Assembly (NCBI GenBank): GCA_032358255.1
Contig: JAULBX010030375.1
Location: 118,325-182,324, forward strand
Reading direction: 5' to 3'
Source of the DNA: Heterotrichella gracilis
Taxonomy: Eukaryota; Sar; Xanthophyceae; Tribonematales; Xanthonemataceae
DNA: 64,000 nucleotides
The notes beneath the pieces are model-generated. The model was given only the letters and a program-made list of their open reading frames with translations, was not told the origin of the DNA and did no database searches. Both the position numbers and the translations under genes were made by a program. Shown one piece after another: positions 1 through 64,000 of this stretch (the first letter of the stretch is position 1; each line of letters begins with the position of its first letter).

Positions 1-459
1 AGTATACAAGCCCATCGTTTGTTGTCATGTACAAGTTGTGTGAAGCCCTACAGCAAGGGTTTGTGCATGCGATGCCAGCTGTGCAAAGCCCTAACGCAGG
101 GTTTGCTGCAACGCACCAGTTGTCCCAGTTGTGGAAAGCCCTCACGTAGGGCCCTACCCCAATGATCGCTGACTGGATGCGCAGAACCTGTGGGGGCGGG
201 AAGTGGGGAGGCGGGGGTGATGGTGTGGGGCCTCAACTCTTACCAAATGCGCCCTCAGTATATACACGGTTGCAAAGGGCAAACATGTGGCGCACATTGC
301 GCCCCCAGTACACACGGCTGAAAAGGACGCGATTTGGGGCACATTGCAGGGCACATGTCTGCGAAGTGTACACGCACGTGACGCAATGGTGTGGCGCCCC
401 TAATTTGGTGTGGACGTGCAGGTTTTCCCACAGAGGCAGACCCTAGCCTAGGGTTTCAC
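1..459. other. Downstream intron of the GT61-like gene; no further exon seen
   Basis: This lies 3' of the last visible exon of the minus-strand GT61-like gene, so it is probably intron. I see no convincing coding segment. Bases about 37-160 hold three decayed copies of a roughly 50-base unit with the core AAGCCCT...AGGGTTTG. Bases about 290-420 hold short imperfect repeats of GGCGCACATTGCGCCCC type. The missing C-terminal exons should lie left of the window. Confidence 0.4.
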
Positions 460-2508
460 CTTTGCGCGGATGGGCGGCGCCTGTATGTGGTAGAGCGCCT
501 GCTCCGACAGGCACTGCATCATCTGGAGCACAGGGACCAGCAGGAACCAGGGCGTCTCAGCATGCTGCGGCTGCACAAACAATATCCGGAAGCCCTTGCG
601 CTGCTGGTAGGTGCATCGACCCAGGAAGGAGCACATTATTGTGAAGAAGGTGGGGATGACCTCTGTGATCATGTGGTAGTAGTTGAAGAAATGGACCTGG
701 TGGAAGAGGGCCACTTGATCGTATGACTCCACCTGCAGGAGAGGGGGACTTGCCTGTAGGAAGAAGCGCAGTGAAAAAACAAAAACGTTATGACGGTGAG
801 GATGGGCTCGGTGGTCAGGAGGAGCAGGTTATGGTTGGGAAGGTGGGTATGACCTCTGTGACCATGTGGTTGTAGTTGAAGGAGTGCACCTGGTGGAAGA
901 GGGCGACTTGATCGTATGATTCCACCTGCGGGAGGAGTGTGGGTATGTGCGTGTAGGAAGAAGCGTGTTACTGGGAAGCCTAATACTTCCCTGTCAAATT
1001 TCAAGTATATATGACACATGCCCATGCGCCATGTGCACCGTTACCAGTACCAAACTCTAAACCACATCGCCACCACCCAACATGACACATGTTTAGCAAG
1101 CACCCACCCACCCACCCACACTTCCACCCACCTCCACCTCCATCCAGTCGAACGGCAGGCCCTGTGGCCCCACCACCTTTGGCACCATCCTGTCATCCCC
1201 CTCCCTGAAGTCCTCCCAGGTGGTGAGCCAGGTGGTGCGGATGGGGGGCAGGGACACATGCGGGTCTGCAGGGTGGGGTGGGGGTGGGGGTGGATGGTGT
1301 GGGGGGGCAGGGTGGGGAGGGGCGGGGGGCAGGGGGGTGGTGTATGTGCATGTGGGCCTTTATGGTGTCCCTCATTTTGGTGCCATTGTGGCAGGGGAGA
1401 AGGGTGGATAGGGTTGGGGTTTGGGGTTTAGGGAGGGGTGCTCATTTTGGTGCCCCTGTCACAGGGCCTTTGGCGGGAGGGTTTAGGTAGGGTTTAGGGT
1501 GCATGAGCGTGCGGCATGCAACCATTGCTTCCATACATGGGCAGGGGTTGTTTAAGGTCCAGGATAGCCTTGATGGTGGGTGAGAAACCATGACCTACCC
1601 TTGCTTATTAATACAAATTCCTTTTTTAGGGTTTAGGGTCTAGGGTTTGAGGGTGTCAGCCGTGACCTACCCTTGCTTATGTAGTACAGGCTCCCCTTGT
1701 GTAGCAGCACGTTCTGGAAGCTGCACAGGCGCGTGTGCTCGCTGCCTGAGTCGTGCAGGCACTGGGCAAAGGGGATTAAGTGGGGCTGAGCGTGTGAGCG
1801 TGCAACTGGTTTTTAGGGTTTAGGGTTTGTAGGGTGCAGAGGGGGTCCGTGAAGTGCTGAGTGTGCAAGGGGTATCAAACACGTTGACTATGCAAAGGGG
1901 GTTACTGATTATGCTGAGCGGTGTGCTCCCTGCCAGCGCACTGCAGGCACTGGGCCAGGGGGTTTACGTCACTCTTGAGGGTAGGCAAGGTTGGTATGCC
2001 AGGTGCTGTATGCTGCGAGCATAAGGGTGTGTGTGACTGAGTGATGGTCCCATTAGGGTTTAAATGTGGGCCAACGCTGCCAGTGTCTTGTGCAAAAACC
2101 ACCTTTCAAACGCTGCAAGTGCATACACAGCCACTCAGGACTGCTGTGCCACCAGGTACTTGGGTGCAGGAGGTGGTTGAAGGCGGTGGGTAATTGGGAT
2201 GGTGGGTTCATGGGTGCAGTGGGTTGGTGGGTGCACTGGGTTGCCATGCAGGTGGGTGCACTAGGGTGTACCTTGTATGAGGACATGGGCAGCTGCGGTG
2301 GTGATTCATCCTGGCACTGGCTTGGCCGCCCAACCTGTGATGCAATGACGAAGGAGTGGGAAACGTGGTCTTAGAAAGTTCAGGAATGTGCAAGTTGATT
2401 TGTGCCCAACCACGGAAAAGTTCAGTGGGCAACCCCCACCCACCCACCCACCTGCGCCACCAGCATGAAGAGTGCCAGTGCGGTGAGCTGCCGGTGACCC
2501 GCCTCCAT
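460..2508 (-). CDS. GT61-like (DUF563/EOGT-type) glycosyltransferase, N-terminal part, runs off left edge
   Basis: Four exons join in frame on the minus strand: 2508-2452, 1761-1671, 1265-1138 and 732-460 (183 codons so far, no stop). Exon 1 encodes a 19-residue hydrophobic start (MEAGHRQLTALALFMLVAQ), which reads as a signal peptide or type II anchor, so the enzyme should face the ER/Golgi lumen. Exon 2 has a Cys-rich LCSFQNVLLHKGSLYYI segment that resembles the CRFRN(V/L)C..G.LYYF motif of GT61 enzymes. Exon 4 has FHQVHFFNYYHMITEVIP, resembling the GT61 HN.YHWLTE..P motif. The family call rests on these two remembered motifs and is moderate. The catalytic C-terminal part lies outside the window. 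The start is the only ATG before the hydrophobic segment, and all junctions are GT-AG with matching phases. The gene is divergent from QCR9. Confidence 0.6.
836..934 (-). repeat. Acceptor-side ghost of GT61 exon 4
   Basis: About 95 bases closely resemble the acceptor and first third of the exon at 732-460, including CAG|GTGGA(A/G)TCATACGATCAAGT. They lie upstream of it on the minus strand. The copy is not needed in the spliced frame and has no matching donor. A donor-side ghost of exon 2 (reverse complement of CCTACCCTTGCTTATTAAT) sits at about 1597-1616, and an acceptor-side ghost of exon 2 at about 1911-1962. Confidence 0.7.
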
Positions 2509-3257
2509 ACCACCCTCCGGCACGCTTCCTGTTATTCTTATGACGACGTCATTGCCTCAATTGGGAGTGTCAGAGCTGACCGTCTGAAGAGGTTTTGTAC
2601 AGGGGCTGGTATTTTCAGCTGCTGCCATCCAGGTGGGTCCCACCATGCCCTTTGGTCTGTTGGGTTGCTACAAGGAACCTACATTCAAGCTGCTGATGGC
2701 CTTTCGTCACCCAATGATAAAGAGTACAAGTTGCTTTGTAGACTAGGCATCCTTGAAACAACGCTGGTAAATTTAAACAGCACAGTTGACGGCATGTCCA
2801 GTCAATTTGCATGCAGTTCCTTGCCGCGGGTATCGCTGGGTTGATGGGTGTTGGTTGTGGGCACCACAGAGCAATGACGAGTACACCAGTTGCTCGGCGT
2901 TTTGCGTGTGTGTGTTCCCAACGCAACCCTAGTAATCTGCTTGAAGCATGCACCCAGTACAAGGGGTTTCGTGTTGATCGTAAGCAAGCGGGGGTGAAAA
3001 AACTGCGTGCCCAACTCGGTTGAGCCATGCATGCAGTTACAATAGTGCCTGCCAGCAAGCTTTTCTGCACGCAAAGCAGCTTGGGTTGACAGCTTGTGAC
3101 GCTGTTATACATCAGCTTTGCCTCTGCTGGCTACACAGACTGCCTGAGTCATTCCTGGGCCCAAACTTGACTGCTAGGTTTGGCAGCCTACGTTTTCCTC
3201 ATCGGAGGGCTCTTACCCTGCTTTACTTTGTAACGGTAACGGCAAGAGCTCGTAAAG
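2509..3257. promoter_or_regulatory. Shared divergent promoter interval between the GT61-like gene and QCR9
   Basis: About 750 bases separate the two divergently oriented start codons, so both 5' regulatory regions must lie here. The DNA lacks the TTTAGGG-like repeats that fill the neighbouring introns. I see no convincing TATA box or other motif, and open frames here have no recognisable content. Confidence 0.4.
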
Positions 3258-3720
3258 ATGTCGATCTGGGATGTAGGCTACAAGGTGTGTGGGGAGCTGC
3301 TGCAGTTGGGGGGGATTGCAGTTGAAGGGCAACGCTATGCATGTTAACTAATTTTGTGCTGTTGCAGATGGTCATGAGGAGTAACGCCGTGTACATCGGC
3401 TTCATCTTCGTGGGTGCACTTGCTGGAGAGAGGGTACGCGTGGTTTGCAAGGCCAGGTCCCATCTTCATCTCAAGGGCTGCTTACGGTTGCATACTGACA
3501 CGCTGTTTCTTGCTGCAGGTTGTTGAGTACGGTTCTCAACGACTATGGGAGAACAACAACAAAGGGGTAAGTGGGTGTTGGCGTGGGGAAAACTGAAAGG
3601 ACATTGCCGTTGTGTTAAGCCATGTGGCACCATAGGTTGCTGACCCATCTCGTGATGTTTTTTCTGCAGAAGCTGTGGAAGGACTTGGAAGCTTCACTGC
3701 CGCCACCAGCAGAGTCGTAA
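3258..3720 (+). CDS. QCR9: Ubiquinol-cytochrome c reductase (complex III) subunit 9, QCR9/UCRX family
   Basis: Four exons (3258-3284, 3368-3433, 3519-3566, 3670-3720), all phase 0, encode a 63-residue protein, the usual size for this tiny inner-membrane subunit. The order is a short matrix start (MSIWDVGYK), then RSNAVYIGFIFVGALAGER, which holds the single transmembrane helix, then VVEYGSQRLWENNNKGKLW, matching the family signature VD.G...LW...N.GK.W. Its role is structural, stabilising the Rieske/cytochrome c1 side of the bc1 complex. All introns are GT-AG and short, with no ghost exons or telomere-like repeats, unlike the long genes nearby. TGTAA follows the stop within about 10 bases. The gene is complete. 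The first exon is short but supported by its phase and position. Confidence 0.85.
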
Positions 3721-5065
3721 AGGCTGTAATGCAGCGCACAGCACCAGCTGGGAGGGTCAATGGCAACTGGTATAGCAAGTGACAGCAGCCATACAGCACA
3801 CCCCAAAATGGAGCCGCACATCACTACGGTAGCTTGGCCAGTATGGCAGCTCAGCAAAGTTAGAAGTCATAAGTTCTACACAGCTTTGCAAACCTCTCAA
3901 AAATGGAGCAGTTGGCTGTTGAAACCCCGCAGTTGAACCACTGGCCTTCCTCTGTAACTACTGAAGTTGAGCAAACTTCACTTGGCATGCATAATGGGAC
4001 CACCCATAGCCACCAACACACAACAGAACGCAGCAGGCTCCACTGCCACTGTTGGCCAGGTGAAGCAAGGCCTGTGGTCGCTGGAACTTATCACACATAG
4101 CGCACCAACACACGCCCCCATGCGGGTCGCGTTTGAAGCGCTCATCCATGATGGATGCCTGCCCCCGTCTTCCCCATGCGACTGCTCCACCAGTGCCCAA
4201 CAAAGCTTGGGGTTTGACGCACACTAAACAAGGGGGGAGTAACCCACTGACTATCGCCAGCACAGGGGAAGACCGTTTGCCTTGCCAAGCGTTGCAGGTC
4301 TTTGACACCTTGGTTGACTTGATGCGCCACCCCCAAGTGTCTGTGCCAAAGCAGGAAAATGTATGCACACGGCAAGGAATGAAGTTATAGAGCCGGTTGG
4401 GCCTGTGGTAGCGGTCGAAAAGTAAAAGAAGACCGTCACACATAAGTGCTTGGCAGGTCCCATGCTACAGATTCTTTTTGTTGGAAACCCTTGTCAGCAC
4501 AGCCAGCATCTTGCCTAACCCAATCTGATCAGCTTAAATGCTGAGTTCAGGAGAGCCCAACATGGGCTTTGCAGTGTGGCTTTGGCCACCACTTGGTGGG
4601 GGGAAAAAGCACCTCCAGGAGGAAAACAATTTTATTCTTTTTTCTTCCTATTTTCGGAAAGTCGCCGCAATTTCCGCCCTGTTTCGGACTGACCTGGCGG
4701 AGGATGGGCGTGCGTGTGCGGTAAATGCGTGCTGTAATCGCAAGTAAAAGCATATTGTAAGCCAGCAACCTGAGTAAAACTGCTTCAATTGTTACAGAAA
4801 GGTCGGAAACAGTGTCGGCCGCAGCCCCGCCATCTCATAGGCATCCACTGGCCCACCACCGCCGCCAAACCAGCCTCACGCCAACCATTTCTACGCAATT
4901 ATCTGCGCTTTTGGACGCCAGCATTAAGCCCAGTAAACACAGCTGTTAAGCAGTAGCCTTTGCGCCGGTGGTTGCCCATCTGGCATGCCACTGCCCCACT
5001 AGGGCGCAGCCAGCCTCCACAGCGGACCAGCCTGCTGATCCTGCTGCACGGAGAAGGGAGGCTCG
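3721..5065. other. Spacer between QCR9 and NOP2
   Basis: This is the 3' end of QCR9 followed by the presumed NOP2 promoter and 5' UTR. A TGTAA motif at about 3725 may serve as the QCR9 poly(A) signal. I found no coding segment with family resemblance or consistent splice sites. Several overlapping open frames look random. Confidence 0.4.
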
Positions 5066-8000
5066 ATGGGGAAGAAGGGAGGGCAGGAAGGGGGGAAACG
5101 GAAGGCGGAGGCGCCCGCCCCCGCGCCGCAGCCCCAGAAACGGCAGCAGCACGCCGCCACGGTGCGGTGGGGTGTGGATGCATGCATGCATGCATATGGT
5201 TCGCCCTGCCCACCAACGCACACCCGCTTTAGTCACTGCAGCCGCTACCCTGGCGCCTCGGTTGTGCCTTGTTGGTCTGCACAATTGGGGCGTGGGGTTG
5301 TCTTACCCTACCTGATACTAGAGGTCTACATGCACGTGGGTACCATATATATGCTGTCTAAGAAGCTGTGCACACCCATGGCAAGGGTTATTCGGAGGGT
5401 TTAAACGCTACACAGCCTTACCATCACGATTATAACACTCTGCAAACCAACCTGCTGTTGGGTATTGCATCAAACGTGCACAGGGACCCTTGGCAACCCT
5501 TGACAACGCGGCTGCCCCCCACCCACAACCATGCACTTGTGGTTGTTGATACCGCCCCCACCTCCCGCCCTTCCCGGGACAAACTGTGACGTGCTGGTCC
5601 CATGTGCAGGCATCCAAGGGGAAAGTAACGGTGCAAGCAAAGCCCAGCAAACCAGCTCCCAAGGTATGGACTGCGGCCAACCCTCTGCTAGTATAATACT
5701 GTGACTTCTGCTGTCCAAACCGTAAACCTTAAACCCTAAACCCTAGTGTGGTATCCTGCACACCCACTGCACAACCAGCAGCATAGCATAGGCACCGCCG
5801 CTCTGCTGTACACCCTTGTACTGTACAAAGTTTTTATGCTACTCTCCCCGTTGCAGGCCACCTTGAGCCTCGCAGCTGGCAAGGGGGTCAAGCCCGCCCC
5901 TAAACCCTCGCCGAAACCCTCCAAGGGTTTCGCCCCCAAGCCCGCCAGCCTGCCAGCCACCGAGGGTTCCAAGCCCGCCTTAAAACCCTCGGCGAAACCC
6001 TTCGCAAAACCCTCCAAAGGCTTTAGTGACCACAACGCTTCCTGGCTCAAGCCCAAGGGGGAGAAGCCCAAGGGGGGGAAGGGCAAGGGGGGGAAGCCCG
6101 CTCCCGTGGAGGAGAGTGAAGGGCAGGAAAATGAGGAGGAGTATGACGAGGATGAGGAGCTGCTGATGGCAAAAGGTGGGTGGTGTGTGGTGTGCTTGCA
6201 TCTTTTTCTCTCCGTTCTTGCACATAGGGAGGGTGCTGCTTCTGGATGCCCCTCCGGGATTGCGAAGCCTGGGAGGTGCACATGGTGGGTGGGAAGCACT
6301 GCGGCGGGCTTTGCATTGTTATGCTGTAATTTATGGTGGGTGACACCCAGTGGCTGGCATGGCATGCATATCTAATGTGATCGCTGGTGCGCGTGCCTCC
6401 CTGGGGTCAGGGGATTGCCGCGCTTGGGACGCAGTCATTTGTGACCATGCGTGGTCTGGCCACGCATGTTGCCAGGGGTTGGCCATCAGTAGCGTTGTAT
6501 GCGTGGTTGTGATATGGCGTGGATGTGTGTGAGGTGGCATGACCAGACCTTGCCATGGTGTGGCATGTGGGTGGAGGAAAGGAGGGCATGCGTGCTTCAG
6601 CGTTTCAGCCAGGTTGGTGGCACTGCGGGGTATGGCTTGCCCCAGTTTAAGGACCAAGGCTTGAGGCATGGCATGGGGGATGAGCGTGTTGCTGTGGGTA
6701 TGCAGGCGGTAGCCTGGAGGTTGAGAGTTAAGGTTATAGGTTCGGGGTGTAGGTACTATTCAAGGGTTTAGGGTTATGTACCGTGTAACGGTGGGTGTGC
6801 AGGCGGTGGCCTGCAGCTGGGCAATTTAGGATGTAGAGTTTGGTGTTCAAGGGTTTAGGGTTTCATGCCGTGTTGCTATGGTGGTGCAGGCGGTGGCCTG
6901 CAGCTGGACAGCGGGGATGAGTCAGGCAGCGACGGGGAGCCAGGGGAGGAATTTGACAGCGACGATGATGAGGAAGGGGAGGAAATGGAGGATGGCAGTG
7001 AGGATGAGGAAGGGGAGGAGGAGGATAGCGATGACAACGAGGCAGGGGAGGGGAACGATGATGTGGAGGAGAAGGAGTGGGCGCGCAAGCTCAAGGGCAT
7101 CTTGACCGTCAAGGGGGGCAAGAAACCCAAGGTAAATTGTTACAAGGATGGATCCATGATTCTTGACAGGGGATGATTTAATACGTGCATGTACTGCCGC
7201 CTGTACATGAGCGTGGATTTGCTATGCACATCACCTTGGGCTCTAGGATTTATGGAAAAACCACTTTGGATCACACCCTGCTATTTTGTATAACGGAAGT
7301 AAAAACGTTTATATATGTATTGGAAGTCATATATGCAACCAACTCACACACGAAACAAAACAAGGTAGACGGGCAATTATGGCAATTTGCTGCACCCATC
7401 CCGACTCCTGTTCCTGCTTTTTCCCACCCAAGGTACCCGACACTGATAGTGACAGCGACAGCGACCTGGGGGTGCTAGACGACGAATTCGACGGGGAGGA
7501 CATGGAGGGTGGGGATGATGACGACAGCCCCGGGGAGCTGTTTTCCAGCGGGGATGAAGGGGAGGACAGCCCAGGGGAGGAATTTGGGTCCATGAGCGAA
7601 GGGGAGGAGAGCGATGGGGATGACGATGAGGGGAGTGGGGATGATGAGGAGGAAGGGGAGGAGGAGGAGGAGGAGCTTCTTGAGATTGAGAAGAAGTCGC
7701 GCAAGCTCGACAAGGCCTCGTACGTCGCGATACCCTACACCCTACACCCAAACCCTAAGCCTTGAACCTTGAACCCTAAGTCGGTTGGGACGCTTTCCAC
7801 GCCCAGTAGGCTTTTGCACAATCTGCATGCGCCCTTCACCGCACACACGCACGCATCACCACATGCTTGCGGGTGTGCCTGTCTTACACTGCATTGAGGG
7901 TGCCGCTGGCAATGAAAAAAACATAGGACGGTAGCAGAGAGCCGTTATTCTGGCTCACTGCTGACACCACTAGCTAACCCAGCTCTTTGAGCCTTGGCCC

Positions 8001-11000
8001 CTCACCGCACCACCATCACTTGCACTCTTCAACACGCATGGTCACTGTGTAGCTGTTTAGGGTTTAGGGTTTGTGACCCTCCTCGCACGCCTCACCCACA
8101 CCACTACCACCAGCATGTGGATCTGTCAAAAGTTAGGGTATAGGGTTTATTGAGCCGGTTAGAATCTAGGGTGCGGGGTTCACCACCATTTCTTTTGCCC
8201 CATACAGGCGCAAGGCCACAGCCGCGGCAGCAGCCGATGCGGGACATGGCTGGTGACCTGCACCAAGCCTAAACTTTAAACCCTAAACCCCACCAGCTAC
8301 CGTCCTGACCCACACCTGCATAAGACACCCCATGCCAATGCACTGCTACCGTCACCGGCCTTCCACCCATCCCCACCCACTACCCCAAACCTTAAACCCC
8401 TAACTTCTGACTCCCTTACTCCCCACAGGCGCAAGGCCACAGCTGCAGCTGCAGCCGAGATGCGTGACATGGCGGGCGACCTGCGCACCAATATTGAGGC
8501 TGGTGAGGGCGAGGAGGAGGAGGTTGGGGGTGCGCCCTTCAGGCTGCCCTCGGCACAGGCACTGGCTGGGGAGGGGGTGGACCTTGCGGGTGTGGCGCGC
8601 AGGATCAAGGAGATTGTGCAGGTGGGTGGTGTGGTGGTGGTGGCGGTGGTGAGGCTGGTAGTAGCGGTGGCGCGCATGAGTAAGGATTGGGCAGGTGGGG
8701 GGGTGGGAGGTGGTGGTGGTAGTGGAGTGTGGGGTGTTGAGAGAGGTGGTTGACCTGGCGGGGGTGGCGCGCAAAATCAAGGAGATTGTGCAGGTGGGGG
8801 GTTGAGTGGGAGGGGTGGTGGTGGTGATGGGAGGGGTGGGGGCAGGATCAAGGAGGTTGTGCAGGTGTTGTGTTGTGAGGGGAGGAAGTGGTGGTGGTGG
8901 CGGTGGTGGTGAGGCTGGTAGGAGGGGTTGCATTGGCTGCGCGCAGGATCAAGCAGATTGTCGGGATGTTGGCGGGGATGGAGGGTGAATGGCATTTGAA
9001 GGGTAGTGATGGAAGGTTCCTGCAATTGCATTGTCAGCGCCTCCTGATTGCAGAATCACAAACCTAAAGCAGGGGTGCCCTGGGCAGGTGGACATTATTG
9101 CACGCTCCACACACTACCAGATTGGGGACTGAACTACCAGATTGGCAACAACCTGATTGGCTTTCCCCTTCCCCAGGTGCTTGACAACTTTGCCAAGATG
9201 CGCGACCCCCAGCGGTCAAGGTCAGACTACATTGATCAGGTGAGGGAGGAGGGAAATGGGGGAAATTATGAAGTAATGTTAATTAATATTAAATCATTGT
9301 TGAAATGTTGGTATTATGCAATATACATGGCCTTTCATTTCCAGCTCATGGTTGCCCACGCACACCGCACAATGCCACACCCTGGTGTGCCCTACCCCTT
9401 GCAAGCCTCACCACCACCCACCACCCACCCACAAGTGCTGCTACCCTTGCATCGCAGCAAACTTCCACCCCCATTTTATCCTCCCCCCCCCTCCCCACAT
9501 TACAGCTCAAGCGGGACCTGGGTACCTACTACTCCTACAACGATTTCATGCTAGACACCCTGCTGGCCCTGTTCACCCCCGCTGAGGCCATTGAATTCAT
9601 CGAGGCCTGCGAGGTGCCCCGTCCTGTTACCCTACGCACCAACACCCTAAAGACGCGCAGGAGGGAGCTGGCGGCTGCCCTGATCAACAGGGGGGTGAAT
9701 TTGGACCCCATTGGGAAATGGTCAAAGGTGAGCATTTGCTTTGGGAAAGGGCTACCAATGGTGTGGGGTGGCGGGCCTAGGGATAGATGCCTCTCTTTGG
9801 GAAGTGGTCGAAGGTGAGGGGGAGTAAAGGGGCCTGGTGTGAGGGTTTGGACCCTATTTGGCCAATAACATAAGAATAGGGCCTGTTATCATCTTATAAA
9901 CGACCCCAATGTGCGATTGCCTTGCCCACACCCGGGGCCCCTTGCAATTTTTGTTAGATTACCGTATTTCATCCATGCCTGCACAAAACAATAATTGAAG
10001 ACCCTACCTCTCGCAGGTTGGGCTTGTGGTTTAAGAGAGCCAGGTGCCCATTGGCGCAACACCTAGTACATGGCTGGCCATTACATGGTGCAGGGCGCAT
10101 CAACACCCTAGCCCAAAACCCTAGCCCGACGTCTCCCTCTCCTGGCTATGTGCGTGGCATCCCATGGCAGCCCAAAATCTGACATGTACCATACCACTGC
10201 AGGTTGGGCTTGTGGTTTACGAGAGCCAGGTGCCCATTGGCGCAACCCCAGAGTACATGGCTGGCCACTACATGCTGCAGGGCGCATCATCGCTGCTTCC
10301 AGTCATGGCGCTGGCACCACATGAGGGCGAGCGAGTGGCGGACATGGCGGCGGCGCCAGGTGCGGGGAGTAACCCTATCAGAAACCCTATTCTTTGCTGT
10401 CCTTGCTGGAGAGGTTGTAAGAAACCCTGAATGGAAAACCCCGATGGGAATCCGGATGGAGACCCTAGGTTGTGGTGCCAGACATGGGGCTTGAACCACA
10501 TAAGGGGGAGCGAGTGTCGGACATGGCCGCGGCGCCAGGTGCGGGGAAACCCTGATGCCCACCCTGAACAGCAGTCCGTGATTAGCAATATCTGAAGGAG
10601 AACCACACGGGAACGTGCACGGGAAGCATTTGACAGAAACCCCTACCCAGGGTTGTGGGCAACATGGAGCAAGAAGGCCCCCCCGCCACTCCCCATTCAG
10701 CACCATGCGCAAAACGGCCACCACCACCCCACCACCAACAACAACACACCACACCCCAATCCCCACCCGCAGGCGGCAAGACCACCCACATCGCCAGCAT
10801 CATGCGCAACACCGGCACCATCATCGCGAACGAGGTGAACCCTAAGAGGGTAAAGGCGCTCAGCGCCAACCTGCAGCGCCAGGGAGTGACTAACACGATA
10901 CTGTGCGCGTATGACGGGAGGGAGCTGCCCAAGGTGCTTGGGCCGAATACCCTGGATAGGGTTTTGCTGGACGCGCCCTGCTCGGGGACTGGGGTCATCT

Positions 11001-13326
11001 CCAAGGACCCCTCGGTCAAGGTGCGTGGCTTAGGGTTCTGGTCTAGGGTTTGGGCCCTGGTTTTCGGTGGCAGAGGTGCTGGGGCCTAATACTCTGGTAG
11101 CTGGCAGCCATTAAGAAACCCTATCCCAATGCCTAACAGATGAACACAAACGGGCAAGGCGTTACTGGGATCTGGTACCGCCTTCTCCTCCCAAGGTCCA
11201 TTACATCCTACCCATGGCCTCAAAAACCCTGCCAGAAACCCTGCCTGAACCCTCGCACATGAGTATGAACATGCAGGTGGTCTGGAAGCGCACGTTCCTA
11301 TCCAAAACCCTGCTCAAAACCCTGTGGTATATAAAACCTCCCCAATCTCCCTCCTGCAGATGTACAAGAACATGCAGGAGATCTGGAAGTGCATGTCCCT
11401 ATCCAAAACCCTATTTGAATCCTACCAAACCCCTTCCTGCAGATGAACAAGAACATGCAGGAGATCTGGAAGTGTGCGTCCCTGTCAAAATCCAACCCAA
11501 TTGCCCACCCACACCCTACTCAAACCCTGCTTGAAACCCCACCAAACCCTCTTCTTGCAGATGAACAAGAACATGCAGGAGATATGGAAGTGCGCCTTCT
11601 TGCAAAAGCAGCTGCTGCTAGCTGCCATCGACCTTGTGGATGCCAACAGCAAGACCGGGGGATACGTGGTCTACTCAACGTGCTCAATCACGGTGCGCAG
11701 AGAAACCCTAAAGAGGAAACCCTACAGTGGAAATGCTAAACCTTGTGTTCGGGGGATATGGTGTCTGCTCAACGTGCTCCATCACTGTGCATGGCAAAAG
11801 CCCTGAATAGTAAACCCTAACCCTGTGGGGCTATCTGTAGATTGCATACCTGGTGGTGCGCCTTCCTCCAAAACCCTAATCTAAAACCCTAACCATGTCT
11901 AAACACCCTTTTACAGGTTGAGGAGAACGAGGCTGTGGTGAACTACGTGCTGCGCAAGCGCAACAGGAAGATCGTCTTCTACCCACGACTTCAACCCAAA
12001 GCCCTAACCCAAAACCCTAAACCCCTTCCACAGGTTGAGGAGAACGAGGCTGTGGTGAACTACGTGCTGCGCAAGCGCAACGTCAAGATCGTACCCACCG
12101 GCCTGGAGTTTGGCAAGGCAGGGTTTGTGCGATACAGGGAGAGCAGGTTCCACCCTGACACGAAGGACTGCAGGCGGTTCTACCCACACGCGCACAATCT
12201 CGATGGTGGGTGGGTGGGGCGGGTGGGGGGCGGGGTTGTAGGGGTAGGTGGGGTGATGTACTGGGTTGGTGGATGGGTGGCGTGTGAGGTGGGGATTTGT
12301 GCACAACAGTAAATGGTGCTTGGTTCCATCCCAGCACGCAGAACTGTAGGCGCTTCTACCGACATGCGCGCAACCTGGGTGGGTTGTGCGGTGGGAGCCG
12401 GGGGTCTAGGGTTGACCAATGGTGTGTGGAGAGGGTGGAGTGCATGTGTGGGACCACGGTCCACCCTGCAATGCAGCACCGCAAAGCCCTGTAGGGTTTT
12501 TCATGTGCAGGCTCAATGTACTAGTCTAGGGTTTGCCATTCCTGCCTGAAGGGTTTTTCATGTGCAAGCTCAAGAAGCTGCCAACAAGCAGCTTTGGGTT
12601 TGCCATTGTTTCATGTAGGTTTGCTCTAATTAGGGTTTTCCGTTCCTGCCTGTAGGGTTTTTCGTGTGCAAGCTCAAGAAGCTGTCCAACAAGCTCAAGG
12701 TTGCCAAGGGGGGTGGTGGCGATGGTGATGACGAGGATGAAGAGGAGGTGGAGGAAGAGGAGCTGCGGGTAGAGGGGGAAAGCAGCGAGGAGGAAGGGGA
12801 GGGAGCAGAGGAGAAGCCCCAGGGGAAGAAGGTCGTAAAGGCTAACGGTAGGTGGAAAGGAGGTTTATACATACTGGTTTATTTTAGGGTTTAGGGTTTG
12901 GGTTGAGGTGTGGCCATTTAGCTGCCTGTGGAGAGCGTTGTGGTGGAATTACACTCTGGCAATCTGTGGAGGTGCTTGAGCAAGATCTAATGTGCAGGGT
13001 GGATACCCCTTTCATGTGGCGGTATGCGGAGGGGTTTCTGTGGAGCAGCTGCCACCTGGTACCCCACAAAAACCCTGTCATGGTTTCCCCCAACGAATGC
13101 TGGGTGGTTATTTACTGAATTCCATGCCTTTCCCACAGGGGTGGCGGCAGCGCAAGGGGGCAAGGGGGGCAAGGGAAAGCAGCACGGCGGGCGGGGAAAC
13201 AAGGGGGGGAAAGGGAAGGGGCTCCAGGGGGATGGCCAGAAGCCAAAGGGAAAGCAGCAGAAGTGGAAGGGCGCGGGGAAGAGACAGGCTGGGGCAAAGC
13301 ACAAGGGGAAGCCGGCGGCCTCCTAG
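5066..13326 (+). CDS. NOP2: NOP2/NOL1-type 25S rRNA (cytosine-C5)-methyltransferase
   Basis: Fourteen exons join without a phase error: 5066-5161, 5610-5663, 5857-6175, 6890-7131, 7433-7719, 8429-8621, 9177-9239, 9506-9727, 10203-10359, 10773-11020, 11561-11692, 12034-12205, 12656-12847 and 13139-13326, giving 854 residues. The start is a basic Lys-rich stretch, followed by Ala/Pro/Lys-rich and long Glu/Asp-Ser nucleolar tracts (about residues 140-330). The Rossmann methyltransferase core follows. It has the SAM-binding AAPGGKTTH (about 543), motif [11 protein letters not shown] (about 611, Cys) and motif VI YSTCS (about 666, catalytic Cys). The Nop2 hallmark [20 protein letters not shown] comes next, then a Lys/Gly-rich tail. 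Nop2 makes m5C in large-subunit rRNA and is needed for 60S assembly in the nucleolus. Exon edges are echoed as ghost copies in most of the longer introns. Confidence 0.93.
8208..8260 (+). repeat. Acceptor-side ghost of NOP2 exon 6
   Basis: CAG|GCGCAAGGCCACAGC and the following 35 bases repeat the first quarter of the exon at 8429-8621 with a few changes. The copy ends abruptly without a donor. Its position upstream fits the acceptor-side rule. Confidence 0.75.
8752..8962 (+). repeat. Donor-side ghosts of NOP2 exon 6
   Basis: Bases 8752-8793 copy the last ~42 bases of exon 6 plus its GTGGG donor. Shorter copies of the final AGGATCAAG(G/C)AG(A/G)TTGT follow at about 8847-8868 and 8941-8962, separated by G-rich GTGGTGGTGG filler. 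All are downstream of the real exon. Confidence 0.7.
10017..10102 (+). repeat. Acceptor-side ghost of NOP2 exon 9
   Basis: The real exon starts at 10203 with GTTGGGCTTGTGGTTTACGA. The ghost repeats it for about 85 bases from its own TCGCAG acceptor. It carries TTTAAG for TTTACG and CACCTAG for CCCAGAG, which puts a stop in frame. Confidence 0.8.
10483..10538 (+). repeat. Donor-side ghost of NOP2 exon 9
   Basis: About 55 bases copy the end of exon 9 (ACATGGC(G/C)GCGGCGCCAG) and its GTGCGGGG donor, with point changes. The copy lies downstream of the real donor at 10360. Confidence 0.8.
11257..11482 (+). repeat. Three acceptor-side ghosts of NOP2 exon 11
   Basis: Copies at about 11257-11301, 11358-11399 and 11441-11482 repeat the exon start ATGAACAAGAACATGCAGGA and the next ~20 bases. 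Two have a CCTGCAG acceptor. CCAAAACCCT-type filler lies between them. The real exon is 11561-11692. A donor-side ghost of the exon end (TCAACGTGCTCCATCACTGT) is at about 11749-11788. Confidence 0.8.
11917..11980 (+). repeat. Acceptor-side ghost of NOP2 exon 12
   Basis: The 48 bases from GTTGAGGAGAACGAGGCTGT match the real exon start at 12034 exactly, including the preceding ACAG. They then drift into AAACCCTAAACC filler. A donor-side ghost of the exon end is at about 12322-12378 (TGTAGGCGCTTCTACCGACA). Confidence 0.8.
12494..12600 (+). repeat. Two acceptor-side ghosts of NOP2 exon 13
   Basis: GGGTTTTTCATGTGCA(A/G)GCTC occurs at about 12496 and 12550, upstream of the real GGTTTTTCGTGTGCAAGCTC at 12656. 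The second copy also carries the following AAGAAGCTG. Confidence 0.75.
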
Positions 13327-14689
13327 GGACTGTTGAAATTGCATGCTTGCACCTGGCAGCAAAACCCCGACAAGGATATAGCATGCAGGCCAGAGGGTGA
13401 TCAGGGGGTGTAGCGAGTGTAGGGTGAGAGCGGGGTGAGGTTTTTTTTTGGTTTATTATGAACTCTGCAAGGGGTTTTGGAGTCGTTTCCATTAGGGGCA
13501 CCTGCATTTTGTCCTATCATTGATTAGGAATGCCGCATACCGGTATGCTGGCAGTATTGGGAAATCCGTCCTCGGGTTGGTTGGAACCTTGTGCTTCAGT
13601 GGGTTGCCCTTTCCCAAATTGGGGTATTGAATAGGGGTATTTGGATTCCCGTGGCAAGATACTAGTTGGACCCTGAAAAGTGGAATTTGAGGGCGATTTT
13701 CGCTTGGCGTGCGTCCGTTTTAGGGATGGCGTGGCGGTGTGATTGCATTTGTCTTGCGATGTTAGAGGAAGTTGTCAAATGAATGTCCCACAGGGAATTC
13801 ATCTGGTGATGGAACCGGGACCTTCCTCTATTTTGTAAGAAAGAAAGGAAAGAAACAAACCATTTAAAGAAGGGAACGCACAAAGGCGTTGTTTTCCCCC
13901 TATTTTGCAATTACTGCTGTCACTGCTGAATCACACTCCCGGACTAGAGTGTCAAATCACAAGGCATTGTGACCTGATTCTGAACGGCAAGATTCGAAAT
14001 GGCAAGCTTTGACACTCAGCCCCAGGAAAATATTTTATGTAAACCCTAAACGCTTAACAGAAGTATCAACCTCAATCTGTATGCTAATCGGCCTCGGAAA
14101 TAATGGGAAATGGGGTGGAATTGCAAGCTTGAAGTCGGTCTGGCCAGTGGCACAACTAACGGCGTACGCTTCGTCATGAGCGTTTCAAACAAACGCTGTA
14201 CATACACCATACGATTCCTTTCTAGCTTTAAAGGCCTAATATTAATAATTATGCCCAAGGCAACAAAAAGAGAAAATTAGCAGGTACACCAGAGTGGGAG
14301 TCCACATGACCTTCTGCGATGCACAAGTACCATTCGCCTAGGTATCCATCCCTACAATACAGCCTCTGTGCGTTCCCTTTCTTAAAGAGTTTCTTTCTTT
14401 CTAGCACGAGTGTAGTGTGGCAACCTACTTGTAAGCCTTCCCGCCGCGGTTGGAATGTGGCAGGCGAGCTTGCACAATGTTTCACATTTGATTAGGTGAA
14501 AAATGTAAACAATGCCGGTGACAAAATCAAAATCTATGCTTGCAAGATATTACAACAAAAATACTTCAGTGGCCTGCCCAGTTTTTTTCTTCTTTTTTCC
14601 CCATTTTCACAGCTGACCCAATGCACCATGGGTTGTCTACTATGGGAGGCCCACCATTTTTTCCTATGGTGATTAAAAATAACCAAGAA
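13327..14689. other. Spacer after NOP2
   Basis: This is the 3' region of NOP2 and an AT-richer spacer with no coding support on either strand. One AAACCCTAAA motif lies near 14041. The right end abuts the decayed 3' end of the minus-strand RCC1 copy. Confidence 0.4.
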
Positions 14690-17400
14690 CATCCCCTCGT
14701 TCCCTTGCACCAGCACTGTTGTCAAGGTTGTCACCACCCACATAGCCAAGGTTGGCCTCGCCCACTTGCACCACCACTGTTGTCGTTGCCGTGAGCATGC
14801 TCACCTTGGTCGTGTTATTGATAACGACCCGGTCAACTGCCCGAGTGAAGAACAAGGTGTTGACCTGGGATAGGGATAGGGGCCGATTAGGCACATCATA
14901 GAAGGCTCAAGGAGAAACCCAACCAGTACACAATAAAAATAAAATAAATAATTATGCTCCTCGCCCTCAAGACTTACTTAAATGATGGCATTGGTTGAGG
15001 AAGAGACAGCGTGAGGGGAGAGTACACCCGTACACAATGTTCTACCCGTACACAATAATCTACCTGTGCAATGCGTTTTGTGGTGATACAATAATCACCT
15101 GGCTAGGACCACAAGCATGGAGCCACCTTGTTGCAGAGTACACACGAATCTGGATATATCACTATACACATTGGGTACTCAGCCTCTCTATTCCCCAAAT
15201 GCTGGTAACATTGAATGTGAGGGCCGCACCTGGTACTGGGCCTCTGAGCAAACGTTGAACACTGCATTGGGGTACCCAAAGAAATCAACCCACGCGCCGC
15301 CAAAGCCACGCAAGCCGAAGCCGCTTGAACCGAAGCCGGTGGGTGGAGGTGGGGGGTCGTGGTGATGGCGGCTTCCGTAATGGCGGCTTCCATGGTGGCG
15401 GCTTCCCTGATGGCGGCTTCCATGGTGGCGGGTTCCCTGATGGCGGCTTGCGTGATGGCGGCTTCCGTAATGGCGGCTTTGGTAATGGCGGCTTTGGTGA
15501 TGGCGGCTTCGGTGATGGCGGCTTCCGTGGTGGCGGCTTCCGTGGTGGCGGCTTCCGTGGTGGCGGCTTCCGTGGTGGCGGCTTGCGTGATGGCGGCTTG
15601 CGTGATGGCGGGTTCGGTGATGGCGGTTTCCGTGGTGGCGGCGCAGGGGCCGGGGGCGGTGGCGGTATTGGTGGCGGCGATGGTGGTATCGGGTTTGCTA
15701 GGAGCGTAGGTGTTATCACCTCCAATGTTGATGCAGCCTGCAGTATACCCACACCCAGCCCACCATCAATGTTGGACCCCCGCATGTAGGCTGCGGTGGC
15801 ACTAGTGATGGCAGCCATCATGCCGTAGCCCGCACTGACGGCTGCTGCTCCGTCAAGCATGGAAATGTGGTATGGGGTAGCGACACTATATGTAGTTGAG
15901 GGTTGGGCCATCTGCCCTGCATCATTTAAACCCCAGCAGTACACCTTGCTGCCCAAGGTCAGCCCGCAGGCTTGGAAGGATGCCACGCTCGAACTTGCCC
16001 AGTTGGTGATGGCCTGCCCACCGGCTGGAGCGTCTACCGGGGTTGGGCTGCTGGTGGCCCATAAATCAGCATCACTCCCCACCTGACCAGCCGTGTTGTC
16101 TCCCCAGCAGTACGCAAGCGTGCCGGCTGGCGCTGTGCACAGGGCGCAGGTGTAAAATCTTCCAGCACCTACAACTGTGCAGCTCTGAAGGAGGGTGTGT
16201 GTGTCATCACCGTAGACACAGTAAGGATTGTGACACCCTGCGCAAACTCCCCAATATAGTCAGCACCCCAGCAAGCAATCTTGCCCACAGCTGACGGCGA
16301 GGTGGCGACAATCCCGCACACATGGCTGACCCCTACGCTGACGGACCTCCACTCCGTGTAGCCTGCTGGCCTGCGGATGTATGGTTGGGGTTTACCGCTG
16401 CCTGGAGGGGAGGCACCTTCCTATCACAAGGGAAATTATTGGCAAAAATTCTGTCAAGGTAACAAAAAAACTTCCCAACCCGAGCTCACAAGACTGTTGG
16501 AGGTGCTTGAAGAAGTCACCTCGTGTCTTTTAAGTTAGCCAATCATTGAAGCCACATTGCCCCACATTTACTCCCGAGTCCCTAAAAAAGCCATTATAGC
16601 ATTATAGCAGCTTTGCCATGTTTCTCTAATATCGTGGTGTAGCGGACTTTCAAAGACAAAATGGTGCCCATCCTCAACATGATGCTGTCCAATTGTCTCG
16701 CAAAGTTTGCACAACCTATGCTCATAATCAGCGCTTCTCCGTCTACCAGTTTCAACTCGAGCCCATCGGCATGCATTCTAAACCTAGCTGACTCAACCCT
16801 ATGGCTTTTACACAAGTCGCATGACAACTATCCTTTTTTTCTTTTTTGCAGATCTATCAGGTTAAAGATTTGTTTGTTATATTATTTCTAGATGCAAGTC
16901 AACAAGTTGGTGACAGGAGTAAACCCTAAGCTATCTCAACCTAAACCCTTTGTGTGCGCGCCTACCTGGCAGCAGGAGTCAAGTTCATATTTGTTCCACT
17001 CTGGGTGAAAATGCCCAGCCCCCCAACTTCGTTCAACCCCCAGCAATGGACCGACCATGCCGAGCGGTCTGTGGCATTGGCAGAGCTGGTGGCAATAGCG
17101 CAGGTGAGGGAATACCCACAGGAGATGTCCACCCAAGCCACCTTGTCAAGCGGGAGAGGGACCGGCACCGGGAAAAGGTTGGCATCTGCAGTACTCAACG
17201 GTACCACCTCCCCATGAGCTCCATAGCCCCAGCAGTATGCCTTGGTGGCCACGCTAGTGCCAGGGGCCTCGGTAGCCAAGCCGCATACTTGGCCACTCCC
17301 CACTGCAAATTTCGTCCACTTGCCGCCACTTGCGGCAATATCAGCGGGCAAGGGCAAAGCGTTAGGGGCTGTGGTAGGAGTACTCGTGGCAGGTGGCCTC
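14690..17400 (-). pseudogene. Decayed copy of the secreted RCC1-repeat / Pro-rich gene
   Basis: Three minus-strand exon equivalents are clearly homologous to the intact gene at 24954-30095: about 17400-16966 ([20 protein letters not shown]), 16370-15230 (RCC1 repeats, then a long Pro-Pro-Arg/Ser-Lys spacer, then [19 protein letters not shown]) and 14864 to about 14690 (VNTLF...TKVSMLT). Splice sites are mostly kept. Damage is clear. The signal-peptide exon and first repeats are missing, being replaced near 17400 by a 24-base tandem duplication. A frame break lies in the (AC)n run near 16200, before LLQSC. The Pro-rich segment shifts out of frame before the GFGG motif near 15340. The last two exons are absent. 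I call it a pseudogene, though transcription cannot be excluded. Confidence 0.8.
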
Positions 17401-17455
17401 GTGTACCAGTTGCAACCGAGCCACGTGTACCAGTTGCAACCGAGCCACGTGCAAG
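17398..17455. repeat. 24-base tandem duplication at the RCC1 pseudogene breakpoint
   Basis: GTGTACCAGTTGCAACCGAG followed by CCAC occurs twice in a row exactly where homology to the intact RCC1 gene ends. A related CTCGTGTACCAG string recurs at about 18138. It may mark the duplication breakpoint. Confidence 0.6.
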
Positions 17456-18688
17456 GATAGACAAGGCCGTCGTGGAGGTCAAAGAAGAAGAAACAAGAAG
17501 AGAGGGCCTCACCGCGGCGTAAAGAGGCGGCATAGGAAGTGGGCCCCGAAGCCATCGGCAATTCGGTGTCGACAGTTCGGTGTCGACTTGGTACGGGAGT
17601 TCATGGCGGTGACACGTGTCATGAAATAACGAATTATCGTGCTTTCGTCCGCGGGTGGACCGCGTATACGTACGGATCACGATACACCAATAGGTCAGAT
17701 ATGGAAAGGAGGGGGGAGTCTCTGTCACCCCACCGTAGGGCCCACGCCACAGCCACACCCCACAACTAGGGTATAGAAACAGAGCTGTGGCACCATGGCC
17801 ACACGCTAGGGTACATGAGGCAGGGCTGTGGCGCCACATGTGTACACCCTACGCTAGGGTTTATGGGCAAGCACAGGCCGTGGTGGTTGCACCCTCCCTA
17901 GGGTCTAGACGCAGGGCTTTGTCACGTGTGTGCATGGCGTGTGCACCCTCCCTGAGGTTAAGGTGCCTGCCCACCAACCACAGGTGTGATCCCTAGGGTT
18001 TAGGGTTTAGGTAGCCTCTACCACCAGCAACGTTGCTGCCACCTGCGTGTACGTACCTTGCTACCGATGGTGCCGAGCCTGTATGCCTAGGCTAGGCCTT
18101 CTGTGCAGGAGACACTGGGAGTGGCAGCTGCAGGTGGCCTCGTGTACCAGCCGTAAGGAACTACCGTTTGGTGGGTGTGCTCCTTACAAAGCAGATGCAG
18201 ACCAAGCAGATCCAGGCCCAAAGATTCGTCAAAACCTTGACGCCGAATTACGCCTTTTCCAACTATTCCAACGCTTAAGCAATTGGTGTAATTGCTGGGC
18301 AACCACAGTCTCAAGCATGGGCACTAGGCATGCCAGCAACAGCTCTGTTTTCTGTAGCTTCTCTGTTCAAGGATCAGCAGCAGCAGCCTAAGGCCACATA
18401 GAGGGTGCTGGAGAACAGGGTACAGAGTGTCGAGGTCTGCTTTACACAAGCCATCGTACCGCATTCAGTCCGCAAACATCTGGCCCCTAAGGCTGAACTA
18501 GCTGAACTGGGCTTAGACACAATCGCCAACCCTATGAGCCAACCTATGAGCCAACCCTATGAATAACCCTGGAAGTACGCTTCAACCGTTCCCATAGATG
18601 GGAAGGGCTAGCAGCATGTTCAGGAAATGACACACTATTTACATATGTATTTGTCAGCGCCAGACACTCCATTCTTTGGCACAACCAT
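17456..18688. other. Spacer with a dispersed telomere-like repeat family
   Basis: No gene is supported. About 17770-17960 holds several decayed units of the type GCAGGGCTGTGGC(A/G)CCACA, each followed by TGTACACCCTACGCTAGGGT. The same unit recurs at about 40755-40790, and a weaker copy at about 40640-40690. A short TTTAGGG tract lies at 17996-18010. Confidence 0.45.
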
Positions 18689-19049
18689 TCAGCGCACTTC
18701 CACTCGCAAGGGTGTGGGGGGCCCATCGCCTGGCGCTGTCTTGCCCCACAGCCTCTTGTGCACTTTCCAGTGCGCCACCTGGCATTCTCGGCTGCAGTAG
18801 TGGCGCTGCAGACAACCTGCAAAAGGGTTTTCCAGGGTTTTATAGGTTTTACCAAACCCTGGTTTCAATTATTTTAACGATAGGGGTCTTTATAAAGGTA
18901 TACCTACAGCAAGAGGCGTGTTCTGAGGCACAGGGGTGTAGAGTTCTGAAAATTTGGATCCAACATGAGAAAATTGTAGCACACATCTGGGTAATATAAC
19001 AATCTTGTTGGTTCCAAGCACCGGCACTGATTGGCTGGGTATGTACCGG

Positions 19050-19440
19050 TAAAAAATACTTTATAAGACTGACCTTATAAATATTTAATATTATATACCA
19101 ATTACAATTAACGGTCCATATTAAATATTAATATCGGTATATTTTATACGATATAACAATCATTAAATGAACCATGTATACTTCTATTTTAAGATTATTC
19201 ATACGATAAACGATATAATCCCAATTATATCATATTTTGTTATAATCAAAAATTTTTTACAATATTGTAAGAATAAAGGTATGTAATTCATAATTGTAAA
19301 ATAATTTTGTTTAGCATAAATTAAAATTAACAATAATAAAAAATTAACAATTATAAAATAAATTAACATTTATAAAATAATTTTGTTTAGGATAAATTAC
19401 AATTTAAATACATTGTCAATAAATTTAAAAAATAGTCTCC
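19050..19440. repeat. AT-rich island in an intron of MYND copy A
   Basis: About 390 bases are strongly AT-rich in an otherwise GC-rich region. They contain local repeats such as ATAATTTTGTTTAG(C/G)ATAAAT (twice) and many TATAAAATAAATTAACA-like segments. A smaller AT-rich patch lies at 19930-20040. No coding signal is seen. The origin is unclear: an organelle-derived insertion and a low-complexity expansion are both possible. Confidence 0.55.
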
Positions 19441-20893
19441 TAGATAGGGACTGGTATCCACAGAAAGCCCCGCAAATCGAGGAGGGGGGTTACGAGCACG
19501 CTGCAACAGATGACAGCCAATTCTCGTCGCTAGCGCCTTCAATTAGTTCAAAATCCTACCACAAAAAACTCAACCCTCAATCCTATCACCACTCACCTTT
19601 GCACATCTTGAGCTCCTGCCTTTGCACCCCAGTCAGCGCCTTGGTTGGTCCACCCGCAGTTGTCGCACACCTTCAGGCGCTCCACCTCCGCCCCCCACCC
19701 GCATTGCACATCGCATGGAGGCTGGTCGGGACTGCTATAAAGTCTGAAATCAGGCCTGGGTGCTGGCCGGAGGCGTCGATGCAGCGCGCCAGAATGCGCA
19801 TCTGTACCAGCCAACACTTGTGTAACCAACCTACTCACTCTGTACGTGCGCGTAAAGTTGTGGCGCTGGTGGTGGGGTGGTGGTTGGGAGCGGGAGGAGG
19901 GCGGGGATGCGTAGGGTGCGCGCCTTGACAAAGCACATATTGTTTCTATTAAATTAAAAATGAAAATACAATAATGACATATAGATTTAAATAAAAACAC
20001 ATGATTTATAATCATTTCATAATTTTACATATTGTTGCTCCCTCATTGTATAGGGCTATGAAATGAGGGTTTAGAGTTTAGAGTTTAGGGTCTAGGGTGT
20101 TGTCATCATCTTGACGCAGTTGAGCCCACAATCCCATATTGAACTCCGCAAAAGTTGGGGTTCAGCGTTTAGGGTTTACGGGATGTATCAAGATCTCACC
20201 TTGAACCGGTTAGTCCCACACTCCCTTATAAAGGACGCCTTCTCCCCCTGACATGCCCCCTCCTGACTCCCCGTCGCCCCCTCCACACACCCCAGCGAGC
20301 ACATGGTCCTCACAGCAGCCACCCGCACCTGCTCCAGTGGGTGCACCAGGTACTTGCGCAGGTCGGGGGACAGCTGGGCGCGCAGGGTGGACAGCGCCTG
20401 CAACACAGGTCAGGATGTAGTGGTTAATGGCTGACCGTGGTAGCGCAGCGGTGCCACTAACCACTACTGGTGTTGCTATCAATCAATTGGACCGTGGTGT
20501 TTTGCGGGGGAAACCCACCCTTGGGATGGGTTTGCGGTAGTAGCTACACAGGGTTTCATGGAGCAGGGTGAACAGTGCCTACGCCTACAACAGTGTTTAG
20601 GTTTTAGGGTGTTTAGGGTATTGCAAAAGCCAAGCAGCCTAAATACGTTAAGCACACCGGAGCGTGCTCCCTACCTGTTCCCAGGAACATGGGTTAGGGT
20701 AACTGAATGCGGTCTTTCTGGTTTCCAGGACCCTACGCATCGTGACAGGACACAGCTTCCGTGGCCCAAGACTCTAGGGTTGCTGGTCAGATTGTCTAGG
20801 GTTTTCATGGCACAGAGGGTAGGGTTTGCCTTCCATGGTGCTCCCACCTGCTGCACTTCCCTTGGGCTCCCGAAGCTCAGGCGGGCCAACGCT

Positions 20894-20933
20894 GTTTAGG
20901 GTTTAGGGTTTAGGGTTTAGAGTTTAGGGTTTG
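20894..20933. repeat. Short interstitial telomere-like tract (TTTAGGG)n
   Basis: Four consecutive units of TTTAGGG followed by a variant TTTAGAG and another TTTAGGG make one of the longest perfect tracts in the window. It lies between donor-side ghosts in an intron of MYND copy A. Similar short tracts are at 20998-21012, 33703-33720, 42036-42050 and many other intronic places. Confidence 0.9.
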
Positions 20934-22184
20934 GGTAGCCGCTCCCACCTGTTGCGCCATCCCAGGGCTCCTGCAGGAGAGGCATGCCACCGCTGTTTAG
21001 GGTTTAGGGTTTAGGCGACCACTGATTAGGGTTTAGGTAGCCGCTCCCACCTGTTGCGCTGTCCCAGAGCTCCTGGAGCAGAGGCATGCCACCGCTGTTT
21101 AGGGTTTAGGCGACCAGTGGTTAGGGTTTCGGGTTTTGGGCTTAGGATTCCACCTGTTGCGCTGTTCCTGGGCTCCTGGAGCAGAGGCAAGCCACCGCTG
21201 TGCGGAAGAGGCCCATGGCCTCACATGGCACCTGGGAGGGATCGTCCCTCACCTGCTGGTCCCACTGGTGCCTGCTGCCCACCCTGTCGACTGCCAGCAG
21301 CACACAACGCATGGCGCCGCAGGCAAGCATGGCTGCGGGGCGCGGGGCACAGATGTATTTTCAAGTTATGGTGCCCTAATGTGCTGCGTTATGGCACCCT
21401 AAGGTGCTTCAATGTGCCGCTCGTTGTTTGTCTGGTTATTGTGCCCTGATTATTGTGTCCCAAACTGGCGTCACAAACCGCGTGCATGTTGCCACTGCAC
21501 ACTCACCAGACAGGTAGGGCTTAGGGTTTAGGGTTTTGCTACTGCGCACGCACCAGACAGGTAGGGCTTATCGATTGCCATTTGCGTCAGGGATATGATA
21601 GCAACCATGACCGCATTGGGGCCAAACCCCTCCCTTGTTGTGTCCAGCTCCACCAGTTGCTTGTCAATGACACCCTGCACATAGCTGGCTGCAGGGGGTG
21701 GGCAGGTATTTAGGGTGTAGGGCCCAGGTTTTAGGGTTTAGGGTATCAGCCTGCACACAGCTGGCTGCAGGGGGAGGAACACGAGGTGAATTTTTGTACT
21801 GCGTAATTTTACAATGTTCAGTCCATAGAATTTAATCTTCACAATGGTCAATGGACCAATCTCCAGAAACTACCGCACCATTACCTACATGGGGCCTCTA
21901 GCCCTCTATCCACCGCGCCGCAGCGCCCGACATGTCCTCGCCCGCACCCACCGCACCACCCACCCCACCGCAGCCTGCAGGGGGCCTCTGGTTTACCTCT
22001 CCACTCCTCCCCAGATCCCAAATTTGGCATCCCCGAAATCCCCATCCCCGTGATCCCCATCCCCGGGGCTGACTTGTCCTCAGCCTGGAGAAGCACTTAT
22101 GAGTGTCCTCAGCTGCCCGAGCACTGTTCGAGCCACACACGACTCGTACGGGACCCTACAGAGGGTGATCTCTTCCATTCGGGC

Positions 22185-22340
22185 GATGACATCTGCATGG
22201 GGAGGAAAACAAAGGGGTGAAATGATGACATCTGCAAGGGGATGGAAACAGAGGGGTGAAATGATGACATCTGCAAGGGGATGGAAACAGAGGGGTGAAA
22301 TGATGACATCTGCAAGGGGAGGGAAACAAAGGGGTGAAAT
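22185..22340. repeat. 39-base minisatellite made from an exon acceptor
   Basis: Four tandem units begin at 22185, 22224, 22263 and 22302, each starting GATGACATCTGCA. On the minus strand each reads TGCAG|ATGTCATC, the acceptor and first bases of MYND exon 8, whose real (copy A) start is 22192. It is an acceptor-side ghost expanded in tandem. Confidence 0.85.
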
Positions 22341-24953
22341 GCGACACAGTCCATTGGATGCCGGCAGCGAGCTGCTACCTGGCGAATTCTAAAACCCGTA
22401 CCCCTAAACCCTAAACATGGTTAAGTATTGTTCAGGCCACACAAGACTCACGTGGAACCCCGCAGTGGGAAATTTCCTCCAGTTGGGCAATGACAAAGTG
22501 CACAGGGTGGGAGGAGATTGCATTGGAAATTTATGGTATGCGTGGTAACTGTTCTTATAATATGTGTCTGTATAAAAACCATAGCTTGCGGGTGGTAGTG
22601 CGCTGAATTGGATGGCCAAAGCAACAAGGCTTGCAACGTAGTGTGTGTGGTTTGAAACCTGGACTTGGCTGTAAGTAGCTGCATGGGGCTGCGCTGCTAC
22701 TTGTGCCTCAGCTCCCCTCAAGATGCTGGATTAGGGTTCAGGGTTTGTGTGGCATGATATAGTTTACTTGGCGCTTGGCACACGTTAGTTGCTGCAGCTG
22801 CTGGCCTCGGTTTGCACCAATATGTTGATGGAAAAAGAGGGTAGCACTCTACACACTGCCTGATGGACCTTGAATTCCCAGTTGAAGAATATCAAGATAT
22901 GACTGTAATATGACGTTACCCTCGGGAGGTGTCTGGTTTGAGAGGAGATGGGCAGTTCTTGAGACTGTGCACACCATCCACCACTAAGACAAGGGCCTGT
23001 ATATGCATAGACACCCGCTGCTGCACAACCACCCTGCAGGTCACACAGCGAGCTGTGCTAGCTGCAAACCCACCCCAAGTAAGTTGGGCACCTCCAGCTT
23101 CATGCAAGGAGCAAAACAACCACTATTAGAGGGGTGCATATGCATGTGGGGGTGAAGCTGGGGACTGCACTGACATCCCTCTGCTGCCTAGTCGAGAGGG
23201 TACGCTTAGGGTACGCCACTAAGGTCACGCTCAACTTGTTTTAGCTGACGTCTGAGTTCTGGACTGTGCAGCTGAAGAGAGTGCTCTTTAGGCTGCAACC
23301 TTGTGCTCGGCATGCATGCATATGCCACTTGGCTGCAATAGGAGCAAAGAAGGTCAAACGTTAAAAGACTAGTGTGGCTGTACGTCAAAAGTATTGATAT
23401 CGCGTAAACATGGGCAGGACACAGCGAACAGCAACACGCAGTTTCGCACCAGTGCTGCAAGACACACCCTGCCTGCGCCCAAGTGCGCTCCCACCGAGGC
23501 TCCCACCCATGCATATCTCCACTGTTCTCCCACCTCATGCACATATCTCCACCGTTCTCCCACTGCCCACTGAGCAGTTTACTATTTGCTAGTAGCTGAA
23601 GCGGGCAGCTGTTGCCTGCTGATACCCCCCCGAGCTCGTTCCTCCCTCTTCCTCCCCTCCTTTCCAGTTCTGGCCTCAGAAACGTCAGTGACACGTCACA
23701 GAGGCACATCTTATCGTTGGGGTCCCCTTTCTTACGCCGTCTCTTTATCCCGTTGGTCACCATATTCTTCTTCTTCTTCTTCGGGGTGATCTCCCCAACG
23801 TTGACGGCCTTATCTAGCTTGAACGTGGCTCGAGCACTGCCTGGTGTACACTGCTGGCACTGCGAAAGAAGGCATGCCTGGTGTACACTGCTGGTACTGC
23901 TGGTGAGGCGAGGCCACCCGACACACCCATTAGAGTGTCCGCTGTACCGCAGGCTCGGCACCATCTATCAAGAAAGGTACGTAGGCGCAGTTGGCAGCAA
24001 CTGTGTCTTTGAAAGCCGTTGCGTGTGGTGAGGTTGAGCGCTCGAGCAACCCTTAAGGTTGCCAGCCTACAGGCGCATAGGCCTGTTAACCGTTCACTAC
24101 GTCGACGCGCCGGGTTGCGCCACAGTACTCTCATCCTTAAGCGTTGCTTGGTATAGTGAGGCTGGCCATTATGACCCCATTGCGTGTAGATTTTGGAACC
24201 CGAGACACCTTGCAGCCTGGGTACACCTAGTCCAGCAGTACATGTACAGCCTTGACGGCCATGACGCGCCGGGTGCACCACCCACCACCCTGTTGCGGAC
24301 TACCTCAGTTCCGTTACGCTTTGCTGGTCGACATGGATAGCTGAGTGTTTTTCGTGCGCTTGCAACCCGTCCGTGGTTGAACGGACTGGATAACTCTGGA
24401 GATCTGGTGGCGGCGAACCATGCATGGTAGTAGAATTGGTTTGCGTTGAGGTGTCGCCGTTCTTCCCCAGTGGGATATCGCTGTGCGTAAGACGGGTTAT
24501 CGGTTCGAGGTTGCACGCTCAAATGCAGGAGGTGGCTTTCAGCGGTGGTACGGATGCCAGGGTCTGACCTGTTATTCCTTGTCTAGATCTTTTGAGCCTG
24601 ATTGCCGCATCATGATTATCGGCGTTACTAACCAGGTTGCCTTCGGCTCGACGAAAGTGTATCTGAAGAGGGCTGTTTTGCTTTCTTTTGCTTTCTTTCG
24701 GGGTGAGGCCCGCTGCCATTCAGTAGAGGCCCGGGTGCCCGTCGATCATGCGTCGCCTTTTACACTTGTCACATGTCGGTCGGTATCGACCAGGCAAAGG
24801 ACAGGTGGCTGGATAGGCTGGAAAACTGCCCGGGACCCCCCCACACCCTTTCCCTACGCCTACTACGCCAACTTAGTTACCTGTGCACCTTGCAGGGAGG
24901 GTAACTGTGGTTCAACACGCCTGGCTAACACCGGTACCCGCAGCCCGTCCACC
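22341..24953. other. Spacer between MYND copy A and the RCC1 gene
   Basis: About 22430-22495 holds one more minus-strand ghost of MYND exon 8 (TGTCATTGCCCAACTGGAGG). The rest shows no recognisable gene on either strand. A minus-strand frame at about 23640-23830 has a Lys/Arg-rich stretch (ITPKKKKKN...KRRRKKGD) but no family resemblance. 23840-23960 has a short internal repeat (TGCCTGGTGTACACTGCTGG twice). The right end should contain the promoter of the RCC1 gene. Confidence 0.4.
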
Positions 24954-27900
24954 ATGGCCACGGCGCTCGACTCCCCCTTGCGGTTGCGCTGCCTGGCGCT
25001 GCTCCTCCTGGCACTGGTCGCCTGCCCCGCCCGTGTGCAAGGTAACAGCTTTGCTGTATGTATGCGTGTCTATGGGCACAGAAGTGCCGCGTCTGCTGTG
25101 CCTTTTCGTTCGAACCATATGCATGCCCTTGTCTGAGCCTCAGGCTGATCTGGAGGCTGAGGCAGTACAGTTTTTTAAATTTAGGACAGCTGCAGCTGTT
25201 GCTATAGCTGTCGACAGTTGTGCACACAGAGCCTACTTTACTGGTGTATACGACTATGTTTGGCCACTTCGACACGTCAGCTTTCTTTGCCACAAACTTG
25301 AGGGTTACTTGAGTGTGGGATCTGGCGGGAGCAGACCAATTTGTATGGTGGCTGGCCATGGTGCCGTGTTAAACACGTTTCTTAAAAAGCATGTGCTCTT
25401 TAACACGTAAAAAACACGTTTCCAACACCAGCTACACCAGCCGTATTCCACACCTTTTCTGGGTCACAGTGTCATGCATGGCCTGTTGGGTTTTGTCGGC
25501 CAGGTTGCACAGGGTCTCGTGCTACGTTGTGGTGCCCTCTGCTGTGCACAGCTCCTAGCCACTCTTTGGTTCGTGAAGCACTAGATGCACAGGGGCCTGG
25601 TGCACCGGTGCGCGTTGTCTCAGGTCCATTGTAGTGCACCGGTACCTGTGGTGTGTTTGGTTCGTATCGCACACCCGCAGGCTGGTGCCGTCTGCCTACA
25701 CCCTACAGCTGGAGGGCAACGCTCCCTTTCTTGTTACCAAAGTGACCTAGGTAACGTTACCAAACTACCTGTGCCCCACTGCCGTATGCATGCATGTGCC
25801 GCACTCCTGCACTGCCATATGCATGCATATGCATTCACCGGTGACTACTTACCAAAGTCCCTTGGCCATGCCTGGCGACCTCATTTACCAGTTGCCAGTC
25901 GCCAAAGCCCCAGGGCCTGGTTAGTCTGGTCCGTAGTGAGCTACATTCTGCCGAGGGCTTACACCCCCTAGGGTGGTGGTCCCTTCAACTGTGTGTGGTT
26001 CATGCAGTACAGGGTTGATGCCGGCTAACTTTGCCACAGTCTGGGTGCTTTTGAGCTAAAACTTTGTGATGCACAACGTTTGTTTTATGTGTCTTGCCAA
26101 GCAAGCTGGCATGTTTGTATTGGTAGCTCGTGCCATGCCCGCGGGTACCTACACTTTGCCACGATCTTGGTGCTTTTATAATTTTGTGATGCACAACGTT
26201 TGCTTATGTGGGTTGCCAAGCAAGCTTGGCATGTTTGTCTTGGGTAGCTAGCCCTATTTAGGGTTTAGGGTTTGTCACTGTAGAACAGTAAGAGGCCTTA
26301 AGACAATTGTGCACCCAAAACTCGAAGTGTTGACACTTGCCTGTTCATGCAGGCTGGGCTGCGATCTACCCTTCCCGCCATGGGGCTTTCTCAACATGCG
26401 GCATCGGCAATGACGGGGGCTACTGCTGGGGCAGTAACGCTGGTGGCCAGCTAGGCACCGGCGACTCCTCTTATTTCACCGCCACCGCCCCAACCGCTTT
26501 GCCTTTGCCCGCTGATACTGCCACCAGTGGCGGCAAGTGGACGAAATTCTCACTGGGGGCCGGCCAAGTATGCGGCCTGGCCACTGAGGCCCCCGGCACC
26601 AGCGTGGCCACCAACGCCTACTGCTGGGGCTACGGAGGTGGTGGGATGGTGATACCGTCGGAGGGTGCGGATGATAACTTCCTCCCGGTGCCGGTCCCTC
26701 TCCCGCCAGGCAAGGTGGCTTGGGTGGACATCTCCTGCGGGGGGGATCACACTTGCGCTATTGCCACCAGCTCCGCCGATGCCACTGACCGCTCGGCATG
26801 GTCGGTCCACTGCTGGGGGGCCAACTGGAGTGGACAACTGGGCATTGGCACCCAGTCTGGGACAAACACGGACTTCACTGCTGCCGCCAGGTAGGCCTGC
26901 GCATGTGGTTTAGGGTTGAGTTAGGGTTGAGGTAGCTTAGGGTGTACTCCTGCCCCCAAATAGCCATGCACCTACAAAATTTACCATAAGAATTTAGTTG
27001 ACAGTCACCAAATAGACCTGCAGTTGATATTAAAGCGCTAGAATATATGTAAAAAATTTAAATCCCAGAAAACAAAAAACCGATTAAATTTAAACTGTTC
27101 CTGTTACCTTGACGATGCTTTTGTCCACGATGTCCCTTGTGATTGAAATATGCCTCCCCACCAGACAGCAGTACACCCTGACCCTGAACCTGCAGGCCGG
27201 CAGGCTACACGGAGTGGAGGTCCATCAGCGCAGGGGGCGCCCATGTGTGCGGGATTGTCGCCACCTCGCCGACAGCTGCGGGACAGATTGCTTGCTGGGG
27301 GTATGGCGGCGTTGGGCAGCTTACTCAGTATGAAGCATTGCTTGTGCCTACAGTATTGACAGACAACCTCTTGCAAAGCTGCGCAGCCGTGGGCTCTGGA
27401 GAAACGCACACCTGCGCCCTGTGCACAGCGCCATCCGGCACCCTTGCGTACTGCTGGGGAGACAACGGGTATGGCCAGCTGGGGAACTCAGGTTTAGGGT
27501 CCACCACCATCACCCCAACCCCGGTAGACGCTCCAGCCGGTGGGCAGGCCATCACCAACTGGGCAAGCTTGAGCGTGGCAAAAGCCTCAGTCTGCGGGCT
27601 GACCTTGGACAGCAAGGTGTACTGCTGGGGTAGAAACGACTTTGGGCAGATGGCGCAATTACCGGGTACACAATCAGTTCCCTCCCCATACCGCATTGCC
27701 ATGCTGGACGGAGCAACATCAGTCAGTGCAGGTGCCTACATGATGTCTGCCATCACAAGTGCCACTGCAGCCTACATGTGGGGGTATGACAACGGTGGTG
27801 AGCTGGGTGTGGGGATACCACCTGCATCGGAGGTGATAACACCTACGCTCCTTGTTGACACAACACCACCGTTGCCATCACCATCACCACCATCGCCGGA

Positions 27901-30095
27901 GCCGCCATCACCACAGCCACCATCACCAGCGCCCCCATCACCACAGCCACCATCACCACAGCCGCCATCACCACAACCCCCATCCCCAGCGCCCCCATCA
28001 CCCACCCCTCCATCCCCAACGCCCCCATCACCACAACCCCCATCACCACAGCCACCATCACCTGCTCCTCCATCACCACAGCCACCATCGCCCACTCCTC
28101 CATCACCTGAACCACCATCACCTGAGCCCCCTTCACCCGCTCCTCCGTCACCACAGCCGCCATCACCACAGCCGCCATCACCACAACCGCCATCACCACA
28201 GCCACCATCACCACAACCACCATCGCCAGAGCCACCATCGCCAGAACCGCCATCACCACAGCCACCTTCATCACCACCACCACCATCCCCCTCTGCGACC
28301 GGCGAAGGCGACCCCCACTTCCGTGGCTTTGGTGGCGCATGGTTTGATTTCTTTGGCTACCCCAACGCTGTGTTTAGCGTTTTGTCAGAAGCTAAGTACC
28401 AGGTGCGGCCTCCACATTCAACACTACTTGCGGTTAGTGTTTAAGGGTCTTGTCGGAGGCTGCGTACCCAGTGTAGATAGTGGGTGTATGTAGATGTGTG
28501 TGTGTATGTGTGTGTGTGTTCAGTTGCAGCTGGGACCACCCTTGTAGATGGTGGCCACGTGACAACTGCAAATGTGCACACTTGTAACCGTATAAAACGC
28601 ATTGCACAGGTGGTTCATATGTAGTAGTTGGTTTTATTCTGAAGCGCTTCTCTGCAGTGCACCATCCATCCCTTACATCCCCATCCCTATCCCCAGGTCA
28701 ACGCGTTGTTTTCCAACCTGGGCAATGCCCAGGTCGTTAACAATTACATGACCAAGGTCGGCATGCTCACCCCCGCGACAGCCGTGGTGGTGGAGGTGGG
28801 CGAGGCCAACGGCACCCTGGCTGTGTGGGTGGTGGGGAACAAGGGCGTTGACCTGGCCACAATGATGCAGCCCGGCACCGCCTACCGCCTGGCGCCTGAT
28901 CTCATTGCCGTGCTGACCGCCGCCCACCCCAGTGGCAAGGCGGGTGCCACCATCAAACTGGTCTCAAAGGACGTTGCTCTGACGGTGTACACAGGTGGGT
29001 TGGCGGTGGTTGTTCCGGTGCGGTGTGTATATGATTTAGGGTTTTGCGGCAAGTGCAGGCTACTAGGGTGACCCTCTGAGGCCCTCTGGATTTAGGGTTT
29101 AGGTATTTTTTGTTGCAAGCTCGCGGTGCTTCCCTGGGCGTGTGCCGTTGCTGCACCTTGGTGAATATGCCAAACAAAGAATTGCAGCACCCCTCTCGTG
29201 AACCATAAACCCTCCAATCATAAACTCTAGATGGGCTGGCAATGAGCCATAAACCCTACACCCCTATGTGCCTGAAACCCTCACGAACTGCCAACCCCCA
29301 CTGTGCAGGTGCTGGTGAGCCGTGGCTTGACCTGGGCATCGACCTGCTAAGCGCTGACCTGGAGGACATGCATGGCATTGTGGGGCAGACATGGGTTGGG
29401 GGCAAGGGCGTGAACCCTAAGGTAGGGTCCACCTCAATTAAATACATTCTACAAAGTGTGGGGCAGACGTGTACATCAGTAGTGAGCAGGGGTAAGACTC
29501 TTCATCAGGGCTCTGAGAGTGAACTAAAGCGCTTGGTCCACTTTTCTCTCTATTTTAAGCACTTGATTTGCAACCCAGTAAAAAATGCAAAGCAACATCT
29601 TGTAACAGCAAAATAATCCCTTTTTGTTTTTATTGGAAAAATGGGGAGCGCCTTCTTGCAACTCCATTGCTTGATATGAATGACCACTTTTTTATATTGG
29701 CAAAAAGGGTAGTGTCTTTTAACACCGATTGCTTGACAAGAGTGACCACTGCTGTGCAGGTTTTGAACGGCAGCCATGTTCTGGAGGGCAATGGAGACGC
29801 AGACTACGAGGTGACCGACGGCATCCTGGGCGCCACCACCACCTTTGCCCGCTTTGCACACACCACCTACCCCGCCACCCGCCGCGCAGCCATCACCGCC
29901 AAGACCACCAGCGATGGAGAATTGGATCAGGGCTTGGACAAGGCCGCCGTTATCAATGTGCCTCGTCGTCGCATGCGCGAAGAGAAGCTGGCTGCCCGTG
30001 CATCTGTGGTGATGCCACTGGCAGCCATTGGCGATGCAGGTCTGCCAGGCTGGTTTGGTGCCAGCTCATTGGGCTCTGCGCTTGGGGGCAACTAA
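24954..30095 (+). CDS. Secreted RCC1-repeat protein with hydroxyproline-type spacer and VWD/root-cap-like C-terminal domain
   Basis: Six exons join in frame: 24954-25041, 26353-26890, 27196-28402, 28697-28994, 29309-29421 and 29760-30095 (859 residues). Exon 1 encodes a clear signal peptide ([20 protein letters not shown]) behind a good ACCATGG start. Residues about 30-370 form RCC1/BLIP-II-type propeller repeats with recurring YCWG.N..GQLG and H.CA motifs. The Cys-Trp-Gly form is typical of extracellular members rather than nuclear RCC1. About residues 385-540 are a (Ser-Pro-Pro-x-Pro) spacer like those of volvocalean wall proteins. The C-terminus starts [20 protein letters not shown], resembling the GDPHF..FDG..FDF.G start of VWD/root-cap (LEA-related) domains, and later has MHGIVGQTW and [10 protein letters not shown] role in the extracellular matrix is inferred. 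The gene is intact here and decayed at 14690-17400. Confidence 0.8.
26018..26250 (+). repeat. Tandem duplication of about 120 bases in intron 1 of the RCC1 gene
   Basis: Two diverged copies begin at about 26025 and 26149 (ACTTTGCCACAGTCTGGGTG versus ACTTTGCCACGATCTTGGTG). Both continue through TTGTGATGCACAACGTTTG and end near TTGGTAGCT/TTGGGTAGCT. Neither looks coding. Confidence 0.75.
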
Positions 30096-32215
30096 GCTCT
30101 TCAATGGCACAAGCTGACATGGTAGATATTGTGCATCATGTCTCGGACGCTGAATGGCTTATCTGGTGAAATGGGTGAACCTGGAAAAGTACAATAAACA
30201 TGCAATAGTCAAATTTGGCACAATGACATCCAATCACATAATGTCATCGTGCAAGCTTGCCCGCCACATTTGGCGAGAAGGCATACAGGAATCTGAGCTA
30301 GCAAGTGGAACGCCTCTCTTGCTTTTTCAAGAGCTGCTCCCGTAACCAACCTGCCAATTGGGCAGCTTGTTACGTAGACTGCTAGTTGTGCTATCGTAGT
30401 AGCCCTCTAGGAGGGCTCATTTTCAAGGGTCGAAGTACTATCGTGGATTACTATCAAAAGGTGGATTACTATCAAAAGGTCATCGACTGTAATTTGTGCC
30501 ACTGGTCAGTTCCTTACCGCCGATGACCTTTTGATTCTGCCCAACTTCCCTTCATTCCTGAGGCCAATTAGCACGCAGGTTGAGGTTGACACTGGGTGCA
30601 ACAGCTGTACAGATTGTTGGTCATGCTAGACATCATGCACGTACGGGTCCAGCTTGAGGGTGTGAGTCAGACTCACTCAAGCTCCAAGAGCTGTAGCTGC
30701 CAAGACTCCTACAATATTTGAATTATTAAAAAAAAAGCCCTACGCGAGACGCGTAATTTTGGGGACGAACCCGAGGAGGCATCAGCCGCGAAACTGTGCA
30801 CCCTTTAGCTAAGCGACCCATCCAGAAAGTGACCCTACGTCATTCCCAGGTGAGCAGTCGAGCGGGTACTAATCCCACCGACTATACCTGAAGGGCCAAT
30901 TAAATGGCCTTGGTGCTCGTGAACTCGCGCTACGAAGCTCACTAATTAATTCAAAACCCTTCTGTAACCGGACAATGAGTTCTTACTATACCTGTTCTAA
31001 CCTGGTTGACACCATATGACACCGATATTTTCACACTGGTCTCAGTTTTGGATGTAATTCACTGGTGCTCGCCTCATAAATTTCAAGGGTCTTCATATTT
31101 TGAAGTGACTTCCATAATGAATCATGCTTTGGAAAAAATACAGCTAGCAAGCTTTTCTGTGGTAACACCCTAAAGTATAATTTTTTAACCCCGAGTAGTC
31201 GCTGGGCAGCGTTTCGCAGGCGCTCTCGTAAAAAATAGTGGTGAATGACAACCACCACCTAAAAGCAGATGAGCATCCCTCGGGGCCATATGGCCATATT
31301 TTAGCCTTGCATAGTTCCTTATCCCATGGGTGCACATGGTGCCTTGTTTAAACAATTGCCAATAATACCCGGTTGGCAACCTCGTACATTTGTGGGCTGT
31401 CACCAAGTCTTGAAAATTTAATAAGGAACTCCAACTCCTGACGAGGTTAAAACTTTACTCATAAATGGCAGGGAAACATGCATATCAACCGGTGCGCACT
31501 CCTGCGTTGTGCCATATTCAAGGTGCCAGCTACCGTACTATGGCCCAACAATATGATACCAAATACAGTATGACCAACAATGTGGCATACCCCAAACATG
31601 ATCAACACAGTGTGCTTCTATTGAGATCTGCACCACCCATGGGGCACATGCGCACATGCCTAGCATTTGACCCCAGGTGACGTCTTGAGATCCGGCTGTT
31701 ATAAAACAGAACTAAACGTTTAAAACACAGCAGTTCCACCGTCTGCCAAAAACGGTAGCAGCAGTCCGCAAGCCTTGGAAGTGCTACCCTTGCTGTATCA
31801 CATGACAACTGTCAAATCGCCTCCCAGAGACACACACACCACACAGCGGCGAACAAAGCAGACTTGGCAAGAGTACCCATCTCCTTACACAGCCAATCAG
31901 AAAACCTGCCACATACACTGACATTCAAGCCTGTTGCCCTTTCAATTTATTCAGCCCACAATGACTCGCAAGCCTGCGGGGACCCCATTGTCTGCATTGC
32001 CGGTCTTAATATATAAACCCTTAGGGTAATATGATATAATAGGACTATCATATCTTATTACCCATACTCTTGCCATTGCCTGCGCAGGGGTGTTAATGTA
32101 TAAATCCCTGGATTTATGTATCACCCCCCCGCCTGAGTAGACTCCCTCGTTTGGACCCAGTGTGGGATTTTAAATGTGCTGCAGCAATTAACCCCCTTTT
32201 ACCATCCCTGTGCAG
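30096..32215. other. Spacer between the RCC1 gene and MYND copy B
   Basis: TGTAA at about 30487 is a possible poly(A) signal for the RCC1 gene. 30455-30482 repeats GTGGATTACTATCAAAAGGT in tandem. A possible Pol III unit lies at about 30726-30830. A small imperfect inverted repeat is at about 32018-32062 (GGGTAATATGATA ... TATCTTATTACCC). No coding gene is supported. Confidence 0.4.
30726..30830 (-). ncRNA. Possible tRNA-derived Pol III unit (SINE-like), weak
   Basis: On the minus strand an A-box-like TAGCTAAAGGG (about 30806-30816) is followed about 45 bases later by a B-box-like GGGTTCGTCCC. The sequence then ends at GGGC followed by nine T, a good Pol III terminator. The region between does not fold into a convincing full tRNA, so a tRNA-derived SINE or a relic is more likely. 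There is only one copy in the window. Confidence 0.25.
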
Positions 32216-32220
32216 GTGTC

Positions 32221-35200
32221 ATGGCCCGAGTGGAGGAGCTGACCCAGTGCGGGGTGGACTATGTGTCTGAATTTGCCCAAAGAGTGCTGGCTTGGCTGAG
32301 AATGAATCCCCCATCATTCGTGGAAAGCTTCCAATTTGGAGGGGGCAACCGGCACTGGCGGTGGGACAATCCGGGGGCGAGGGGCAGTGAGCCAGGTGGG
32401 TAGTGGGTTGGGCCCTCCGCCGGCGAGGGGGATAGGTGGGTAGTTGGGTAGTTGGGGGAGCGCGGGGGGGTGGTAGTGTGTGTATCACCCCCTTAGTTGC
32501 TTACATGATGCCATTTTGCAATCATTTTCATCTGACACGAATGAAAATGTTCTTTTTATGAGCGCTGCGGGGTGGTGCTTGTGTATTCGTGTAAAGAAGG
32601 GGAAGTGGGGGCCGATGTTGCAGTAGACCTGCTGTTCGGCGCTCTCCGACATTGAACAAAAGTGAAGCATTGGGTGCACGATGCCATGACCGCTAGCAAC
32701 TGGTGGTACTACATGGTTCCACCCTGTGCCCCTTTCCCATGCACAAGGTTTCACCTGTGGCCTCTGCCTGTGCAGCGAGCCCTGTGCAAGTTGCCAGACA
32801 GCTGGCAATATTGGACACAACGAGGCCATTATTTGGTTTGGATCCCAACAAAATCATGATGGCCATGCTTGCACTGACAGACATGGCCGCCCAGATGCCC
32901 TATTTGTCTGGTGAGTGGGCGGCGGCAAAATGTTGGGTGAATTTTGGTGGACTGTGGCGGTGAATGTGCCCTGCTCGTCCGGTTAATCGGCAGGGGAAAT
33001 ACGCACAAAAGAGTGTATGTCTTGAATAATTCTTTAGTTTTGCTTTGGCAAGTGTATTACCTGTTTTGTGCAGCACATGCCATTGTAAAGTATGCAACAG
33101 GGGTGTGTACCGTATCAAAAACAAAATTTTAATGCTACCGTAAGTTACTACAATTGAAATCCTCCGTCCACGCCTCGCAGCCATGCTGTCCTCCGGCGCC
33201 CTCCCCGCCATCCCTTTATTCACTTACCCTTCATAGGTTAACCTCAGATCCCTAATAGTCATCTCTTCCTTTCTCCCGCAGCCATGCTGTCCTCCGGCGC
33301 CCTCCCCGCCATCCCTTTATTCACTTACCCTTCATAGGTTAACCTCAGATCCCNNNNNNNNNNNNNNNNNNNNNNNNNNNNNNNNNNNNNNNNNNNNNNN
33401 NNNNNNNNNNNNNNNNNNNNNNNNNNNNNNNNNNNNNNNNNNNNNNNNNNNNNTAATAGTCATCTCTTCCTTTCTCCTGCAGTCATGCTGTCCTCCGGTG
33501 TCCTCCCCGCCATCCTGCACGCAGCAGACAGGGTGGCGGCCAACCACGCAGCCAACCATCAGCTGGCGCTCGAGAATCCAGGGGAGGTGTTTGTGTGCAC
33601 CTGCGTGCGGGTGTGTGTGGTGGCGCTGCTGGCCATCCGCACTGTGGTGGGGGATATGGGGTTTGGGAGCCCTGGGGAAAAGCAGATGGTACGTGAGGAA
33701 AACCCTAAACCCTAAACCCTAGATCATAGGAGCTTTGGGGCCCTGAGAACAGCAGATGATGCGTTCAGGAAACCCTTAGACCCTAAACTCTAGATCGTAG
33801 GTGTTTGTGTGCACGTGTGTGCGCGTGTGTGTGGCTGCGCTGCTGGTCATCCGCACAGTGGTGGGTGACCTGAGGTTTGGGAGCCCTGGGGAACAGCAGT
33901 TGGTGCGCGCAGGAAAACCCTAACCCTAAACCCCAATCCCCAGACTCCAAACCCTAGACCATAGGAGCTTTGGGAGCCCTGGAGCACAGCAGAAGGTGTG
34001 AGCGGCGAACCCTAAACCCTAAACCCTAATCCCTAGACCCTAAGAGCTTTGGGAGCCCTAGAGAGTACGAGAAGGTGCGTGCGCCAAATTTCAAATCTTA
34101 AAACCCTGCTGCATGCGCTGTCCACCCTGCGGGAGGCTGATTTCTAATCTGGCTGTATTGCTTGAATGCATGCAAATAGCCAATTAATCGGTCCATAGGA
34201 TCGGAGATGTAGGTCAGGTCACTAAAATCCTTAAAACCCTGGCCCCTGTTGCAGGCACAGGCGCTGTCCACCCTGCGCGCCCAGCTTGCCCCCGGGCTGC
34301 GCAAGTTCCTGGTGCATCCACTTGACCAAGTGCGGGTGGAGGTGGTGAGGACATTGTGCGCCCTGGGGAGCATGGAGGGGGCAGGCCAGGGGGAGAATGA
34401 GGCGGCGGCGTTTGCGCGGGAGTGTGGCGCCAACCAGTTCAAGGTGAGGAAAACATGCTAAACCCCAATGTGTAACCCTCAAGTGCAGCACCTTTGCTGT
34501 GCAGTGCCATAAAGCAACTGCACATACAAAGTGCGCCTGATTCGTGGTAGTAGGGTTTTCAGGAGTGTGATGGACATAACTGTGCCGGGGTGCAAAAATC
34601 CTAGCATCTATTGACATGAATGCCTTGCAAAATGGAAATGGGTGCTTCAACGATCAAACTACCTCATAGCTGGAATGTGAGAATGAAGTCCATCATTTTT
34701 ATTCTGTTTTATGATTCATGAGATTAGGGTTGTGGCCTGGATTGATAGACACATTGGTCGCTCGCCGGGTGCAGGCACGCATTGGAGTTACATCAGTTGT
34801 ATTCCTTCATGATGCCTTTTTTGCTTATGCTGTTGCACACTTTACCTATGGATGCAGGCCCGCATGCTGGCGCGCTGCATCGACTCCTCCGGCCGGCACC
34901 CGGTCTTGGTTTCAGAGTTCAGGGCAGTCCCCGCCCACCCCCCCTGCGATGTGCAATGCGTGTGGGAAATGGATGTTCATTGCTTGAAGCTGTGTGATGG
35001 ATGCTGGTGGACCAATCTGTTCAGGGCCCTAGTTTGTGGGGAGGATCATGCGCTCAAGCGGTGCACGGGTGAGTAGGAGGGTTTTGTTAGGGTGTAGAGG
35101 AGACCCTACTGGTGGCCCTCGAAAACCTTGCGTTTAATGCCTTACGTTACATTACATGCGTGGCCCCAAAGGGATGCATCCACTGAAACGCCTTCTCACA

Positions 35201-35349
35201 ATGTTTAAAACATTGTTGCAGGCTGCAACCAGCGCCAGTACTGCAGCCGTGAGTGCCAGATCGCACACTGGAAGCTGCACAAGAAGCTGTGCAGCAAGCC
35301 TGCGCCGGGTGATGGACCTCCCACACGCCTGCGAGTGGTAGTGGGCTGA
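32221..35349 (+). CDS. MYND zinc-finger protein, 5'-truncated copy (copy B)
   Basis: Exons 32216-32395, 32776-32910, 33483-33688, 34255-34443, 34858-35068 and 35222-35349 correspond one-to-one, with identical phases, to exons 8-13 of copy C. Three keep exactly the family length: 135 bases as in copies A and C, 211 as in copy C and 128 as in copy A. No equivalents of exons 1-7 are found upstream. An ATG five bases into the first exon (32221) opens a frame of 347 residues without a stop, so a short protein beginning MARVEELTQCGVDYVSEF is possible. The C-terminus carries an intact MYND finger: LCDGC, RCTGC, QYCSREC, HWKLHKKLC. MYND fingers bind proline-containing partner peptides. The helical N-terminal part looks armadillo-like, which is inference. 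Copy B is the only one of the three copies with the last zinc-ligand Cys. The third exon is next to an assembly gap. Confidence 0.6.
33181..33482 (+). repeat. 100-base tandem array of acceptor-side ghosts, broken by the assembly gap
   Basis: The acceptor and first ~34 bases of the third exon of copy B (CAG|CCATGCTGTCCTCCGGCG) plus 60 bases of intron recur with exactly 100-base spacing at 33181 and 33281. A gap of 100 N follows, then the same intron end and the real exon at 33483. Unit sequence flanks both sides of the gap, so more copies are probably hidden in it. Confidence 0.85.
33354..33453. other. Assembly gap (100 N)
   Basis: One hundred undetermined bases interrupt the tandem array. 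The round size suggests a placeholder rather than a measured length. Donor-side ghosts of the following exon lie downstream at about 33797-33904, separated by CCCTAAACCCTA tracts. Confidence 0.95.
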
Positions 35350-37526
35350 GTTGATTGCCAGAATGACAATTGCGAGTCAGTGTGTTCCTGAACCAAGCAC
35401 AGGAACACACCCATGTGGTGTGATGCAGCCAAAAGGACGGTCTTGGTTTTGCCTCTCCCCAGTTCAAGTGTCACTTTTGGGCCGTTGTTTTGAGGCCTGC
35501 AATCCCGAAGGCTTGTGGTTGGCTTGATGCTGTCTGGTGATATACTGGGGGAAATTTATCTCTTTTTTTGCAGCTGTTGATGCTTATAGAACAAGGTTGT
35601 GAGTTTCAAAGCTCTCCATGGTCAGAAGCAGCAAGTGTTGTTGGCGCCCATGTTTGCTAATCACCAGTAACACCAAGTAGTGGCGATGATGTACCTTGTG
35701 GTACTGGACTTCTCAACTGGGTACTGAGATACATGTGCCATGTTTCAAGCTTTTGGCCAACTCTTTCGCCGCCAGCTGGATGAATAAAAATTAGGGTCCG
35801 TTAGGGTTTTGTTCCACGTGTGTAGGGTTGAGGGTACAGACCAGTGCACTTGCATGCAACGTCACGTTAGGAAACCGTTAGGTGCATCCGTGTTCGGTTT
35901 CCGTCAGCCAACGGACGCTTAAAGCCTTGCAACCGGGCTCCTTTTGTCACGACTGCTATTTTAGAGATCACTCCTTTTCTGACCTGTGTCACACAAGCTT
36001 GTTTGCACGTCGCTGTCCAGGCGAAAAGTCGATGGTTGAGGAGTACCCTTGACGGAAGGCAAGGCTTGGACTCCACGAAAGGTACCCACCTTGATTGCGG
36101 ACGCCACCACCCAGAAAAGGCGATCCAAGTGGGCTCGTTACGGCCACCTACCCACATCACCTGCATGCATATGGTGGTATGCACGTTGCGAAACCCCGCT
36201 TGATCTTGGTCGGGCCTCGCGGCAGTGGCCTTTCGTGACAAAGTAGTAACTGGATGAGGCGTAACACTCAGTGGTGTAGTCGGGATACGGCTGGTGAACA
36301 GTGTTTACGAAGACACGTGGTGCATGCAGAAAACACTGCCTGTTGAATCCAGACCGTGGCAAGGGCCTGCTCTTGTTTGGTGTCTGCTGCTCAGATCGCC
36401 GATAGGAATATGCTGCAAACGCTGTAAAGGCCAAGACCCAATACACTTCGCTTGCTTCGTTGCTCCTGATAGCCCCCAGTCACATGTTGCCAATTTTACC
36501 CCCATTTACTAATAGGACGCAACCCACCACCCATCCTCGTGCACCCCACTTCCGTGGCCAGCAACATGCATGGCAACTGCACCCCTTACGTTTAGCATAG
36601 GCTAACACTATTAGAGCCCATACTTGCTTGCTTGCTGCTTACCAGACTGACCTCACTGTGCCAAGTATAAAATGGCAGCCTTGGAAGACTTACTGCTGTC
36701 CAGCGGGGTTTGCGTTTTGCCCCTGAACTCTCCCTTGCCGTAACCTGACGTGGCACCTTGCGTGGACAGGTTTCCCAGGGCCCCTGCGTTTCAGCCTGAC
36801 AGGGCTCGAAAACCCTCAGCTGGGGTTCTGCCCATGCCACGGCCGCTGCTGGCTTCGTTTCCACTCCCTTCGCTACCTGCCTGGCTTCCATATATTCATG
36901 GCAGACTCTGTGAATGGCAATGGGTGTGTTGCGAAGGGGGAGCTGGTGGATCTGCGCAGGCAGACAGAGGTGGGTGGGTTTATGGATTAGGGTTTTGTGG
37001 TTGAGGGTGTCGTGTCGAGGAGGGGCTGGTGGAACTGTGCAGGCAGACAGATGAGGTCGGGTGGTGGTGGTGGTTTAGAGCTTGTAGGGTTTGTGTTTAG
37101 GGTTTAGGGTTTTGCCTGGAGAGTGGTGGAGCTGTACGTGTAAGCGGTGGACGGGGATGGGGCACTGCCCAACAGGGTTGTTTTATAGGTATGCAACGGA
37201 AGAACTAAATCCCCAGCAAACCCTTACGCGCAGTTTATCGTTGCTGCTATGCTGTCTTTGGGCTGAACCAATCAACTACATGACATCCAGGTCCCCTAGC
37301 TAGGGCTTCCTAGCTCGCTGCTCACAAGGCTAAGGCCACAGCTGGTGATCACCTCCCCAATTTGGAACCCCTACTCCCTCAAAGAGCATCACCACAAGAG
37401 CTTTTAGCAAGGACCCTGCTCCCTGTATTCCCCTCCACGTGCCGAACACACACAATACTGCGGGAGCGGCGGCGGTGCGCCATTTGGCGGCGGGTGGCGG
37501 ACTAGGCCACCAATGACGCGGTGGTG
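35350..37526. other. Spacer between MYND copy B and GT92
   Basis: There is no intact gene. The interval holds the exon-1 relic described separately, short TTTAGGG tracts at 37095-37112, and a possibly coding-like stretch near 37345-37400 that I could not assign. The segment just before 37527 should hold the GT92 promoter. Confidence 0.35.
36838..37065 (+). pseudogene. Relic copies of MYND gene exon 1
   Basis: Bases 36838-36968 align with the first exon of the full MYND gene (40217-40357). They share GCTGCTGGCTTC, then GGTGTGTTGCGAAGGGGGAG, then GCAGGCAGACAGAG and the GTGGGTGGG donor. The ATG is ACG and the middle is shortened. A second, shorter donor-end copy is at about 37015-37060. The GT92 gene now separates these relics from the real gene. 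They are an orphaned promoter/exon-1 duplication. Confidence 0.65.
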
Positions 37527-39250
37527 ATGCATGCTTCAAGGCTGCTGCAATGGTTGGTGCTTGCGGTGGTGCAGCTACAGCAGGTAGGGTTTAGGGTTTT
37601 GGATATGGAGGGCATTAGTGCATGGCTCAAGGCTGCTGGGATGGTTGGTGCTCACAGTGGTGCAACTACACTGGTAGGGTTCAAGCGGCATGCACTTGGG
37701 AGTAACAGCCTGGGAGTAGTTGTATGCAGTGGCGAGTCATGCAGTGTTTGGCTATGGTTGTCCACGCAAGTCTGCAAGCATGCATCTTGTTCCCCTTGTA
37801 TATTTTGTTCCCCTCGCATTGTGTCGCTCAAGCTGCTATCGCAGTGCAACAGATGTCTGGCCCAAAATGTATTCAGCAGTGCAACATTGACGGTGGTAAA
37901 CCGTCCACATGTAGAGGAAACACCGCATTGACTAGAGCAGACTTGTACCCACGCATGATGAGTCAGTTCCAATAGTTCATATTTGTAATTTATGCATTTC
38001 ATTCAGCTCCAATTATTTACATTTCTCAATGCATTTTGTTTAATTTGTTTTGTCAATTCATCTATTGTTTACACACTCTCCTCCTGTTGCAGTTTGGACA
38101 TGGTGCGGTGGAGATGCTCCCCCGGGATCTGGGCGTGGCCGAGAACTGGGGAGAGTCCACCTATTTCCGGGGACGCCGATTCTCCCTGCTGTGGTTCTAC
38201 AGCGCCCAGTACGACTCCCAGCGGGAAATTCTCCACGTGCTTCTCGATCTGGATGGCGACTTATCTGACCATGTCACGGGGTGCGTTGTGGTGAACCAAT
38301 TGGGGAATACTACAGCGGTCCCGGGGAACGTGTCGCTGTTTGCGCATAATCCGGAGCACCACAAGGGCCCCGCGCGCCTGGATTGCCCGGTGGAGAGGGG
38401 GGTGCGGGTGCTGGCTGTGAGTGTGCGCTTTTCTGGGAAGTACTCCAATCTGCAGCCGGCGTTCAAGGCGGTGGATTTTATATCAAACCACAGCATAGGC
38501 AAACTGGCGGCATGCGTGGGTCCCCTGTTCCAGAGCCGGGAGGAGGGCCTGTTGTTGAACTTCCTGGCCTACCACAGGACCGTGGGGGTGGAGCACTTTC
38601 GAGTGTACGTATTGGACAGCGATTACGACTTCATCATGGGGAACATGAGCCTCACCAGCCGGCAGCGGCTGCTGACGTTTCCGGGGGTGACCATCGTCAG
38701 GTACTACCCCTCGGCAAAGCGCTTCTACTTTGGCCAATGGCAGCTCATGCAAGATTGCGTGGCACGGGTGCGGTACTCCTACCAGTATTGTCTGTATTTT
38801 GATGCGGACGAGTACCTGCATGTCAACGCGTGGGCGCCACTGCCCCCTCCACAGAACATATCCCCTTTTCTAGCACGCTATTTGCCCGTGGAGTCAACAG
38901 ACGCCAGCCTAGTTCTCTACACCTGGCACTATCCAGCCTCCTGCCATTCCAATTTCTCGCCACTGCTTTCACACCCTATTTGGCAGCAGGTCACGCAGCG
39001 AGACCCCACTTGCGTGACGGCAGGGCGGAACAAGCTGATTTTCAAGCCTTCCCTGGTCTTGGCATTAGGCATGCACAACGTACGGGAGACTTTTTCAAAG
39101 TCAGGGAGGGTTCATGTCCCTTGCCATGCTGCGTTTGTGAAGCATTTCACGCACTTGCCTGGTGAAGTGCGCCCCAAGACCAAACATGTGCCTCAGCTGC
39201 CTGCTAACTGCAGCCGGGTAGTAGAGGAAAGGGATAAACTAAGATACTGA
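37527..39250 (+). CDS. GT92 (DUF23) family glycosyltransferase
   Basis: Two exons, 37527-37583 and 38093-39250, join in phase 0 to give 404 residues. Exon 1 encodes MHASRLLQWLVLAVVQLQQ, a signal peptide or type II anchor, so the catalytic domain should face the Golgi lumen. The large second exon carries the GT92 domain. It has the entry motif EEGLLLNFLAYHRTVGVEHF (about residue 180), the metal-binding triad in YCLYFDADEYLHV (about 265) and a conserved CVTAGRNKLIFKP...HNVRE segment near the end. GT92 enzymes often transfer galactose onto glycans. The acceptor here is unknown. The second exon has no ATG upstream in frame, which supports the spliced start. A donor-side ghost of exon 1 (about 37615-37675) and TTTAGGG repeats sit in the intron. 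TGTAA lies about 23 bases after the stop. Confidence 0.82.
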
Positions 39251-40216
39251 GTTCTCATGGACTAGGTAATGTTGTAACAATAATAGCTATGGTTTTTTTT
39301 AGTGTATGTGGTGGGAGGGGCCCGGGATTGCCAACAATGGTGTTGCCAACGGTGTTGTAACAAAGATAGCCAAGTTTTTTTTATTAGGTTAGGTGGTGGC
39401 ACGTTGTGGGTGAGATGGGGTGGGTGGGTGGGTGGGTCGGGTCCACGGACCATGGGGTGGAGGCTCTTTGAAAGGTGGTTGGACCAACGCTGGATCTGTT
39501 GTAACTTTCATTCCAATTAGCAGCACGTTCGCCTAAGCTGGCATCAGCTTTGGAAGCAAGCCAACCTTGGAATTTGTGAAGGGCTTTTATTTTTGTAATT
39601 ATGATCGACGCTTTTTGAAAGTTGAAAGGAAAGTCAGGTCTACAGAAAGTTGAAGGGGAGTCAGGTCAACGAGCCATTGCAATTGCACCAGGCATGTTAA
39701 AAGGGGTTGATGCAACAAAGAAATAAACGGGGGAAGAAAACAAGTTGCTATATAGTTTTTGGGATTATTCTCCAAACAACAGTGCCCATCTCCCCGAAAG
39801 CAGGGGAGGCTTAATGCGTCCAACTTTATGCGTTGTACCCTATTCGAGACGCCGCAGTCAGGCTGTGAGAAGGCTCTCAGGTGCAAACTGCAGTGCATGC
39901 ATATGGGCATGCATGCATAGTGGCAATGCATGGACAGTGCCCATATCGTCCCTGGCGGTGAAAGTTGTGTTTCTGGATAGACACACACCGAGCTTGGAGT
40001 TGCAAGTTAGGCTGAACAGCAATACAGCCAGATTAGCAGTCAGCCTTGCACAAGCCCGTGCCACCCAACTCTATCCTGCAGAGACCAACCTCTGAACGTG
40101 CTTTGTCCTCCAGTTTTGGTGGCACCACACGGCAGCAACACACCACGACCTCTGCGTACTCCCCATCTCCGTGCAGTTGTGGTCACAGGGTTTAGGGTTC
40201 AGGGTCTGCGCATGTC
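39251..40216. other. Spacer between GT92 and the full MYND gene
   Basis: This is the 3' UTR of GT92, with TGTAA motifs at about 39273, 39356 and 39497 and a short repeated TTGCCAAC-rich segment. The presumed MYND promoter follows. GCATGCATAT-type palindromes occur near 39895-39920. No coding gene is supported. Confidence 0.4.
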
Positions 40217-43200
40217 ATGGCCACTGCTGGCTTCACCGCCACCCCCTGGCCTGCCTGCCCAATCCCCACCCTCAGGGCCTACCTGCGCCAGCAAGGGGTG
40301 GATGCCAGCTGGTGTGTTGAGAAGGGGGAGCTGGTGGAGCTCTGCAGGCAGACAGAGGTGGGTGGGGTGGTGGTGGGGTGGTGATGTAGGGTTTGTGGTT
40401 AGGGTCTCTGTTTAGGATTTTGCGTGAAGAGGGTGGAGCTGGTGGAGCTTGCAGGCGGACAGAGGGGGCAATGCCTATAGCGCCTAAGGTTATAGGGCAG
40501 GCCGTAGGGAAGAAGGGGCTTCCTGAGGACGACGCGGAACCCTAACTTACCCTAGCACTGCTCGGTTGGCCACGCTTGATTAACGCAAGTCTTTGGGCAA
40601 CAGCGCCCCACGCAGGACCTAGGGAACAGGTGGTCCGTCACTGCTGCAGCTATGGTTGCCACTTGTGTTCACCCTACCTAGGGTTTAGGGATAGTGCAGG
40701 TATCACACGCCGCTGCCAGCATCGATGGGGCACACCCTACTTACGGGTTTAGCCGCAGGGCTGTGGCACCACACGTGTACACCCTACCCAAGGGTTTTGG
40801 GGCAGAACACTGCCACCTGGTGCTTACATTTGTCACTGCTGCAGGTGGCAAGCGGCGTAGGGGTGAATGTTGAGGGGTACGAAACCTTCCCGCTCCCCCC
40901 ATCCCCTCCAGATGAACAGGCGAGGCTGCGGAAGGCAGGGGGGCTTGCGCCAGGTGGCAAGTGGACGCTGGCCACCCTGGAGCAGGCAATCAAGGCAAGC
41001 ACCAGGGTGCAGGTGCGTGTGTGGAAAACCCTACTGGCAAACCCTGTCGAAACCCTATTCAAAACCCTGCTTATATGGCCACACTGGAGCAGGCACTGGA
41101 GGCAAGCAGCAAGGGAACGGCGCGTGTTGGAAAACCCTACTGGGATACCCTACTAAAGAAAACCCTAACGCAAACCCTGTCCAAGCGCCTTGGGCAGCAG
41201 CTGCGGTTGCAGACCTCGCTGGTGTTCTGGATTGAGTCCCATTTAAAACCCTACACCAAATCCCTACACAACAAAACCCTAAACCCTCTTTGCAGGGCAA
41301 GCAGCAGCTGCTGCTGCGGACCTCGCTGGTGTTCTGGATCGAATCCCTGGCGGAGCGCGGGGATTCCGTTTTGTTGTACATGGTGGCTGCCAATCCCCAG
41401 GTGGTGAGATTCGTGCTTGAGGATTTGGATACGGATCCGTTGAAATCCCCACAGGTATGGGCTGGGATCCCCACATCAGCATCATTACCTCTACAGGCAG
41501 ATGGTCACCCCCACATGCATATCATTATCCTAGCCATACCCCTAGACCTCCAGACACACATGGCAACCCTCATCTTGGTTGCAATCACCCAGCTAACCCA
41601 AACCAACCCCAGCCCTACCCATCCTACTAACCCTACCCTACCTGCATCACCTGGGCATGTACTACAAATAAGTGCGCTGGTGGCTAACCCTGCTGACCCT
41701 CAACAAAACGCCTAGTAAACCCTACAAACCCTACTGAACCCTACAAACGCCTGCAGCACCTGGGCATGTACTACAACCGAGTGCAGCTGATCGCCAAGCT
41801 CACCAAGGGAGGGCAGGCCCCACGCGAGCCCTACAACCCAGCAGTGCCGCACATCGCAAGGTTCTATGTGGAGGGTGCGTAGGAACCCTAAACCCTAAAC
41901 CCCAAACCCTGTAAGTTTGTGTGTGAATGGGTATGCCCAATCCTCGACCCCCGAACCCTACACCCCAAACCCTAAAGCGCACACCCTGCTTTGAAATACT
42001 GCTTGCCACAACGCAACCTTCCTGCCACAAGAACCCTAAACCCTAAACCCCATTCACCCCGATCCCGCAGCCCCCACCTACCAACCAATGGTGACCGACA
42101 CCAGCGGGCCTGGCTAGCCGCTGGGCATGCGCCAGGCACTGTACAAACCCTAAACCCTAAACCCCATACCCTTCTCCTGCTGGCTCGAAAGACTGCTTGC
42201 CACAAAACCCTAAACCCTAAAATTGCCACACCTTGCCCCCGCAGCCCCCGCCTACCAATCAATGGTGACCGACACCAGTGGGACGGGTTGGCTGCTGGGC
42301 ATGCGCCAGGATGCGCTGAACGCCCTGGTCCACCTCATGCTCACCGATGAAATCCGGGAGGTTGCAATCGACGTGCTGGGCTTTGTCAGGGAGGTGCGTG
42401 CGGCTGGGTGTGGTGTCTAGGGTTGTAGGGTTTCATGCAGGGTCTAGGGGTTTAGGGTTTTGTGTGGCGGCAGTAAACAGGGCTGTCGCGGAGGGTGTTT
42501 GGAATTTAGGGTTTGCCTGCCGCGGCTCTGGATGCGCTGGTTAATGGCATAGTCATCGATGAGGTACACCTGCGTTTTTTGGGTGGGGACACCACTGATG
42601 GCTTAAACCCTACACCCTATTTTCATCCTAAACCCTACCCCCCCCTCTTTGCAGCTGCAGCGGCAGTACCTGCGCCTGCGTGTGGACACCCACTCAAGGC
42701 CTGACCCCTCCACATTAGACCCTACAAGCCTCTAAACCCTCGTCCCCTTACGGCGAGAGCACCTGCGCCTGCATATCCACACCACTGACGGGCCTCACCC
42801 TACACCATTCATCTTTGTCCCTGAACTTTGCTTCCCAGCTGCGGCGAGAGTACCTGCGCCTTGTTCGTAAACCCCGACCTCCCCTTCCCACCTGTGGCGA
42901 GAGTACCTGCGCCTGCGTGTGGACACCACCGATGGGCCTAAAACCCTAAACCCCATTACCCTTGATTCTAGACCCCAACTAGGGTTGATAAGCTCCCCCT
43001 GTGCAGCTGCGGCGGGAGTACCTGCGCCTGCGTGTGGACATCAGCGACCATGTGTTCCACGTCAGCCTCGTGGCGCTGGCGCTGTGCTGCTACCACCCAA
43101 GATATGGACCACAGGTAAACCCTACACCCTACACCCTACACCCTAAACTGACCATTTCCATGTCAGCCTCGTGGCGCTGGCGCTGTGCTGCCACCACCCA

Positions 43201-46200
43201 AGATATGGACCACAGGTAAACCCTGAACCCTAGACCCTAAACTGACCATATCCATGTCAGCCTCGTGGCGCTGGCGCTGTGCTGCTACCACCCAAGATAC
43301 GGACCACAGGTGAGGTGCAGTTGTGAATGTGAGTGTGGTTGTGCGTGTGATTGGTGGCGCTGGCGCTGTGCCATCGCCACCCACAGCATTGAAGCTGAGG
43401 GCTAGCCCACAAAGCCTTGGGTTCAAACCCTAAACTCCCTAAAGCCATAAGCCTAAAGCCCTGTGCTCTGACCCCCAAACCTCCCGTCCATGCGTGCAGC
43501 TATCTGCTTTCATCATCAATGACGTCATCACACTGCCGTAGGGCTTAGGGTTTGCAGACAATACCCTGAACCCTAACGCCCGTGTGCATGCAGCTGTCCT
43601 CGCTTATCATCGATGACATCATCACCCTGCTGTAGGGTTTAGGGTTTGCTGACAACTTCCTTAACCCACCTTCCTCCCCTGCAGCTGTCGTCCCTCATCA
43701 TCGATGATGTCATCGCGCTGCTGTCATGCGCACCGGATGCCCCCGGCTGCCAGTCGTGTGGCGCTGCCCAGCGGTGTGGGACCGGTCTCAAGGCAGCGCA
43801 TGACCTGCTGATGTCAGAACATTCTGGGGAGGCGCGCAGGAAGCTGATGAAGCCAGGTGCGGCAATGGGGTGAATGTGTAGTGTAGTGGGTCTCATAACT
43901 GCATGATGTGCTTGAATTTCGTAGTGTAACGGGTCGTGAAAACTTTCAATGATGTGGCCACGGGCTGAAGGTAGCGCATGAGCTGCGGATGTCCAAGCAT
44001 CCTGGGGGGCGCGCAGGAGGGTGATGGAGCCAGGTGCGGCGATGGGATGTCATGTGTACTGTTGTGCGGTAGTGGGTCAGAAATGTAAGAACTCAAAATA
44101 AAATGTAGCTGAAATGGTAGTGTAATGGGGCTTGGATTTTGTATATGATGCGGCCATGGTCTGAAGGCCCCGCATAAGCTGCTGATGTCCAAGCATCCTG
44201 GGGGGGCGCGCAAGAGGGTGGTGGAGGCAGGTGCGGCAATGGGATTCTATGTGTAGTGTAATGGGTAGTGGGTTGTAGAAATGCAAAAAGATATAGAAGA
44301 ATATGCATTGTAATGGGTCTTGCATTAAAATGATTATAAAGGCTGTGCACGACCTGCGGATCTCGTCGCCCGATTGGAGGAGCTGACGCAGTGGGGGGTC
44401 CAGAAAATGCGTGGAATTCCACCCCGTTTCGTCCACCCCAATTTGCAGATGTCGTCGCCCGGGATCTAGAAATTTGCAACATTTCACCCCTACGTCTCCA
44501 CCCTCATTTGCAGATGTCGTCGCCCGACTACAGGAGCTGTGCGAGGTTCCAAAGATTGCTGACACAGCTTGCAAGGTGCTAGGGGTGATCTCGCTCCTGA
44601 GGGAGGGGGTTGACCTGCGCGCGGTGCAAGGGGAGCGGCCTAGCGGGCGGGTTGGCAGGGGTGGCGAAGCAAGTGGGACAGGTGGGGGTGGAAATCGTAG
44701 CATTCCAACAGTACAGCAAGATCAGCAGAGGGGGTGCACAGAGAAGGGGGCTTGTAAATTTCTTAATTTTGTGGATCAGTGAGTGAGTGATCAAATCATG
44801 CAATCGCGGAAATGGTGTGGAGCCGTTTGAATTGATTACATTGTATATAGTTGGAACTTGTATCGGACATTGTCTTCCAGTACCATGGGTTTTCTGTAGT
44901 TACACTGTCAGGCTGAACAGGTGTGGGGCGCTGCTGCGCCTGGTGGATTTAATTGGCCGTGGGTGCTGGATGTTCCAGACACAGACCCCCCCGTCTAAGC
45001 AGCGTAGTCCCGGCGTGGGAAGCACAAAAAAAAAAGCGCCGAAAAAAGGCACAGAAAGCAAGGGCCAAAAGTTTGGCCAATCAGGCACTCAGCAACGTAA
45101 TTGGAATGAACACAGAATAACTACCAAGCACAACCGCAACTTCATATATCCACAGCGCCAGCCAGCGTGTCCAGAAAACCCGAGTTCTCCAAGGGGGGAA
45201 AACTCAACAGTCATGTGCCGTTGGCACTGTGAATTCAAAGTTTGAATTCAAACTTTAATTGGCCGCCACGCACGCGCACAGGCCCCCCTTCCCAAGCACA
45301 AGGTTTCACCTTAGGCCCTTTCCCATGCACAAGGATTGACCTCATCCCCCCTCCCCGTGCACAAGGTTTCACCTCATCCCCCCTCCCTATGCAGGGACCT
45401 CTGTGCAGGCCGCTGTTGCCCAGCAGATTGCGGCATTGGACACTTCAAGGGAGGAGTTTCACCCCAAGGGGACTGTAAACGCCATGTTTGCTTTGGAGGA
45501 CATGGCAGCCAGTGGGCCCCATTTGACTGGTGAGTCTGCAGCAAGGGTAATGAGATAATCATAGGACTATTATCCTATTATTATCTTACAACCCTTGGTC
45601 CTATCATTGTATTTTGCGTGCATGGCTGGGGGGAGCATGGCGCAAAAGCTTTGGAAGTTCCCACAGAAATCCCACAGAAATGTGATTATCAGTACGAGGG
45701 GTGCCAACCTGAATGGATGGCACTGTGTTTGTATTCAACAGTCACAAAGAATCGATACATAACGCATCCATGCTAACCATCCTACGTATTGATGTATGCA
45801 CCCTCGTATTCAAATCGCCATTTCTGTCCCCCGCAGCCCTGCTTGCCTGTGGCGCCATGCCAGCGGCCCTGCGTGCAGTAGACCAGGGTACCAACTAGTA
45901 CCAAAAAAATGCGTTTCTCATGCCCGACTCCTCACCACTGCCAGACAAATGAAATACAATCAAAACATCCTATCTGTTGATGCATGAACCCTCGTATTCA
46001 AAACGCCATTTTCTGTGCCCCGCAGCCCTGCTTGCCTGTGGCGCCATGCCAGCGGCCCTGCGCGCAGTGGATCGGGTTGGAGAGAAGTTCCAATCGGACC
46101 AGTTTGTGCACGATTACCCAGCCTCGGTGCCGGTGATGCTCCTGGGGCTCATTAACACTGTGGTGGGCTGTATTGAGGGCCAGGAGTGGGGCGCAGCGCA

Positions 46201-47640
46201 GCAGGTGCGCGACGCAAAACCCAAAACCCTAAACCCTGGATCCTACCCCCTAGACTTTTTGGCCACGACTCCCCAAAACCCTGTTGCAGGCGCAGGCGCT
46301 GTCCACCCTGCGCGCCCAGCTGTCCCCCGACCTGCGCAAGTACCTGCTGCACCCAGAGGCCGAGGTTAGGGTGGCTGCAGTGGGTACTGTGTGCCTGCTG
46401 GGGTGCGTGCGGGGGTTGGAGGGGGCGGAGGAGGGGGGGGTGTTTGAGCTGGAGACCGGGAGCAACACCTTCAAGGTGAGGGCCAGATCTACCAGATCAT
46501 AAACCCTAAACCCCAAATCCCAAACACTTCGCCGTATGTGTCCTTGTCGACACAGCATGTTGTCTCTCCCCCTGCCATCCATGCTTTCTTGCCTGCACAT
46601 GCTGAGGAGGTGACACGTGTGCATCTGCACATGCTGAGGAGGTGACACGTGTTCATCTGCACATGCTGAGGAGGTGACACGTGTGCATCTGCACATGCTG
46701 AGGAGGTGACACGTGTGCATCTGCACATGCTGAGGAGGTGACACGTGTGCATCTGCACAAGCTGAGGAGGTGACACGTGTTCATCTGCAAACCCGCACAG
46801 AGCCCTCTTGCGTTATTATTTTGCACTCGACTGCAGTATGTATGTTATTAAGCTAAAACAAAAGGAGAAAGAAACGTACGTTGACGCGCGCACAACTACC
46901 CCAGGCCCGCATCCTTGCGCGCTGCATCGACTCCTCCGGCCAGCACCCAGTCCTGGTTTCAGAGTTTGGCAAAGTCCCCGACCAGCCCCCCTGCGATGTG
47001 CAATGCGGGTGGGAGACAGAGGTCGAGCACCTGAAGCTGTGCGATGGCTGCGGGAAGAGCAACCACTTTAAAGCGGTGACTGGTGCACAGAGGGTGGTGC
47101 TCAAGCGGTGCACGGGTGAGTGGAAGGGTTTGGGGTTTAGGGCTAGGGTAATACTAAACGGTGAGTCCATAGCGGTGACTGGAGAACAGAATGCGCTCAA
47201 GCTGTGTACGGGTGACCAAATTTAAATAAATATATATCTACGCAGCCTGTCCTTGAACAGGCGCGTTAGTAAGGAAGAGGATTTAAACAAGAGAAGGGCA
47301 TTGCCCATCTGCCCTCTATTTCCCCTACTCAATGCACGGGTGATCACTCATGACTCGTGATCACTCACGAGTCATGAGTGAGGCGTTGCCTACTTAGACC
47401 CTAATTTAGGGTTTATAGCCTAAACCCTTCCACTCCATGTCGGACTTCCCTGCTTGGAGGGTAAACGCTACTGCTGAACCCTTGAAAACCCTTGTTGCAG
47501 GCTGCCGCCAGCGCCAGTACTGCAGCCGCGAGTGCCAGGTGGCGCACTGGAAGCTGCACAAGAAGCTGGGCGGCAAGGCAGCGCCAGAGGCAGTTGCAGG
47601 GGATGGTGGACCCGCACGCTTGCGAGTGGTGGTGGGCTGA
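40217..47640 (+). CDS. MYND zinc-finger protein with helical (armadillo-like) N-terminal region, full-length copy C
   Basis: Thirteen exons join without a phase error: 40217-40357, 40845-41012, 41296-41454, 41757-41874, 42245-42393, 43007-43114, 43685-43856, 44514-44681, 45395-45529, 46026-46204, 46290-46475, 46905-47115 and 47501-47640 (677 residues). The start has a SAP-like helix pair (PTLRAYLRQQGVDASWCVEK). The middle is helical, with Leu-rich stretches (LRREYLRLRV...FHVSLVALALCC, IIDDVIALLSC) suggesting armadillo-type repeats. The C-terminus is a MYND finger: CDVQC, LCDGC, RCTGC, QYCSREC, HWKLHKK. The last zinc-ligand Cys is Gly (KKLGGK) where copy B has KKLCSK. The function is not known. 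MYND proteins are usually adaptors or part of methyltransferases, and no SET domain is seen. Most introns carry junction ghosts. Confidence 0.75.
41074..41245 (+). repeat. Ghosts of MYND-C exons 2 and 3
   Basis: 41074-41125 copies the end of exon 2 (GCCACACTGGAGCAGGCACT), downstream of it. About 41187-41240 copies the start of exon 3 (CGCTGGTGTTCTGGATTGAG), upstream of it. AAACCCTA-type filler lies between. Confidence 0.7.
42069..42145 (+). repeat. Acceptor-side ghost of MYND-C exon 5, with a stop
   Basis: GCAG|CCCCCACCTACCAACCAATG and the next ~55 bases repeat the exon start at 42245. A TAG (GGCTAGCC) replaces the coding GGTTGG. Blocks of CCCTAAACCCTAAACC lie on both sides. Confidence 0.8.
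42650..42950 (+). repeat. Acceptor-side ghosts of MYND-C exon 6 (four)
   Basis: Copies of CTGCGGCGGGAGTACCTGCG, of varied length, start at about 42655, 42755, 42838 and 42893, all before the real exon at 43007. Each is followed by CCCTAAACC-like filler. Confidence 0.8.
43150..43315 (+). repeat. Donor-side ghosts of MYND-C exon 6 (two)
   Basis: TGTCAGCCTCGTGGCGCTGG through ATATGGACCACAG and its GTAAACC donor is repeated after the real exon, ending at 43214 and 43310. The second ends in GTGAGG. Confidence 0.85.
43491..44235 (+). repeat. Ghosts on both sides of MYND-C exon 7
   Basis: Two acceptor-side copies (about 43495-43542 and 43593-43636, CATCATC(A/G)ATGACGTCATCA type, each ending in TAG) precede the exon at 43685. 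Two donor-side copies (about 43960-44040 and 44150-44235, GGGGGGCGCGCA...CAGGTGCGG) follow it. Confidence 0.8.
45838..45892 (+). repeat. Acceptor-side ghost of MYND-C exon 10, with a stop
   Basis: CAG|CCCTGCTTGCCTGTGGCGCC and the next ~30 bases match the real exon start at 46026 almost exactly, together with about 50 bases of upstream intron. GCAGTAGAC places a TAG where the real exon has GCAGTGGAT. Confidence 0.85.
46598..46789. repeat. 32-base minisatellite, six units
   Basis: Six units start at 46598, 46630, 46662, 46694, 46726 and 46758, each CATGCTGAGGAGGTGACACG plus TGTGCATCTGCA, with single-base variation. They lie in the intron between exons 11 and 12 of MYND copy C. Each unit contains GACACGTGT, an E-box-like core. 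Confidence 0.95.
47346..47379. repeat. Perfect 15-base inverted repeat
   Basis: ACTCATGACTCGTGA, a four-base loop, then TCACGAGTCATGAGT. It lies in the last intron of MYND copy C and would form a strong hairpin in DNA or RNA. Confidence 0.9.
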
Positions 47641-48972
47641 ATGGGTAGTCACGGCGACATGCTTGCGAGTCATTATGTACCATTTCTGGACGCATATCCT
47701 TGGATGCGTATCCTGGCAATCGTGATCTATGATACGAGTTAAAATATATACTGGGTGGGGGTGCAGCGGAGCACAATACTGCTGGGCATGCCGTATGTGG
47801 GCCAGTTGAATAGGGGTGTTCTCTCTTCTTCTCTCTTTTTCAACAGCCAATTGTTCCCGACCGCTGGCAGATGGTGGGTTACTGTAGTTGAATGTATTGG
47901 AACTGGTTGTGCAAGAGTGGTAACTAGCTGGGGGAGTTCAATTGGGGTAGTTGGGGGAATGTTCAATTAAGTCGCTTACGAACAATACGAAATCAAGGTT
48001 GCAGGAGGTTGAAATACATCAGAATATGTAACCCCGCAAGTCACCCTCGCCTTCAGAGCCTGAGTCTCGAGTCTGAGACGTGCGCTGAGTCACTGGCAAA
48101 CTCATGCCCATGGCGCATCGAGCGCCTATCTATATGCATGCATGGCACTGGCGTTTGCCTGCCGTCCTGGGACACCACACCACTGATGCAAGCTTGCAAG
48201 TGGATCCAGCTGCCACAGCCACCAGGACGCTAAGAAAGCCGAAACGTGCTTTCAAGGGTGTTCCTCCGCTGCCTGCATCCACGTGCCCTTTCCACGTGAC
48301 CCATCCACGTGCCCACGTGGCTGTTCCTGCACAACGCTGCAACAAGATTGGACGCATGCCGCACAATTTACTGGACACAATGGTCGGTGGTTGTGAAGCT
48401 GGCAAAGCGCGTGGTCTCCTGACCTACAGGGGGACGAACACAGGTGAACGGCCGAGGCAAGTGCACGCGGCAAGACGTATAAGGGACCGAAGTGTGCTTT
48501 GCTGCCTTCAGTTAGTTTCTTCCAGCGTTCAAAGTCCCACGTCTACGCTTGCGTCTCCCCTCCGCTTTCAACTTTGCCAGGAGAGTTTGAGACCTCCCAC
48601 GAGTTGTTCACTCTCCCCCATTGCCATCCCTGTTGCGACTTGCACCCGAGCGCTCGTGTCTGCTCACGGCACGGCTTGAACGCCCTTTCAGTGTGTTAAA
48701 CTTCCACCCACTTCTGTTACAAGGCACAGCAGTCACTCTCCTTCCTCTTTCGTTGAGGCGGTGTGTTACCCTTTCACCCAGTTGGGCACACTTGAATCAA
48801 ACGTGTTTGGTTCAAAACCTGTCTCCACTGGTGACATCACCTGCAGCTGCCCACGGCAAAGCTTAAGCTCGGCGCACCCCGGCTCACCAGCGCGCTACAT
48901 TGTCTTTCACCTCTCTCAGAAGAGGAACTCGTCAGCTTCAGCTTTCCTTGAGGCAACAGGAGCCACTTCACG
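47641..48972. other. Spacer between MYND copy C and the 49-kb gene
   Basis: No coding gene is supported on either strand. About 48280-48325 has four CCACGTG(C/A)CC-like boxes close together, which could be G-box-type sites for the downstream gene. This is inference from the motif only. Confidence 0.35.
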
Positions 48973-51337
48973 ATGAGCTCCAGCAATGGCAGCCCTGCCC
49001 ATTTGGCTAGCCTGCACGAAGAACCCCTCCAATACGGCTACGTATACCCACCAGAGCGGGAAATGTAAGCCAACGTTGCAGTGCTTGCCTGAGTATTGGG
49101 TTTTTCGTTTTGCTTCATAAGCACTTGCGTGCGCCACTCTTTGTGTCGTGGTTTGGTGGTAGTTCCTGCAGTTGATTGCCGTGGATCGCAGTGGCGAGGA
49201 ACAGGTGCATGCAGAGCACCCACAAAACATTGCTCACTCATCAGCTTGCAAGCTCTGTGACTGAACCCTCCTCCTTCCACCTTGCCTGCAGCCACTACAC
49301 CAAGCATGGTGCCTACCTCGGTCTACTCTGTAGACCTCAGGAAGTCGATCCCATCAAAGCTTACCACGACTTCGTGGAAGGGTACCCAGGGTTCCAGTGC
49401 CCCGAACTCAAATGGTAAGCCACACCTGCTCCGCCACGCGGCCTACACGTTTATCGCTTCTTCACACTGTTTCGTGTATATTCTGGGTGCGTTTGTCTTG
49501 TCCAGCCATATGCATGCATTACAACACTCCCTGCTAGTCCTGCCCAAAGTATCACCGCATCTGCTTGTGTGTCGGCAATACCCTGTGTCCATCCACCACC
49601 AGGTACTGACACCTTCAATCCCTTTCCACCTGCAGATTGATCCTCGTCCCCCAGCCATGACCATGGCAGCGCACGCAGCTGGTGACGCTGCACGAGAACA
49701 TCACGGACCCCTATGACGAGTTCTCGTGGTGCCGCCAATGGAAGGAGAACGTCATCTGGCACAACGTCGACAGGCTCAACAACGCCCTCATTGCACCAGA
49801 ACCTGAATGGGAATACCTTTCAACCTCGAAGGTAAAGCCCAGCCACCCTGTCCCTCACACATGCTGGAACACCAACTGCCCGTCGCCTGCATGCGTGACC
49901 ACAGCCAACCTTGGCGCGCCAGTACTTATGGAGCCACTGCAGCTACTTTTAGGGTTTATGGAATTGGGTTGAGCTAGTGTAGACACTGCTGCTGTTTGGC
50001 AAACCCACTTTCCCAAACACTACATAGACTGGATGGTAGTAACGTTAACTTCCTCAGAGCAAAATGCGCCCGTATCAGGCCATGAATAGGTCCAATATGA
50101 GAGTCTCATATTGGACCTATTCATGGCCTGATACGGGCGCATTTTGCTTCTGGCCTCCCTCCCTAAACCCTTAACCCTAAAATAGTTCTGGCCCCTGCCA
50201 ACTCTCAGAGTGCCTCTTTCCGTAAACCCTAAACCCTAAAACAGTTCTTGCCCCTGCCAACCCGCTGCTGCCAACTCTGTGCGGTGGTGCCTCCCTAAAT
50301 CCTAAACCATATAACAGCTGTTGCCCCTGCCAACCCGCTGCTGCCAACCCTGCAGGATGGTGCCTCCCTTCTAAAACTCTAAACTCTAAAACCTGAAACA
50401 GTTGTTGTAGTTGTTGCCCCTGCCAACCTGCCAATTCTGCAGGGTGGTGCCTCCTCCCTCCCTAATCCCTAAACCCTAAACCCCAAAAACAGCTGTTGCC
50501 CCTGCCAAGCCGTTGCTGCTACCTCTGCAGGGTGGTGACGCATATTCATGCTTCAAATACTCCAACCCGCACTACAAGGGGCCACCAAAGAAGAGCCTGC
50601 CCACCCGGCTGGGGGTCAAGATATCTGGATCGTTCCAGTGGTGTGCGAAGGCAGTGAAGGGGAAGCGCTGTGGGAGGCAGGCCGCTGCGCAGAGGCGCGT
50701 GACCTGCAGCGAGGAGGAAGAGGTGGTGCTGGATACCACCTACGCCACCGCACCACCTGCCGCTGGCGCTGCAGGTGTCGACCTGGCACTGGCGCTGCCC
50801 TCACAGCCGGCGACTCCCACCACACCGGCACCTGCACAGGGTGTGGAGGGCAGCCAGGAGGTCCCCCAGGCCCAGGAGAGCGCGCTGCAGCTGGTGGTGT
50901 GTGCAGCGCCCAGCGGCGCCCAGGGTGTGCTTGCAAGCACCCCAGTGGAGCCACCAGCCGAGCCTGCGCCAGGCATCCCGGAGATCCAGGAGCAGCCAGC
51001 TGCGGAGGACCCTCCCCCCGCTCCCGAGGGCCCAGCACCAGCGCAGGAAACCAGCGCACCCGACAGCGCACCGCCACCACAGGGGCCATCCCCATCTCCT
51101 GCTGGGGATTCTGAGCGCATGGCTCCCCCCCGGCGGCGCCGAAAGGTGCCCCTGCGCCAGCGGGTGCAGCGCGGCCTGCTTGACCTCATGCAGCGCTGGC
51201 AGCGGCTGCGGTACGAGATGGCCACGAAGCCCGATCCTGCGCCCGGCATGGACAACCTGTACGACACGCTGGGCATGGCGCCGCTGTTCCGGACAGTGGA
51301 GATCATGCTGGGCGTGGTGCTGGACGTGGTGTCCTGA
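48973..51337 (+). CDS. Unrecognised protein with Cys/Trp-rich N-terminal part and Pro/Ala-rich C-terminal part
   Basis: Exons 48973-49064, 49292-49414, about 49666-49831 and 50531-51337 would encode about 395 residues. I do not recognise the family. The first ~180 residues are rich in Tyr, His, Trp and Cys (HYTKHGAYLGLLC; DPYDEFSWCRQWKENVIWHN; FKYSNPHYKGPPKK), which suggests a compact domain. Residues about 190-310 are low-complexity Pro/Ala/Glu. The end is a basic patch (PPRRRRKVPLRQRVQR) followed by amphipathic helices. Reading FQCPELKW|QRTQLVTL across the second junction keeps the frame only if exon 3 starts at 49666 after ATG rather than AG. Every nearby AG acceptor creates a stop. So this junction is non-canonical, or a small exon is missed, or a base is wrong. 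The other introns are GT-AG. Confidence 0.55.
50058..50148. repeat. Perfect 45-base palindrome with one-base centre
   Basis: The left arm (50058-50102, beginning AGCAAAATGCGCCCGTATCA) is followed by a single base and its exact reverse complement (50104-50148). It lies in the third intron of the 49-kb gene. Such a hairpin can be a foldback element, a repair product or an assembly artefact. No target-site duplication is obvious. Confidence 0.95.
50187..50530 (+). repeat. Four acceptor-side ghosts of the last exon of the 49-kb gene
   Basis: The block TTGCCCCTGCCAA(C/G)CCG..GCTGC...CTGCAGGGTGGTG recurs at about 50188, 50247, 50320 and 50412, then as the real acceptor at 50495-50530 (exon from 50531). 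CCCTAAACCCTAAAAC filler separates the units. Some copies have lost the AG. Confidence 0.85.
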
Positions 51338-53243
51338 GCACTGCTATCACAGTGCCAGTGGCGACTGATCAGTTCATGGAGGCAGCACGCAGCTCTGGCA
51401 ACAGGGTTTAGGGTTTGGGGTCTAGGGTTTAAGGGTGCGCATGCCAGCCATTGCGATCACCAAAATGTTTTACCTGGGCGCCTTGATACATGCTGTTGGC
51501 AGACGCAGTATGCCATATGATTTGACCATTTGTCCAGCAGAGTCACAGTTGAGGTTGTGCGGGATGTGATAGCATGTAGGGCATAGGGCCAGGATAGGCT
51601 GGCATTGGTCCCGCCTGCGCAGCATGACAGAGTGCCAGGGCTGAGGTCACCTTTGAATGGCACTATTTTTCATTTTACCTGTATAGTTTTATTTCTGCAG
51701 CCACTCGCCAGGCGCCGATTTATGTGATCACCATGACAACGTCAACGGGTCCATGTTGACATTGATGACAGGCCATGCCATGGTGGTTGCTGTGCTACTG
51801 CCAATATATGGAACTCATTTTGCTAATTTTGCGAGGCAGTCATGCTTGCAGTCATAACTCACAGCCGCCAAGTTTACCGAGTTGCTACATACGATTGTCG
51901 GGCATATATACCAGCAGTTACATGGATCCATCATATTTGATAGATATGAGCCTGGACCAGCAAGGTTACGATACATTGCGTTTTATTAATGCATGTAATG
52001 CATGCATATTGGTTGCAGTGGTCACCTGACGATGTTTTTAGCAGCTCATGTTGACTATTTTTACACATCCCATCCCGCATTGGGATCTCAGCCCGCAGTG
52101 GAGGCCCACATTTAGATGATGTATATCATCCCGTTCCTTTTCCCAGCTGCTCCGCAAGGGGTGGTTTCTCTATATGTATTACATACGTGACATGGTTTGA
52201 TTGCCCTACTCTTGGGGGCGTTTGAAAAAGTCGGAACGCATATCAATGCCCTATGATATGGTTCAGTTGTCTACCGTTACTTTGCCATTTTTCTACCCTG
52301 CCATTGCCACTCCACCTCGCCATTCAGTATGAGACATATTTCATTGTACCACGTGACCCAAGTCTGGCTTTCCAAGTGACAAGCAATGTACATGACAAGC
52401 AGTGCCATGCCATGTTTCGATTTCTGGAGCAGGACCCAGTAGGTTTTGTGATTCGAATAAAAAGTCATGTGACTTTCAGTTGATGCTACATTGGACCTTG
52501 ACATGCTGACAATGTCATATCTGTTGCCACACACTCTGTGTGACTCACTATGGGCCCGATGGTTGTAAACTCATTTATGCCTAGACTTGTATATCTGTTA
52601 CCATTTGGTTTAAGGTTGATGATAACGCGCTGAGTCACAACAAGTGGACATAAATACTTGCAAAAAAATGCATACAAAGTTGGAGAGTTTGAGAGTAAAT
52701 TTGTGTACGCTACAGGAACACCACACATCATGGCCATCCAATGATGAAACCATAAAAAGTGATGGTTCATCACGGCCTTCAACAAACTTCATAGTGAATG
52801 GTGGCATAGCACCTGTCTATGAACATATGGAACGTTTTTGAACGTGCAGCTAATCTGCGCAAGCAGAAAATGGGGTGTATATATCCTGTGAAGTGCTCCA
52901 GAGACCCCCTAGGTGGCCTGCGGACAAAAGGCGTCACCGCCGCTAAGCAGGGCACCAGGATAAAGTGTCCCAACACAGCCTTCCTTCGTCACAACACAGC
53001 TTGCTAGCCTTCCTTCCTCCCAACCTTGCAGTTGAGTGTTTGACAAGCAGTCACCATATCTCAAGGGCTTCCGGTGCTGATCGCCCTACTATCGTTTCCC
53101 CTTGGCACCGCAAGAAATACGCCGCTCTTGCCTGGCTAGCTACATAACCCTCATGGCGAGTCCTTGAACTCACTCCCTTTGGAACTACCACTCACCAAGG
53201 GTAGGGTAGCACACCCAGCTTCTCGTGGCTGAGGGCCGCCGCG
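51338..53243. other. Spacer between the 49-kb gene and NOG2
   Basis: There is one TTTAGGG tract at about 51404-51433, just after the 49-kb gene. The remainder is AT-richer, with no coding support. The right end should hold the NOG2 promoter. No TATA box is obvious. Confidence 0.4.
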
Positions 53244-56200
53244 ATGGGCAAGGCACGCACGCCCTTCGAGGACAAGCGCAAGGGGAAGAACTCAGATGAC
53301 CCCGCCCGTGCCGCCAAGGGAAAGAAAGGACAACGAGATGCCTCCACGGTAAGACTAATGTCAGACCGGGATAGAACCCACGCCCTCCCGCCCCACCTGC
53401 CTCGACGGAACCCACAATGCATGCATATGCCGCCGGCGCACTGGCCGCCAATAAATGCTGCGACGCCGGCGGCTCCCCTCGCGATGGGCGCACAGTCTAG
53501 CTCCTTGTTGACGATGCGTAAGGTGTTTCTATGTGGTGTGTGTTCTCGCTAATGAGTTGCTCACTGACACTGACTTCTGGTGGTTCGTGGCTGTAGGTAC
53601 GGCGGCTCCAGATGTACAAGACCCGGGCCGTGCGCGACAAGAAGGGGAAGATCATCCACGAGGTAGGGTTTAGGGTTTGGGGCACGCTGTGGAAAGGGGG
53701 CTGTGCAGCTGTGTGTTTGGAGGGCGCCCTTGTGGTAGGCATGTAGGGTTTTCAGTGGGACCACACCACCACCATGTCACCCTTGTGTGATATGCAGCAA
53801 GGGCTGCCAGCGCTTGTTGCAAGTCTATCTCCACAGTTTCGTCGGACCCCTTGCATGCGCTGCACCCTGCCACTGTCTGCTGGTCGAGCAGACCAAGAAA
53901 TCTGCCTTTTGCCAGCCCTGGGCACGCCCCTTGAACCCTAATAAAACCCTAGCCAAACGCTGTACGGTAGTTGTATCTCGTCCCCCACCAGTGGGCGTCC
54001 ATCCCTCTGCAACTCACTGCTCCAGAATGCCGTCACCTCAAACCCCTCGTTACCGCAGCAACACCCTACCCAACCCTCCATCAACACCTCTGTGTACCCT
54101 AGGCAAAATTCAAGGCAAAACCCTGACCAAACTCCCACCACGCAGGCCTTCCAAGGCAAAGAGCTTCCCAACACGCGCATCCAACCCGACAGGCGCTGGT
54201 TTGGCAACACGCGCGTGATTGGCCAGCAGCAGCTGCAGAAGTTCAGGGAGGAGATGAGCACCAAGGTGAGCGGGGAAGGGACTAGGGTTTTGGAGAGGGT
54301 TTAGGTTAGGGTTTGGGGTGGCCAGCGGCAGCTTCAGAAGTTCAGGGAGGAGATGAGCACCAAGGTGAGCGGGGAGGTGTGTAGGGTTTTAGAAAGGGTT
54401 TTAGGTTAGGGTTTATGGGTGGCCAGCAGCAGCTGGTGAAGTTCAGGGAGGAGATGAGTACCAAGGTGAGCGGGGAGGTGTGTAGGGTTTTGGAGAGGGT
54501 TTCAGGCTAGGGTTTAAAGGTGGCCAGCAGCAGCTTCAGATGTTCAGGGAGGAGATGAGCATCAAGGTGAGCGGGGAGGGGTGTAGGGTTTTGAGAGGGT
54601 TGAAATCAAGGGTTCTCGGGTAATTGACCCGCAGCAGCGTCAGAAGTTATGAGGTCTAAGGTAGGGTTAGGGATTTGGTGAGGGGCGTATCGGGGGCTAG
54701 GTTTAGACCCCTTGGGTTGCCCCACAACATCGGTATACACACCTAGGCACCGCTCAGGTCGGGACTCGAAGGTGGAAGCTCTGTGCGTGTGTGTGTGGCT
54801 GCTGGGGGTGATGATCCAACACAAACTAATTCACCATCTTTCACCTGATACCCCGTGATTACAAGTTTGATGCTGACCCAACCAGCCACACACACACACA
54901 CAAGAACAATACACAGCTGCCTTTGGGCGAGTAGGGATGGGGTCGAGGGTTTCCCCTCTCAGTTGTTAGTGTTTGTCCCATCTAGAGGTAGGGTAAGGCA
55001 TGGGCGGTGCACAAAATTGACAACCGTGCTTTGCACTCTCCTTGCCACCCCACAACCCCGCCCCTGTCCTGACAACGCCCTGATAGCGGTCCCCCTCGCC
55101 CCCCCCTGCCCCTGCCCCCCACCACTCACAACCCCCTGTGCACCCCACTCCAGGTGAACGACGCCTACACAGTGCTCCTGCGCGAGAAGAAGCTGCCCCT
55201 CTCCCTCCTAGAGGACCCCGAGCAGAAGCAAGGGGGGAAAGAGAAGCGTGTCAACCTGCTTGCCACACAGCCCTTCCAGGACACCTTTGGGTCCAAGGGG
55301 CAGCGCAAGCGGCCAAAGCTGGCGGCGGAGTCGTACGGGGAGCTGCTGAGGGGGGCGGAGGAGGTGGAGGAGAGGTGAGGCATGAGCCTAGTGTTTAAGG
55401 GGGTTAGAAAAGTGTAGCTGTGATGGTTGCGGGAAGCGGAGAGGAGGCGGGGATTGAGCTTTGGTGAAGGCGGTGGTGTTTGGCGCCAAGGGGCAGCGCA
55501 TGCGGCCAAAGCCGGTGGCGGAGAAGTTTGGGAGGGGCCAGGTTCACAGGGAGAGTGCATCAGGGAACCCTGTGCTCGCGGTGGCATGCCACAAGTTTGC
55601 ACCCCTGCAGGCCATATGTGCTCTGCCATTGAAACACACAACGCAGCACACACTCACCCTGCGCACCGCACGGTGCCATTACCACACGCATAGCCCACCA
55701 CTGACAGTGCGCCAAAACCCTTGCCTAGGTTCATCGAGAAGGGCGGCAACAACGTGGCCGAGGACGACGGCGTGCGGCCCGCGCAGCGCGACACGCTGTT
55801 TGACAAGGGCCAGTCGAAGCGCATTTGGGGGGAGCTGTACAAGGTGGTGGACTCGTCGGACGTGGTGGTGCAGGTGAGCATACAAAACGCTTGGACAGGT
55901 TGCTCATACGTTAAAGTCAACTCAATAGCGGGAAACAGCACATAAAAGATTTGAATGCAACTGTTATCATCAGCTTTTGTGGCTTTGTATTATGCTGTGT
56001 ACCTGCCATGTTACATATTATTTACCGTACTAGGGCTGAATGCCATATCTCCTTCCCACCCGCCACACACACACACCACTCCCCAAGGGTCGTACGCTGG
56101 TGATACCCCAGCCGCCAACCATCCCACCCCTTCCCCCCAGGTTCTGGATGCGCGCGACCCCAACGGCACGCGGTGTCGCCATCTGGAGCAGCACCTGAGG

Positions 56201-59200
56201 AAAAACGCACGGCACAAGCACATGCTGCTGCTCATCAACAAGTGCGACCTGGTGCGTACGAGAAAACCCTGAACAAAACCCTGAAGTAAACCCTACACTA
56301 GGGTAATGGTGGCTCATGTGGCACAAGCACATGCTGCTGCTCATCAACAAGTGCGACCTGGTGCGTACGAGCAAAACCCTGAACAAAATCCTGAACGAAA
56401 GCAAACCCTGTAGGATAAAGGTGCTAAGCACGACACAAGCACATGCTGCTGCTCATCGACAAGTGCAACCTGACGCATGGGGGGATGTCACCCTAGAAAA
56501 CCTTGAAGTAAAACCCTACAAGGTAATGCTGCTCAACAAACAGTGCAAATTTGGCTTAAGCTGGGTTGCTGTGGTGGGTGGGCTGATGATGACATCAATT
56601 GTCCGTACCATCCGATCCGCATGACGATCAAACACAATCCAGAGGCCCACGCACAACTCCCCGCACCCCGCCGCTCCAAAACCCTGCCCCGCCCTAAACA
56701 AAACCCTACAAACCTGCCTGTGCCCTGTGGAGCAGGGCCTCGGCTCAGCTTAGGGCTTAGGGTTTAGGATCAGGGCAGCAGGTTCCTGGACATTTGGACA
56801 CGTGCGGCTCAAAGTAATTCACATACTTTTCAAGGGTTTTTTGGAAGGGTTCATTTCTAGAAACCCTAGCCCTATATAAACCCTAACCAGACCCTCCCCC
56901 CACCCCCAGGTGCCCGCCTGGGTGACCAAGCGCTGGCTGCACACCCTGTCCCTTGGAGTACCCCAGACCCTACTCAAAACCCTAACCAGACCCTATCCCC
57001 ACCCCCAGGTACCAGCCTGGGTGACCAAGCGCTGGCTGCACACCCTGTCCCGCGAGTACCCCACCCTGGCCTTCCACGCCAGCATCACCAACCCCTTTGG
57101 CAAGGGGTCCCTGCTGTCGCTGCTGCGCCAGCTGGCGCGCCTGCGCTCCGACAAGAAGTACATCTCGGTGGGCTTTGTGGGCTACCCTAATGTGGGCAAG
57201 TCGTCGGTCATCAACACGCTGCGAACAAAGAAGGTGCGCTTGGTTGCGGGAATGCCTGTTTCACGGGCTTTTAGTGGGTTTTATGGTTATCTTCTTGTTT
57301 GTAGAATAGAAATGTTTGCTGGTGGTATGGGTGTTGATATGGTAAGGTTTCTTGGGTTTAACTCCACATCAGCTCGTATAGCAGCGTACATCCTTCGCCA
57401 GTGAAGAGTTTGTGACGATACACTTGCGAGCGCAATTGTGGGGTGGCCCACAGAGCCCTCCCACCCTCCACTCCAGTAATGGTTGCAGGGTGGCTTCTAC
57501 TGCCCATTCAGTGTTTTAAGGAATCTTGGGTCACTCGTACTGACCTTTGCTCCCCTCTTTCAGGTGTGCAAGACCGCCCCAGTCCCTGGCGAGACCAAGG
57601 TGTGGCAGTACATCACGCTCATGAAGCGCATCTTCCTGATCGACTGCCCAGGGGTGGTGTACAACAAGAACTCAGACTCGGAGACAGACATCGTGCTCAA
57701 GGGGGTGGTCAGGGTGGAGTGCCTGGTGCGTGAGGGTTGAGGGGTTTAATAAAAGGAAACCGATTAGGGTTTCCCTTGAGAACAAAGACATGCCTCTCTA
57801 ACGACAACCACCTCCTGGTGGTTTTTTAAGTGCTTACACAAACCTAAACTCTTATGTTCGAAGCCCTTCAACTCTAAAAAGCACGCGTGGGATACTTTTG
57901 CAGGGTTTTGTGGGGTTTAGGCAGTTGGTTACCCTAGCTAGGGTTTGTTAATGGCTGGCGCGTGGCAGGGGTGATGACAAACTGTACCGCCCCAGGCTGA
58001 CCCACATAGTGATGAGACCAAAGAATTCCACCTGAATTGATAATGCTGACCTGCCACCGCCAGCCAATATGAGTAGGATTCCCCCATTGTGAACCCATGC
58101 CTAACTGGGTGCTAGTGTTTAGTTTTACGCCAAGGCCACAATAGAGTTTCAGGTGCATGTTATGCATAAGGGCCAGCACAGATAACCCTAACCGTGCCAA
58201 ATGCCGGTCTAGGGCGCTAGGGCCTGCAGCCTACATCCTAAACCCTACGCATTGTTGCTGGCTTTGGGGTGATGACAGGACGAGTACCTCAGACCTACAC
58301 ACCGTGGTGCTTTACTCCAATTGTCCAATTGCTGTCTGACCAGCCCCACCCCACCCATGTGCCATGCTTCCCACATTCCTGCCATGCATGATTTGGGGCA
58401 AAAGCAACCCCCCTGTGTTTGCGCCCCTTCTCCCATCGCACATAACCCCAGGCGGTCACAAAACCTGCATATGCAAACCTCATGAGGGGATCCCACCCAA
58501 ACTCTAGACCACCCCTCAACCATAGCCTGGCTTGAACCTCATTTCTCCTACCACCTGCCAATTACCCCTTCCCCACCACTCATCACAACCCGCTGACAAC
58601 CCCTCGCAGGAGGACGCCACCGAGCACATCCAGGCCGTCCTCGACCGGGTCAAGCCCGCCTACCAAAAACCCTAAAACCCTTACAAAACCCCTTAAAAAT
58701 TCCGCAGGAGGACGCCACCGAGCACATCCAGGCGGTCCTTGACCGCGTCAAGCCCGCCTACCTCAAGCGCGCATACAAGATCAAGGAGTGGACCGACTCG
58801 GAGGACTTCCTGACCCAGCTGGCCAAATCCAGCGGCAAGCTGACACGTGGCGGCGAGCCGGATCTGAACACCGCTGCCAAGATGGTGCTGTATGACTGGC
58901 AGCGGGGCAAGATCCCCTTCTTCTGCATGCCGCCGGACTATGTGGAGGCGCTGGGGGCGCCGGTGGTGGTGCCGGAGGAGGCAGTCACGGTGCGTAGTGA
59001 ACTTTAAGCGTTCAAATCCCTCAGAAAAACCCTAGGGTAGGGGTGTGGGACCCTGTTTTCGTGTGGCAGTGGGGCAAGATCCCCTTCGCCTGCATGCCCC
59101 CCGACTAGGTATGTGGAGGCGGTGGTGGGCAGCAGTGGTTCCAGTTGAAGCAGTCATAGTACGTGCAAATGCTGAGGTAAGTCTTGGCTCCCTTGTGAGG

Positions 59201-60893
59201 GATTACGATTCACGCTGGGACAGAAATAACTCTCGGAATTGTTGTGGCGCCCTTTTTTTGTGTCTGTGTGTGTCACGGTGAAGGATTGGGGAGGTTGCAT
59301 ATAGGGTGTAGGTCTTGGTGTAGGGTAATGGCTGGCGCGTGGCAGGGGTGATGACAAACTGTACCGCCCCAGGCTGACCCACATAGTGATGAGATCAAAG
59401 AATTCCACCTGAATTGATAATGCTGACCTGCCACCGCCAAAGCCACCTAAGCCTAGAAGTTCTGTCAAATTAGCCAGCTCTCCAGTGCATTCAGCTTGTT
59501 ATGCGATTAATATGTTACAGGCTTTGAGTGACGTGCACTTTTGCATGCGTGGCCCATTATGCGCCCCTGTGTAGGGTGTAGGGTGTAGGGTTGCAACGCT
59601 CCCCCTCTCTCCTCCCTTCCAGGTGGAAGACGTGCAGACCGAGGCGGATGTACAACCCAGGGTCTAGGGTTTGAGACCTATGTTTTTACCCTCTTTATCC
59701 TCCATCCCCAGGTGGAAGATGCACAGACTGAGGCGGGGATCAACAGTGAGGTGGCTGCAGCATCCGCCACCGCCGCCGCTGAAACCCTAAGGGCTGCCCT
59801 GCAGCAGCAGGTCTCGCGCGCCATCCCTGTGCAGGAGGACAGGTTCCTACCAGGTACGACTTGCGTTAGGGATTGAGTAGGGTTTCAGTGCTTGTTGCAA
59901 GGGCGGTTATTACAGGAAAGTTATTATTTGCATAGTGGTTGGGTTGGCAAGTTGGTTAAGGCATGCACATGTAGAGCTTGGTTGCATCGAGCTGCTGCTA
60001 TAATTGTGCTTGTCCCAGGTGTGGTTTGCTTCAGGATTTTAGGCTGTAGGGTTCCTGTATGATCTGTCGTCTGGACCCGGCACTGCCGTTCGCCCAACCC
60101 CACCCCTCACACACACCTCTGCCTCGTCTTGCTGATCATCAACGCAACGCAATGCACCTGGTGTAAGCATCCCTCGGCAGCTGTTTATGTCAATCCGGCA
60201 TGTCCCTGGGAATGGTCCTCCGCCCTTGTTCAAGATAACGCTGAAAACCCTCGAGCATGAACCCTAAACCCTGAACCATGGCCCTGATCGTTAACTTCCC
60301 CCCCCACTTGTCCAGATGACGCTCGGAATGCGGAGGACGGGGAGGAAATACCCTCCCCTGGGGTTTCCGGCAGCGAGGCCAGCGACCTTGTGAGCGATGG
60401 GGAGGAGGAGGTTGAGAGTGGGAGCGATGGGCAAGGGGGGGAGGGAAGCGGCGGCGAGGTGGGGAGTGAAGGGGAGGAGAGCGAGGAAGGAGAAGGGGAG
60501 GAAGGGGGAGGGGGGGAAAGCGGGGATGACAGCGATGGCTATGGTGAGGCGGGGCTGTCGTGGGAAGCCATCATGCAGAGCCTGCAGGGGGAGGAGGATA
60601 GCGACGAGGAGGGGGAGGAAGCAGGGGAGGAGGAGGGGCCTGGACCGGTGATTGTGCCCAAGGCCGCGCAGGGCAGGCGGAAACAGGTCGCAGTGGGGAT
60701 CCCTACCAAGGGTGGTAAGGGTAATCGCAAGGAGCAGAGCCGCTTCCCCCACAAGTCCAAAGCGCTCAAGGCGCAGGGCAGGGGGGGCGCCAGCCCGGGG
60801 GTGGGCAAGGGGGGCGTTGGGCGCGGGGAGAGGCGGGGGGGCAAGGCTGGCGGCAAGCGTACCAGCAGGCCTGGGGAGAAGCGCAAGCGATAG
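53244..60893 (+). CDS. NOG2: Nucleolar GTP-binding protein 2 (NOG2/NUG2), 60S biogenesis GTPase
   Basis: Eleven exons join in frame: 53244-53348, 53597-53662, 54146-54265, 55154-55374, 55729-55873, 56141-56251, 57009-57233, 57564-57725, 58708-58989, 59712-59853 and 60316-60893 (718 residues). The N-terminus is the NGP1NT domain ([20 protein letters not shown], then [17 protein letters not shown]). A circularly permuted GTPase domain follows with motifs in the order G4 NKCD (about 252), G5 HASIT (279), G1 GYPNVGKSS (314) and G3 DCPG (358). Then comes [20 protein letters not shown] and the Nog2 tail, ending in an acidic Glu/Asp-Ser block and a Lys/Gly/Arg-rich nucleolar C-terminus. Nog2 binds pre-60S particles around the future peptidyl-transferase centre and its release licenses export. 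Ghost exons are frequent, and two introns contain snoRNA genes. Confidence 0.93.
54315..54665 (+). repeat. Four donor-side ghosts of NOG2 exon 3
   Basis: The last ~45 bases of exon 3 (TTCAGGGAGGAGATGAGCAC) with the GTGAGCGGGGA donor recur at about 54320-54365, 54420-54466 and 54520-54568. A poorer copy is at about 54630-54662. Each is followed by GTGTAGGGTTTT.GAGAGGGTTT and a TAGGGTTTA motif, so exon end plus filler amplified as a ~100-base unit. Confidence 0.9.
56314..56550 (+). repeat. Donor-side ghosts of NOG2 exon 6 (three)
   Basis: Copies of CACAAGCACATGCTGCTGCT...AAGTGCGACCTG and the GTGCGTACGAG donor follow the real exon at about 56321-56374 and 56434-56475. A small piece is at about 56524-56545. 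They copy the segment that encodes the GTPase G4 motif NKCDL. Confidence 0.85.
56900..56965 (+). repeat. Acceptor-side ghost of NOG2 exon 7
   Basis: CCCCCAGGT(G/A)CC(C/A)GCCTGGGTGACC through CACACCCTGTCCC precedes the real exon at 57009, about 98 bases upstream, followed by AAAACCCTAACCAGACCCT. Confidence 0.85.
57962..58057 (+). ncRNA. Intronic box C/D snoRNA, copy 1, predicted large-subunit rRNA P-loop guide
   Basis: All four boxes are present: C GTGATGA (57971-57977), D' CTGA (57997-58000), C' GTGATGA (58009-58015) and D CTGA (58046-58049). A perfect 8-base terminal stem, GTGGCAGG with CCTGCCAC, brackets them. The 13 bases before D' (57983-57995, TGTACCGCCCCAG) are complementary to CUGGGGCGGUACA, the conserved P-loop segment of large-subunit rRNA as I recall it. 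By the D+5 rule the 2'-O-methyl target is the second G of GGGG, equivalent to E. coli Gm2251 and, from memory, yeast Gm2619. The gene lies in the intron between NOG2 exons 8 and 9 and would be released from the host intron. Confidence 0.75.
58257..58347 (+). ncRNA. Possible second box C/D snoRNA in the same intron
   Basis: C box GTGATGA (58269-58275) and D box CTGA (58336-58339) are flanked by a bulged stem: GGCT plus GG pairs with CC plus AGCC. No clear C'/D' pair is present. The D guide (upstream of 58336, ending AATTGCTGT) has no target I can name. It lies about 200 bases downstream of the first snoRNA, which is good context for an intronic cluster. Confidence 0.35.
58609..58663 (+). repeat. 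Acceptor-side ghost of NOG2 exon 9
   Basis: CGCAG|GAGGACGCCACCGAGCACAT runs for about 55 bases, nearly identical to the real exon start at 58708, then breaks into AAAAACCCTAAAACCCTTAC. A donor-side ghost of the same exon with an in-frame TAG (CCCGACTAGG) is at about 59068-59165. Confidence 0.9.
59339..59434 (+). ncRNA. Intronic box C/D snoRNA, copy 2
   Basis: This is an almost exact duplicate of the snoRNA at 57962-58057, shifted by 1377 bases into the next NOG2 intron. The shared block is about 114 bases with one C/T difference, and it sits outside the boxes and the P-loop guide. C 59348-59354, D' 59374-59377, C' 59386-59392, D 59423-59426 and the 8-base stem are all intact, so both copies should be functional. 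The flanking intron sequences are unrelated, so the unit moved as a discrete block. Confidence 0.72.
59621..59665 (+). repeat. Acceptor-side ghost of NOG2 exon 10
   Basis: CAG|GTGGAAGACGTGCAGACCGA matches the real exon start at 59712 (GTGGAAGATGCACAGACTGA), then ends in CCCAGGGTCTAGGGTTTGAG filler. Confidence 0.85.
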
Positions 60894-62999
60894 TTACAAG
60901 GGACAGGGAAGATTTGTGCCAACATGGTAGCAGGGGACGGGGGTTTTGCATACCATCTATGAAAATCTCGGAGTGCCACCGGCCAATTCTTGCCTTTTTA
61001 CCAGGTCGCTTGGTTTCACCCCAGCTTGCATCTTTAACCCCAATACCAGTGCTGGAGCCACAAACTTCTCCAGCTCCCTTTGGACCGGTTCCATCTGACG
61101 GTGGGACCCTTGAACGCTAGAATGTGCCAATGTATCAAAGTTGCTGCAGGGTGTTTCAGTGCGCTTCCAAGTAGGTTGGGTTTTTTTTTGGTGAAGCGTA
61201 CGCAAACTTGTTCTCAATTCCTCCTCTCCAACGTTCTATAAAACTTTGTGCAATTATTATCTCCAGTTTGTTTTTGAAGCAGAGCCTTACCATCAACTGC
61301 AAGAAGTCGGTTTCATATCACTTGCCGCTGTGTGTGGGGGCGTTTTGTTTCTTTTTTTCTTTCTACTCTAGACAGAAAAGGGTTTATGGTCCTTTTATAG
61401 TTGCTGCCCTGCCTGTCCGTGTTTTTCAACATTGCTGGTTGTGGTGTGCCGCCGTGTGTGGGGGCGGTTTGTTTCTTACTTTCTTACAGTGAGCCACACA
61501 GTGACTGTGGCAAAGGAAACATCATGACCAACATGCATTGGTCCAATGTAATATGCAGGTCAAAGTCACTTGATTGTATATTTTTAAGTGTAAGGCCACA
61601 CCAATGGAACATGGCGTGGGACATAGCAATAAGCACATAAATCCCAGAACCCCAAACAAAAGGTGGGTGTTAATCTTAAAGAAATGGGCAATAATTTCGG
61701 CTCTTTCCCTGTCAAAATCACCCAATATACACGTGTAACTTAACGTGCATGCTTGTGACAGGGATGCATGTTAGTGTTTCCTGTGTATACTGTGCGTCTT
61801 GGACAGTAACTTACGAAGTTCCCTGGGCATTCCTCGCATGCATGCTTTCTCTTCATACGAGCCACCCACCACCCAGTTGCCAGGATGAAGTGCGTTTAAC
61901 CTGCGCCTAGCTTTTTGTTGTCACTTTTGTAACTGGGTACCTACAGGCAAGGTTGTAATAGCGGGGATGCAGATGACTGACACAGGATGTGTGCAGGTTC
62001 TGTGGATGTCAGGTGGGTTGCAGGATTTTGAGGTGGTGGGCAGATGGGCCAGATGTGGATAGCAGGGCGGCGGAAAGATGGTAGATGGGGTTTGCTTCTT
62101 GCAGGATGTAAGGTGCACGTCGTGTCGAATGTTGGGCAAGACGGTTTGAGTTTTTTGGAAGATTTTTACTGGCAGCTAGACGCCCCCAATGCATGCATAT
62201 ACACTGGTTACAAAACTAGCAAATAGGACTACAACGTGCAGTATTTCACAAAGCGGGCATCTCGTGGGTCAAGAAAGTGGACCACGAGTGTTTTGCTGTT
62301 GGCAAACCTCAAAGTTGCGACACCCAGTTCAGATGGGCCCCATTTTAAGCCTCAAGTTATGTGTGCTCGAAACGAATGGGTACTGTTACAAGTTGGTAAG
62401 GAGGTTGTTGACATCTCTTCAGTTTGATGCTTGTACGGCTTTTATTGATACCAGCAGGGTGCGGTGCTGGATGCCAGTACACTGAGTATACCGTCGCAAA
62501 CCTGGCCCCGGCTCCAGAGACCCGGTCCGACACGGCAGGGGTTTAGGGTTTCCTACAACTCTACAAGGGTTTTAAAAATAGTGGCGCACGCTCGCGGCGC
62601 AGCTCGCCCTTGTGCACAGGTACGTTCCAACATGAGTGGTATATTTATCGCTTAGCGGTCTGTACCTATTTCTATCGCTCAGGTCAACACTGTCGTTTGT
62701 CTCTACACCCTGTACTTTGCCCGTGACACGCTGTCACAGCGGGCCCTCTCCAACCTGTACAGGTGCGCGGCGCTCTGACCAATTGACTCAGGGTCCGAAG
62801 GTGCCTGTCGCTGCCACTTCCTTGCCTGGGTTGCTCGTGGTTGACGAACGATGTAACTGCATGACAGTGATACAGCCGTGCTATGCACTCTGCCATCTAT
62901 GCTGGGCATAATACTTCCTTCGCGTACAGTTGTGTCCCCTTTCCCAGGTAGCCTGCTGTCGCCGGGAGGTGGCGTCTGCTCACACCCAGTCCGACCGCG
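60894..62999. other. Spacer after NOG2
   Basis: 61300-61490 contains a repeated TGCCG(C/T)(T/C)GTGTGTGGGGGCG segment followed by T-rich tracts. TGTAA occurs at about 61548. Telomere-like motifs are nearly absent, apart from one at about 62540. No coding gene is supported. The end presumably holds a promoter for the gene starting at 63000. Confidence 0.4.
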
Positions 63000-63240
63000 A
63001 TGGAAACGGATTCGGCAAGGTACTCTGTTCTGCGAGGGAAGGTGGACGCATCGCTGAAAGACGTGGCCACATTTCTGGTGGACCTTGTCGAGGGGGCCCC
63101 CAGTACAGGTGCCCCAGGCCTGGGCGTGCAGCGCCAGGCTGACACCCTGCTGGGCCGCTTGTACGGTTTGCTCAAGAACCTGCAGGAGGGGCACGGCAAC
63201 GAGAAGCTCGAAGTGGCATTCCTTGCGCTGACAAAAGCAG
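63000..63240 (+). CDS. First exon of an unrecognised gene, runs toward the right edge
   Basis: An ATG opens an 80-codon exon (METDSARYSVLRGKVDASLK ... LLKNLQEGHGNEKLEVAF) that ends in AAAGCAG before a GTAGGC donor, phase 1. The composition is protein-like, with amphipathic helices (FLVDLV, LLGRLYGLLKNLQ). I do not recognise the family. It could also be an internal exon starting at the CCCAG at about 62947, but the sequence before the ATG looks like 5' UTR. Later exons could not be placed with confidence in the remaining 760 bases. Confidence 0.45.
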
Positions 63241-64000
63241 GTAGGCAAGCGGGGGTAGTGGTTTGTCGTATGTGCGGTGTAAGTGCGGTGTGCTGGCATG
63301 GCGGGAGGCGAGGCACGCCAAGTGCAGCATGTCAAGTCCGACTTGACAAGGCCAAGACCTTGTGTTTCTGCCATGTAATTTGTGCACGTTTTACTGTTGT
63401 GCTGGTAGAACGTACACACGTTGGTGGCTTGCAGTGTTCTTGAAGTAGGACTTGTCCCCAATGCTTTTCCGGGTGCCGACGTTCGCCAGTTGTCGCACAG
63501 CGTATCCCTTGCTTCCTTCTTGTCACTCTACCGTACATTCTACCTCAACGATGCGAGCGCACTTCCTTCGTCGACGTTTGTTGACATTGTTGGCTCAACA
63601 TCGAGGATCCCATTGGCTGCACATGTGGGCCGTTGCTTGCACTTTGAAATAGCGGTCCACTACCAGACCAGTGGCAACTTGCAGTTTCTCTCATTTGGAC
63701 ATTCTTCCTTCTTGCAGCCACTCTTTCCATTCAGCTCAATCCACAAAATCCCTTGTCTGTCTCACACCCACGTATTGCACTGTAGCCTTTCTCACTGTGC
63801 GCCCTCGCGGCTAAGTACGAATGTTTTTATACCCGAAGGGTTGATTGGGGGGGGAATCGACCTACCAGTTCAGCCTAAAAAAATAATGAAAGCTGAGGCA
63901 CATTAAGCCGAATCGGTGAAGCCGGCGAAAGTGCGGCCGGGCCAGCCCAGTCGTGTTGAAGCCTTTTGACAGTTGTCTTTGACGTAATAATGACGCCAAC
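63241..64000. other. Probable intron or further exons of the gene starting at 63000
   Basis: No exon with matching phase and convincing content was found. A long open frame at 63421-63906 is not supported by splice sites or composition. Confidence 0.3.

Follow-up and report, generated by a model that had tools for sequence, protein, structure and literature searches.

Decayed copies of exon edges, often with telomere-like tracts between the copies, in the introns of the alga Heterotrichella gracilis

Long introns are mostly explained by transposons. The 64,000-nucleotide stretch of Heterotrichella gracilis DNA analysed here (the window, part of contig C783) raises the question of whether introns may also lengthen out of the edges of their own exons, as the initial annotation had reported decayed exon-edge copies in the introns of several of its genes. 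Such a copy is called a ghost below, and the stretch between a ghost and the real edge is called a spacer. The eukaryotic assembly comprises 68.5 Mb in 903 contigs (GC ~54%) and encodes light-harvesting genes, among them a CP26-type protein whose nearest entries, over the part examined, are CP26 from the PDB, presumably those of green algae; a search of the assembly gave no match to PsaA or PsaB. Within the window, the identity of the GT92 (Glyco_transf_92) gene is confirmed by its open frame, and its neighbourhood was read by eye.

The exon edges were tested in 16 genes with homology-based exon maps, namely NOP2 and NOG2 of the window, with exons placed via matches to solved homologues, and CCT/Cpn60 and HSP70 genes on other contigs. 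The eleven CCT/Cpn60 loci (11 of the 14 contigs with PF00118 matches) and four HSP70 loci (four of the nine contigs with at least two HSP70 matches) were selected by family only, and tRNA-synthetase regions were left out. Edges were fixed from the reading frame, profile continuity and GT-AG, giving 68 introns with a total length of 22.5 kb and a median of 300 bp; this set omits L021 intron 4, whose edge is doubtful, and an L036 intron that lacks a GT donor, and L028 yielded no resolved intron. Comparisons of edges with introns were accepted at a score of 36, the null maximum being 31 among 1700 mispaired scores. L006 and L007 (36% GC) were excluded from the tract and edge analyses. A GC content of 36% characterizes the C1 and C100 stretches to which these two loci correspond, and long uninterrupted tRNA-synthetase frames on C68 and C111 are bacteria-like; the assembly may contain associated bacteria.

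Of 68 exon ends tested, 11 have a copy in the downstream intron; of 68 exon starts, 8 have one in the upstream intron. Ghosts on the expected side thus amount to 19 of 136 edge tests, while the reverse comparisons gave nothing above the threshold (exon start against downstream intron, 0/49; exon end against upstream intron, 0/49; together 0/98). A BLAST version at 13 gene loci returned 13 donor-edge matches, all downstream, and 10 acceptor-edge matches, all upstream, with none reversed and no whole-exon copy; four further matches at exons with an unresolved edge and three inside an exon also lie downstream. The ghosts, their strict and hence non-random placement relative to the matching exon, and the lack of whole-exon copies, all claimed from the window, are therefore borne out in the genes modelled, and exon-edge ghosts are confirmed as genuine and, across the sampled parts of this genome, of general occurrence. 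The phrase 'introns built from ghosts' is supported for about a quarter of the introns, 16 of 68 having a detectable ghost. A laxer repeat search at the 19 ghost-bearing edges raised the number of ghosts to 30. The features of the window are listed in Table 1.

Table 1. Exon-edge ghosts, spacers and associated exons in the window
Feature	Position	Strand	Support or remark
NOP2 exon, real copy with ghosts on both sides	10203..10359	+	homology to solved NOP2 proteins
Acceptor and exon-start ghost upstream of NOP2 exon 10203-10359	10001..10102	+	91% over 103 bp
Spacer from ghost to NOP2 exon 10203, CCCTA-type telomere-like tract	10103..10187	+	
Exon-end and donor ghost downstream of NOP2 exon 10203-10359	10478..10546	+	88%
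NOP2 exon with three ghosts upstream and one downstream	11561..11692	+	
Three acceptor-side ghosts of NOP2 exon 11561	11267..11490 (~11267-11304, 11352-11392, 11433-11490)	+	AAACCCT-type sequence between
Donor-side ghost of NOP2 exon 11561-11692, behind AAACCCT-type spacer	11750..11790	+	
NOP2 exon, end approximate	12034..12222	+	homology
Acceptor-side ghost of NOP2 exon 12034	11913..11975	+	95%
Telomere-like spacer CCCTAACCCAAAACCCTAAACCCC, ending beside the acceptor now used (NOP2 exon 12034)	11976..12029	+	
Decayed donor-side ghost of NOP2 exon 12034-12222 (exon end approximate)	12322..12403	+	73%
NOG2 exon whose last ~46 bp and donor begin a 101-bp array	54146..54265	+	
Four successive donor-side ghosts of NOG2 exon 54146-54265, TAGGGTTT-type tracts	54320..54648	+	scores outward 82, 80, 80, 40
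Ghost of the end region of NOG2 exon 55154-55374	55479..55523	+	89%; match ends 44 bp before exon edge
NOG2 exon with donor-side ghosts	56141..56251	+	
Two donor-side ghosts of NOG2 exon 56141	56320..56472	+	56320-56360 identical to exon, 56428-56472 93%; AAACCCT-type spacers
Acceptor-side ghost of NOG2 exon 57009-57233	56887..56965	+	91%; telomere-like tract inside duplicated unit
Acceptor-side ghost of NOG2 exon 58708-58989	58605..58664	+	95%
38-bp telomere-like spacer AAAAACCCTAAAACCC..., ghost to real acceptor of NOG2 exon 58708	58665..58702	+	
Ghost of the end region of NOG2 exon 58708-58989	59064..59139	+	82%; match ends 22 bp before edge
Acceptor-side ghost of NOG2 exon starting 59712	59601..59647	+	79%; BLAST only, absent from threshold-36 edge matches
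Three exon-end-like copies at putative edges, the first two followed by GTAAACCCT donor-telomere tract	43056..43311	+	
Repeated exon-start-like copies at putative edges, upstream of segment at 43004	42752..43047	+	read by eye
GT92 (Glyco_transf_92) open frame	37976..39247	+	

The window has some other features. At the decayed donor-side ghost of NOP2 exon 12034-12222, a weak protein-level match over 12282-12386 reads through one stop. The apparent N-terminal coding frame of NOP2 holds, at 5866-6001, a 55-bp duplication (76%) that includes AAACCCT and codes for KPS repeats; it may reflect an event related to those behind the ghosts but tolerated inside an exon. Open frames with RCC1 repeats occupy parts of 15288-28441 (15288-16259 and 16965-17600 on the minus strand, 26334-26891 and 27188-28441 on the plus strand) near 15-bp tandem arrays. 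NOG2 introns contain two MITE-like 114-bp copies (57949-58062 and 59326-59439; 99% identical) with the terminal inverted repeats TGGCTGGCG...CGCCAGCCA; the genome search gave one other match, at C363:17078-17194, and with just three genomic matches this repeat was rejected as a source of ghosts.

The side rule is a matter of geometry and purifying selection, as any tandem duplication that spans a junction yields the same pattern, and no special mechanism is needed for it. It is the almost complete lack of duplications confined to introns that calls for an explanation. BLAST within the 68 introns gave 40 exon-intron rows (unresolved edges included; 16 further pairs outside resolved introns were left unclassified), five rows that join ghost to ghost and one intron-only pair (70% identity), with intron-only positions 3.4 times as numerous as junction-spanning ones. 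Uniform random tandem duplication is ruled out by this scarcity. Detection bias was likewise rejected as its source: ghosts have changed at ~6% and silent exon sites at ~3% of sites by hand arithmetic, and same-age intron-intron pairs would be just ~1.4 times as diverged. We think that the events favour exons or exon edges and that those internal to exons are lost to selection, exon-exon pairs being absent from 20.9 kb of conserved exon.

Once formed, the ghosts appear to drift roughly as neutral sequence, perhaps with weak constraint. Mismatches between exon and ghost in 17 pairs, a set that omits NOG2 exons 54146 and 56141 for their ambiguous frame, number 15, 19 and 41 at codon positions 1, 2 and 3 (~280 sites each), a distribution that departs from uniformity (p 0.0003) and makes 55% of them silent, against 25.5% expected without constraint. 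This skew, together with the GT or AG retained at 15 of 19 ghost junctions, by which ghosts could serve as alternative splice sites, might suggest that ghosts are functional, either as alternative 5' or 3' splice sites or as poison segments under selection. However, the counts are close to the 1:1:2 predicted when the ghost is neutral and only silent change accumulates in the real exon, so constraint on the ghost is not needed; moreover, 4 of the 17 pairs contain indels, and the copies are partial and never whole exons. We consider a function for the ghosts improbable, and their decay without coding constraint agrees with the proposal made for the window.

The ghosts are also associated with intron length, since introns with ghosts have a median of 455 bp versus 273 bp in those without, in line with the claim that each duplication lengthens an intron. 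Their position within longer introns, many with a splice context of their own, fits the lengthening of existing introns. Eight edges have several ghosts, which allows 11 comparisons of neighbouring ghosts: the one closer to the exon has the better score in nine, and two are ties (two-sided 0.065, ties counted against); by identity the nearer is higher in seven, tied in two and lower in two. There is hence a trend towards growth at the edge, with the stronger ghosts nearer to the exon.

The structure of the copies was studied by comparing the 19 best real/ghost junctions directly, with a recount made without telomere masking. The exon part of the copy measures 30-60 bp (60 being the recount maximum). 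Eight of the 19 pairs match for 2-17 bp beyond the exon edge, with a spacer that does not resemble the outer side; L020 exon 2 (98%) and NOG2 exon 58708 (95%) are examples. The match extends 32-76 bp into the intron in the other 11, often through telomere-like sequence, and the tract lies plainly within the repeated unit at NOG2 exons 54146, 56141 and 57009, L027 exon 3 and L036 exon 7. At NOP2 exon 12034 both sides are telomere-like and differ in detail beside 49 identical first exon bases, a pattern that could reflect separate tracts or fast tract change; decayed tracts beside identical exon copies are found at NOG2 56211-56371 as well. The original suggestion of tandem duplication thus holds in that the duplicated segment spans the junction and the inner copy is kept, but a plain tandem event fits only part of the pairs.

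The eight almost purely exonic copies might recall an RNA template, that is, a reverse-transcribed fragment of pre-mRNA over an exon edge, taken up into a break close to the splice site and joined by telomerase-type synthesis, which would also account for the missing intron-only copies. Three results make such an origin hardly likely: the 32-76 bp of intron in 11 of 19 copies; the failure of any of the 19 ghosts to run on into the neighbouring exon (top score 19, below the null maximum of 31); and the nearly always direct and local arrangement of the copies, with 98 direct and 2 inverted pairs among those less than 5 kb apart in a self-BLAST of the window. An introner-type transposable element, with splice sites carried by the insertions, is more improbable still. 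The spacer adjoining the inner copy does often supply a branch or pyrimidine context, but with the tracts masked the 19 spacers share no common filler sequence (342 comparisons, top score 22 versus a shuffled maximum of 21) and form no family of near-identical insertions such as introner elements do; copies of ~50 bp also far exceed the usual target duplications of transposons.

The telomere link and the anchoring of the duplications to junctions are the surprising parts of these results, and both were missing from the earlier duplication claim. From the contig ends, the telomere repeat of the alga is taken as TTTAGGG: a 42-bp pattern of six such units has 63 matches genome-wide (overlapping matches counted), arrays of at least 42 bp stand at the very start of six contigs (C70, C140, C526, C609, C717 and C770), and at least one further six-unit match is internal (C109). 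A telomerase RNA-binding domain is encoded on C626. Heptamers of the TTTAGGG type occupy 881 positions in the window, compared to 45 to 82 in five second-order and 429 to 481 in fourth-order Markov sequences. Among the spacers, 14 of 19 contain the heptamer, against 398 of 3659 (11%) equal-length random stretches of ghost-free introns; the five spacers that lack it comprise four on the donor and one on the acceptor side, and all seven acceptor-side spacers that have it show the CCCTAAA orientation.

We surveyed telomere-like tracts of at least 14 bp in 261 kb, composed of the window, 15 stretches outside it (five on the same contig) and the 11 chaperonin loci. Of 265 tracts found, 261 were testable, four being too close to the end of a locus. 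At 86 of the 261, the 160 bp to the left of the tract match the 160 bp to its right (score at least 40), in contrast to none of 1260 mispaired combinations; random positions, 783 in number, gave 6.8%. With the score set at 36, the proportion of tracts is 39% in the window and 30% elsewhere. These 86 have the order copy-tract-copy, with a median copy of 51 bp (IQR 42-62) and a median spacing of 107 bp, and the tract comes within 10 bp of the copy at 57% on each side and at 36% on both sides at once. Outside the window, 34 tract-flanked duplications were found in 150 kb (10 on the window's contig, some of them in one array), and if the 15 outside stretches are typical, extrapolation would put the genome-wide number in the order of ten thousand. 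A count over 25 stretches (17 other 10-kb loci and the window in eight) gave 149 direct pairs with a spacer of 0-300 bp, a number that includes minisatellites and overlapping rows, and 93 of these carry the heptamer in the spacer. At least one such heptamer-bearing pair is present in 11 of the 15 10-kb algal stretches outside the window (five on the same contig, ten on others), and the two stretches with 36% GC have direct pairs, none with a 0-300 bp spacer.

Other repeats were noted in the same material. Two palindromic octamers, TGCATGCA and GCATGCAT, rank with the most frequent, with 260 and 213 counts on both strands of the 261 kb. Minisatellites at 22185-22341, 46593-46789 and 45283-45393 have units of 39 and 32 bp, a consensus without the telomere heptamer, and are distinct from the ghost arrays.

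Telomere tracts as general signals of splice edges were considered and rejected, as 42 tracts lie within 60 bp of a junction and 57 in the interior of the 68 introns, which is no significant concentration (p 0.17), and ghost-bearing introns hold 66 of these 99 tracts. A metaplot of 43 introns has tract peaks 10-50 bp from the junction, and tract orientation differs weakly between the donor and acceptor sides (p 0.033). The duplications, on the other hand, are anchored to splice junctions. Reduced by start position, the 86 give 79, some of which still overlap or share an array, and in a position-aware motif test 55 of the 79 have a donor motif at the copy end next to the tract, versus 19 of 79 at the opposite end (Fisher 1.4e-8). 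The same bias in stretches outside the window and the chaperonin loci (26 of 34 tract-proximal, 10 of 34 opposite) indicates that junction anchoring is not special to the window; generic splice-site scoring of the copies outside the window gave a weak signal.

The account that we prefer, if tentatively and at somewhat short of even probability, is that introns lengthen at their edges through a repair process that duplicates a junction-spanning segment, often with telomere-like filler, while the inner copy is spliced. A staggered DNA break near a splice junction would be filled in on both ends, so that a segment T (~50 bp of exon plus 2 to 76 bp of intron) would be duplicated, and a short filler N, mostly decayed TTTAGGG, would commonly be left between the copies as T-N-T; the fill-in may be the work of the telomere-end machinery (telomerase and CST-Pol alpha). 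The survivors would be events that leave the mRNA intact, with T across the splice junction, the exon-facing copy spliced and the other copy becoming an intron ghost, which would be skipped in vivo and then drift. Such survival yields the side rule without further assumptions. The direct repeats would sometimes expand into ~100 bp arrays, or new events would strike the new edge, and the stronger ghosts would come to lie nearer to the exon. We count in favour of T-N-T repair that the copies are direct, local and roughly of overhang size (median 51 bp; 98 direct versus 2 inverted), and against uniform random breaks that many intron-only duplications would be expected and one was found.

A serious rival, quite possible though in our view still on the doubtful side, is plain tandem duplication, by slippage or unequal exchange, of junction-spanning segments in which intronic telomere-like tracts pre-existed and were carried along or acted as fragile spots. 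The 11 matches that run 32-76 bp into the intron are explained equally well by plain duplication of a tract-bearing unit, which weakens the reading of the filler as inserted; the five junctions with the tract visibly in the unit, the arrays of 94-109 bp units detected by TRF in the window and the heptamer-free spacers likewise favour it. Plain duplication fits less well with the eight matches that stop within 17 bp of the junction despite a long exon part, or with tracts and flanking duplications that co-occur far beyond the mispaired control, and it also leaves the missing intron-only duplications unexplained. The part assigned to telomerase in the repair account is inferred. Decayed tracts beside identical exon copies fit poorly with a fresh telomerase product, and the extension of both break ends by telomerase, for which the facing order TTTAGGG then CCCTAAA is expected, was set aside as neutral (10 versus 9 observed).

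The repair account has partial counterparts in other organisms. Tandem duplications in plants, which Schiml in 2016 and Vaughn and Bennetzen in 2014 are said to have traced to paired nicks or patch repair, are reportedly short, local and direct; we know of no confinement of these to exon edges. For interstitial telomeric sequences of primates, rodents and horse, the available passages describe telomere repeats inserted at double-strand breaks, some with a direct duplication of the target that is ascribed to staggered breaks (PMC7215372), and the tracts of the alga resemble them in being of its own telomere repeat type and between matching flanks (86/261). In the horse, according to the same passages, a simple duplication is found at 3 of 66 loci and placement appears random (PMC7215372), whereas one third of the alga's tracts have matching flanks and those are on splice junctions. 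The fill-in of 3' overhangs by CST-guided Pol alpha-primase is described as giving small tandem duplications (PMC8355091); the likeness lies in a telomere-end complex and in duplications about the size of the overhang, tens of bp, and unlike the passages of that study the alga has telomeric filler and a link to splice sites. A purely random fill-in differs from the alga's duplications, which are non-random with respect to gene structure (one intron-only pair at 3.4-fold more positions), and this lowers the case for a purely random process, not for a fill-in step.

In vertebrates, repair by capture of nearby DNA is described as producing local copies, sometimes with splice sites, but partial exon/intron donors account for just 4 of 824 cases in the passages available and pairs within 50 bp of each other were excluded there (PMC2671141). 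Intron gain by tandem genomic duplication, in which the duplicated gene segment turns into an intron (PMC3296678, as far as its passages tell), differs from the alga, where growth, often with filler, seems to affect introns already present. Among the matches listed from the open-access literature, judged by title, start of abstract and passages, we recognised no description of junction-anchored duplication with telomeric filler.

A stronger form of the repair account, which we hold to be rather unlikely as a whole, is a mutational process directed at splice junctions and coupled to the telomere-end machinery. Introns would then be extended stepwise at their edges, each event adding a telomere-like spacer and an exon-edge copy pushed inward; the spacer would often give a branch-point or pyrimidine context (CCCTAAC at acceptors) that keeps the inner copy in use, and introns throughout the genome would draw on the telomere repeat as raw material. 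At a more general level, a repair-type process in this alga seems to lengthen introns stepwise, leaving a readable record and involving the alga's own telomere repeat. This opens to testing how duplicated splice sites are tolerated, and whether ordinary breaks are processed by the telomere machinery frequently enough to affect the form of genes.
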